A stretch of 64,000 bases of DNA from Apostichopus japonicus. Its lineage: Eukaryota; Echinodermata; Holothuroidea; Aspidochirotida; Stichopodidae. Of the stretch, positions 1-64,000 are shown one piece after another. The stretch is taken from NCBI RefSeq assembly GCF_037975245.1, contig NC_092576.1, positions 27,479,611-27,543,610 of the forward strand. Direction: 5' to 3'. Within the stretch, counting starts at the first letter, position 1; every line of letters starts with the position of its first letter. The notes under the pieces were generated by a model. The model did no database searches and had not been told where the DNA came from. It saw nothing but the letters and a program-made list of their open reading frames with translations. A program made the translations under genes and the position numbers.

Positions 1-816
1 TGTAGATAAAAGGCACCACAAAAAGATCCGGGACACGAAGACGAAACAACATGTTTCGACTCTCAAACCCTTACGTCGGGACTTTAACTATGGGATTATG
101 CGTTGCGTTGTCAAATAATGTATGACGGGTTCCTTCAAAAGGAAATATATATTACACAAAGTCTTGGTTATCGTCTATGTATTGTGTATCAGAAGATAAC
201 AGATACTACCACGGTCTTATACAAAACGCTTGGATGAACGTTGTCACTCCTTTGAGGAATTATACACTTTTGTATGTGACAAGTACACTGTACAATAACT
301 AATTATCTTCTCTCAGATAAATGTTTAAAACGAAAGGTCCCAACTTCGTTTGGGTTCGAACGTGCTTGAACAATTTACAATAAGTAATAATAATAATAAT
401 AATAAGTAATATTTATAGAGCGCCTAATCAGCAAAGCTGCTCAAAGCGCTTTCCAAATGTAAAACATAAAAACAAATAGTAACAAAAACCTATATATTAA
501 ATATATAGAACCAATAAGTCATAAAAAGTAAAAAAGTCATAAAAGTCATAAATGTAAAAGCCATAAGTACAAAAATAAAAACACCCGTACTCAACGATAA
601 ATAGAAATATACTAAAAAATGAAAAAAAAAAACATCAACGTATATAGTCCAAAACAACTCAGAACTATGTAAATATTAAAATAGTTTAAAAAAGAATACA
701 CAAAAGATTAAATCAAAGTCAATGTTTAAAGTACAAAAACAGTTATTAACCGAATGATTTTACTTTTACAGAAAAACGGAATAGGCGTTCGTAGAAATGG
801 TCATATGAAACATCAC
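1..816. other. intron or flank of the left plexin gene with a repeat tail
   Basis: No coding exon was recognised here, although the plexin gene must continue leftwards because its last visible exon (817-930) ends in a splice donor. At about 378-450 there is a short (TAA)n run followed by a block ending in an 'agcgc' motif, of the type described separately. The rest is AT-rich and unassigned. Confidence 0.4.
378..450 (-). repeat. (TAA)n-GCGC tail of a dispersed LINE or SINE
   Basis: A run of TAA triplets is followed by a block with 'tttatagagcgcc' and 'caaagctgctc'. Similar (TAA)n plus 'tata-gcgc' junctions occur at about 46919-46965, where they form the 3' end of a LINE, and at 49508-49545. 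By analogy this is the 3' tail of a LINE or of a SINE sharing that tail, on the minus strand. No coding part is left. Confidence 0.45.
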
Positions 817-3800
817 CTTTGTAAAATTACAAGTAACAGAAAACTGTGTATCTGTTCCCATAGGTTTAACGATTGCTTCGCTTATAAAAGACATGCCCAC
901 TCCTTTCGCTTTCAATATGCATTGATATTTCTATAAAACAAAACAGAGGAAGACGCGTTAGAATTTGTCTTTTCTCATTTACATAGAAAGTAAGGAATTT
1001 TAGCGTCTCTCCGTCCCACGTCGATGTGTCTTGTAACTTGTAGCAAGTTTATAATGGGTACGGAGACACACACATGATCACAAAATTCGTAAATTGAAGA
1101 ATTATATGTTAGTACAATATGAATAGTCTCGTTGTTTAAATTTGTGTCAAGAATGTGTTTAATGAAGTTAACATAGTTTGATGGAGACAATAGAATATAT
1201 GGAGGCAGGACTCAAATTATGACATTGATATCAATAACAATATCAAAACTCTTCCTGCAAGCAAATTGAACTTACTCTTTCAATTAGGGTTTGAGTCATA
1301 TTCAGATTAACAGCTTTAAGTTCAATCCTTCGCTCCACATCAACGGGGATAAAGATTCTTCCCGGTACGACTCTTGGGCACGATCTACCAGCCTCCTCTA
1401 ACGAACTCTAAAAATAATCAAATGTCGTTGTTGGTACGTTTGACCATCTTTAACAAATGACCAAGACTAATCCAGTATCAGCTTCATATTTCGTCGGTGT
1501 TCAAGCGCAGATAATGGTGGCGGAAACCGGTTTAATCAGGGGAGCGTGACAAAAAATTCAAAGGACAGTAGCATATGTGAATTTGATATGAGCGAGCAAA
1601 CCGCCCAATCACTTTAAAACGGTCCAAAACTGAATCCTCTTTGAATTCTGTATCACAAATTAACTATATCAATATTTGCAAAGAAAACGGTACTTTTTTT
1701 ATAAACTATTTTCGGTTACTTTTTCAACGGAAAAAATCTCAACAAAAATTCCTGTTTAACCCTTTTCATTGCTTCGGTTGAGAAGTGGGGCTTTTGACTA
1801 ACTACAAAACGGGCAATTTTGATATATAATAAAGGATGATTTTGCGGTTTGTCAAAATTCTGGGGGTACTTGACTAGTCCTCTCCCCGTCTCAGCATCCA
1901 CGACCTCTAAATGTTAATTGCTCTAGAAGATTTGATCTGTTTCATGATCAAGGGTGCCCGCGATAGCAGGTAATGGAAAAGATACTGTAACATAATAAGT
2001 TGGCGTGATTTGTTCAGTGAAGAAACAATTATCACATGACCTCTGTGCTGCTAGTTTCAATTTAATGTGACACTGTGGTGGTCATTATACAGTTTGCGTT
2101 TGGGGGAACTACCGACGCTATTATATTTAATAATGGACATGTTTAAATCATTCTCCAACACACGCAAGAGAAGAGGCGTAAGGCTTAGAATATTACATAC
2201 CGGGGTTAAAGCTTTAAATTCACATATGTAAAAGTTAGCCTAACCTTGTTTGAGACATTAATATAATGTTAATGAGGCAGTCCATAGGAAACCAAGCTTG
2301 CCTGCATTAAGATTATTGTTTCTTTTTAGTGTGAACATCGTGAAGATTTAAGATTGGTCTTCTTTACATGGAGACTATCTACGTCTATTCCTTCCATTAT
2401 GATACTTACACTAACATTCAAGCATATTTTAGTTTCACCTCTCGCTTTACAAGATAGGCTGTTGATGCACCAGTCACATTCCCATTTGGTCACGCAATCT
2501 ACACATCTGACGAAAAACAAATACAGTTGTAGTTTATTTTGGAAGACATTGTCAATAAACATTTTTCGATTAAAACAGAAAGAAAACTTTTAAATATAAT
2601 ATCAGCTGTATCGCATCAGTCTAAAATTTTCATTCTTGATGAAAAGGAATGCTTAGAATATTTCAATCTGCAACCCTGCAATCGTCGAGAAGGAAAAACT
2701 GTAGATATTCATTAGAAAACCAGGGCTTTTTGTCCTACGAGTCACGTTACATGCATTGTCAAACATGAAGGCGCTGTTAATATCTTTGGTTTGATACATA
2801 ATGCTATACAACGATTCTAAGACTGATTTCCCCATAACCACTTATTTGTTAGTTCCTTTACGTTCCTCTGGAATTGCTTATTGCCACTCTTTTAATTTTG
2901 TGTAAAATGGAATTTCGTGTGGGTATTCCCTTTGTACAATACAATATGTGCTCTGCAATTGTTTTTATCTTGTAAGGTTCTTCTTTAAACCATCATAGCT
3001 TTCCTTAGTATGTATTGATTAGCAGTCTCCTGATGTGCGTCACAGAAGTTGTTTCCATGTTTAATTCTGAGGTCTCTGGCCGGAATCTTGTATTTCTAGC
3101 CAAACAATCGTCCGTTTTAAAAGCGTGATTTTAGTTACCCTGTCAGGATCCGAAGTTGATTTAACAATTTGTTAGATTTTTACGTAGAATTATATTTCTG
3201 TAAGCAAATTGTGCACCAAAATTACATGGGATGCATATTTAAAAGACTGTCGTAGCTATATACTCACCCCATCACTTCGTTACAATCAACAATGGAAAAC
3301 GTTGTGCCAACAAATTCAATTTCGAAATGTGATGTGGAGAGTGAAAGCACGACCGTTACGGCATCATCTGGTATTAGAAAGGGTAACAAATAACTTAAAC
3401 GATAAACTATCAATATATTGAACTTTACTTATTAAACTTTCTGATAAGTATCAATTGATAAACTAACCCAAATATGGTTTAAGATACTTCAAAACACACT
3501 ACTGTTTGCAAACATACCATGTGGTGGAATAGAAATGTTTCTAAAACCGGGACTGCGACATGACACCTTGTTGTCGTCAATCGTAAACGCCAGAGATGTA
3601 GCTAAGTGACCGTAGTGACATGTGTAAGAGAATCCGATAGCACGAGGCAGCGAAGTAACTCTCATAATGACCTGAGGATAGAGAAGAACAGTAAGAATAA
3701 AAAAAATCTCCTCCACAAATTGAACGGCAGAATATTCAGGTATTTTATAACAAGCTAGATCTACTTACATTTTCGTCGCTTGCGCTATAATGTAGAAATT

Positions 3801-6800
3801 TTGGATGAACCTCTGAAATCGCAACACAAACATCATCTGAAGTATGAAGCCACCTGCGCAATGTATGGCTGTTCTGACACTCAATATACCTTGTACATCT
3901 GATATGGTAGAAAAAACAAAGATAATTTGGGTATTTGTAGTTGCTTACAAAAGCAAAGGTGGTTACAGATGGTTTGAAACAATTTACCATTTTCAATCAA
4001 TTTCAACGGCCACATACACGGAGCAAGGGAGGACATTTAAAAAGGTGGGTGTGGTAGTCGTTTCAAACAAGTATCATTTAACTGGTTTAATTTTGGTATG
4101 ACGTCCTCCTTTCTGTTTGTGTGGCCAGGCTATGTACGTGTTATCGGATGTTTTCAGTTAACCAGAAAAAAAAAGCACATAGATTGTCTTTTACGTTGGC
4201 TATGTACCTGATTTTGCAAATAGTACGTTCTGTTTCAATCACAAAAGACAAACTCAAATTATGAAACAGTCGTTGCAAAAGCAGAAAGTGAGTTTTTCGA
4301 TAGAAATATTGCTCATATTTATAGGAAAGATGGTTAAAATTGAAATTATATACCGAGCATTATTATGGAAGTCCATCATAAATTATATCTTTCGTATAAA
4401 GTTATAATCGAAAATCAAAATAGTAAACTATTATACTGAAACATTGTGATAGTTATTTGGCTTTGCAGATCACAAAGTTATCCGGAGCATTCATCGTGGC
4501 TGGTTTAGTACATTTATTGCTTATAAAATTATTCGTGTTGTTGTCAAAATGCTCAAATATAAAAAACCTAAAGTTTTCCCTGTTCCCAAAACTGACATAT
4601 TGAGATTTTGACTCATCCTTTTATGAGACTAACCTTGGGATCCGATTTGCTTCTAACCCTCAAAGAGTGTGGTACCCCCCTCCCCCAATGTAATTACACA
4701 GGCTTATAGTTATGGCAGGTGGCGATTAATGCCATTCATTTTTATTGAAACAAGTTTGCTTCATGTCGGATAGACTGTAAGGGTGGGTTCATCTGGACTC
4801 TGTTTCAAGTCCGTGATAAGGACACCATACATTTCGAGTCAACAGAAGAAGGGACTCGATAGGTTATCGGATTAGTTTTAGTGCATTTAGATCATATCTG
4901 ACATATAGGTCTGACCTACCTGTTTTCTAATGTACACCAACCGCAATACGGGTCAGTTGCACCAAGTCCTTCATAAAGACAGTCGTTGCAGGTATAGTAT
5001 TTACTACAGTTAGCCACCGCGAGTTTTATCAGCTAAGACGACAGGAAAAAAAGGTATTATGACAATATTATGTTTTCTATGCTGAAAGGGGGCAACACAA
5101 TGAAAGTATACGGAAGCATCGTTATGATTACTCCAAGTAATATAAATGCACGCAGTGCATCATGCAAAGAACGTTTTTTAAAAAGTTTCACTTGAAAACA
5201 TTATTCTATGTCCACCTTAAATATACTATTAGCAGATCACGCTGCAATGACAGCTGACTTAAACAACACTTGCCAAGTATGCAAGTAAACAGTACTCCAA
5301 CGCAAGAAATAACAATATCAGTAATATAAAACCGTTGACTTGCAGGAGGAACGTGTTTGTGTAATATCTGCTGATGGAATTCCTGTAATGGCGATGTCGG
5401 CTTGCAATAATTAGTGATTTTTCACCCTTGCATACATTTTTTGAACTACTGAACTTAACAAATAGTGCATATGGCAGGCTATACCTGTTTTTCAGTTAGG
5501 ACAATGATGGTGTTATTGTCGTTGCTAATCCACGTGTCACTTAACACCGGGTATGGCATATGTATTACCTCGTACAGGACCCCACTGAAGTTAGCGTGCA
5601 TTCTGACCTGTAGATATATCATTGATCATCTTTCGTAAGCTTAATATTGACAAAAATAACTATGAATGTACGTTTTTCCGGCGTTCATTGGCTTTTTGTC
5701 TTAACAAATAATCATTAACTAGGACAAGATGTTCTAGGATGAAATTGTCTAGCATGGTACAGAGAGGTTACAATAAACGAGGCTGATGAAAAGTGAAACC
5801 TATCAACAGTAATCTAGATTAAAGTACTTTGATTGTTTTGTAAATGAATTCATTCGCGACTGAATGGCAAGTGCAGGTATTTGTATTATCAATAGTTACC
5901 AAGTCTCTTGGATATAACACTCATCGAAACTACAAGTGTGAAAAACTAGAGCATAATAATGGCTAATCGGACAAAATTGTGAACAGTTGCCGAACCCTCA
6001 TCAGTCTTAAAGTAGCAACACAAAACTGGTGACCTTATATCTTCTTCACCCCATGATCAATTGCATGTAACCACTTACAAATGTGTAATGCTTAAATCGC
6101 TGACCCAAAAACTGTGTAAGACTAGTGCTGTTTTAATATAAAGACATTAACGCAGATGATTTCCCAACCAATGTAGTCTTACAGAAGTTAAAGGGAAGTG
6201 AATCAGTAACTCATTTATTATTAACTAGTAAATGATATAATCTGTGAGATAATACGAAGGACAAACCTTTATCAAGTGACATTCCTTGGTTCCAATGAAA
6301 GCCACGCTCGATGATATAGAGTTGGTCGGTACTTGGGCAATCAATATAGAGGTAAAAGTCTTTCCCACCTGTTCAAATATCACCTTTCCAATGAGTGCTC
6401 CGAGTTCTGGTTTGCGTTCGGGGTATTTTACCGCAGATGGTTCACCGTTACATGCAAGCCAATGCACCAAACTCGGGTCCCCGCATAGATTGGGATTCTG
6501 GACATATACAAGCAATATCATTTTAATATACCATAGGTTAATGGTCATGTTTTTAAAATTTTGGTAAAATCGACCAGTGGTTAAACTGAAAATGGTAAAC
6601 CGAGCAAGGAGAGGAAGTGTTTTTTACAAAACGATTGTGGTATAAGTTAATAATTCATCATAAGTGCAGTAGTCTTTCTATAATACTAAGCTGGCAACTG
6701 CTTCTCTTCCGCGAAATCAAAGTTTTCTCAGCTCACTCTGTAACAATATATCCACAAGGGTCAAAACAGAACTATAGCTGCAAAAAAGGAGATCAGATTA

Positions 6801-8754
6801 CTACTGATACGATATGTCTATTTCTATTATTGAACTTTCACCCCAACGATGTCTTCTATAGTTATAATTTGTTATAAGCTGCAAAGTAAGAGACCAACAG
6901 TCAGACTGATTTCATTGGGACTTTTCCAAATCAACAGGTAGACCAAGAAGGTTAAGAAGTTGGTACAAATTGCTGGTTATGGTAAGACAGGACTTTACAG
7001 AATGAGCCCAAATTTATACAAGAATAATCAATTTGATTAATTGTGTTTACGCTTTGTGAAATGGTTACTACCAATTTTCATGTAGAAACTCTTCTACAAA
7101 CTGTTTAATTTTGAGTTGTTTCCATATTGAATTTATATTTTTGCTTTTTAATTTTTGTTTAAATTGTTGTTGTTTCATTTCTTGGTATGTTTTATTCTCA
7201 TTTTTTTATTATCTTGTACAAGGCCTTCAGTTTTTTCTCCATTGTTAGATGCTTTAAAGATTTAATTTATTCATACAATTATTAATGTAGGCAGTATTAA
7301 AAGGGATGACTAGATCTACCATTTCACATTGTGATTTTTCTCTGAATTAAATTATATCGAAATAACAAGTAGAGGAATGTGCTTTGCGTTCATTTTTACG
7401 GTCTATAAAATATTGAATTATTGTTTGTAGTTATATTTACTGGAGATGGTATGGAAACTAAAAGCAAGATCGGAATATAGTCAGGCATGCGTTTTTACAC
7501 GTATCCCTTACTGTATTAATATATGCAGCTGTTTGTTTTTGAAGATTCTAGGCCTTAAGTAAACTACAAGAACAAAGTAACGCATTTTAAAAACAAGAGT
7601 AGGGACGCCCAGCTGAACCACACACTTCCTCAATTTAATTAAAATGACAATAACATTGCAAACATTCGCAACTGTACCCACTCGAATTGGTTTCAGTAAC
7701 ACTTTGTTTATAAAAGAATCAAATTAGTAATTACACTTACAGCGTGGCAGCGGCCTCCTTTCAGATAATTAATATGGCTTCCATGATCATCTCCGCATGC
7801 GCATTCAGTTGTCGCTTCTACGAACGCTTGAACAAGGTCCTCCATTTTATACATGCACAGAGCTGATGTGCTGGTTGGGTTAAAATCTGAAAGAGGTTTA
7901 CCATTCTTAACAAATACACCGAAAAGTCGATCGTTGAAAACATGCGCAGCTTTAGCAATGTTGTACAGAGTGTCGTTTGCCCCCCTACATTTCAGTGTGA
8001 TTTCAGTAAATCCAACCAATTCCGAAGATGTGTGATTGTGACATAATCTGCTTAACTTTGGAACGATTGGGCTTACAGACGTCGCATCTTGCATTTGTGA
8101 TGACAAAAAGTACGTGTAGCCACGATATGAAAATACTGCTGCGTATTTGATGTAAAAAATTTCCTGCAGGTCAGTGCCAATCGCCATTGTTCTCCTGTTG
8201 GTCATACGAGGACTCTCGTCGTTTGAGAGAAAATTGACTGAAACTGGATTTCTGATGATAAGGTCGGTATGTTTTATAGTCTGTGCAACATAAAGGGCTA
8301 AGTCAGCATACGTGTCATCTCTATATGTGCCTACTATCCCGACAACAGTCTGATCGCCGAGAGCTCTTGCTAATGAGCACAATTCCTTAATTTCTGTTAA
8401 TTGATACAATCTCCTCAACTGGCATCTTGAATGTTCACCACTGACACAAGTAATAAGCTTGTTCATCGGGTAAGGCGCAATTGTTATGATCTCAGTGACA
8501 TCGTCATCGCGAACGGCCACTTGAGTTAAAATTTCAAAGTGTGTAGATAAATGATATAGAATACCCAGTCCTGCAACGTAAATGCTATTGCTGTCCTCTG
8601 ACACCGTGAAATGGGTCAATGTTGAGTTGAATTTTGCAGATTGAAATAATTCTCGGATGTATGTCTCCAACGCCGTGAAACTTACTTGACTATCGCCTTG
8701 CCTGAAAGATAACATTACCAACAGCAAGCACAGCGTTCCCTGGCGTCTTGCCAT
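817..8754 (-). CDS. plexin-family receptor, 5' part (10 exons, continues off left edge)
   Basis: Plexins are single-pass receptors for semaphorins acting in guidance and cell contact. Exons in transcript order: 8754-7741, 6497-6267, 5607-5485, 5032-4920, 3898-3769, 3671-3518, 2783-2675, 2506-2439, 1397-1276, 930-817. All junctions keep one frame, giving about 726 residues. The start at 8754 opens a signal peptide (MARRQGTLCLLLVMLS). Residues about 25-450 form a Sema domain, including a CQLRRL motif and an end with 'VAFIGTKECHLIK'. A PSI domain follows (NCSKYYTCNDC, then PYCGWC), an IPT-like stretch (SYTCHYG, VSCRSPG), a second PSI (CVTKWECDWC), and a second IPT opening with CPRVVPGRIFIPVDV and continuing at KYQCIL. 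Sema-PSI-IPT-PSI-IPT order is plexin-like and excludes MET, which has one PSI. The Sema domain is divergent, so no class is assigned. Exon 2783-2675 has a weak acceptor. The membrane and RasGAP parts lie outside the window. Confidence 0.85.
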
Positions 8755-11102
8755 CACCGAGTTAATACCGGGGTGAATTCCCAATAAGTGTCTAAGTACG
8801 TCTGTAAAGTAGAAGAAAGAAAGTGTCCGCATCACTTCAATGACGCAATTTGAAAACTTTCATATCTTTTACTTTGACAATATTTGTTTTGAAGGATAAC
8901 GACTTCTGTTGAAAAGTCTGTAGAAAATCACAAATCTAAAATTTCAAACAAAGGAATATATTGTAAAAGCGGCCGCCTCCACGACGTCTCTTTCACCTGT
9001 AGCTCAACTTCCCCAGAAATTACCCCGGCAGATACTATCCGGGGACCCTGAGCCACCGTGCGTTCTTTTACGCTTCCTCAATAAGGTCAACACGAAGTTG
9101 GCCCTTACGTTAAACAAACTTGAAAGTAACGAAAATGTTGTGGGACAGAGATTTTGATTGGTTGAACATCACGCATCACGCGAGCCTTTGGGCGGGACTT
9201 ATTCTTCTTATTATGGGACGATGGAGTTTGAGGGTGGGGGCGTTTATGGACTGGCCGTATGAGGTTTATAAGGTCAGTTGATAGGATGGCGTCGGTGGCA
9301 AGTGAGGAGGTGGGCGACGTGGTGGGGGTGGGGGTTTGGTGGGTGGAGGCGGTTGATTGGATGTTACGGATGAGGCGGAAAATTTCGACATCTTCGTTGC
9401 TGTGCTTTTGTTGTGCCGTTTTAGTGCATTTGGTGTCATTACATTTATGTGGTTTCGCATTGATACGTACAATGTACCATGATACCTTATTTTTATACAT
9501 TGTATAGGCCTACCTCAAATATTCATGCCAACTCAATAATTGATCTTGAAACTTAGTGAGATGCATATCTTTCGCTTTTGCCTCTCTTTCCTCACTGAAA
9601 TAATTGTGACACGATATATGTTGCGTATGCATTAGCAACTACAACACGCTACCAGTTCGTGGTTCCAACACTTAAAGCATTGTTAACTTATTAAAAGTAA
9701 AAAGGCCGTTTCACGAGAAGAAAGTGGACAAGATAAAAACCACCAATCTGTAAACGACAAACTCAAGACAGACTAAACTTTTCATTATCAATGTCTTCTT
9801 GAGTGTGATATTAGTATCATCGAAATTGAGACAAAAACTACCGAATTTGTAAAGTGATGAGAATGCATTCGCTTAGAGTAAGTAAATGAAAACGATCCAT
9901 TAAAGTATTGATTAATGCTTACCTTAAAACTCTGTGCCACGCATCTTACTTCTTAATTTGAAAGTTTATACTTTGACGAGTCTAACCAACCATGCATCAG
10001 TTAAAGCTTTGCATAAATGATCCTACTAACATCAGTTTGCCAAAGTCATTTTGACAATGCTGCAATGGCATTATTTAATCACGCCATAAGAAAGAGTTAA
10101 TAAGTTAATGGCTGACGAAAGCTTTACTTTCGTTAGCAAAAAGGGTCAAGCTGAAAGTATAAGTGCACTTACTTTTCATGGTTGAAAGTGAAATTATGTC
10201 ATTAACAAACAGCAAACAGTGTATATAGTGAGATAAGTTGATTAACTGATTAGGTTTTTTTGTTCTGTATAGTCAGGCAAGTCCAGGGGCGTATTCTTAT
10301 ACAGAGATTCTACGTTTTATATGTCCAATGACTCTATCCATAATAATTTTACCAGACAGGCTTGTCATCTACGTACCCCTTTATGCTCAACTCAACGTCG
10401 TAACCGTGCTTTTCACGTGACCCGCCCTACAGGAACCTAAACGTCACGGCCAAACGGCACTACCAAACCAGCCCACTCTGACAAACAAAACTCAAGTCAA
10501 GCGAGCCAGAAAAAAAAAGTAAAAACGCCCAACGACCTGCAGAGACAAACCCCCATCCACCCACTGGAACATTAAAGAGCCACAAAAGGACGACCAGCAC
10601 GCAGCGAAACGAAACACCCCTCCCCAGCACACCAACCTCCAAAAAAGGCAGCCTCAGATAAACGGCGAAAATCGCATTGAACCTGAAGGCGAATGTCAGA
10701 CTTCACCGCCTCCAGGATTGCCTGCCAACTGGCAAATTTTCCCCTAAAACTATATCACATCTTTTCCTTCAAATATTTAATTTCCTACAGCACAGACACA
10801 AATTATACGGTGCAACACAGCAACAGAACAAACCGGAGGATCTATCCCATTTAATAACAAAGCCCTGTCCTACCGACCAGGAACGGTTACCCGTTAAACG
10901 GTCGGTCCAAGTCTGAAACCACTCTCACATGCTTGAAACAAAGGTAGAAATGCCACAAAACATGAGCAGTACTTTCAAAGCTGTCGTAATAATCGTAGTC
11001 TTACTTCCCGCTCATTGTAGAATGAGCTTCCCGTATTTTTTTTTTAAGTTAAAAGATGTGACGACTCGCGCACAAAGAAACGACTGACTCCGGGAATTTT
11101 AC

Positions 11103-11262
11103 CTAGTTTCGAATGAGGTGTAACAGAAGTGTTAGAAACCACCATCGATCCCAGAAAATACACACACAGCTTGCTACCGTCGGTAATTGACACTAGTGAA
11201 CAGTCTATACATACCGCTACGGTCAATACCCACAACACAGTGTACATAGCAGCGATGGACAT
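11103..11262 (-). CDS. possible first exon of a small secreted protein (tentative)
   Basis: An ATG at 11262 on the minus strand opens a frame beginning MSIAAMYTVLWVLTVAVC, which reads like a signal peptide, and continues for about 53 codons to a donor-like site (ctag|gtaaaa) at 11102/11103. No following exon was found before the plexin gene, and no family is recognised. It may be a chance frame; the opposite strand is also open here. Confidence 0.2.
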
Positions 11263-11394
11263 CGCAGGTCCAGCTAAAGATAACAAGGTATCACGTTTCT
11301 GCATTTTGTATCGACAAGAAGAAAACTTCACTTGCAAGCAACGGAAAGTTAACTATTTCATAGCGCGACACGCGGTGTGGGGCAAGTGTTCAAT

Positions 11395-11790
11395 GCTTTT
11401 AACTACCCAAACCCTAACAAAATAAAATTTAAAAAAGAAATCGTTTTTAGACGGTAAAAAATATGCAATTTATGAAAGCTTTCTGCGTTAATTTATACAG
11501 TCGTGAAAGGGTTGTGACACTCATTAACATTAACAAACGAATAAATTATGTTTTTAGTTTTTATGTTGTGCTGTTGACATTTTGTATTAATTCATACCGT
11601 CGTAAAAGTTATATAAAAAGTTATATAAAAAGTTTTAAAAAGTTTATATATAGATATAGATATATATGTATACATAAAAAATAGGGCATTAGAAATCACA
11701 ATATACAAACACGTCTCACTATACATTGCGTCATGCAAGTTATTGGCACGCTCGTACCTTCTTTTTCAAGTTAGCCGTTTCTAGCTAAAG
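11395..11790 (+). repeat. direct repeat copy 1, upstream of the LRR gene
   Basis: This segment matches 15125-15462 in the same orientation. The best-matching core runs from 'gacggtaaaaa' through 'ctttctgcgttaatttatac' to 'cataccgtcgtaaa'. Copy 1 lies just upstream of the LRR gene and copy 2 about 1.4 kb past its stop, as expected if the LRR gene and its flank were tandemly duplicated and the second gene then decayed. Confidence 0.75.
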
Positions 11791-12260
11791 AACTTTCAGG
11801 TAAGTTATTGATGCTCATTTTCTCTTTTTTTTTGTGTGGTTGTAATCATGTTTACTGGCAAGTCGATTACTATTTCACAATTATTAAAAGCAAATCTAGC
11901 TTCAGTGATCATAGCCAATGTTCGCCTTTCAATAGCAATAACATCGAGAGAGAGAGGACTGTCTAGGGGCAAGTCAGGAGAATGTAAACGAATTAATTTC
12001 ATGAAACTCGCAGCATGCAGATCATTTCAGAGACAGTATTTACAGTTCAGTGGCTCTCTCTCTTACTTTTTCGTAGACGTTCTGAAGTTGCTTGGCATCG
12101 ATAAGTGACATTTGTGCCAGATATTGTTGTAGAAAAAGACGGTTGTGTGCGTTTGATTTGATTGTGTTTCATCTATGGTATAAGCAAAAGTACCCAAATG
12201 ATAGTCTCGTATCATTTGGAAATTTATCAATTTTTCAACCTAGCACGGCGAAACGACAAC

Positions 12261-13706
12261 ATGGAGACGGTAAACATTCAGTTGGCTTTACTGATCCTCG
12301 CGTCCAGTGTCCAGGGGGAACCTTGTCCGCAAACCTGTCGGTGCTCTTACGGTAGTATCTTCTGTGACGGAGACAGAGACAACATCACTACTATCTTTCC
12401 GATAAGCCAATCCTATTCTTGGCCAAGCTCGCTTTTTGTGTCTGATACGGACATTCCAAGTCTTCAGTCAGGACAGATTGTCCTTCCATTTATGCCTAAT
12501 CTTTTCTCGTTGAACCTTCCCCACAATCAAATTTGGGCTGTGAATGAATCGCTGATTGGTAACAATTCACACATCTCCTATCTGAGTCTAACGTACAACA
12601 ACTTGACAAGGATTCCGACGGAATTGCTGCTAGTTCTAGAAGATCTCGAGAGTGTTTACTTAGATTGGAATCAAATCGTGTCTGTGCCACCGTTCGCTTT
12701 CCACATGAACATGAAACTTCTCTCTCTGTCCTTGACGTACAACAAGATACATACAACCACACCTGACTCATTCAGAGGGTTAGAACAGTTAAAAGAGTTA
12801 CAACTGTTTGATAATATCTTAAGCGATTTTCCTCTTGATGAACTTAAACATGGTTCACTTACAAACTTAACGAGTCTACATCTCCACGAGAATGTTATGT
12901 CCAACATAATATTAACGGTTAGTGAATCATGCTTTTCTTTAAGTTCGCTGAGAGTCATTTCCTTCAACTTCAATAGGCTTAATCGTTTAGACAAAAATGC
13001 ATTCTCTGCTTTTAGAAACCTTAACTCTTTCTATGCTCGTGATAACACCATACATGAAGTAGATGATTTGCTGTTTGGAAGTGAACCACATCATTTAGAG
13101 ATTTTGATTTTGCGCAATAATTCCTTAAGTGAAATTCCTACGCAACTACTACTGCATTTGCCTGATCTGCGTTTGTTATCGTTACGCGCGAACAAAATCA
13201 CGTATGTGCCGAAAAATGCTTTCGTAAGTAACGATCGCTTAGCTACCGTTTCTTTGTCACATAACTGGATAGTTTCGCTAGACATTTCATCCCTCCAAGG
13301 ACTAAATAGACTTGACCGGCTTGATCTGCAAGGAAACAACTTGACCAGATTACCCGAGGAGATATTTGACCCTGTCGGGGACTTCGGCATCGACTTGCGT
13401 GATAATCCTTGGTTTTGCGATTGCAAAATTATATTCCTTAAGACCTGGATCTTGAGAAGTCAATATTTTCGACATGAAATGTTATGCACTAATCCGATCG
13501 AATATCGTGGTATAGATGTGAACGCGTTACCGTTTATTCCATGCGTAGCGACGACCAGTAGGCCTACTGTAGTCATGGATACGTCGGTTGCTTTAGTAAC
13601 AGGGAGCTTAGCAAACGACGCACACTATAATAACAGTTCATCAGGCCCTTTATATTTTGCTGTATGTTTTGTTATGTTCCTATTCTTTTCGGTCAGAATT
13701 GAATAG
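12261..13706 (+). CDS. secreted or surface-anchored leucine-rich repeat protein
   Basis: A single-exon frame of 481 residues. The start is the ATG at 12261, giving the signal peptide METVNIQLALLILASS; the open frame extends upstream but without a secretion signal. An N-terminal cysteine cap (CPQTCRCSYGSIFC) follows, then about ten to twelve LRRs with the LxxLxLxxN pattern (for example LSLTYNNLTRIP and LRLLSLRANKITYVP), then a C-terminal cap (NPWFCDCKIIFLKTW with two later cysteines). A Thr/Ser-rich stalk leads to a hydrophobic C-terminus (GPLYFAVCFVMFLFF) ending in VRIE, which could be a GPI signal or a transmembrane segment with almost no tail. No TIR, kinase or Ig domain is present. The layout resembles invertebrate LRR-only surface proteins and lamprey VLRs, but the ligand is unknown. 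Confidence 0.85.
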   Translation: METVNIQLALLILASSVQGEPCPQTCRCSYGSIFCDGDRDNITTIFPISQSYSWPSSLFVSDTDIPSLQSGQIVLPFMPNLFSLNLPHNQIWAVNESLIGNNSHISYLSLTYNNLTRIPTELLLVLEDLESVYLDWNQIVSVPPFAFHMNMKLLSLSLTYNKIHTTTPDSFRGLEQLKELQLFDNILSDFPLDELKHGSLTNLTSLHLHENVMSNIILTVSESCFSLSSLRVISFNFNRLNRLDKNAFSAFRNLNSFYARDNTIHEVDDLLFGSEPHHLEILILRNNSLSEIPTQLLLHLPDLRLLSLRANKITYVPKNAFVSNDRLATVSLSHNWIVSLDISSLQGLNRLDRLDLQGNNLTRLPEEIFDPVGDFGIDLRDNPWFCDCKIIFLKTWILRSQYFRHEMLCTNPIEYRGIDVNALPFIPCVATTSRPTVVMDTSVALVTGSLANDAHYNNSSSGPLYFAVCFVMFLFFSVRIE

Positions 13707-13775
13707 TAAGTATTCAAACACATATCTTCTACAATACGTAGATACTAAAGGAAAACATATAAATTGTGTTTGCTC

Positions 13776-13860
13776 ATGTTTCGGTGTCGAGGACTTCAGC
13801 ATCAATTTGCATGATAACCCTTGGTTTTGCGATTGCAAAATTATATTCCTTAAGACCAGG
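13776..13860 (+). pseudogene. detached copy of the LRR C-terminal cap
   Basis: About 70 bp past the LRR stop codon, 13776-13860 repeats 13366-13444 of the gene with few changes. It encodes NPWFCDCKIIFLKT again, preceded by SINLHD where the gene has GIDLRD. No LRRs precede it, and it diverges right after the FLKT motif. It is a partial duplication of the cysteine-cap module, most simply a remnant of a tandem copy. Confidence 0.8.
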
Positions 13861-13954
13861 CAACCGATACTCATAGCTAGTACAGTAACTACTGTTCATG
13901 TTCCACAACCGTGCATCAGTTACTACTGCGCTGTGTTCGTAACACGGTAACAGC

Positions 13955-14383
13955 TGTTACAGGTGGCACAGTAATTACTGCAAAGCTGTAACACGTTCCC
14001 ATTTAAGACAAAGAACTGCGCGACTGGACAAGGAGTCTATGAGTATTTGACGTGGTAAACTATTACTATATAAAGGCCTATTTTAGACGTGGAGCTACCC
14101 ATAAGGCTAATCTAGGTTCCCCCTCCCCCACACTAGGTCCCATTTTGTGTATCTGTTTTGTATCTATTTGAGACTTGCACACAATCACCTGTCCGTGAAG
14201 AATGTTTCAATCAAATGGATTTACTAATACGATTTTAGAAAAAAGGTTAGGCTATTATCTGAATCTCGCATGCAGTATCAAACTAGGGAGTAGTCTTCGT
14301 TACCCGCTGCCGCGCTTTTTCACCTTCGGACTAGTAGTTCAACGTGTAACAGCTTTGCAGTAATTACTGTGCCACTTGTAACA
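13955..14383. repeat. inverted repeat, 43-bp arms, possible MITE
   Basis: The arms at 13955-13997 and 14341-14383 are near-perfect reverse complements (core 'cacagtaattactgcaaagc'), separated by about 343 bp without a coding frame. The shape suggests a small non-autonomous DNA element, but no target-site duplication was identified. Confidence 0.6.
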
Positions 14384-15124
14384 CAATATTTTTTGGGGTA
14401 AAATTACTCATGTTTTTGATCCAATAAACTTTTTCTTAATTCATTGTAAATAGTATATTTTCAGCTGTAAATTAACTAATAGCTACCCCGGTTGCAACGA
14501 TTTTTTAGTTAGAATGAAATACATTTTGAGGGTTGAAAATTACATTGAGTCAGAAAGGAACAGCTCACGAAATAAACGACTAAGATATAGGAAACTCAGA
14601 GCATGTTTATCATACTCTATGCCAATGGCTGATAATTAAATTACACACCGTCTTTTGTTGGCTTCGGTCGTTAAATTAACCCCTAGTATGCCTAATCTAT
14701 GTTGTCATACCATTAATCGATTAAAATTGATTATTGTTTACAATGTTATGCTTTCATTACTTTACAATAAAATTATATTACAATATGATAGATGTTATTA
14801 CCACCGCACTGTACTACAAATCACGTGAATAAATGATGGGGGAAAAAACATGAAAAAACATTTCATTGGAATGATGATATCAATTGAATATCCAAGTAAA
14901 ATTGTAATATTTCTAAAGGTCTTAGTCACCCTTATCTGTTTTTTTTTTTTTGTATTGTACACTTGTTTAGTACAGCAGTTATACTGTTCTAAGATTCAAC
15001 CGTTATTCGTCTTACAGAACACGAGTCTATCTCGATGGCATGTTTATGGTATTGTCACTGGTAGCCCATTTCAACCTCGGTTTTGTTTTCTACGTTTGTC
15101 CTCGTGAGGCGGAATCTGGCCTTT

Positions 15125-15462
15125 TTTAAATATAACCCAAGCCTAACAAACTGACATGTTAAAAAACAGAAAATTGTTATGAGACGGTAAAAATTATGCC
15201 GTTTTTAAAAGCTTTCTGCGTTAATTTATACAGTCGTGAATGGTTGTGACACTCATTAACATTAACAAACGAATAAATTATCACTGACAAGTTGCTTATA
15301 GGCTTACTTTGTTCTGTTAACTTCCTGTATTAACTCATACCGTCGTAAAGTTTTGATGACAATACGTCACGAAATAAAGCTCATCGAAAAACATAAAAAT
15401 GCTTCATTTAAGTTATTGTCAGGCCTGCACCTTCATTTTATATTTAAGCAAAGAAATATACC
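15125..15462 (+). repeat. direct repeat copy 2, downstream of the LRR gene
   Basis: Partner of 11395-11790 in the same orientation, with scattered indels. No LRR reading frame follows copy 2, unlike copy 1. It most likely marks the upstream flank of a lost tandem paralogue. Confidence 0.7.
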
Positions 15463-16346
15463 TTCGGGAGTTTTCCCAATTAAATTGCAATTAAATAGAA
15501 ATAAAAGTATAGTCACCTTATAACTATAAAAATGCCATCACAAAAATAAAACGATGTTCACTGCATTGATAAACACACAGCCCGAATCGCGCTGTCATCG
15601 GCTCTAGAATGATTTGCTATGTTTTACCACTGTTACGAGGGCCCATTGTAGCCTAACGCTAATCACTGCTAGTGAGAACCTAATGTTATGATATAGAAAG
15701 TATTTGAAATTGCCTACGTGATAAATCAATATTTGAGAAATTAGGTCGGGTTACCGTGTCAGATATCGATACCAAGATTGATTCTACACTTCCATTCAGA
15801 AGTTTGAAGAGGACTTTGCTGTGAATACAGTTTTTCAGTATTTATTTCGGAGAAGGTGAAGAATTTCTGTCTCTGTTGAGGAAGTTCGTTACGCCAAGAG
15901 TTGGTGGCTATAAAGCTGATTTTGGACTGACTCTGGTAATATTCAGTCGGCGAGAAGTTCAACTTGTGCTTCACTCGATTGTGGCTGGAAGTCCGTTTTC
16001 TATTTTGGAGCATCGCCGGAAAGATGGTGACTGCTGTTTCTGGGATCGCGAGAAACTTCGCCGAGGACCAGTGAATTTCGCGGTACAACGGACCGAGAAT
16101 CGTCGTCATCAAGGTCGGGCCGCTGAGGGATATCGCCGTTGGAAGAGACCAGCGTGTTTTAAAGTGTGTCCTATCTTGTTAAGTTTGTGAGTAATTTTCT
16201 ATATATTTGTAATTACCACTTATTGTTGTTGATTCAAACTCCATTGTTCAATATAGTTTACGTTCTCATTCAAATTCTCTAGACTCGTCAGTTTGTCTGT
16301 GTTCCTTACAGAAACGAACCCAGGCTCGTGTCTCGTTAAAAATTAA

Positions 16347-17126
16347 TTATCGAGACCTCTCGCATTCAAACGTAACACTACCAATAGTACGGCTGGCAGC
16401 CCTTACAACCTTCTCTAATTTAATCGAAGAATCCTTTGTAAGCAGCCCGTAAAAACAAATAATACTAAAAGTCAGCACGCTTTGTATCACTGACTGGTAA
16501 AAAAGTACAAGAATAGTGTTGTCGATATTAAAATATTTCAGTTTACGTAAAAAGTACAATCGTTGGCAAGCTTTTGATCTAATTGCATCAACCTGGTCTT
16601 TGAAGTTAAGTTTACAGTCAATGATAGTACCTAGATATTTATAGCGGTGCACCTTTTCGACAATCTCATCATTAACCCTGATTTGAGCATGATCATGTGG
16701 CTGTTTTCTGAAGTCAAATACTATCTCCTTAGTTTTTTTGCCATTCAATTTGAGGTAGTTTTGGTTGCACCAAGTAACAAAATCTTTGATTTCCTTCTCA
16801 TACGGAGCAACAACATCGGTTTGCAGGTAACCCGTTATCACTGTATCATCAGCATATTTAATAATAGAACAGACATCGTGTTTACTTCTGCAATCGTTAG
16901 TGTATAAGCAGAAAGGGACAGGAGATAGATAGCATCCCTGAGGGGCACCAGTACTAACGGATCGAACATCAGAGCAAATGCCATTTAATTTAACAAACTG
17001 TGGTCTGTCTCTTAAATAGTTTAAGATCCACAACAGTAACCTGCAATTTACACCAATAGCTAACAGTTTATTAATTAATAAGTGCGGCTGAATGGAGTTG
17101 AAGGCACTTGAAAAGTCAACAAAGAA
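16347..17126 (-). mobile_element. LINE reverse transcriptase fragment (Rex1/L2/CR1-like)
   Basis: A continuous minus-strand frame of about 255 codons reads through RT motifs: FVDFSSAFNSIQPHLL at the 5' side, GAPQGC, the YADD catalytic box (IIKYADDTVI), a WCNQNYLKLN-KTKEIVFDFR block, and KYLGTIID. The pattern fits the CR1/L2/Rex1 group of non-LTR retrotransposons. The element is cut at its 5' side by a short (GAAA)n tract, so the endonuclease and the first RT motifs are missing. The frame is intact where present, suggesting a fairly recent insertion. It lies beyond the 3' end of ILVBL, in the same orientation. Confidence 0.85.
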
Positions 17127-17139
17127 AGAAAGAAAGAAA

Positions 17140-18345
17140 ATAAACTAGAGCACCAATGGTGCAGAAGCTCATACCTTTTCGAGCTTAAAAATGTAGGGCC
17201 CACAAAACTTTATGGCCCACCAAATTTCAGATTCCTCCAATTTTGGGCCTAGAGGGATAACCCCCCCCCCCCTCCGTTAGCAGCATCCTGGCCACACCAC
17301 TGGCTATAATTCCTATTTTCCCCCTTTAATTCCTATTTTACCCACTCTCTCAAACAATACCACTGACCTACCCTATTTAACTTTCTCCCCTCTACCTGAG
17401 CAGACATAACTCCTTCCCAAAATTTTGGCTGGCTACCTACATACCTCAGGCTCAAAGACTTCTAAGAATCGGCAAGTGCTGATTGGCTATAGGGCTCTCA
17501 TGCTTACAGTTCAACAGTTAATAACAACTCCCAATACTGCTTTAATACCACTAACAGCCTCTGCAGAGCTTAACCACAAATGTAAACAAACACTGCAGAG
17601 ACTGGGAGACAAATTAAAGGAGCTTTGGAAAAAGGTGAAGGCTCAGATTTTTCTAAAAGATGGGGATTAATTGTAATTAAATAACTTTTGACCAAAATTA
17701 TTAGGCATCACCTTATTCATACACAATCCAACAATCATCAGTTCAACTTTGAATATGATCCATCAAAATCTTGAGGAGATTGAGATATTTGAAAATATTA
17801 CAAAGAATGACCCCCGATGACCCCCTAAATAACATTTGACCTCAATTTTCCGAACACCCCTCGTAACCCTCATCCCGAGGAACGTTGTGACTAAGTTTCA
17901 TTATAACTGGCCATACACTGTACGAACGGAAGCAATTTGAAAATATAGGGCCGCGGCCCGGGCCAAAAAGACCCCTAGTTGATCTTTGATCTCAAATTCA
18001 TGAACACCCTGAAGGTAAAACTTCCATAGCACTATCGTGACAAACCCTCAACATTGTACCATGGAATCTGTAGGAGAAGAAGCATTTTGCGTATTTCCAC
18101 AAAATGGCCCATTACGGCCCACAGGTGACCTTTGACCCCAAATTTCGGACCATCTCTGATGGCCCTATACCCAATGGTCCTCGTGTCCAAGTTTCATGAA
18201 ATTCCATCAAACACTGTGCGAGTGGGAGCGGTTTTACCAATTGTTGACGGATAGAGTGATAGACGCCGCACTGTAACAATAGCACACACCAGCATGCTGG
18301 TATGAGCTAAAAAACAGAATTTGTGGTAAAGAGAAACAAAGAATG
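17140..18345. repeat. degenerate interspersed repeat, possible DNA transposon
   Basis: This non-coding block sits between the LINE fragment and ILVBL. 'agctcatacc' at 17166-17175 has its reverse complement at 18299-18308, a possible 10-bp terminal inverted repeat. The interior repeats phrases such as 'tgacctttgacc' and 'gtttcat(g/t)a'. A small open frame at 17425-17670 has no recognisable domain. The assignment rests on repeat-like texture and the weak termini. Confidence 0.4.
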
Positions 18346-18550
18346 CAATGAAAGAGAATCTACAGTCTCGAGTCGACCCTGTGTGTTTCAACGCAACCTT
18401 TTTGGGCTATCATGCTTTTCCCTCTAATTCTTAAAACAGTTTCCTCTCACTCAAAAGGGAGCATCTAGTCAGCAAAAAACCTCCAGATAGGCCCGGCAAG
18501 CAGGACAGCCCTTCTCGACTGCTTTAATCTCATCCCTTTAATCTAATCCC

Positions 18551-21500
18551 TCACACCGATAGAGAGCCTTCCCTGAAGTCTGTTTTTCCGATCAAACAAT
18601 TGACCAGAGCCGGTTTGTTGTTTTTGCTGTCTTCTTTGGCCTTCATTAGTATTTCCCTGATCCCTTCTGTTGTCTCCTCACTGAGACGGTAACCGGTCCC
18701 GCCGTAGCCTATTGCGACTTTGTCATAGTCGCAGAACTGTAGAGGGCGACGAGAGAAGAGCAAACACATATTCAAGAGTTTTCTGATCAGAAAGGTATGT
18801 TAAAAACAAAACTTTGCAAAGGATGTGTTTAATTGTATAATACAGTGCTGGTGAAATTTACTTTACCACCTCACAAAGACTGCTATGTACGTAACGTTGA
18901 GTGGCTTGACTGGTCTGTTAACAAATTGTTGTTATCGGTAAATATTTTCAAAACTTGTGTCTTCTCTTTGACCAGCTGATCGGCATATCGACCACTGGCT
19001 ATTTATCAAAATCCAAACTGAGGCTAAAGAAATGGGTTGTTTAGGGCAGATTAATGAATCGTCACAAGTAACAAGAAGTGGCTTTGTTGTGCCCAAAAAA
19101 AATGTTCAATATTGGTTTGCTGTTATCGGCAACGAGGCTAAATTTTACAAAAAGATACCGATACGCCATCAATGATGCAAATATCGTTGCATACCGACAC
19201 AACACAATCATGGTTCTCATAGGCGTAGGGGGCGGGGGGACTGGGGGGGCTGCAGCCCCCCAACCAATCGGGCAATATGCTGTGAATTTTTTGGGCACCT
19301 ACAGAAAGAAAAGTAATTTGCACTGTGTTTTTCAATGGTTAAACTTATATTATTATTATTATCATTATTATTGTAACGACTTCCCCAATAATTATAACCA
19401 ATATGGAAGGGTAATAACAGGGCAAATGATTGTATGCTATTGGTGTGCGATGTTATAACTGATACATGCCCTAATGATATGCACATTAACATGATGAACA
19501 CCAACCATTCTTCAAGGAAATCTCTACCTCCCCCCACTCCCCGCAAGTGTATGAATGATGAAATATCAATGTCTTTTTTCTCCTCCTGCCAAACTGTTTC
19601 AAAGACAAGACCAGGATGATAATATTGAGAGTGAACTCACCGTCAAGTCACAAGCCACCCTGGTGCTGAAGATCTTTTCTTGGTCTCGTAAGATCTGAGT
19701 CCAGCAGGCGTCGTTGCCAACCACTGCTATGACCGGTATCTTATGTCTACTGAAGGTGTCAAACTCGGCCACGCTGTACCCCAGGGTCCCGTCCCCGTAG
19801 ATGATCCAGACCTCGCAGTCCGGTCGACACAACTTGGCACCGAGAGCGAAACCGCCACCTACTCCCAGAGTGCCAAAGGCTCCCGGGTCCAGCCACTTCA
19901 AGGGTCCACGGGGCCTAGAGGGAAAGAAGGTTAAACGATTTAGGGATACAAAGATTTAGGAATGAAGTAAAACAGAGAATATTATACAGATACTAAACCA
20001 TTACAAACAGGATATCTATGATTGGCTGTTGCTATTGGTTATCGCTTGCGAGAAGATATGAACCCACGTATTATTTGCCGTTTTGTCACTCTGGCAAGCT
20101 ATTGATGGAATCGAAGTAACAGAGTAACAATTTGTGGTTAATAATATGTGCATCCCTTGTGTTGGGAAAATAATAGATATCACTTTCATCAGCTCTGTTT
20201 GGACTAATGTTAAATAATGTAAGAAGGACAATCTTTATAGATTCACTGGCATAAAACACTCAAGACTGTATTGTTGAAGTAACAAGTATATATTTCACCA
20301 TTCAAACCAAGGATGCGTGCATGCAGCTGTTTAATTCAGTTAGAGACGTTTTTATTAGACTGTTCACACCTCTCAACCCACCTCACCTCAAGAAACTACC
20401 CCATGTGAAGATGTTAACTGTACTACCAAATGTGTACACCTAAGTAGACTTGAATAAGCTGAAGTAAGTCCACCTCATCCCCACCTTCAAAGTACAGTAA
20501 CTCCTCTAAGTGTTAACTGTTCTACCTATAACATCAAAGCAAATACTGTTGTGACAATGATTTAGTTGAGACACCACACCACACCCCACCCCACCACAAC
20601 CCCTCCAACCTCAAGTAATTCAATATAACTATTTAAACTTCACTAACTGTGAATCAGACCAAACTAGACTTTACCAACCATACAGTAGAACTCTCTTTTC
20701 CTCTTAATAATTTCCTTCAACACAAGGATGTCAAGAACACACAACCACTGTGCCAACCAAACTAGACTTTACCGACCCTACACAAAACTGTTTCTACTGT
20801 TTATTTCCTCCTACCTGAGGATGTCACTTTATTTCCTCCTACTTGAGGATGTCACTTTATTTCCTCCTACCTGAGGATGTCACTTTATTTCCTCCTACCT
20901 GAGGATGTCACTTTATTTCCTCCTACCTAAGGATGTCACTTTATTTCCTCCTACCTAAGGATGTCACTTTCTCCTACCTGAGGATGTCACTTTATTTTCT
21001 CCTACCTGAGGATGTCACTTTATTTTCTCCTACCTGAGGATGTCACTTTATTTCCTCCTACCTAAGGATGTCACTTTATATCCTCCTACCTAAGGATGTC
21101 ACTTTATATCCTCCTACCTAAGGATGTCACTTTATTTCCTCCTACCTGAGGATGTCACTTTATTTCCTCCTTCCTGAGGATGTCACTTTATTTCCTCCTA
21201 CCTGGGGATGTCACTTTATCGCCTCCTACCTGAGGATGTCACTTTATATCCTCCTACATAAGGATGTCACTTTATTTCCTCCTTCCTGAGGATGTCACTT
21301 TATTTCCTCCTACCTGAGGATGTCACTTTATATCCTCCTACCTAAGGATGTCACTTTATATCCTCCTACCTAAGGATGTCACTTTATTTCCTCCTTCCTG
21401 AGGATGTCACTTTATTTCCTCCTACCTGAGGATGTCACTTTATATCCTCCTACCTAAGAATGTCACTTTATATCCTCCTACCTATGGATGTCACTTTATT

Positions 21501-24500
21501 TCCTCCTACCTGAGGATGTCACTTTATTTCCTCCTACCTGAGGATGTCACTTTATTTCCTCCTACCTGAGGATGTCACTTTATATCCTCCTACCTAAGGA
21601 TGTCACTTTATTTCCTCCTACCTGAGGATGTCACTTTATATCCTCCTACCTGAGGATGTCACTTTATTTCCTCCTACCTATGGATGTCACTTTATATCCT
21701 CCTACCTGAGGATGTCACTTTATATCCTCCTACCTGAGGATGTCACTTTATTTCCTCCTACCTGAGGATGTCACTTTATTTCCTCCTACCTGAGGATGTC
21801 ACTTTATTTCCTCCTACCTGAGGATGTCACTTTATTTCCTCCTACCTGAGGATGTCACTTTATTTCCTCCTACCTGAGGATGTCACTTTATTTCCTCCTA
21901 CCTGAGGATGTCACTTTATTTCCTCCTACCTGAGGATGTCACTTTATTTCCTCCTACCTGAGGATGTCACTTTATTTCCTCCTACCTGAGGATGTCACTT
22001 TATATCCTCCTACCTGAGGATGTCACTTTATTTCCTCCTACCTGAGGATGTCACTTTATTTCCTCCTACCTGAGGATGTCACTTTATATCCTCCTACCTG
22101 AGGATGTCACTTTATATCCTCCTACCTGAGGATGTCACTTTATTTCCTCCTACCTGAGGATGTCACTTTATATCCTGCTACCTGAGGATGTCACTTTATA
22201 ACCTCCTACCTAAGGATGTCACTTTATTTCCTCCTACCTGAAGATGTCACTTTATATCCTCCTACCTAAGGATGTCACTTTATTTCCTCCTACCTGAGGA
22301 TGTCACTTTATATCCTCCTACCTGAGGATGTCACTTTATTTCCTCTTACCTGAGGATGTCACTTTATTTCCTCCTACCTAAGAATGTCACTTTATATCCT
22401 CCTACCTGAGGATGTCACTTTATTTCCTCCTACCTGAGGATGTCACTTTATATCCTCCTACCTGAGGATGTCACTTTATTTCCTCCTACCTGAGGATGTC
22501 ACTTTATATCCTGCTACCTGAGGATGTCACTTTATAACCTCCTACCTAAGGATGTCACTTTATATCCTCCTACCTGAAGATGTCACTTTATATCCTCCTA
22601 CCTAAGGATGTCACTTTATTTCCTCCTACCTGAGGATGTCACTTTATATCCTCCTACCTGAGGATGTCACTTTATTTCCTCCTACCTGAGGATGTCACTT
22701 TATTTCCTCCTACCTGAGGATGTCACTTTATATCCTCCTACCTGAGGATGTCACTTTATTTCCTCCTACCTGAGGATGTCACTTTATTTCCTCCTACCTG
22801 AGGATGTCACTTTATATCCTCCTACCTGAGGATGTCACTTTATTTCCTCCTACCTGAGGATGTCACTTTATTTCCTCCTACCTGAGGATGTCACTTTATT
22901 TCCTCCTACCTGAGGATGTCACTTTATTTCCTCCTACCTGAGGATGTCACTTTATTTCCTCCTACCTGAGGATGTCACTTTATTTCCTCCTACCTGAGGA
23001 TGTCACTTTATTTCCTCCTACCTGAGGATGTCACTTTATTTCCTCCTACCTAAGGATGTCACTTTCTCCTACCTGAGGATGTCACTTTATTTTCTCCTAC
23101 CTGAGGATGTCACTTTATTTTCTCCTACCTGAGGATGTCACCTTATTTCCTCCTACCTAAGGATGTCACTTTATATCCTCCTACCTAAGGATGTCACTTT
23201 ATATCCTCCTACCTAAGGATGTCACTTTATTTCCTCCTACCTGAGGATGTCACCTTATTTCCTCCTTCCTGAGGATGTCACTTTATTTCCTCCTACCTGA
23301 GGATGTCACTTTATCGCCGCCTACCTGAGGATGTCACTTTATATCCTCCTACCTGAGGATGTCACTTTATTTCCTCCTTCCTGAGGATGTCACTTTATTT
23401 CCTCCTACCTGAGGATGTCACTTTATATCCTCCTACCTAAGGATGTCACTTTATATCCTCCTACCTAAGGATGTCACTTTATTTCCTCCTACCTATGGAT
23501 GTCACTTTATATCCTCCTACCTGAGGATGTCACTTTATTTCCTCCTACCTATGGATGTCACTTTATATCCTCCTACCTGAGGATGTCACTTTATTTCCTC
23601 CTACGTGAGGATGTCACTTTATTTCCTCCCACCTAAGGATGCCACTTTATTTCCTCCTACCTGAGGATGTCACTTTATTTCCTCCTACGTGAGGATGTCA
23701 CTTTATTTCCTCCTACCTGAGGATGTCACTTTATTTCCTCCTACCTGAGGATGTCACTTTATTTCCTCCTACCTGAGGATGTCACTTTATTTCCTCCTAC
23801 CTGAGGATGTCACTTTATTTCCATCTACCTGAGGATGTCACTTTATTTCCTCCTACGTGAGGATGTCACTTTATTTCCTCCTACCTGAGGATGTCACTTT
23901 ATTTCCTCCTTCCTGAGGATGTCACTTTATTTTCTCCTACCTGAGGATGTCACTTTATTTCCTCCTACCTGAGGATGTCACTTTATTTCCTCCTACCTGA
24001 GGATGTAAGCTGCGCTGCCTACAAAGTCCCCTCCGTCAGCTACTATGATGCTCTCCTCGTCCATCGCCTCCTCCACCTGGTAGAGGACCTTAAGAGGATT
24101 CAGGAAATGATTCACTTTATCTTCAGCTTTCTTCCTGGAATATTAAAACCAAAATACAGCGATTAACGCTTAAATACGCTAAAAAGTCATCAGGCGCGTA
24201 GCCAAGGGGGGGGGGGGATGGGGTGACTCCCCCTTGAGCATTTTTTTTTGTAAGTTTTTATGATATCCCTAGTAATTTCAAACTAGAAAATGCTTAGATG
24301 CAACTTGCAAGGCCTGGGAAGTGCCATTTTCAGCGATCTGGGAGGCATTTTCGGCCCAAATTTTCTTGTTTGATTCGCGCCAACTCATGGTGGTGACACG
24401 CTTAGATATTGCCCAATGCTGAATCTACGGTTCCGATAATTTGACTACAGGTTCGCCCCTCCCTTGGCAAATTCCTTGCTAAGCGCCTGAAAGTCATCTC

Positions 24501-27500
24501 CTACTGGATGGTAGGGCGGTGCACTGTAAGTTCACAATGCTAAAGGGAACAAATGTCCTTCTGAAAGGACCATGATACCAACAAACTCTATGATTTTTGC
24601 TATGTGGTTTAGTTCTACCCTTCATCTCGGTGCTTTCGTTGATGGATTCATCAGCTTCCACTAGATCGACGCAGATTTTGACGTGGATTTATAACTTGTC
24701 AAGTTGAGAATGTGACAAAAGATTAAAAGGAAGAAACCAGTAATTGTGGTTGATAATGAATTGTGAAAAGTGATTCAGATTACAAATATTTCCGTTTCAA
24801 CTTTTTTTATCTTTGGGATGTTTATATTCAATTTGTATCGCTGTATTAATTGGTACTGTAGTTGCAGTGTGCAAAAAGTAATATGAACACAATATAACCT
24901 CCATTTACTTTTCATTATTTTATAAATGGCAAAACTACACTGGAGACTGCATGTTTAAGGCTAGCTTCATTCATACCGACCACATGGTCTTGTCAACACA
25001 TTCCCATATCTCTCAAAACAGGCAAAACTTTCAAGACAGGCAAAATCAAATTTATATCAAATTTGTATCAACCTTTGAGATCTTGTGAACACATTCAGCC
25101 CATTATTACATCATTATATATGTCACAGTTAAGTATCTCTTTTAGTATCATTTAGTTCATTTTGGTAATTTTAAAACTCATATTTCTTTTCAACGATAAA
25201 AGTTTGAAAAGAGACCTAGGCTCTGACTCGACACTGAACTGAGGAAAAAGTAAAACAGAAGGAAAATACCCAAGAAAGCTGCTGGACATGCAGGCTACCA
25301 AAACTTGAATCACACTTAACAACTCCATTCCCCCCCCCCTCTGACCCCCACCCTTTCATTGAGGCTGTGACCATATGATCATGGTGGTAGCAAGCCAAGG
25401 AAAGTCCTGCAACAGAAGTGAGAGAGTTCCTCTGTGTCTTGGAGCAATTTCAGATATTTTACGGAGTTGACTTACAAGTTCAACGTTTCCTTCTCTTCGT
25501 CTCTGGCCTTCAACGATTGTATCCACTCACTGCTACAGTTGAATCCTGTTAGACCCTTGGATACCTCCAGCAAGAAGGAACCTACATCAGCCTGAACTGC
25601 CAGGGCTGGTCTCCACATGACACCGGCATTCTGAACAACAATAATAACAACAGAAATTAAGATCAATTAAAATTAGACAATTGATTAGAAATTAGAAAAT
25701 TAATATATTAAGAATGAGTTAAGGAAACTGGTAGATTGGCCACAAGAGAGCCAGTTGGGACAATTTCTTCATGCTAATATATAGATAGAAACATGAATAT
25801 TCATACTATATATCTATGTCTCTGAATATGCATAGAGAGTCCTCTAAAACGTAATGAATATGTATATACTTACAAGAAGAAGTTGACTCTTGTTTCTGTT
25901 GACAGCTATGATCTTGGATCGTTTACTGCGTTAAACACACACATGAATAAATATATCTATGTCTCTGAATATGCATAGAGAGTCCTCTAAATGTAATGAA
26001 TATGTATATACTTACAAGAAGAAGTTGACTCTTGTTTCTGTTGACAGCTATGATCTTGGACCGCTTACTGAGCACTTGACCGTAGTTAAGTCTGAAGTCG
26101 GGAACAGCACCTGGGAAGTGGGAGACATTTCAAAAAAGGGGGTTGAATGCCTTGGAAGCACAGCACATAAGTGAACCACTGGTGGAAGGGTTCTCAAATT
26201 CATCACAGATAGGGTCTCATTGGGGGTGCGTGCAGTGCGAGAATGTTACCAGTTAATAGGCTGGGGTAGATAGGTGTGCATAGGTACAGGTCGGTGAGGG
26301 GTGAAGTAAGTCAGAGTAGATACCAATCACTTCACCCAACTGCAGTCATTTTGCTGGTGATTTCTCTGACCGGAATCTGGTCGTCGAATAGTCCGTTTCC
26401 GAATTACCTCAGCAGGAAGAATTTTACAAGGTTCTCCCTATCGTATTACTCTTGATATTCAGAGGTTGGCAAATGCCTTGTCGAAACAATGCAAACACGT
26501 CTCATGAGAAATCAGATTTAAAAAAAACAAGAGAGAAATGCCAAAAGGGTTTTTCAAGAAAAATGTTGAAAAGGAAAGATGACAACCTGACGATAATTTG
26601 CATATTGTATCTACAAGTGATCTGATTTGTTACTGATATACTGATATATACCATTAAACAGTAAACCTTCAAGAATGTTGTAAGTGTACAGGTTTTATAT
26701 TACAACTCCTGCTACAGTCTTAAAATAAGGAAACTTTCAATATCATCTCCAAACCAGCACTTTTGTATGTAGTATATTTTAAGGCACATTTTATATGTAG
26801 TATATTATAAGGCACATTTTATATGTAGCATATTTTAAGGCACATTTTGTATGTAGCATATTTAAATGCACATTTTGCATGTAGCATATTGTAATGCACA
26901 TTTTGTATAGCATATTGTAATGCACATTTTGTATGTAGCATATTGTAATGCACATTTTGTATGTAGCATATTGTAATGCACATTTTGTATGTAGAATTTG
27001 TAATGCACATTTTGTATGTAGTATATATTGTAATGCACATTTTGTATGTAGCATTTTGTAATGCACAGTTTGAATGAAGCATTTTGTAATGCACATTTTG
27101 TATGTAGTATATTTTAACGCACATTTTGTATGTAGTATATTGTAATGCACATTTTGTAAGTAGTATATTGTAATGCACATTTTATATGTAGCATATTGTA
27201 ATGCACATTTTGTATGTAGTACATTTTAATGCACCTTTTGTATGTAGTATATTTTAAGGCACATATTAAATGCAGCATATTTTAATGCACATTTTGTATG
27301 TAGCATATTTCAATGCACATATTAAATGCAGAATAATTTAATGCACATTTTGTATGTAGCATATTGTATTGCACATTTGGTATGTATCATATTGTAATGC
27401 ACAATTTGTATGTAGTATATTGTAATGCACATTTTGTATGCAGCATTTTGTAATGCAAATTTTGTATGTAGTATATTGTAATCAAATTTTGTATGTAGTA

Positions 27501-30500
27501 CATTTTAATGCACATTTTGTAGGTAGTATATTTTAATGCACATTTTGTATGTAGTACATTTTAATGCACAATTTGTATTTTGTATGAAGCATATTTTAAT
27601 GCACATATTAAATGCAGCATATTTTAATGCACATTGTATATGTATCATATTGTATTGCACATTTGGTATGTATCATATTGTAATGCACAATTTGTATGTA
27701 GTATATTGTAATGCACATTTTATATTCAGCATATTGTAACACACATTTTGTATGTAGTACATTTTAATGCACATTTTGTATGTTGCATATTGTTATGCAC
27801 ATGCAATTTATTTTATATATAATTTGTATGTACCATATTGCATATTGTTATGCACATGCAATTTATTTTATATATAATTTGTATGTACCATATTGTATTG
27901 CACATTTTGTATGTATCATATTGTATTGCACATTTGGTATGTATCATATTGTAATGCACAATTTGTATGTAGTATATTTTAATGCACATTTTGTATGTAG
28001 CATATTGTTACTGTATGCACATGCAATATATTTTATATATTTTGTATGTATCATATTGTATTGCACATTTCATATGTATTATATTTTATTGCACATTTTG
28101 TATGTAGCATATTGAAAACTGGTTGTTGTCCCTCACTTTTCAAGACTACAAAATTTTGCACTGATGGTCAGGAAGCAATGACAAGTTTTTAAGGCTCCAA
28201 CAACATGCAATTCGACATACAAAAACCCAAAATTAAGTTGCACTAAACCTCAACGTCGCAATTTTGGCCCAATTTTCAAGGTCATATTTTCTCCAAAGAA
28301 CAAGAGTCGAATCCAAGAGGTGACATGCCGAGAGATACTGAAGATTTGATGATTTGAAAAATGAAAAGTCTACTCACCGGCTAAAATAACCACATCTGCT
28401 TCTTTCAAAGCGTCCCTCCTTCTCTGACGGATATGTAGAGGACTGTTCCTTCCCAGCATGCCTCTGGTCATTCCGCCCAAGAAGCATGGTATACCCATTG
28501 CCTGTTAAGGATTCAAATGTTGAATGTTAATTTTTAGGGGGCGATGCTGCACAGAGTAAATACCAAATAAAAAATAATAACACTTTCTCAATTTTTTTCT
28601 CCAAAATTGTTTCTCCCATTTTTGGTGACATTGCATGCGTGTTAACACACGTGTGTGAAAAATGAACGTCACCTCTAGTGCTTTCCTGAGCTCGTCGACT
28701 GGAGTTGGAGGTAAGGTGGCTTGACTACCGAGGATGATAAGAGGTTTCTTCGCACGACTGACTAATTCTACAGCTTGCTGTACTGTAAAGATAGAAAAAG
28801 GAAATGAGTATGTGAATGTCTATAGTTCAACACTCTGATTTATCCTAACTTTATATATCAATACTACTGACTGACTAATTCTACAGCTTGCTGTACTGTA
28901 AAGATAGGGAAAGAAATGAGTATGTGAATGTCTATAGTTCAACACTCTGATTTATCCTAACTTTATATATCAATACTACTGACTGACTAATTCTACAGCT
29001 TGCTGTACTGTAAAGATAGGAAAAGAAATGAGTATGTGAATGTCTATAGTTCAACACTCTGATTTATCCTAACTTTATATATCAATACTACTGACTGACT
29101 AATTCTACAGCTTGCTGTACTGTAAAGATAGGGAAAGAAATGAGTATGTGAAAGTCTATAGTCCAACACTCTGATTTATCCTAACTCTATATATCAATAC
29201 TACTGACTGACTAATTCTACAGCTTGCTGTACTGTAAAGATAGGGAAAGAAATGAGTTTGTGAAAGTCTATAGTCAAACCCTCTGATTTATCCTAACTCT
29301 ATATATCAATACTACTGACTGACTAATTCTACAGCTTGCTGTACTGTAAAGATAGGGAAAGAAATGAGTATGTGAAAGTCTATAGTCCAACACTCTGATT
29401 TATCCTAACTCTATATATCAATACTACTGACTGACTAATTCTACAGCTTGCTGTACTGTAAAGATAGGGAAAGAAATGAGTTTGTGAAAGTCTATAGTCA
29501 AACCCTCTGATTTATCCTAACTCTATATATCAATACTACTGACTAATTCTACAGCTTGCTGTACAGTAAAGATAGGGAAAGAAATGAGTATGTGAAAGTC
29601 TAGAGTCCAACCCTCTGATTTATCCTAACTCTATATATCAATACTACTGACTGACTAATTCTACAGCTTGCTGTACTGTAAAGATAGGGAAAGAAATGAG
29701 TTTGTGAAAGTCTATAGTCAAACCTTCTGATTTATCCTAACTCTATATATCAATACTACTGACTGACTAATTCTACAGCTTGCTGTACTGTAAAGATAGG
29801 GAAAGAAATGAGTATGTGAATGTCTATAGTCCAACCCTCTGATTTATCCTAACTCTATATATCAATACTACTGACTGACTAATTCTACAGCTTGCTGTAC
29901 TGTAAAGATAGGGAAAGAAATGAGTATGTGAATGTCTATAGTCCAACCCTCTGATTTATCCTAACTCTATATCAATACTACTGACTGACTAATTCTACAG
30001 CTTGCTGTACTGTAAAGATAGGGAAAGAAATGAGTATGTGAATGTCTATAGTCCAACCCTCTGATTTATCCTAACTCTATATATCAATACTACTTTAAAA
30101 GGTCGATATTTTTGGGCTCTGCTAATATATTTTCCAGAGACTTGGTTTATCGGCAGAAGCAAGAGGAAAGTGCTCGCTTGGAGCGAGGCCAGTGAATAAA
30201 TTAATTCCTGCCATATCTGAATAACTCTAGGACTTCTCTGAATTTGCAAGATAAGGTAATATATCAAAGAAGGCATCTAAAAACAAGCTGATGTCGCCCT
30301 CAACTTTGATGTCGCCCTCAACTTATAATACAAGCCCTTCTCAGCTTAGCCAATTCGGCTTAATACCACAGCGTCTGTACCCATCATAAAGCATTGTTCG
30401 ATACAGGTGTCAAAAAGGTTTCGAACCTCTAGGCATACAATCAGTGTCCATAGCCTAGCCTGGTTAGGGTGTCCACATATAAAGTGGAAGGCCCGGGTTC

Positions 30501-33500
30501 GAATCCCGGTGGAGGCTGGAAGGTTTTTCCACTGTTCTGGATTTTCCAACTAATTACAATTGCAACTATATATATATATATACATATCTATATTTATCCT
30601 CTGATTAATCGCATTAACAGCTCCTTAAGCTGTAAGATAAGCCTTAACAGTGGGGTTATTCACAACTGGAAAACTACATTTTGTTGCAATCTAAGAACAC
30701 CGATAAACATGTCAGCTTGATCAAGGGCACCATACAAACAAAAGTAGTTCACATCAAACGTTGGAAAGAGCCAACAGTACCCTCAGAGGTTAAAAAGCTG
30801 GCATCCACTACTTTAAAATTTCAAAGCCCCCCCTGCAACCCCCTCCCTCCCCATACCCCTTCCACACCCTGATTTCTACCTTGAGATATCATGGCAGATC
30901 AGTGTTATGATAATTAATAGAAAATAAAAATTAGAAAATAAACCCAGTTGAAAAGATTTAGTGACTTGTTTAAGGTGCAAAATTCGACTTTGGAGAAGTG
31001 TCGGCTTTACCTTGGCCCGATGAAGCCATTGGTCTCTTGACAGGCAGAGGACCGTACTCCCTCAGTTCGAAACCGCCGGCGAATATGTTACCTACTAGAG
31101 ACATAGTGTACCTGGAAGAGGAATAGATAAAAAAAAATGTAAAATGTCAGTATTTTGGAGCACTTTTTAATATAATTATGCTGTGTAAAAGTGTACGTGG
31201 TTTTGTCAATGCCTATCACTGACTGCCAAAACACCTGTGTAAAGTGTGCATGGTTTGTTAATGCCTATCACTGACTAAACACCTGTGTAAAGTTTGCATG
31301 GTTTTGTTAATGCCTATCACTGACTACCAAACACCTGTGTAAAGTTTGCATGGTTTTGTCAATGCCTATCATTGACTACCAAAACACCTGTGTAAAGTTT
31401 GCATAGTTTTGTTAATGCCTAACACTGACTACCAAAACACCGATGTAAAGTGTGAGTGGTTTTGTTTAAATGCCTATCATTGACTACCGAAACACCTGTG
31501 TAAAGTGTGCGTGGTTTTGTCAATGCCTATCACTGACTGCCAAAACACCCGTGTAAAGTGTGCATGGTTTTGTTTAAATGCCTATCACTGACTACCGAAA
31601 CACCTGTGTAAAGTGTGAGTGGTTTTGTTAATGCCTATCACCGACTCCCAAAACACCTGTGTAAAGTGTGCGTGGTTTTGTCAATGCCTATCATTGACAA
31701 CCAAAACACCTGTGTAAAGTGTGAGTGGTTTTGTCAATGCCTATCATTGACTACCAAAACACCTGTGTAAAGTGTGAGTGGTTTTGTTAATGCCTATCAT
31801 TGACAACCAAAACACCTGTGTAAAGTGTGAGTGGTTTTGTCAATGCCTAACACTGACTACCAAAACACCTGTGTAAAGTGTGAGTGGTTTTGTCAATGCC
31901 TATCACTGACTGCCAAAACACCCGTGTAAAGTGTGCATGGTTTTGTCAATGCCTATCATTGACTACCAAAACACCTGTGTAAAGTGTGAGTGGTTTTGTC
32001 AATGCCTATCATTGACTACCAAAACACCTGTGTAAAGTGTGAGTGGTTTTGTTAATGCCTATCACTGGCGACCGAAACACCTGTGTAAAGTGTGAGTGGT
32101 TTTGTTAATGCCTAACACTGACTACCAAAACACCTGTGTAAAGTGTGAGTGGTTTTGTCAATGCCTATCATTGACAACCAAAACACCTGTGTAAAGTGTG
32201 AGTGGTTTTGTCAATGCCTATCATTGACTACCAAAACACCTGTGTAAAGTGTGAGTGGTTTTGTTAATGCCTATCACTGGCGACCGAAACACCTGTGTAA
32301 AGTGTGAGTGGTTTTGTTAATGCCTAACACTGACTACCAAAACACCTGTGTAAAGTGTGAGTGGTTTTGTCAATGCCTATCACTGACTGCCAAAACACCC
32401 GTGTAAAGTGTGCATGGTTTTGTTTAAATGCCTATCACTGACTACCGAAACACCTGTGTAAAGTGTGAGTGGTTTTGTTAATGCCTATCACCGACTCCCA
32501 AAACACCTGTGTAAAGTGTGCGTGGTTTTGTCAATGCCTATCATTGACAACCAAAACACCTGTGTAAAGTGTGAGTGGTTTTGTCAATGCCTATCATTGA
32601 CTACCAAAACACCTGTGTAAAGTGTGAGTGGTTTTGTTAATGCCTATCACTGGCGACCGAAACACCTGTGTAAAGTGTGAGTGGTTTTGTTAATGCCTAA
32701 CACTGACTACCAAAACACCTGTGTAAAGAATGTGCTCTTCCCTGTAGGTGTCATATTATCTGGCACAGGAATTTCCCCCCGTAAATAAGCGTGTCTTTAG
32801 TTTACAATTGATTTCCTGGTTGCAAATATTGTAAGACTTGTTAAAATAAAGTTATTCCACACTATTTGTGGAACATCCCTTCTCAATATCGTGTTCCTGA
32901 CTTGAAATTTGGTTGATTGAATGTGACCTATTTTGACTGGCTAAACCTTCAAAGTTTTACTCCACCAGGAAGTTAGATCATACTAGTAGGTCTGTGGTGC
33001 CATCTGGGCAATTGTTCTTTGAAAGCTCTGATGAGTCTATCATAATCTTCTAGTTGGTTTATCCTTGAAAGCTGATACATTTTGAATGCTTGCCTAGCTG
33101 ACAATGTGCTCAACATATTAAAAGTCTGTATAGATGTATATTTTTGGTTGACATATTCTTTCATCTGTGGATAATTGATTGAAATATTATACAGAAAAAC
33201 AAGGGCATTTTCCCTTAAAATTGCCCTGCTGATATTGTTCATTCTGCTGTTGCCAGATGCAATCTACAGAATATCACAAAATTTTGAGAAAATATTCATA
33301 ACTTCACAAAAAAAATTAAAAATCCTATGAGAATCTGTTTAAAAAAAAAAATTACCCAGAATATTATCAGCAACTCGGCTGTTGCAACCAAACTTCAGCC
33401 ACCAGAAAATCTTTCTAATGTTACCTTTGTTTTTAAAAAATCCTTCTATGCCGTCCCTCTGCCATTTCTACATTAAATAAAATGCTATGAGAATGCTTCT

Positions 33501-35016
33501 CTTTTTTTATGCTTATTTTTTGGGCCATAATATACTAAGAATAATATTCCCTGAAGACAGTGAATATGTTATAATCCGAACGGTGACATGTTTCTAAACG
33601 TCAAAAACCAACTACAAACAAAGATTTACAGTCAAATACTGTATCATTTAACTGTAGATGTGAGCACTACAAAACAACATGTTACCATAGATACGGTAGT
33701 GATGCATTTGAGTTCACTATTGATGAGATTATGGTTCAATACTGTATCATTAAACTGTAGATGTGAGCACTACAAAACAACATGTTACCATAGATACGAT
33801 AGTGAGGCATTTGAGTTCACTATTGATGAGACTATGGTTCAATACTGTATCATTAAATTGTAGATGTGAGCACTACAAAACAACATGTTACCATAGATAC
33901 GATAGTGAGGCATTTGAGTTCCCTATTGATGAGATTATGGTTCAATACTGTATCATTTTAAACTGTAGATCTAACTTCCTGTGTTTATCAACCGCTCTTT
34001 GGGAATTACGCCAATATTTGACAATGAGCGTTAATATTTCTATTGTCTTTTTCATTTTTTGGCAGTTTACTTTTCAGAGATTATTAAAACAATGTTGATC
34101 AATTTATCAATAGTATAAATACATCAAAACAGCTGGCCCTCAAAAGTATACACGTTTACCTACACAGGCTTTTTCGTATTAAGTACGACCTACTGTAAAT
34201 TAAGCAGTTCAAGCAATCAAGTATTAATTTCTTTGGCTTTGAAAATATCCGCTGTAATTTGGAAAGCTTCTTGTTTGTGTAGGGATTTATGCAAAGGAAG
34301 TTGTATTGTTTTCTCACATAGAATGAAATGCAATTTCTCTCTGACATACAGTACTGTATTCTTACAATTAATTGACAAAAAAAGGTGTTTTTTTCCCCTT
34401 CTTCTTCTGCTTCATTCTTTAAGATGCATATCTACATTAATCTGCATTTTAATGCAACATCACAATGCACTGTGTATTCATTTCTCTAATGCATAATCAT
34501 TATGCATATATACAGTATATGCATAATAAAAATGATGCATATATATATTCATATCAATTGATAAAGTACCACCAAAATCATTCACTCCCTCTCTAAGATA
34601 TTATCCATGGCAAATATTCTTGTTTGTGAAGTATATATACATGCGTGGGAAGTGTTCTTATTTCTGGTTCAAGGAAATGCCCTTTTTCGATACGCTACAT
34701 GCTTACAACTAAAGCTAACTACTGTACTGTACTGTACTGAACATGGTGATAAGGCGGTCCTACTTATCACTCCACTCACATGTTGACAATTTTACTCATT
34801 AAATCTCCTTTTGGTGAGTTCAATTCGGCCCCCTTCAGTACGTGCTGGTAGTCGTAGAGGACGTCAATGGGGAACTCAACGAATACTGGACCTGGAAGTA
34901 TAAATGTTATGAGTTATATAGATATATATATATATGTATATACATAAATACATATATATATATATATATCTATATATATATATATCTATATATATATATC
35001 TATATATATATATATA

Positions 35017-35053
<37 letters not shown>

Positions 35054-35299
35054 ATTGAATGTGTAGCAAGTGGTACGACAGATATATAGTAAATCAATAA
35101 AGAATAACACACCAGAAAAATTCCACTTCACGACCTGTTTCGTCCTTTTGGGACACATCAGGCGAAGGTACCTTCGGGCTTAGGTTTGTGACACGAAGAT
35201 CCAGGGTTCGATTCCTACCTTCGCCTGATGGGTCCCAAAAGGACGAAACCGGTCGTGAAGTGGAATTTTTCTGGTGTGTTATTCTTTATTGATTTACTA

Positions 35300-35342
<43 letters not shown>

Positions 35343-38300
35343 TATATATAAAACAAAGTTTCATTTTGATTTATTTCACACCATAATACAAAAGACAATA
35401 CAAGACACCTTGACAATACAGGTCACATGGTCTAGGGTTGACACAGAAAAGTCTGTCCAGCAGACTCATGTCCACTGTGGTCCCTGTACATACAAACCAA
35501 TAATACATAAAGAGAAGTTGGAATGCCTAGCAGCATATATAGAAACACACTAGTCTCGCCTTTGTGGGAAACATTTGTTATGATGTGGGTGGCCAAATTC
35601 CAACTCAACCTCATTGCTAAATTTATGTCTTGTCCGATCAGATCCGTGGAAATGGTTAAAGCACTGCTGCTATTGACAATTTCAGACCACCTTGTATAAT
35701 ATACTAAATGTTGTTGGAAGGACCTAAAGGTAAAGCACGGTTTTTTATGAAAGGTTTGTTAATGTACCCTGGATGGTCATGTCAGCTGACAAAAGAGAGG
35801 CCATATCTGGAGTAATTTGGTAAGCTCATACTGGCAGTACAGACAGGTATTAACCCAGTCACTATTTCCTGTATTTACAGTAAGTAGAATGCAGTCACTA
35901 CTGCACATATGGGATAGTGTCACGTGTGTGACAGCTCAGAGCAGGAAATAGTCACTGCCTGTTGTTGCCAGGCTCACAATCATTAGCCACTGGCATAAAA
36001 TAATTAGCCAGTGCATAACAAGTCTACTTGATATAAGCAACAACTCTCTAGAGCTGGCATATTCCTTGAATTATTAAAATACAAAAGCGACATTTGACTG
36101 TTCTGACAGAAAAAAACGTTAGAGCATTTTTTTTTATTTATTCATTTTTTATTTAATTTCGCCTTAATTTTGAGGCCAGCGTGTCACAAACTCTGCAGGA
36201 CAGGCTGGACAGTCACCATGTGACAGTACAACACAATCAGGTACAAACTATTGTACACACTATAGTCACTCAGTGCAGGAGGATACTGTACATTCAATAT
36301 GATGACAGCTGAAGGATACAGTCACTGTGTGACAGTTGACATCTGAAGGATACAGTCACTGTGTGACAGCTGACATCTGAAGGGTACAGTCACTGCGTGA
36401 CCGCTGACATCTGAAAATGCAGTCACTGTGCGACAGCTGACGGATACAGTCACTGTGTGACAGCTGACATCTGAAGGATACAGTCACTGTGTGACAGCTG
36501 ACAGCTCAGACAGGAAAGCAGTCACATTGTGACTGCACCAAAGTCAGAGCTACCAGAAGTTAATATCACAAATGTTTAGATCCTATTTAACACAAAATCT
36601 TAAAATTTGGTGTTGGGGGTTTGTTAATGAACTTAAATACAAGAATGTGACTGACTTGACATCAATAACTAAATATTCATAAGTTTAACCTAATTTTACA
36701 TACCTGGCGTATCAGACTGGGCCACCCGTATGGCCTCCCTCAAGACTGGGGCGATATCTCGGACGGTTTGGACCGCTGCGCAAAACTTGCAGAGCGGTTT
36801 AAATAACGACATCTGATCTATATCTTGGAGGGTACCTTGACCCTGAAAATGAAGGATATATCAACTTTACAGATATAAGGGCATACTGTACAATGATCTC
36901 TCTCCCTGATTAAGGAACATTTTGCAATGAAGCTTTGAGCAACACGATGTGTCCCCCCCCCCCCCCCCGTTTCATCTGAACTCCATAAAGGGGAGGCAGA
37001 TTTAAAGCATCAGGTACAGTAGGGTGGGAGGGAGGGAGGGAAAATCCACTTTTTTATCCCAACATTTTGACTTTTGAGATAAAAAAACCCAAATTTTTGC
37101 ACCTCCTATTTCAACGAAGAGTCTACACAGCAGGCTGTGATTAATCAGGACGGTGATGATAATTTTGTTAAAATCTGCTTTTGAAAAATATCGTAAACTG
37201 CAAACTCTGCACAGATTGTCTTTATGTGAACACTTTGGTGTCGTACCCTAAAATATTACGCAGCACACAAATAATTATTAACAACATTTTGCTTGTAAAA
37301 GCACCATTGCTCACTCAATCCCCCCCCCCCCATTAAGACCCTAGGTCTGGTATACTGTATACATACATTTTGTACTGTTTGTTTCTTGGTTGGGGGAGGG
37401 GGGATCATGGAAACCAGTTTGTGTCCACAGCAGAACCATAAACCATTGTATGCAAACCCCCTTCAACTACTGTAGGCCTACACATGTCCCTATTCCCAGT
37501 TAGCTTACAAGTGTTTATGAAGACAAGCAGACATCACCCTAGAGTCCTATTGTCCAACTGTACTGTACAGTAGTTCAACACTCATCCCATTCGTGTTTTT
37601 TTTTCCTCTCCCTTTCAGATATCTCCAACTGCACCTGTGTAGCTGTAGATAGTCCACCCATTCTGTACGTGGCTTGGGGTCATATTCACTCCAGCAGGAA
37701 GCATAGACCTACACTAAGATATTATTGAGCTTGCCCATATGACCTACAGTACTGTAGGTTCAATTGGCTAAACTGGTGTCTAAGAAAGTTCTTTCTTTAC
37801 CGTACGGTACAGTGTCGACCCCGTTGTAGTACTGGCCACCTACTGTGAAGACCCTACAATACAGTATAATGCCATACAGTATGTACAATGTCTACCACTT
37901 TGTAGCATTGGCCCCCCCCCCCCGTATTGTGAGATGACTACAATACAGTACAGTTGCCATACAGTACAATGTTGACCACGTTGTACATATTGATGGCCCC
38001 CTACTGTGAAAATCCTACAATACAGTATAATGTAGACCATGTTGTATTGGCCCCCTACTGTGAAAAGCCTACAAATACAGTATAATGTCGAACATGTTGT
38101 ATTGGCCCCCTACTGTGCAAAGCCTACAATAGAGCATTATCCTGATCATGAAAATTTGGTTCCCATGAATGTCCCATCTACGGCGATGTCGAGAAGTGTT
38201 TTGAGAAACAGCAGTGCTGACTACGAGATGGCAGATGAAGGAAGCGGATCATAAGGCCCCGATGTGGGGGTTAATCGGGGGGGGTGTTTGCTTTTTGTGG

Positions 38301-41300
38301 AGTAAAGACATGCATCCTGGGAGAAGTGATGTAAATATCTTCATACCTTTAATAGCGAAACAGCTGCTCCTCCCATTAACAGGACGGGAGTCTCTGCCAT
38401 CTGTGCGTTCTTCACCGCTGTGATGGTGTTGGTGAGACAGGGGCCCGCGGTCACCACAGCCGCACCGATGGCACCGGTCATCCTGGCCACTGCATCGGCG
38501 GCAAAGACAGCCGTAACCTGGGAAACAAAAGATTGAAACAATCTGACTGAAGTACTATAGCAGAACTACTGTGCAAACACTGTTTTAGTTGGCATTGGAG
38601 CAGCGATAGGAATTTATGATATCAAATTGGATTTCTCATAAATAAATAAAGTCATAGATATATGTAATGAGAAAAGTGAACATTATTAAAACCGGCTGTC
38701 TGTTTTCATACAGCTCTGTCATGATTGTTTAAATTACAAATCTCCACTTTTTGGGAAACCATATATATACAGTATTATTCATAATCCCCACACCATAGGA
38801 TAATAGTTTTTGTCAACCACATGAAAAGTAAGTCACACATTGGAGACCTGTGAGTGTGCTGAGTCACTGTTTAACAGACTGTACATCTCTCCTTATACAA
38901 CCTACAGTAGAGCCTATAGACCCATCTACATTTTTCACTGTCAGAACCTTCTTGAATACTGTAGTAGGTGATTGCTTGTTATTACTTTGATAAGTTCTAC
39001 CCATATGGCACCTATGTTCTACAGTAGTAGCCAGCCTGCTGTTACCTCTTGTTGTTATTATTGGAATCAGGGTATTATGACAAATCACATTTTTTGGGCC
39101 TGAACATTGTTTTATCTCTGACTGAGTATGCTTGGATCTCAGAGAGGGGTTCACCCGGTTCACCAAACAGCCTTTAGTTAGTGTTCATGTTTTGTAGGCA
39201 GGTTCTGTAGGCGTTTATCTTGTATTAGTAGGAGGCGAACCATATATTTGTTGAGATTTAATGACCTTTACATGCATAACTGTACCGTCCAAAACTTTAT
39301 GAATGTTTAGACTAGTTGATAGACAAGTTTAAAGGTGATAGGTCTGTTTTCTACTGTATACAGCAAACAGTGAACATTTCATGACAGATATATTTCCATG
39401 ACGAACGAAGTAGATAAATATGTTCAGTGTGATTGATGATACCATGGCGTGTGCAACTTAAAGAAAATGTATGGAGGGAGAAAAAAACAAAATTCTAGAC
39501 AACCGCATGTGCTTACTAAAATCTACAAGCAAACCATTCTATGGAACTATAAAGTCTGTAAAGAGTTTTAGAGGAAAATTGTCAAAGTTAGACTGATTTC
39601 ACTACATGATACAGAAGGAGATAAACTGTACAAAACTGTACAAAACTGTTAGAGCAAGTAGATGAGAAAGTGTAACAGTAGTGAGAGGACAGGTGAATCA
39701 GAAAAGCACAGTACTTGAGTGTGATTCAGTCAACAGCAGCTACTCCAGATAGAGGGTGCTCAGGTTGTGGGGAGACAGGTAAGCGAGGAACGAAGTAAAT
39801 AATTTATCCGGTACATTGCACAGCAATTTGCTGTGCAAAAGCAGGAAATTATTATGCAAGTGTAAAGATGTATGTATGGTATATGTAAGCAGCTTTTGTA
39901 AGCATGTAACCATAGTATTTTACACAGGAACCAGGGTATTTTACACAGGAACCAGGGTATTTTACACAGAATCCAGGGTACATAGTTTACACAGGAACCA
40001 GGGTATTTTATAAGACAGGAAGTTGAAAAAGCCTGTTACTGTACACTGTACTGTAGATGTACCAAATTTGAACACTTAACTGTTTTTTCTTTACTTATTG
40101 CCCTGGTGATTGAAACAGTGAGGTTATGTGTAAAATTATTTATATATATAGTAGAGTGTTGTGGTCAAGTGGTAAAAGGCAGTGGGCTTATAAAATAAGG
40201 TTTGCAGGTTTGAGTCCTGGCCAGATCATTGCGTTGTGTCCTTGGGCAAGGCACTCCACTGCATCGTTACCCAGGTCACCAGGTGTATCAACTGGGACTT
40301 GTGAGGTAACTTGTAAATATACAGTAGTCCCATGCACAGGTTTGCAGCTGCACCCTATGGGAAATCCCCCAAGGGACACATAGGACGGGGGTTGTGCACT
40401 GTAGTGCCCCAGAAGGGATTGTTTGAATTGTGCACACTTTGGTGGGTGGGTGTGACGACAAGTTAACAATGACCAGGGGTTAAGTGTTGTAAAGTACTGT
40501 ACTCCTGTGATGACCCTTGGCCTTGGCCCTGACTGTAAAACCTTCAATTTTCAACTAAAGCACTGATAATACAGTGAACTGCTGTAAACTGTATCTCTCT
40601 ATTTGGATTCCATCATTGTACAGTTGCAGGTACAGTACAGTATGACACCATTAACTAGCTAAATAGCTCATTAAAGTCTCTGAAATGAAAATATTGTATA
40701 AAGCTATGCACCCAAGCATCACAACCTATGTACCAGTTGATTGTTCATACAATTATACATGTTTTGTTTTTAAACAACCATCTGTTAGTATTGTCCAAAG
40801 AAATTTGGGCTCTTTTGAGAAGAACTTAGTATCTTTTTCTTTAAAAGAAAGAAAGATAAAAGTTCATAATTAAATGTGTTTTATTATGTTTTGCATAGAC
40901 AGGCCTACAGTAGTTTGTGATTGTACAGTATATATACAGTATACTACTTAAGGTTCATTTATCAAAAACAAAACAAAATGTCCCATGGTCTGGACGGACA
41001 AGCAGTTTTGAAGACTTTGCGGCCCGGGCTAGGACATAGCGTCCCGGCCACGGAATTCTGTGTATTTGTAACAATGCTGGCATTATTTAAGAGTGCTAAT
41101 TATTGTCAAAATAGATCTACTGTACAACTCTGATGCATACTGTACAGGTGCAGTATACATTATGTGCTCAGGCTATTAATAACTGCAAGCAAACACTGTA
41201 ACTGTAACGTAATGTAACATACTGTTACATATTGTACTGTATCAATGATAATACTGTAACTCTACTTTTCTAAGATTGGTGGTCCGTTCCCCCCCACCCC

Positions 41301-44300
41301 CCTCCCTCTACACTCTCCTAATGAAGAATAAAGAAAAACAGGGATTACATTTGGCGAATTTGAAAACACTTTTTTCTTCTCGCATAATAATACATGTATG
41401 GCGGCAAACGTTACTTGGCTTTGCAAGGAGTCTGCCTTACCATGACGACCTATTAAGGCCCGGTCACACTATACCGATTTTTTATCAAAATGCTATCCGA
41501 TTTTTCCCTAGGAACCAGTTTTTCGTTCGGGTCTTCTAGCCACTGTGATAAAGGACCTGATTTGCTATCTGTTGAGCCATTCCGATGTGGAATTAGCCCT
41601 CTCCTAACTTTTGATATTGACTCTGTTTCCTTTTATCGGATAGCTATCCGATTTCTCTTCCGATTTTTATCGTTTTTCGATGTGACGTCACTTTAGAATG
41701 TAGTCCGTTCCAGATCTGGAGTAGGTTTTCGAATATTCCACTGCAGTCATTACATTCACTACCACAAACCTCACTCTTCGACCTATAATCGGAAAAATCG
41801 GACTGTTTTCCGATAAAATATCGCTGTAGTGTGACCGGGCCTTTACCGTGGCTTACCTCATGTCTCGTGTTTATCACTCGGATGCCTTCTCTCTCCGCTG
41901 CGACGTTAATCGGTGAAATGTGACCTCCGCATAGCGTAAAGAGGAACTTGACCCCATGAGCTTTCAGAACCTCAGCCACGATGTCACCTCCATTACTCTT
42001 GCTGTTTACAGCAGGCTATGAAAATATGAAAAAAGCAAATTATTATGAAATGTGATTGCAAACTGAGGGGAGAAAGGGGAAGGGGGGAAGGAGGGGATGG
42101 GAGGGGAAGGAGGGGATGGAAAGATGAAGGTGAGGGAGGGGCAGGGATGTGGGGTTTTGAATGTAATGTGGTACTTGACCCCATGAACTTTCAGAACCTC
42201 AGCCCAAGGGTTGAAATAAGCGGGCGCCCAGGCGCTATTCGCGCCCGCAAGCACTAAAATAGCGCCCCTGGACATGAAAATACAATACGCACAGGTGCTA
42301 CTTTGTCAGCAAATAAGCGCCCGCATACTCCTGTAAATATCAGCCTTATCATGCACTGCACCGAAGCCTGAAACTACATTGCATGCTAGTGCTATATAGT
42401 AACTGCTAGCGATTTGATAAATCACTGATCGATCGAGTGCGTGCACAATAGCACTGGTGCACATGGTTTACTGTATATATCGCACAACACCTGTACTGAT
42501 ACGTACATACATGCCGTACTTGAATTTTGTTTCTCCTTTTTAGCTCCTGGTAGTGAGAAAATAGCTCCTGGTCCTACTGAAATTTCCACGAACCAGGAGC
42601 CACTTTCTTAGAAAGTGGCTCCTGGTCCAGAAATCCTTATTTTAACCCTTGCCTCAGCCACGATGTCACCTCCATTACTCTTGCTGTTTACAGCAGGCTA
42701 TGAAAATATGAAAAAAGCAAATTATTATGAAATGTGATTGCAAACTGAGGGGGAAGGAGGTGATGGGAGGGGAAGGGAGGGGAGGGATGAAAGGTGGTGG
42801 AGGGGCAGGGATGGGGTTTTGAATGTAATGTGGTCCATGTCATCTTTCACTTGCAGAAAGAGCCAATAAGTTGATAACAATTTGAAGTGAGCTCTAATTA
42901 TTCACTCCCCAGCTTAACTTTGCTCCCATAGTCAGTGACTCGTTGATTTGATATAATATTATCAATATATAGCTTAAGTTCAAGGATTGCTCGGTGCTTG
43001 TATACATAGGTAGAGATAACACATGTTGGAAAGCCTGAGATATCGTGGTACACTAAAATAAGGCTAGTATACTGTAACGTTGTAGCATTGCATGGGCATG
43101 AGCCCTGGCAAATGAATCCCAGTTTGTGTAGTGCAAAGCTTCAATGTAAACTAAACACAGTGTTTAAAAGCTAATAACTTATATAGGGAGTTACTGCAGA
43201 ATACCACTCTTGGAACGGTATAGTTTGTACGGCTTAGCCACCTACGCAGTCACTCATTTGGGGCAAATATTTTTCAGAATGATGCATCACTACAATTTGT
43301 TGTCTGTACTGTACATGCATAAGTACCATACAAAGAATGTAGTAATATTGTAGGCCTCTAGGCTAGCACTAGGTTTTTGCACTAAATAAAAGCCTTGAAA
43401 AGTATCTTGTGTGACTGCACATGGGGCATAGGCTCTTTAGGCTGGCATTTACTGAAACAAAATATATCTCAAGGACTTCAAGAGAGTTTTCAGTGTACTG
43501 TAGCTACCTTGATAACAAGAATTAAGTACAGTAGTGTAAATTTAAAAATTTAACAGTTCCTTGGGCAGTTAAAGTAACAGTGTGTACTGTAACAACATAG
43601 CTGGATGCAAGGTGAAGTTAAATTATAGTTGCAGAGTACTCTGCAATTGCGATTCACGGAATTCTTTTCTCAAACTTCTGACCTACGCTTGGGTATAAGT
43701 TTATAACGTCTATTCAGGGCATAAAGTAGGCATAGGTGTCAACTACTGTACACTACCATAGTACCAGTAGACACTATGAAGCCGAGCTTAATAGCGAGCG
43801 TAACGAATCATCTCTAACAGTTAGGCTATACTATAATAGTTAGGCTAGATGTTCACAGCCGACACATTGCTGTGTACTACTGCGTTCCGTATTCACTATC
43901 AGACCTGTTCATTATAATTGACAAGTAGAAAAAATGACTTAACGTTAAACGAATTTTTACTATACACTTTAGCCTAAAGTTTGTTAGAGTCGAACCACAT
44001 TGATCTAATCGAAACAAAGTGAACGCAACGTTACAAATTTCAGGAAGTATTGTGATGGTACTGTATGTCCTTCAAAGCGTGCGACATTGAGCAACAATCC
44101 CTGATAATATATGCAATATCGCTATGCTCAACGAAAACTTGAAGAATAAATGTACAAATGATAATGCAAAAAAAGTATTTAATAACTAACGGGATGGAAG
44201 AATTGATAGATTATACTATATTTATGAGCAGCAAAGGCAATTGCTGCTAAAAGAAGCAAAACGACCGTTCCAATCGTGTACAGAAGCACTTCCACAATCG

Positions 44301-44304
44301 CCAT
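18551..44304 (-). CDS. ILVBL: ILVBL (HACL2), thiamine-diphosphate 2-hydroxyacyl-CoA lyase-like protein, complete
   Basis: Thirteen coding exons in transcript order: 44304-44191, 42015-41857, 38517-38347, 36842-36704, 34891-34780, 31111-31011, 28782-28673, 28501-28378, 26110-26016, 25630-25476, 24134-23997, 19914-19641, 18736-18551. Every junction is GT-AG and in phase, giving 625 aa; the human protein is about 630. In mammals ILVBL cleaves 2-hydroxyacyl-CoA in the ER during fatty-acid alpha-oxidation. Residues 1-28 form a hydrophobic N-terminal anchor. The TPP-activating glutamate is Glu91 (NTRHE, at the end of exon 2). The central domain includes [13 protein letters not shown] and VVILAG. 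The TPP/Mg site is GDG at 513-515 with Asn540. The C-terminus is [13 protein letters not shown]. Two usually Gly positions are Cys: GPCLTN (Cys118) and GNDACW (Cys543). The introns carry large tandem arrays, several including copies of its splice sites. Confidence 0.95.
20800..24006. repeat. 28-bp minisatellite (about 114 copies) carrying the exon 11 splice donor
   Basis: The unit on the plus strand is close to 'ttatttcctcctacctgagg' followed by 'atgtcact'. It fills most of ILVBL intron 11 and runs into exon 11: its last unit overlaps 23997-24006. Read on the transcript strand, each unit contains 'acatcctcag|gtaggagg', the last ten bases of exon 11 plus its donor. Common variants swap 'tttcc' for 'tatcc' and 'tgagg' for 'taagg'. 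The array evidently grew from the exon-intron junction. Confidence 0.97.
24191..24489. mobile_element. non-autonomous hAT-type element, 299 bp
   Basis: Ends are 'caggcgcgtagccaagg' and the near reverse complement 'ccttgctaagcgcctg'. It is flanked by the 8-bp direct repeat 'aaagtcat' (24183-24190 and 24490-24497), typical of hAT insertion. It has no coding capacity and closely resembles the element at 47412-47709. It lies in ILVBL intron 10, about 57 bp from the exon 11 acceptor. Confidence 0.9.
25808..26063. repeat. partial duplication of ILVBL exon 9 with its splice donor
   Basis: Two copies of about 113 bp (25808-25921 and 25952-26063) share intron sequence, the donor and the 3' half of exon 9. 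The real exon is 26016-26110. The extra copy holds only the 3' part of the exon (about 25875-25921) and its donor, and lies downstream of the real exon in the transcript. Confidence 0.9.
26760..28112. repeat. 27-28-bp AT-rich minisatellite in ILVBL intron 8
   Basis: About 45-50 imperfect copies of a unit like 'tgcacattttgtatgtagca' plus 'tattgtaa'. The second half has insertions (for example 'tgcaatttattttatatata' twice at 27798-27880). Long open frames on either strand are by-products of the period and lack of stops. Unlike its neighbours, this unit carries no ILVBL exon sequence. Confidence 0.95.
28763..30095. repeat. 112-bp tandem array carrying the ILVBL exon 7 splice acceptor
   Basis: Twelve copies of 'acagcttgctgtactgtaaag' in context, about 112 bp apart, including the real exon 7 border at 28770-28790. 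Read on the transcript strand, each unit has a pyrimidine tract (tttctttccctatctttacag) and about 27 bases of exon 7 start. The eleven decoys all precede the true acceptor in the transcript. Extending the exon through a unit meets an in-frame TAG. Confidence 0.96.
30418..30580 (+). mobile_element. tRNA-derived SINE, copy 1 (ILVBL intron 6)
   Basis: The head has a Pol III A-box-like 'tagcctagcctggttaggg' and a B box 'gggttcgaatcccgg' with a fully paired T arm. The body then matches the other copies ('ccactgttctggattttcc') and ends in (TA)n. Copies at 44450 and 48287 share head, body and tail, so this is a SINE family, not a tRNA gene. Confidence 0.85.
31181..32737. repeat. 53-bp minisatellite, about 29 copies, with higher-order structure (ILVBL intron 5)
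   Basis: The unit contains 'gtgtaaagtgtgagtggttt' followed by 'tgtcaatgcctatcactgac' and 'taccaaaacacct'. It begins about 70 bp from the exon 6 acceptor. A run of variant units near 31529-31800 recurs about 850 bp later near 32379-32650 in the same order, showing block duplication of about 16 units. On the transcript strand each unit carries 'acacag|gtgttt', a weak donor-like site. Confidence 0.95.
33634..33968. repeat. 103-bp tandem repeat, about 3 copies (ILVBL intron 5)
   Basis: Units starting near 33634, 33738 and 33839 each run from 'aatactgtatcatt' through 'gagcactacaaaacaacatg' to 'attatggttc'; a partial fourth ends at about 33968. No exon sequence is included. Confidence 0.9.
34915..35050. 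repeat. (TA)n microsatellite
   Basis: Almost pure TA/TATC repeats starting about 25 bp upstream of the exon 5 acceptor of ILVBL. Open frames through it are compositional. Confidence 0.95.
35082..35304. mobile_element. fold-back element with 89-bp arms and a tRNA-like loop
   Basis: Arms 35082-35170 and 35216-35304 are near-perfect reverse complements (for example 'aattccacttcacgacc' against 'ggtcgtgaagtggaatt'), around a 45-base centre. The centre holds a B-box-like 'agggttcgattcc', and the innermost arms (ggcgaaggta / taccttcgcc) could pair like a tRNA acceptor stem. (TA)n tracts flank both ends. It is in ILVBL intron 4 and would form a very stable RNA hairpin. Confidence 0.85.
35299..35348. 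repeat. (TA)n microsatellite flanking the fold-back element
   Basis: A short TA run abutting the right arm of the fold-back element, mirroring the run at 34915-35050. Confidence 0.9.
36280..36540. repeat. 34-bp tandem repeat with internal palindromes (ILVBL intron 4)
   Basis: About seven copies of a unit containing 'acagtcactgtgtgacagct' and 'gacatctgaagga'. Each has the inverted pair GTCAC-tgt-GTGAC. Looser relatives of the motif occur at 35880-35960. Confidence 0.85.
37808..38130. repeat. degenerate 60-75-bp tandem repeat (ILVBL intron 3)
   Basis: Five to six imperfect units, each with 'gttgta', 'ggcc(c)cctactgtg' and 'cctacaatacagtataatg'. The open frames here are by-products of the repetition. 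Confidence 0.75.
39917..40012. repeat. about 21-bp tandem repeat (ILVBL intron 2)
   Basis: Four to five copies of 'tattttacacaggaaccagg' with small changes. Confidence 0.85.
40146..40560 (+). mobile_element. second tRNA-derived SINE family (ILVBL intron 2)
   Basis: The head has an A-box-like 'gtggtcaagtggtaaaagg' and a B box 'ggtttgagtcctggcc'. It is followed by the widely dispersed body motif 'tgtccttgggcaaggcactc'. The 3' limit is uncertain. It differs in head and body from the SINE at 30418, 44450 and 48287. Confidence 0.75.
41457..41841. mobile_element. MITE with GGCCCGGTCACACT ends, beside the exon 2 donor
   Basis: Terminal inverted repeats 'ggcccggtcacacta' and 'tagtgtgaccgggcc' bound 385 bp with no coding frame. 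The flanks are TTAA on the left (41453-41456) and TTTA on the right (41842-41845), which could be a decayed 4-bp TTAA duplication as in piggyBac-like elements. The right end is 10 bp from the ILVBL exon 2 donor (41851-41856). Confidence 0.8.
41951..42832. repeat. tandem duplication of the 5' part of ILVBL exon 2
   Basis: Unit 1 (about 41951-42167) holds the 5' part of true exon 2, its acceptor and intron 1 sequence ending 'gaatgtaatgtgg'. Unit 2 (about 42168-42832) repeats all of it but is interrupted by the 447-bp element at 42205-42651. The second acceptor is near 42670 and precedes the real one in the transcript. Residues still match ([11 protein letters not shown]) before the copy ends. 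Confidence 0.92.
42205..42651. mobile_element. non-autonomous hAT-type element, 447 bp
   Basis: Ends 'caagggttgaaataag' and 'ccttattttaacccttg' are inverted copies, flanked by the perfect 8-bp duplication 'cctcagcc' (42197-42204 and 42652-42659). It contains 'gcgcccgc' and 'agctcctggt' motifs but no coding frame. It sits inside the duplicated copy of exon 2. Confidence 0.9.
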
Positions 44305-44449
44305 TGTTGAGAACGAGTGATCAAAATGTCTTGTACGTACTACTAGTGGTGCGGTTGTAGATTCATGAAGTAAATTTAATCAACTGTCGCGCTGAGATTG
44401 ACCGTCACAAATACATACAGTAAAATTATGACCTTACTTACCAGTCCAG

Positions 44450-44609
44450 TTTCGAACCTCTGGACATACAATCAGCGTCCATAGCCTAGCTGGTTAGGGT
44501 GTCCACGTACAAAGCGGGAAGCCCGGGTTCGAATACCGGTGAAGGCTGGAATTTTTTCACTGTTCTGGTTTTTCCTTCTCATTACGTTTTCATTTATATA
44601 TATATTCAT
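44450..44609 (+). mobile_element. tRNA-derived SINE, copy 2
   Basis: Same family as 30418-30580: leader 'tttcgaacctctggacatac', A box 'tagcctagctggttaggg', B box 'gggttcgaataccgg', body with 'cactgttctgg', and a short (TA)n tail. It lies about 145 bp upstream of the ILVBL start codon and may overlap its promoter or 5' UTR. Confidence 0.85.
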
Positions 44610-44688
44610 TTGCCTTCGTAGTTGACCTCCATTTAATTAAAATAAAGTCTGTTCCGGCTTTAGGAATCACAAATGATTTTCGAGTTAA

Positions 44689-44787
44689 TTGTACAGAATG
44701 CACCCCTGGTATTTTGAATCTGACGATACACACTGACTAACCACTCATTAATAAAGGCAAGCAAGGCCGGATGCATTCTGTACAATC
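44689..44787. repeat. short inverted repeat, 99 bp
   Basis: 'ttgtacagaatgcac' at the left and 'gcattctgtacaa' at the right are reverse complements around about 65 bp. It may be a very small MITE. No clear target duplication was seen. Confidence 0.5.
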
Positions 44788-44862
44788 ATAACACTTGGGT
44801 AATACGCCCTCAATGACATTTTTACAAAGCCAATGTAGGCACATTAACACACCAGTGAATCA

Positions 44863-45216
44863 CTGTGGTCGAGTGGTACGGACTTCGGTCTGTTTGATGG
44901 AGCGAATAAAGGATTTGAAGAAGGGGTTGTAACTGGTAACAAACGGAATGCGTGAATTGGGACTCTTAGACTTCACGGCTTGCAACTTGTCGGCAGCGAA
45001 AATACCCTGTCTAAATAAGTGAAGGGGGTATCCGTCGTTCAAGGAATAACCACTTAAAGTGGATACCTGGTGTTCAAAATCTCGTGGATGGGAGCAAATG
45101 CGTTGAAGTCTAAGGCATTGGCTGTAAACAATAGAAACCTTAAGATTACCTGGGTGAAAACTTTTAAAGTGTTAATACATATGAATATCAGTGGGCTTAT
45201 AATAGACCGAAGTGGT
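44863..45216 (-). mobile_element. Penelope-like retroelement, 3' fragment (right part at 46218)
   Basis: Minus-strand translation continues the RT thumb of a Penelope-like element: TSVYYKPTDIHMY, then one TAA stop, SFHPGNLKVSIVYSQCLRLQRICS, and FVTSYNPFFKSFIRSIK. It joins exactly to 46218-46760 once the inserted 1001-bp element and one target duplication are discounted. The stop codon and the missing GIY-YIG endonuclease show it is dead. The left border falls in a tRNA-like 'gtggtcgagtggtacggac'. Confidence 0.85.
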
Positions 45217-46217
45217 CAGGGGCGTCGTGATTTGGTCGCTGTCGGCAAATTTTGGGTCTGTCGGCAAAAGGAGAAAAGGTGAAGAGAGCGGAAGGGGAAG
45301 AAAGAAGGAAAGCTGAATAGAGAAAAGGAGAACGGGAGCTTCTTCCGTGCCAAATTTGACTTAAAATATGCACCAGATTGCATCTAAGGACGTTTCAAAA
45401 CTAAAAGATTTCCAAAGGGGAGGGGTAGACCCCTACCCTTAGACCCCTCCCCCATTCCACTCACCACTTCCAGATCCGTCGACAAATCAAATTTGACTTA
45501 AAATATTCACCAGATTGCATCTAAGGACGTTTCAAAACTAAAAATTTTCCAAAGGGGAGGGGTAGACCCCTACCCTTAGACCCCTCCCTCATTCCAGTCA
45601 CCACTTCCAGATTCGTCGGCAAATCAAATTTGACTTAAAATATGCACCAGATTGCATCTAAGGACGTTTCAAAACTAAAAGATTTCCAAAGGGGAGGGGT
45701 AGACCCCTACCCTTAGACCCCTCCCCCATTCCAGTCACCACTTCCAGATCCGTCGACAAATCAAATTTGACTTAAAATATTCACCAGATTGCATCTAAGG
45801 ACGTTTCAAAACTAAAAATTTTCCAAAGGGGAGGGGTAGACCCCTACCCTTAGACCCCTCCCTCATTCCAGTCACCACTTCCAGATTCGTCGGCAAATCA
45901 AATTTGACTTAAAATATGCACCAGATTGCATCTAAGGACGTTTCAAAACTAAAAGATTTCCAAAGGGGAGGGGTAGACCCCTACCCTTAGACCCCTCCCC
46001 CATTCCAGTCACCACTTCCAGATCCGTCGACAAATCAAATTTGACTTAAAATATTCACCAGATTGCATCTAAGGACGTTTCAAAACTAAAAATTTTCCAA
46101 AGGGGAGGGGTAGACCCCTACCCTTAGACCCCTCCCTCATTCCAGTCACCACTTCCAGATTCGTCGGCAAATCAAATTCTCCACACCCCCAACAAAAACC
46201 CCTTCGCTACGCCCCTG
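45217..46217. mobile_element. hAT-type element, 1001 bp, with internal 137-bp repeats
   Basis: Ends 'caggggcgt' and 'acgcccctg' are inverted, flanked by the 8-bp duplication 'gaagtggt' (45209-45216 and 46218-46225). Six copies of a 137-bp unit fill about 45350-46170. They alternate between two variants (gatccgtcgac / gattcgtcggc), so the array grew as a 274-bp dimer. There is no transposase frame. It interrupts the Penelope-like RT. Confidence 0.9.
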
Positions 46218-46760
46218 GAAGTGGTTAAGGATTTGTCATCCAACTTGACCAGAGCATCTAGAAATGATATTTGATGTTTAGAAACTTCGGCAGAAAATTT
46301 AATGCTGCCATGAAAAGAATTAACATGATCAAAGAAAGACTTAAGAGATTCTTCACCATGTGGCCAGACAAAAAATAAATCGTCAATGTATTTATAAAAG
46401 CCTGTTGGCTCTAGAGATAGCATTTCCTTTTCCAATGCGTGCATAAATGTGTTGGCGTAACATGGTGCCGTCTTAGTGCCCATGGCGGTACCATTGATTT
46501 GGAGATAATATTTCCCATTAGAAGAGAAATAATTATTACTTAATATGAAACGTAAAATAGGACCAACATCATCAGCTAAAGTGTGGTTGGTGGCATACTT
46601 ACGAAGAAAATGAGGGATATTAGTGTACGAAGAGGATGCGTCAGTGGTAACAAGTAAGGAATTAATCGGTAACCGTCTGAATTGTGTAAAGAATTCTCCA
46701 AAAAATGAGTAGTGTCCTGTATATAAGAAGGAACATGGCTTAATAAAGTTAATAAGGGTT
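46218..46760 (-). mobile_element. Penelope-like reverse transcriptase fragment
   Basis: The minus-strand frame contains LLVTTDASSSYTNIPHFLRK, INGTAMGTKTAPCYANTFM and the catalytic YIDD box (YKYIDDLFFVW), then ISFLDALV. This order and the GTKTAP/YIDD pair are hallmarks of Penelope-like element RT. It continues in frame into 44863-45216 across the hAT-type insertion. The 5' side is truncated near 46760. Confidence 0.9.
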
Positions 46761-46918
46761 GAGTATGGAGTCTATGTATATATCTGTAATCTAGTTGTGT
46801 TTTAAATTAGTTCTTGACATTGGAAGTAAATAAGAAACATTTCGCTGCCAACAAATTATGGTTTCTCCTACATGACAGTAAAATCGATTACGTATTGATT
46901 GGTTTGTATATAATTGTA

Positions 46919-47411
46919 TAATAATAATAATAATAATAATAATAAATGAACTTATAATGCGCTAAAATCTACGAAGTATTCAATAGCTCTGTACTGAACC
47001 CTGATAGAAAGCCAACTTGAAAAATGAGTCTTCAAGCAAGACTTGAACTGACTGAGAGTGGGAAAACTCCGCACAGATATGGGCCGACCATTCCAGAGCT
47101 TGGGCCCGGCTGATGGAAAGGCACGGTCGCCATAGGTTTTCAGTTTAGTTGTGGGAACAGTGAGAGTGAGTGTATTGCTAGAACGCAAGGTATAACGAGT
47201 ATTGACATGGAAGGAGAGATCTTCGACAAATAGGCAGGTGCCATTCCATGAATGCACTTATACACCAGGAGCAGTACTTTGAACTTAATTCTGAATTCAA
47301 CAGGCAACCAGTGCAAAGAATGGAGGATACTCAACAATGGTGTGTTGAAGTCATAGCAGTCTACAACAAGCCTGGCTGCGCTGTTCTGCAGACGTTGCAG
47401 TCTCTGAATCA
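46919..47411 (-). mobile_element. L2/CR1-like LINE, 3' end
   Basis: Minus-strand translation gives RLQRLQNSAARLV, LHWLPVEFRIKFKVLLLVYK, and after a frameshift near 47235 NTRYTLRSSNTLTLTVP and KTYGDRAFPSAGPKLWN, the usual C-terminus of L2/CR1-type LINE proteins. A stop and a 3' region ending in 'gcgcattataagtt' and (ATT)n follow. The element is cut at 47412 by a hAT-type insertion and continues at 47710. Confidence 0.88.
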
Positions 47412-47709
47412 GACAGGCGCGTAGCCAAGGGGGGGGGGGGCGAAGGGGGCAGCCGCCCCCCCCCTTGAGCATATTTTTTACAATTTTTTTTAAGGTTTTT
47501 ATGATATTGCTAGTATTTTCAAAAGAGAAAATGCTAAGATGCAACTAACAAGGCATGGGAAGTGCCATTTCCGGCGATCTGGGAGGCATTTACAGCCAAA
47601 ATTTTCTTGTACGCTTCGCGCCAATCATGGTGGCGCTACGCTTAGATAGTTTGCAATGCAGAATCCACAGTTTCGCCCCTCCCTTGGCGAATTCCTGGCT
47701 ACGCGCCTG
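47412..47709. mobile_element. non-autonomous hAT-type element, 298 bp, inside a LINE
   Basis: The ends 'caggcgcgtagcc' and 'ggctacgcgcctg' are perfect 13-bp inverted repeats, flanked by the 8-bp duplication 'gaatcaga' (47404-47411 and 47710-47717). It matches the 299-bp element at 24191-24489 along most of its length, so both belong to one family. Confidence 0.92.
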
Positions 47710-48083
47710 GAATCAGATACCCTGGAATACCATGGAGCAAACTATTGCAATAATCAAAATGCCTGTGAATATATGAATGAACCAATGTGCTCATAGTTCT
47801 AGAAGACATATGTTTCCTAATCTTCTTTAAATTAAAAATATAATAGAAACCAGTCTTGCAGACTTTACTGATATATGTTTATCCATTTTCATGTGTTTGT
47901 CGAAAATAACCCCGAGGTTGCGGACTTGATCACAATGGAAGCACGACCAACCCTGATAGATTTATTGACGACCTTTGTGAGCTGGACTGGAGTGCCGAGA
48001 ATAATGAACTCAGTTTTACTATCGTTCAGCTTCATTTCATGAGCAGCCATCCAATACCTAATATCAGAGATACAATTTTGCAT
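47710..48083 (-). mobile_element. L2/CR1-like LINE, internal part
   Basis: Minus-strand frames read CISDIRYWMAAHEMKLN and DSKTEFIILGTPVQLTKV, then HSYIHRHFDYCNSLLHGIPG and YLIQ, which joins to RLQRLQNSAARLV across the insertion at 47412. The 5' end is truncated at about 48083, so the YADD core and endonuclease are absent. Confidence 0.85.
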
Positions 48084-48139
48084 AAGATTGAAAACTTATA
48101 TATATATCATAAAGTCTGTTCAAAGTATCTCTTTCGAGA

Positions 48140-48225
48140 TCCGGCTTTAGGAATCACAAATGATTTTCGAGTTGGATAGCATCATGTTTGATCTCTAGAG
48201 TAGGGCAAAATATGTCACCAAAAAC
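48140..48225. repeat. dispersed repeat shared with 61425-61500
   Basis: 'gcatcatgtttgatctctag' followed by 'agtagggcaaaatatgtcacc' recurs at about 61450-61495 with minor changes. The preceding 'ctttaggaatcacaaatgat' also occurs near 44660. All lie next to SINE or transposon debris. Confidence 0.7.
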
Positions 48226-48286
48226 AGAACTAGTATTGTTCGATATAGGTGACAAACGCCTACAGTGGAATTACGATCTTCCTTAC

Positions 48287-48433
48287 CGGTTTCGAACCTC
48301 TGGACATACAATCAGCGTCCATAGCCTAGTGGTTAGGGTGTCCGCGTACAGAGCGGGAGGCCCGTGGTTCGAATCCCGGTGGAGGCTGAAAGTTTTTTCA
48401 CTGTTCTTGATTTTCCAACTCATTACGATTTTC

Positions 48434-48480
<47 letters not shown>
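48287..48480 (+). mobile_element. tRNA-derived SINE, copy 3
   Basis: Same family as 30418 and 44450, with A box 'tagcctagtggttaggg', B box 'ggttcgaatcccggtgg', the shared body and a long (TA)n tail (48436-48480). The tRNA-like part folds with a seven-base anticodon loop around 'aca', so the head may come from a tRNA-Cys-like ancestor. Confidence 0.88.
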
Positions 48481-48482
<2 letters not shown>

Positions 48483-48847
48483 ACACCTAATTGTATTCTG
48501 GTCATTTGATTGGTCAATTGCTCGTTGATTGCATGCAAAGTCCGCTCTGTTCCACTCTATGTAATAGAACCATGGGTTTTACTTATTTGGTAGCACTTTT
48601 TTTCAATGGTAAGAGAGTAGAGAAACCTGTCTGTTCAAAACAATCTGTTGCATGAGTGCGTCTTCCCCATCTTCATATAATATGTTGTATAAAACAAATA
48701 ATGAATGGTTTCCATTCGTGCAATCGTGGAAAATGTCATTCGTTGAAACATGTAATTTGTTCCATTCAACGAGGCGAATGGAACATTCCATCATTCAACT
48801 CATGAAATATTTGCACTATTGCACGAATGGAAACCATTCCTTATTTG

Positions 48848-48850
<3 letters not shown>

Positions 48851-48903
<53 letters not shown>
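48851..48903. repeat. (TA)n microsatellite
   Basis: A pure TA run. Upstream, 48700-48850 contains a repeated phrase 'gaatgg(t/a)aaccatt(c)' in both orientations, a small palindromic cluster. Confidence 0.9.
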
Positions 48904-48905
<2 letters not shown>

Positions 48906-49435
48906 TTGTTTGGCTTCTTTCATTGTTCTTGTTGTTTCAGCCTTTCGTGTCACTTCTTTCTCCTTACAGACCTCGTGATCATAACATACGTCAATCCTTA
49001 TTACCAGGTTGGTTGAGAACGGACATTCTAGAAGTTAACCGAACTACAGGGCAAGTTTCCCTAAATAGTGTTATCATCTACGTATTTCCTTCATAAATTT
49101 AAAGAATAATGCGACAACCTAGTCAGCGGTGCGTCCCGTCATCCAGTTACAGGTTCCAAGGTGAATGCCTATATAGAAATTTCGTTGACAGGTGAACTTC
49201 CTATTTCTGTACCACATGCTCATCGGAAAGACCTTTTGAAGTTTATTTGAGTTTCCCCTTAATTGCCCGTTTTATATCGGTTATTCATCGGCTCAAAGAA
49301 AATCCCCTTCTTTGACAGGAAACGGAAGCCCGGATGCTTGATAATGACTTTAGAAAAGATAATTGCTTCAATAAAACTTGTTGAGTCTCGAAAAATCTGT
49401 CGCTCGCCATATTGTGATATCATTAAAAGTTGTAA

Positions 49436-49766
49436 TAATATATACATATCTGTATATATCTATATATATATTTATATATATATATTTTTATATATATATA
49501 TATATATAACAATAATAATAATAAATGCATTTATATAGCGCTAATTTTGTACAAAACAACTGTATCTATATATCTATATATATCTTTATATATATATATA
49601 TATATATATATCTATAAATATATCTATTTCTATATATCTATATCTATGTCTATATATATATATCTACATATATATAAAAATATATCTACGTATCTATATA
49701 TATATATATCTATATGTCTATATATATATATATCTATATAACTGTATCTATATATCTATATATATA

Positions 49767-49797
<31 letters not shown>

Positions 49798-50095
49798 CTA
49801 TCTATAAATATATCTATATCTATGTCTATATATATATATCTTTATTTCTATATATATCTATATATATCTAGATAAATATATCTATATATACATATATATC
49901 GATATATATATATCTATATCTATCTATATATATATATATATATCTATATCTATCTACATATATATCTCTCTTTATATATCTCTATCTATGTATATCTCTC
50001 TCTATGTATATCTCTCTATGTATATCTCTCTCCCTCTCTCCACATATCTCTCTCCACATATCTCTCTCCACATATCTCTCTCCTCATATCTCGTC
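49436..50095. repeat. compound TATC/TA microsatellite
   Basis: About 660 bp of interrupted 'tatatc' and TA repeats ending in 'ctctctccacatatctctct' repeats. A (TAA)n plus 'tatatagcgct' LINE-tail-like block is embedded at 49508-49545. The open frames on both strands are artefacts of composition. Confidence 0.95.
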
Positions 50096-51192
50096 TCGTC
50101 TTGGAGGGGGAGTGGAGGGGTGTGCTTTGGTAGTTGGGAGAACACAGCCGTAGAAATTCAATTGCTGTTGTGAAAGATATTTAACTGAAACTCTTTACTT
50201 CAACTAAAGAGTATAATTCTACTGGGGAAGATTTTTTTCGAATGAAACACTCATCAATGTTTCGGAATATGTTGTTTTTCAGAATCGTCAGAAAGAACTT
50301 TGCAATTGTTTTTTCAGCATTCTACATTGATAACCAATGCCGAAAATGTTTAAGCCAAAAGTTCCTACACTGTTCCGTTTCTACATTGGGGCGCGACGAC
50401 TTTTGGACTGGGGTGAGGTGGTGCAAGGGGCTGAGATGTAAAGTCTTCCAGATGATCTAACGGAAGGGGTGTCTCGTTGCCTTTGAAACTTTTGGTACAA
50501 TTGATAGTACTTGTTGCATCCCTTTCCCCGGAAGTATACGTGATTGCGCCGCTCTATCTTTGATATGTTTTACCTCTACTGATGCGCATTAGTCGATTGA
50601 CAACATAACCTCAAAAATGTTTACACCGACAGACAAAACCAGTTAAATTTATTCAGTAATCCGGCAGGTGAGCCCTAGGTACATTCTCTACTTCACCAGT
50701 TGGAGTGTTAACGAAATTGTGGTGAGCGTCCATCTGAAGAATGGGCGATGCTGAGACTTGAGATAGTCCGGGTGGGGAGGATGGGGAAGGGTGGGGAGCA
50801 CTGGGAAATTTTCTTATATGTAAATTACGAAATGTAGCAAAACAAGATATGGAGAGGGAATTTTAACTAATAGGCTTTGTTATCCTTCGTATGCCTGTAG
50901 CTGCCTGCTGCCTGTAGCTGAAATTTAACTGTATATGAACTTGGGAATTCTACCAAAGTACGAAAGACATCGGCAAAATTAACCTATTCTTAGAACCTAT
51001 TTCTGTACAAGATCAAAATGTGATCATGACTAAAACTCTTACAAGCGAACTTGTATCGGAAACGAACAGTAAAGTGAAATCGTAAACTGCCTAAGTGGTC
51101 AAAAAAGTGTTGTATAGCCATTTTAACAGCAGTTTAACCCAATTCGACATTATGACGTCACACACGTCTCCGATTTCAAGTTGTGTTACTAC

Positions 51193-51280
<88 letters not shown>

Positions 51281-52401
51281 CGCTGTTGCTCCATTCATTC
51301 TCGTCATCTCTCCTATTCATATCTCCCAGTATAGTCAATATTGTTTTTATCCTGTCTTACGCAAAGTTGAATACATTAAAAGTCATAAATTCGTCCCTTC
51401 TTTTGTTTATCGATCATGCGTCGATACAAGATACATTATTTTCCTTTTTAAGCCTAATATAAGCATATTTCGTGTCGGCTATATACACAGAGTCCGAGAT
51501 GACCGTACGATTGTACTCAGCTCATACTTGATTAAAATGGTATGCATATATTTTATGATATATTCTCAGTGCTATGCGTGTATTTCTATGAATTATTTTC
51601 AGTGGTTTGCGTGTATTTCCATTATCGACAGACGTTGTTTCTTAAACAGCCTAGTCAAACCTGCACCCAGTTGGGACAAGTTTTAACTATACTGTTCTTC
51701 ACATCCCGCTTCAGAACACTGATAGTGTCAGTATGAACAGTGTCAATATCATGTCTCTATCAGATAAAGGTTAGGAACTGTTTATACTGTCAATACGAGT
51801 GCTTTGAAGTATGATAAGGTGGGACAGTGTAAGAGGTATTAGCATTAGAACACTGTTCCAACTGGCTGAAACATTTTAACATATAGTTACAAATGGTATG
51901 CGTCTATTTCTATTTAAGTGATTCAGACAAGCGTTATGAACCTGACTGAGTTTAACGACTCTACTTTAAGTTCTAGGGACACTTTTGAACAACTTTGTCC
52001 TTATCACACTAATATGCATTAGAAATCATGAAAACAGCTGCAACTCCCATCAAAATCCATCAAAGATTGACCATTTTAAATTATTTTCTTAATTCTAGTT
52101 TTATTTTTGAATAAACATTAGCTAATTACGAACATTGATGATGTTAAAGTAGTGATGGCCTATTTTTCTGTTATATCGTTCCTTTGTTTTTATAACCTTC
52201 ATTTCAAGGACACTTAACACAGGTTTGTGGCCTAAAACGATTTTGTTAGTTATTTTTTTTATTGTCTTCTTTGACAAGAGAAACATCACATTATTCATAT
52301 GATATATGTGTGCTTAAGTTGTAATTAGGCTTACTAAAATAAGTAATTCTGATGAGCACAACACTTCACGTCATAGTTTGAACATATTTAATGATTTTCC
52401 C
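50096..52401. other. non-coding interval with one (TA)n tract
   Basis: No gene or recognisable element was found except a pure TA run at about 51191-51278. Open frames that read through the TA run are not supported. 51300-51690 is open in one frame downstream of the run but shows no domain or splice context. Confidence 0.5.
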
Positions 52402-52656
52402 AGATTTATTAATAACTTCCAAAATGCGTATAACTTTGACACTAAAGGAGCTTTTCGAAACATTTCAGCAGAATCTGAATGAGATTATCACACACAACAA
52501 ATATACTGAATATATGGCAAAGTGGCTAGAAATCCATAGTACTTTAATTCAAGTAATGTATTTCTATGCCGACGCGGTTGAGGCAGACCTTACAGACACT
52601 GTCCAATCTAATGATCAAGGATGTTATAACGATGGCAACACGACGGGAAGCTGCTG
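52402..52656 (+). CDS. possible internal exon of an unknown protein (tentative)
   Basis: An acceptor-like 'gattttcccag' (ending 52403) and a strong donor 'gctgct|gtaagt' (near 52655) bound an open frame. It encodes an amphipathic helical stretch (LKELFETFQQNLNEIITHNK, then KWLEIHSTLIQVMYFYADAV), followed by acidic residues and cysteines (GCYNDGNTTGSC). No family is recognised and no partner exon was found. Confidence 0.3.
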
Positions 52657-53404
52657 TAAGTTTCAGTAACAATGTATATCTTAATTAAGTGTTATGTAAC
52701 CCACTTATTCACCTACCCTATTACGTAATATAAGGTACCATTCAAGTCTCCGAGTCTTCCGATTGTTACGATCCCAGATGCACTCACGCATTCTACATAA
52801 CTGGAACTCGCCAACAAAGTGTTTCGCAGACTTCGTGAATATTCATAGCCTACTGGAACATTCCTTTACACTCCGGGTATAAAAGCCGCAGACGCCCGTA
52901 TAAAAAGTCTCACTTTTAAAGAAGAAAACAAAACAATGAAGAGTTACATAATTGAAACATAAGGGGTCTGGGGCTGAGAGCGGATCAGTCGTTTGGTAGT
53001 TTGGTTTTCGTGCCCAGGTTCTTTCCTGAGTGACTTTTTCTTAAAAAGTATATAAAAGTATATTGGTCAAAATCCTACCTCCAATCAGTTCCGTCACCAG
53101 AAATCCTGTATAAAGTAGTAGGACGGTAAAAGGGGGCAAGCCTTTTTTATGTTGAGAGGGGAAGGTGGACAGGTTTGGAATTGCAAAACCGTACCCTTCG
53201 TGAAGTGCACGTCACGAGAGAACCTGGGGGGGGGGGTGTTAGGGAGCACGTTCTTCCCTCTTCTCCCTCCTCACGCTTCATCGATGAACCTCATTGCTAA
53301 GTTGTGAATATTTTCATTTCTAATACAAAAATTAGTTTCTAAATTTGTCTTACATTATAACCATTATTCAAGAATGATGTTGATCGATCTCGAGACAGAC
53401 TTTA

Positions 53405-53935
53405 ACGGCAACCTGGTATATTATTTACAACTGTACACTGTTATTGACTGGGAATTAATCCCCCTGAGCCACCCCCCCCCCCCGAGGCTCCAGCACTTTT
53501 AGATAACGCTAGTTTACAAAAAAAAAAGGCATTTCATGTTATTTGCTGGTTATCTTACAAATTATATTTTCTTTAGTTTGCTAACTATTTGAATTTTCCC
53601 TCTTTTCTTACGTGTACTTTGTAAATAAGTTGCTTAACCTTTCTTTTCTTCCTACATTAGGCTTTTGTTATTCCCCTTACTTAGTTGACAAGGATTTGTA
53701 AGACATCATGACCAAAAATACCAATAATGGTAACTTGATATATAAATACAACTGTACACTGTCGTTGACTGGGAATTGATGCACCTGAGCCCCCCCCCCC
53801 ACCTTCCCGCGGCTCCAGCACTTTTAGTTAACGTTAGTTTAAAAGAATACATTTCATGTTATTTGTTGGTTATCTTACTTAGTATATTTTCTTCAGTTAG
53901 CTACTAATTAGAATTTCCCGTCTCATTGTAGCAAT
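53405..53935. repeat. tandem duplication, two copies of about 205 bp
   Basis: 53405-53615 and 53730-53935 share 'acaactgtacactgt', 'gactgggaatt', a C-tract, 'ggctccagcacttttag' and 'catttcatgttatttg'. They differ by scattered substitutions and C-tract length. No coding capacity was seen. Confidence 0.85.
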
Positions 53936-56109
53936 ATATTTATAGAACCGTGTTAATAAGAAGTCAATTAAGAAATATAATAATAATACTGATTTTGGTT
54001 TGTATGGAACTCTCTGAACTCTCACAAGTAAATCAACAGCTGATCATTTCGGTGTATGAAAATACGTTCCCAACCCCCCTGCAGGGGACAGAGACAGGAG
54101 ACACATAAATTGAAAGAATTGTTTTAGTTCCTTCTACATTGAGGGACCTCTGGAATACTCATTACATGCCTATTATAACAGAACAAGGGTGTGGGGGGGG
54201 GGGCGGCTCATCGTCCTCTTCACTCGAAACCGCACCTATTATATCAGAGGGCACTCTAGTTTACTTGTTAGAGTAAGAAAGAATTATATTAGCAACAACA
54301 AGAAGCCAGGATACTTGCTATATTAAAACATCAAAGAAAAGAAGAAAAATTTTCTGTATCACTTGATAAATACTAGGCTGAACTTGGGTGGTTTCTTTAT
54401 CCCCCACACCCCACACCCCGCCTGACGCCACATCTTTTCTTCCACCCGGGGGCACTAAAGGAAACTAGTTATATTATAATAATAACAAGGATTATCTGTA
54501 TCACTTTGATACGTACGTGGTTGTCCAGGGGCCTTCCATGATACTTGTTATAGGCCATTTGTAACATTAAAGTGTAGGGTACTGATATTATTGTAAAATC
54601 AATAAACATGGTTGTTAGCTCTGAATTGGGAGTGTTCCGAACGAACCCTTTCCCTCCGTCCCTCTCTACCCCATCCTTCTATCCGGGACCGTCCAGGATA
54701 CCATATTAATGGAAAAGGAGGAGTCGGATGGCCTCTTTACCTTACAATTGACATTTGAGCGAGAACAGCTGTGAACATCAATTAGATAAGGTAATACAAG
54801 GAAGTGAAAGCTATATTCAGTCAAGATGTTGAATCAATGCAACTCCGTAGTACTTTGTGGTATCTCCGCTTCTAGTGAGGTTAGGGGATGTCCCTTACTA
54901 TCTATTTTTAGGCTACTAGAGTGTATAAAATGTGATGGATTTATTTGGGGGACGAGCAGAATCACTTGAGAGTAATTTGATGAAATATCAGAAGATAAAA
55001 ATACCAAAGCAGAGAGAAGCACGGATCATCCAGATTTGAGACCATTGTATGAAAAAGTATATGCAATCAACATGAACATTATCCAGTATATGGTAAGTCA
55101 TATTATTTATATATAATTATTATATAATATGGTATGGTAATACTGGTGAATTAGGTCTATACTATTTGATACAAAATAAAGTACAGTTATTTATATTTCA
55201 TAACAGTTTGACTGTAATCAAGTTTGGTTTAAGACAATCCCCAAAATCCGATTTCATTTCTTTCTATGTGAGTCATTGCTACTTTCTGTAGTTGGACGAA
55301 AACACAATGGAACGAAATTATAAAAGTACACAACACTTACATTAGCTTCATTTCATTTATAAAACCAAAACATTTAAGATGGTATTTACTGCGTCATGAA
55401 TTTCAATCTTATCTTGAAAAGTCTTCGAAATTTTTTGGTTAAATGGATTAGGCAGGTGAAGCATTTGTTTGACAATGATAATCGTCCATTGTCAATACTG
55501 CGTTGCAAAGAGACTGTTACATCTGTTTTGGGATTGCCCTATTAAACCGAACTTCATTTTAGATGTGGAGCAAGCTAGGTTCGGCAGTCAGTTTATATTT
55601 TCGAAGACTGAAATATGCTTGAAGTATCAATTTTCTGTGAATCATCCATATCATTTCTTAATTTTTCATCTCAAGTACTTCATCTTCAGTAAAAAAATTA
55701 CAAACACGGAAATTAGATGCAGAGATTTTTCCTATCAGTTAAAATTTGCTATTTAAACTTAAGAAAGAACTCAAGCAAAGAGGCAAAGCTTTTTATTTCT
55801 CACGAGCAGTAAAAAGACTCATTTAGTATTGCACTATATTGTTCCGTAAATTACGATGAATGATTGTTTTATTTTGAATATATGTACTTGTAAATGATTA
55901 AATCATTACTTGTAAAATATCTTTGACCTTATTGTATTCAAATATGTACGAATTGGCCCAACAATGTTACCAATAAAGTTACCAAGCGTGGTTATCCCAC
56001 CACCCTAAAAAAAAAACACGTATAAACATTAGCAATGGTAAAAAAAACACGCATATAGTTTCTGTTCACTTCAAGCAAAACCAAATGAAACCAATTTCAT
56101 TCAGACAAC
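53936..56109. other. non-coding interval upstream of the IL-17-like gene
   Basis: AT-rich with poly-C and poly-G tracts; small open frames (for example 55469-55756) have no domain or convincing splice context. The IL-17-like promoter should lie at the right end, but no specific element could be supported. Confidence 0.5.
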
Positions 56110-59100
56110 ATGTTACCTTTCCAGCAAATATTGGCAGCCGTATTCGTGGTGATGATCTCTATGACGTCTGCGTTTGTCGTGAAACAGACAAAGGAAACAA
56201 CAAGGACGACCACAGGATCAATACCATCCAACCATGTAATGGCTGAAAGTGTTTCTACGTCCACTGAACTTAAGTACGACAATATCGAGGGAAAGTCCCC
56301 ATTTTCATCAATTTCCGGGGCATATCAAGAAGGATATGATAGAAAACTGGTAGACCAGTTGCTACTAGCGAACAGTGTACCTGGTAAGCAGGGTGAAATG
56401 TTCAACGAAGACAATCAAAAGGTGTTACATGAAGGCCTGGAACTCGTCGATAAAGCCACCAGTGTTCTGGAAGAGTATCGTGATATGAAGAAAAGGTCTA
56501 CAACATGCCAGAATCCAACAGATCGGGATCTTGAGAAACAGCTATTGATAGCTAAAATATTTGAGACAATGGACGTTGCAGGGACATGGGAAGGTTCAAA
56601 ATACGATGTTAATGCAGATAATTACGTACCAACGAATCCAACAACTAATATGGCCTTAAATAGAAGAACAGCCTGTCCATGGATGTATGACTCAGATGAA
56701 AATGAAGACAGGTAAGACTGACAAACTGCTCGTCCCATTTTCGCATTGTGTCTTTTCTTTACAATCGCTTCTAGGCGAGTTGGTAGAAGTTGGAATACAA
56801 CAAAATCAGATGAAAGCATCCAACTTATTGATTGTAACATCCTGTAGATATTTGGTAGCTGTCTACTATACGTAATACGTTGCAAGATGATAATATACAG
56901 CAGTAAAACATACATCACAGTCCGGTTACTGTGACGCTATCAAGGTTTATTCGATTTGAAATTTAAATAAATATCTTTCCTTTTATAATCGTGCTGTATT
57001 CAAACTTGTTCGAAAAATTGGAAACTTTGCTCAATTATAGTGTGGCATTTAGTGAGTTCAGTTTCACAATTATATCCGTCGCTGAATAAAAGATTCAAAC
57101 ACGACAAATTTAACGTAAACACACATTTTAAACCATTTGCCAAATTTTGGTATATCTAACTATTATAGTAAAGTGCCAGATAATATCATGACAAAGTGTA
57201 TTTTTTATCCTTCCTTGAAACATGCAGTCAATGTAGCTATGGTCCTTCGTAATGAGGATGTTGTCCTCACCTGTAGTAAGTAAAATCCAAGTCGGAACAT
57301 TCTTTATACAGAATAAACATCTACATGATATCATTTGCCTCAGGAGATCTTGAATATGTTGTCACTATCAAGGCGAATGTATGATACGTCATAAATGACG
57401 TCATTAACCTGTTGACATAAATACATTTCAATAGCATTACAGAGAGCAAGCGGTGTCTGATGTATGAAGTATTTATACATATTTTTAAAGTAAATCAATG
57501 TAAGTCTGTGTAAAAAAGAACTTCTCTTTATAGAAAATTTCAGAAATTACGCCTTAATTATAGTGCATACCGTTATATCTATAAAACAGATAACTGGAAT
57601 TATATGTGAACAAAATACTTCAACACCAACATTTCCCATCATTATATAACAAGAAGTATTACAATCAGCATTGCTATTAAACGTAGTTCAAGAAATCCGA
57701 TTTACAGCAGTACAAGTCACAGATTTGAACTAAATTGTTGAAATAAGACTAAATATTACCGGCATTAGTCATTTAGATCCGGAGTTAAGAAAAGCACAAC
57801 TTAACCCTTTTTGGAAACCTTTTTTGTTAAAACGGAGGAAATAAAGATTGATTCTAATATTGTAATATCGGAAATAGCAGGTAGAATATCGAAGACACCA
57901 GAGGTCTCTCAAACGGGAAGGATATTGATGTCAATAACTTCCTTTTTAGCAATAATTAAACGACCATGGATATGACCTAGTTACGTATGGCGTTTGTGTT
58001 AAGACGTATGATATGTTGCCATGTTGATAAAACTGACTGGATTTGCGTTTGTAAGGAGACAGATGCGCAAAATAAGTGATACATTTGGTTGGTTTAGTGA
58101 ATGTTCATCTCGACAAACACATGAAGTAGAATTGCTTATAAAATTGTAATATTGATTAGGAGATAAAAGAAGCCTTTCGGAAAGGGGATAAGTCTGACAA
58201 GCGGTAGTAAATCATGTCAATAAAAAAAAATTGCGCGTGTACATCAATAGCCTACTGTAGACCTATGTAATGTTGAGACAGTTGGTTGCAATAGGGATCG
58301 AAAACGCGGAGTCTGTTTCATCGCAACCAATACATATGCGCAGTTACAAGCTATATCCGTTAGCTTGTATCAAAATGTCACGACAGCTATAAAGTAACTT
58401 CCTAATGACAGACATGGACTTCTAAAATACTTCGAATTTTGCTCGCGCATGCGTCCGAAAGATATTTTGGTTCGACGTATCTATGAGCACTAAGACGAGA
58501 TTCCATTCCTTTTTCCTCCCATGGCCATGGTTGTGTGATTATTCACTACACAATAGTTATATCGATTGTATCATTATGAATCATTAGGTCGTTATTAAAG
58601 TGGAATGCATGATAAGTTTTTATGATATTACGGTCACGGAGAGTGTCACTGCTAAGTGCACTTTCACCACGCGCTAAAAAAACCTCATTGCTATATTTGA
58701 TATCCCTAAATCTAACTTGATGACTAATGTGGATAAAATCAGGACTGATATCTTTTTGTGTTCATTTTCTACCTTTCAGGTATCCTAGAATAATAGCATA
58801 TGCGAAGTGTAAATGTACAAAATGCGTACACCATGAAGTACATAATTGCCGACAACTTACGGTTGATGAAGTGGTACTAATGAAAGACGGAACATGCGAT
58901 GAGGGGAATTATTTTAAGTAAGTATGACTCTTACGTCCACACAAAATCAGTGGTAATAACAAAATGTATTAAACGGTCATAGGTAATTTGTAAGGAACGC
59001 CAGTCAAACACGTTACACATATGAAATACATATTTTATGTTTTATATGAGCGTATTAGAAATAACATCAAATTAAGGCAGCGTAAAATTGTCATCAAGAA

Positions 59101-59708
59101 ATAATAGATTTATTGGGATTACACATATCCTCAGTTCTTACTGTAATCCTACTAGCCCATGCTACCGATCTACCAGCACGATCCACATTTTACTTTGGGT
59201 ACAAAACTTTACGATATGAAGTAGTTACTTTGTCCTCTGTCTGTATGGGTTGTTACAATCTGACGTATCGGCATGTCACGGTTGTTACTGATGTGTTATA
59301 TGATAAATAAATATTGTTATGTAAATAATGAAACTTGACTGTCAAGAAGAATACAAAGAAGGATGGAACAACTTTTTTCCTATTTCTCTTTCTTGTTCAT
59401 CGCATTGAGATCATCCTAAAATTGATGAGCTATATATGAACTGTATTATTATTATCATTTATTATTAACATTTAATGTAATTGCAATATGGTATCAACTC
59501 TTCAAGCGGTTGTTTTACAAACACTACATATACATACTAACATTACTGAATCAGTGAGTTACATGCATAATTCTGTAACTCATGTTTGTTTCTTATAATT
59601 ATACATATTATATCATTGACCCTTTCTTCACGTTACTTTTCCAGGTACACAGCGGCTCAAATCAAGATCCCCGTCGCATGTGCCTGTTCCAGAACATCGT
59701 TTAGCTAA
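56110..59708 (+). CDS. IL-17-family cytokine, complete, three exons
   Basis: Exons 56110-56711, 58780-58917 and 59645-59708 join in phase (acag|gtaag to tttcag|g; ttaa|gtaag to ccag|g) into 267 residues. IL-17 proteins are secreted cystine-knot cytokines that signal through IL-17 receptors in innate immunity. The start at 56110 gives a signal peptide (MLPFQQILAAVFVVMISM). Residues about 25-180 are a long, polar region with no recognised domain. The IL-17 fold is C-terminal: RRTACPWMYDSD, then RYPRIIAYAKCKCTKC, an HNC-...-GTC segment, and IKIPVACACSR, matching the family's CPW, RYP-EA-C-C-C and IPV-C-C signatures. Family members are usually 150-200 residues with a shorter N-terminal part, so the extension is unusual. 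The subtype cannot be named. Confidence 0.9.
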
Positions 59709-62661
59709 TTGGTTTCTTGCAAATCATTTTTCTAACAATTTTTAAGAACTGAAATCGTCTTAATTTACTGTTCAGGTATTGTTATTTCAAAAAGCAATAT
59801 CCTTGTAAAGCCTATGTTAATGTCTCTCAACGTTGGGTTTCTGATACCTCTATAGGGTTTTGTGAAAGGTTTTTGAGGTTCTATGGAAGAGTGGGTTTAT
59901 TTTATTTAGGAGGTAAGATGGGGGTGACTATACGTATGGAAAATTGGACTCCGTAAAGTCGAAAGGGTCAGTCCACATTTATTGACTTGTTTGCTCTGTC
60001 AGAACAGTCCTTGGAATCGAACAAGGCTTAGGATCTATATGGCATTTATGTTGTCATATTTAAATTTAATTGATGTTACAAATTATATATCTCGTGAAGG
60101 GATAGCAACAGTTTCATATATTCTATGATTAATATTAAGGTGAGTATGCAGTATCTGCAACACTATTCAATGTATTCCTTCTAGTTGAAAACACTTATGT
60201 TTCTTAGCTCTGCCTTTCATTTTTGGTCATCTTAGCAAATCAATGTGGATTGTAAATAATATACTTTTTATAACATTATTAATTAATTGAAAATACGCAT
60301 AAATTCCATGCATCAAGTTTCACGAATCAAGGATATGTTTTATTTATTAACAATGACACGCGACAAACACTTCACTGTTTTCATATAAGCATGTGTAACT
60401 GGATTTTAAAATGTATTGTTAAATTAACCCTAAATTAATACTTAAACTGTTAATATTTTTTGGATCAAACATAGTCGATTGTTATTGTAACCAAATACCA
60501 TGTTCTGCAGCAATGAAGTATTTGAAATGATTAATCAGGTATTGTAATATTCAAAGAAATTCCAATTATATGCATGCTCGTTTTTATTATGATTAGTAGG
60601 CGGTACCTGAAACAGCAATTAATTTTAAGAAATAACATCGACTTTTTAATCCAAAAGAAAAACGATAAAAAGTAGATAGGCTTTAAATTGATAGCCCCAC
60701 ATTCAAGATAGTTTATCAGACTAGTACATATCTTTTGCATTTTATATTATACGATACCAGCTAATATATAAACATTTCTTATACAAATTATAAATTTTCA
60801 TCTCTTATTAATATGGTACAAATTCTTTATATTTCTTACGTAAGATATTTGTTACAAACTAATCTTTGCTTTTATATGTTATTTATCACACAAAATACAT
60901 ACAATATAGTCTTTCATTTAATTGCGGTGTTTCAATTTCTACTTTATTACATTTAACATATAATTACTATATTTTGATGAAAAATATGTTGTGTAGCTTG
61001 TAAACATTACTCCGTGATTGTTGTCAGAGTTCTCGTCCAATCGTCCCTCTTCTGTGAAAGGAATAGGACAACTTCACGCACACGCGCGTGGATGCAGGGT
61101 GTATGAGGGTAAAAAAGTTTGCTCTCAGAGTGCAACCCCACACTCCCCTATATAGATGTTGGCCCAGAGCCTCACTCCTCCGTTTTAAGATCGTAGATTT
61201 CCGCTATATGACCTATTCAGCTGACCACAAGATATAGCATTTGTAATGAAAACTCTAAATAGGGCAGATTAATCCACAAATAATAAACATAACATTGTCG
61301 AAATTTCTACAGTTTGAAACAGCATTCCCGAGAACTAGTTCCCGAAAGGAGGCGATTGTACCCCGTACTGCAGTTGTCAAGTAGTAGTGTTAAAGTATGT
61401 TGAAAGTAGTTCTTTTGAGATTCAGCTTTAGGTTTCACTAATAAGTTGGTTAGCATCATGTTTGATCTCTAGAGTAAGGCAAAATATATCACCAACAGAA
61501 TGCTTTTTTTAAAATCGTTAGAAAGTTGGTGTCACATTAGTTTCTGGAACTGCTTCCTCCTTCCAGAGTAATCTCTTAATAGATTCGAGGTGTTCGATGA
61601 AGTTGTTGTCTGAGCATTGTTTGTTCCCTCTAAAAGATTCAATAATCTGAGGGACAAGGACCGTATATATTTGTATGCGGATAATAATACCAAAACCATT
61701 CACCAGTTATCAGAGATAACGAGATTTCAGTATAAAATTAGCATAAACTTTATATTGATACAGAAAATTTATACTCATATATATAAATATCATACTAATA
61801 AACATATATATATATATAGGCTATATATATAGGCCATATACATATATATATATATATATTTTATTATTTATTAGTATAAAGAATATACTAATATAACATA
61901 TGGATATATTATATGTATAAGCATAAACTGTATTATTTCAAAGGTGATTGGAGGACACGAACATCCGCTTACCTCAGTTTCGTATCGACAAATCAAGCTA
62001 TATAAGTTGTATCTTGTTAAATCCAGATCCAATGTATTTTCAAAGGTCTGTATTGGGGAGAAAAGTATGCACATATGCAAATTAAGTGTGTAGATATTTG
62101 CTATTGTACAATCTAAATAAAGTTATAATCAAAGAAAGCCTGTGTGATTGTTTACTGGTCGTGTTGCTATTTTCGCCGTTGTGTTTTGGTCAGGCTAAGC
62201 ACGTGGCGTTGTACGCACTACTATAGCTTTTTCATTGCTAATGGAAAGAGTTTTTCGCTGTTTTTTAGTTAACTTAATGTGCTTCATACATATCCCGCCT
62301 AAGCCGAACGGATGATATCGCAACGAGGGTTATGCTTAAAAAGTATCGACGGAAAGTCCATCGTCATAGACGGTTTGGCCCTGTATCCCGATTGATGGGA
62401 ATCACGTCACTTTAAAATAAAGTAGACATTTGTCGAAAGAATTAAAGGCACGTGGTTTAATCGATATTTAACTGTAATTTGCACAGTAATTATACTTAGT
62501 GAAAATCTACAGAACACGAAGAATAGAGGAATGCAGGTGTTAGTGCTATGTACAATGTTAATATATCAATACATATATACCAAAGGACTCAAGCAGTGAT
62601 TATCTCCTTAATGCAAAACTTTACTTTACAGTTATTGCATAATAATATGTAGTAAATTGTC
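59709..62661. other. intergenic region between IL-17-like and right plexin genes
   Basis: AT-rich sequence without a recognised gene. A dispersed repeat lies at about 61425-61500 (matching 48140-48225) and TA runs at 61786-61860. The two flanking genes converge, so both 3' UTRs should lie here. Confidence 0.5.
61425..61500. repeat. dispersed repeat, second copy
   Basis: Contains 'gcatcatgtttgatctctag' and 'gcaaaatatatcaccaa', matching 48140-48225. It is probably a fragment of one transposon family. Confidence 0.7.
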
Positions 62662-63737
62662 CTATTTCCCTCTCCCCGTCCACCCCATAAAACTATTACG
62701 TCTAAGTTTATTGTACGTTATGAATACCTCTTTCACCTCACTGTTGACAGACAGTATGTCCTCGTTATTGAGACTTTCCATATCCTGAACTAGGCTGTAA
62801 TATTTATCAAGTTTCGTGGAGTATTCAGGTAACAGATGTGCGTATAAATTTCTGCTGTAGGATGCATCCTTGAAATAAAAGAAAAACAAAGTAAATTATG
62901 CTTTCATTCATGTAATCTTTTACGGCATATCTCTCTCTCTCTGTCTGTCTGTCTATCTATATATATATATATATCATTAGTTTCATGCGACCGCAATTGA
63001 AAATCCATTGTGCGATGTTTCTATAATTTCCAACTTCTCTATGTTAGTAACTCTGTTTATGTATGATTTCACAATTCATAGCATTGATATTGATGCTACA
63101 TTTTACTTTCATTTAATGTATACAAGATATGAATGTATAGTAGACACGAAAATACAATAGGAAGCAGAATTACAGAATAAGACACAAAGTAAATGTTTAT
63201 ATCTAGACAGAGGTGAGATTCCTTCAATGTCTTCATTATGTTATATTTATGCTATTTTATTCTAGATTTAATTTATTCATTCATTTGATTTTGTTTTTAT
63301 TACATTTAGAGTACAAAGAGTTGGTATGAAGAGTACACAGTATAGGCAATATGAAAGGTAGTTTACTAATAACACTTGAGAGCTTAAAAAGTAAAATACT
63401 CCCCGAATGAAAAACACAAAAGAAAATGAAGCAAAGAAACTATACTTAAATAATCAACGCTTAAACAACATCCCACCGTACCACCTCCACCAATTTGTGA
63501 ACATCATGCTGATTTTGTTTTGGCCCTTAGATAGTATAACCGACAAGTGCTGATGAATAGTATTCGACCAAACTAGCCATAAAACTCACATCTGGTATTT
63601 CGTCTCTTCTGAGGCAAACATCGTGAAGAATTTGGACAAGAGTCTGAAGACAGGCCTTGACATAGTAACAATCCTGGATATCATACATTAAGGCAGGGTT
63701 ATTCAGGATAAATGTCCACAAACCCCTTGGCAACCTT
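62662..63737 (-). CDS. plexin-family receptor, last two exons (continues off right edge)
   Basis: The exons are about 63737-63590 and 62868-62662, joined at phase 0 (ccagat|gtgagt to tttcaag|gatgca) and ending at TAG. The first encodes RRLPRGLWTFILNNPALMYD and KACLQTLVQILHDVC, matching the plexin RasGAP domain's conserved LPLRFW-NPQFVFDI and DACLSVVAQTFMDSC segment. The second encodes the C-terminal helices around LLPEYSTKLDKYYSLVQDME and EVFITYNKLRR, like the family's YYADI and ALHEIYSYI segments. In plexins this GAP acts on Rap-type GTPases at the membrane; the catalytic arginines lie in earlier exons outside the window. The loop between the two segments is shorter than in vertebrate plexins. 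The upstream acceptor could be either of two AGs three bases apart. Confidence 0.82.
62925..62975. repeat. CT/TCTG then TA microsatellite in a plexin intron
   Basis: 'ctctctctctctgtctgtctg' followed by (TA)n, in the last intron of the right plexin gene. Confidence 0.9.
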
Positions 63738-64000
63738 CTCGGGAAGGAGATGGTAATAATTAAAAAAAAAGCAAATATAACCTAAAACAATATCATTAAT
63801 GTTACATGTTAGAACTATTATCTACAATACAGGATGTTATCATTAATACATCAAACAATGAAAGACTTTTAATTATTTTGAATAAGCTGACATTATACCC
63901 ATGCATTACTTTAAGTTTGAATACAATGGAGAAGACGTTGTTTAACATTGACGGATCTGTATTTTATTTATACACTAGCTCAATGTATATCTTAAAAGAT
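63738..64000. other. intron of the right plexin gene
   Basis: AT-rich sequence upstream of the penultimate plexin exon. No further exon was seen before the window ends. Confidence 0.5.

Follow-up and report, generated by a model that had tools for sequence, protein, structure and literature searches.

Tandem arrays spanning splice borders at four exons of an ILVBL-like gene in Apostichopus japonicus are probably silent minisatellites of the mirage type

The ILVBL-like gene of Apostichopus japonicus carries spare copies of its own splice borders, which raises the question of how they arose and whether they do anything. The gene lies in a stretch of 64,000 nucleotides (NCBI RefSeq assembly GCF_037975245.1, contig NC_092576.1, positions 27,479,611 to 27,543,610 of the forward strand), which we call the window and within which all positions are counted. 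With approximately 115 near-identical donors in series at one exon, the gene offers a natural setting in which to ask how one border is chosen among many by the spliceosome, and whether U1 occupancy or exon definition decides the choice.

The gene model shows GT-AG borders in all 12 introns, and its coding sequence of 1878 nt forms a single open frame of 625 amino acids. A pseudogene is ruled out by this intact frame. The Pfam domains TPP_enzyme_N, TPP_enzyme_M, and TPP_enzyme_C are all present in the product, and its translation has a hydrophobic stretch at approximately residues 4-26. When the product was compared with PDB sequences, the top match was a 2-hydroxyacyl-CoA lyase, and oxalyl-CoA decarboxylases also appeared among the best 60 of 144 matches. 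By sequence similarity, these matches would fit the name ILVBL, which is a label taken over from the original prediction and was supplied by no search result here. Tandem arrays occupy 35% of the gene bases, compared with 0.6% in the 18.5-kb flank and 10% in the 19.7-kb flank on the other side. The first 18.5 kb of the window, which contains plexin-like and LRR exons, holds 113 array bases in total. Weak Sema and TIG-plexin domain matches at 3489-8859 (minus strand) mark a portion of the plexin-like gene, where tandem arrays are nearly absent. A 76-bp piece of an LRR-protein frame at 13373-13448 (plus strand) has a second copy 412 bp downstream, at 13785-13860, with an identity of 91%. On the other side, six copies of a 137-bp unit with 95% matches are located at 45351-46178, about 1 kb upstream of the ILVBL-like start codon, and a reverse transcriptase fragment is located at 46172-46771 (minus strand).

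Table 1. Positions in the window of the ILVBL-like gene, of the exons with border copies, and of the arrays and insert within the gene.
Feature	Position	Strand	Description
ILVBL-like gene (2-hydroxyacyl-CoA lyase / acetolactate-synthase-like TPP enzyme)	44304-18551	minus	13 exons, start to stop codon
Exon 11	23997-24134	minus	real donor at low end, CAG/GTAGGA
Exon 9	26016-26110	minus	gene model
Exon 7	28673-28782	minus	gene model
Exon 2	41857-42015	minus	gene model
Exon 11 donor array	20800-24006	minus	28 bp x 114.9 (TRF); runs from 24006 down to 20800; real border at 23997
Exon 7 acceptor array	28756-30094	minus	112-bp unit, 12 copies including real border at 28782
Exon 9 donor duplication	25808-26070	minus	142-bp period, 2 copies; decoy donor after 25874
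Exon 2 acceptor duplication	41936-42858	minus	original period ~227 bp; decoy acceptor just before 42697
Element inside exon 2 decoy copy	42205-42651		447 bp; inverted ends CAAGGGTT; 8-bp target-site duplication CCTCAGCC
Intron 8 array	26757-28114		28/56-bp unit; no exon BLAST match inside, not border-derived
Intron 5 array	31181-32728		53-bp unit, ~29 copies; no exon BLAST match inside

All 13 exons with 60-bp flanks were compared with the window by BLAST (E 0.001), a threshold at which copies of less than approximately 20 bp may go undetected. Matches covering exon bases were obtained for exons 2, 7, 9, and 11 only. Exon 5 gave 260 matches, every one of which fell in its flank, a TA repeat, and the remaining eight exons gave zero matches. 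When the tandem units were aligned to their nearest exons, they matched the borders of exons 11, 7, 9, and 2. Together, BLAST and the alignments confirmed the original prediction that four of the 13 exons have tandem copies including the exon border. The exon 11 unit consists of the final 10 exon nt and 18 intron nt. Wrap-around alignment resolved this array into 115 copies of 27 unit types, with the real border as the first copy, a number that slightly corrects the approximately 114 copies predicted at this donor. GT is retained in 109 of the 115 copies. The exonic portion of the exon 7 unit is 27 nt, and AG is retained in 11 of 12 copies. The exonic portions of the exon 9 and exon 2 duplications are 55 and 80 nt, and the decoy GT and the decoy AG, respectively, are intact. 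At these three sites, the counts predicted earlier (12 copies at the exon 7 acceptor, two at the exon 9 donor, and two at the exon 2 acceptor) were borne out together with their exon numbers and coordinates. The exon 2 duplication was found by BLAST and is absent from the TRF output. Its decoy copy comprises two pieces, 42163-42204 and 42652-42752, separated by the 447-bp insert; 101 bp are identical to the real border region, after which the insert interrupts the copy. The inverted ends and the 8-bp target-site duplication of this insert may point to a hAT element.

The gene also holds repeats that are unconnected with exon borders. The units of introns 8 and 11 are both 28 bp long; kinship between them was rejected, as 0 of 112 exon 11 BLAST matches lay beyond the exon 11 array. 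The intron 5 array begins 70 nt upstream of exon 6, and many of its units read CACACTTTACACAG on the sense strand, which resembles an acceptor. A single 20-base version of this sequence recurs exactly 17 times; its pyrimidine fraction of 0.65 is one that real acceptors of the gene also span. In intron 4, a type I hammerhead ribozyme was detected at 35126-35167 (minus strand) with 34.4 bits (gathering 34), and inverted copies flanking it at approximately 35090-35300 were spotted by eye. A hammerhead ribozyme between inverted repeats is typical of Penelope-like elements. Three tRNA-like copies in the window (30443-30518, 44474-44548, and 48314-48388) have approximately 160-205 bp in common at about 86% identity and probably represent a tRNA-derived SINE family. 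Intron 2 contains a 32-bp inverted repeat (41455-41486 / 41812-41843, 91% identity), which may represent the two termini of a small element.

We consider it probable that the four border arrays are mirage-type minisatellites with silent decoys. In passages of PMC3087553 and PMC3902484, mirages are border-spanning minisatellites in the lancelet genes Adh3, the globins BflGb6 and BflGb9, troponin C, and PGBD5. In the ILVBL-like gene, four exons are accompanied on their intron side by short, border-straddling tandem duplications, two of which are now long arrays (115 and 12 copies). Each site would have started when a single local tandem duplication reached 10 to 80 nt into the exon, and slippage and unequal exchange would have led to growth or shrinkage. 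The coding sequence is untouched by such a duplication because only a spare intronic border is added. The splicing machinery would be expected to stay with the copy nearest to the exon, since the exon is defined jointly with its other splice site. If the exon-nearest copy keeps being used, the spare borders would be silent and would drift neutrally. Judged from the genomic sequence, the decoy borders are most likely silent, and their tolerance via exon definition is plausible; the arrays most likely have no function of their own. The mirage reading is supported by the unit-to-border alignments, the intact coding frame, and the array-rich gene. The decoys also look neutral, as the GT columns vary like the others and the exon 2 decoy took a transposon-like insert.

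Column differences in the exon 11 array affect 2.6% of copies at GT, 2.8% at other intronic positions, and 3.9% at exonic positions. Selection against decoy donors was rejected because the GT columns vary no more than others, and selection for them was rejected because GT is kept no better than other columns. The test is weak in both directions, since the six GT-less copies carry one identical change and may go back to a single event. Arrays acting as pseudo-exons or recursive splice points were also rejected. The pyrimidine tract before the CAG of the donor array is poor (median 0.41 in 113 gap-free copies), and three copies reach at least 0.53, which is the lowest value among the real acceptors. 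The best of 95 GTs in the exon 7 array pairs with U1 at -4.9 kcal/mol, and 11 of the 12 real donors are stronger. Because the decoy arrays offer mainly one site type, a complete pseudo-exon is hardly on offer.

A rival reading is that the decoys are used. In this case, a share of transcripts would take a decoy, meet a premature stop, and undergo nonsense-mediated decay, and the arrays would lower or tune the output of the gene. All 108 exon 11 decoys with GT lead to a stop at codon 474, because TAG is the first complete codon beyond the real border. At exon 7, an early stop follows from each of 11 copies, of which 10 have AG, and the single decoys of exons 9 and 2 behave likewise, so that every decoy tested would end the frame early. 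The stops precede the last junction by 298-3452 nt for exon 11 and by at least 616 nt for exons 7, 9, and 2, and stops at such distances trigger nonsense-mediated decay in animals. Considering that decoy use gives an early stop in a decay-triggering position, a working gene must mostly use the exon-proximal borders. However, the stops are unremarkable as evidence for decoy use, because nearly any intronic extension meets a stop. The strength of the decoys argues for their use and against silence. In U1 pairing, 75 exon 11 decoys are at least as good as the real exon 11 donor (-10.7 kcal/mol; 76 of 115 copies including the real one), and such a crowd would be expected to compete. Against a background that omits the exon 11 array only, none of 1324 other intronic GTs pairs as well as this donor. 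Silence is also opposed by decoy exons shorter than 300 nt, sizes that exon definition permits; these arise from the GT-bearing exon 11 decoys numbered 1, 2, 4, and 5, from one exon 7 decoy, and from the exon 9 decoy. The exon 2 decoy exon is 841 nt long and would be 386 nt without the 447-bp element. Weighing against decoy use, GT is not preferentially preserved in the exon 11 array, and passages of PMC3087553 and PMC3902484 report lancelet mirages without splicing disturbance. Accordingly, we regard decoy use as unlikely.

In a further rival reading, the exon 11 array might serve as a U1-binding platform, in which each unit offers a strong 5' splice site and, just downstream, a poly(A)-signal-like hexamer that bound U1 would silence, and array length would set early termination in intron 11. 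The shielding of intronic poly(A) signals by U1 is established (e.g., PMC5499120 and PMC6946686). The array contains 75 AATAAA and 34 TATAAA, and one or the other is found just downstream of the donor in 109 of 115 units; the rest of the gene has 10 AATAAA and 19 TATAAA on the sense strand. However, a single AATAAA present by chance in the first unit would be co-amplified without any function, which is the simpler account. Downstream of the hexamers (107 sites), U is 0.19 versus 0.30 in the gene background and GU is 0.46 versus 0.50, and this U-poor, not GU-rich sequence makes the poly(A) sites look weak. We therefore consider a U1 platform very unlikely. It is also barely credible that assembly created the arrays or exaggerated their length. 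Assemblies often give tandem arrays the wrong size, and the lancelet record includes such cases: passages of PMC3087553 describe the BflGb6 mirage as aberrantly assembled in the genome draft, and passages of PMC3902484 describe PGBD5 repeat numbers that vary among assemblies. An artefact is nevertheless opposed by four distinct units at four exons, by the clean 8-bp duplication around the insert in the exon 2 copy, and by the 27 copy types of the exon 11 array with their diverged internal block repeat. When the exon 11 array was shifted against itself, 75 units was the best of 100 shifts, with 18 of 40 positions matching versus approximately 20% expected. Such a match would be expected if unequal exchange had duplicated a block that then diverged, and a simple assembly echo would not give it.

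The mirage reading accounts for the fate of the decoys, and a separate matter is whether four seeds at the borders of one gene exceed chance. The unit of each of 17 gene arrays was placed randomly in the gene, and border-spanning seeds were counted. This set leaves out a TRF row at 18522-18551, which touches the stop codon and no splice border, and the TA repeats at 34915-35049 and 35298-35350. The exon 2 duplication entered the set through its BLAST matches, and rows 42075-42120 and 42756-42815 inside that duplication were counted separately. Four border-spanning seeds were observed versus 0.67 expected (nominal P 0.0025), and 12 variants of the test gave 0.55-0.69 expected (nominal P 0.0009-0.0028). 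Stricter counts, both computed from the rounded probabilities of the main test, gave three observed versus 0.51 expected when exon 2 was dropped (P 0.011) and two observed versus 0.30 expected for arrays of at least three copies (P 0.03). All of these P values are nominal because the gene was chosen for showing the border pattern. At the nominal level, the results support an excess of border-spanning arrays over random placement within the gene, and this part of the earlier interpretation stands.

Neutral tolerance alone does not account for this nominal excess. The alternative is that some seeds of an array-rich gene landed on borders without any bias; this concerns seeding only and is compatible with the mirage reading. 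It draws strength from the exceptional array content of the gene within the window, from the fact that two of the four border cases are just two-copy duplications, and from the post hoc choice of the gene, since approximately 25 per 10,000 comparable genes would reach P 0.0025 by chance. It is opposed by the P values of all variants and stricter counts, and by border arrays that recur in several unrelated lancelet genes according to passages of PMC3087553 and PMC3902484. Chance placement is thus quite possible, although we lean slightly away from it; the four hits on borders may reflect either a mild seeding bias or chance in an array-rich gene. If a border seeding bias is true, it would provide raw material for intron gain. 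A bolder proposal would make exon borders hot spots of tandem duplication in this lineage, shown four times in ILVBL, and would add that the 115-copy donor array may serve as a U1 platform, so that the number of units governs how often transcripts end prematurely at the 109 units with a hexamer; we find this proposal improbable.

The original prediction had also regarded the repeated seeding of splice sites in one gene as undescribed to its knowledge. This claim fails, as lancelet mirages are in print, PGBD5 with two arrays among them, in passages of PMC3087553 and PMC3902484. PGBD5 and the other lancelet cases indicate that the kind was already known, including more than one array per gene, and this record limits the surprise. 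Judged by titles and abstract beginnings, these two papers were the only ones on the subject found under the word "mirage", and among the matches listed for echinoderm terms nothing useful appeared beyond the lancelet PGBD5 paper (PMC3902484). A literature search on VNTRs and duplicated splice sites gave no matching paper. Passages of PMC3087553 give mirage units of 10-72 bp for Adh3 and 150-160 bp for the globins, with AG/GT kept in many, not all, copies. They also report copy numbers that vary between haplotypes, somatic instability of Adh3, and, from Adh3 data and the authors' RT-PCR, splicing that is left undisturbed. In PGBD5, arrays of 60 bp and 108 bp with 2-7 copies occupy two borders of one gene, and normal splicing was inferred by the authors without mRNA (passages of PMC3902484). 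The troponin C mirage is cited in PMC3902484, and a 2002 Adh paper and a 2007 study of tandem arrays as a source of human introns are cited in PMC3087553.

Other systems share single features with the ILVBL-like arrays. In the potato RdRp intron gain (PMC4974935) and in the proto-splice-site model of Rogers (cited in PMC3087553), a border-crossing tandem duplication likewise supplies spare splice signals. In those intron-gain systems a new intron is spliced, whereas the ILVBL-like coding model needs no copy. A good pyrimidine tract or a strong partner site is missing from the array units, and the frame requires no such intron. Human segmentally duplicated genes (PMC2812944) are similar in that minisatellites expand inside genes; headings of that paper name altered gene structure and protein sequence.

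The closest comparison is with the amphioxus mirages, in which, according to the same passages, the tandem unit also spans the exon-intron border, donors and acceptors are both affected, and many copies retain AG/GT. The ILVBL-like units of 28, 112, and 142 bp fall within the mirage range of 10-160 bp, and the exon 2 unit of approximately 227 bp exceeds it. The published mirage hosts described there are all cephalochordate. Some lancelet mirages are known also from splicing and haplotype data, and the ILVBL-like arrays are known from the genomic sequence of one haplotype. The amphioxus copy numbers given are 2-7, with no figure for Adh3 and troponin C in the passages, whereas the ILVBL-like gene has four affected borders and one array of 115 copies. 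Compared with the cases described in these sources, the ILVBL-like arrays are a known phenomenon that is extreme in number and length. What stands out is the presence of four arrays in one gene, the length of 115 copies, and a unit in which a hexamer of poly(A) type accompanies a strong U1 site.
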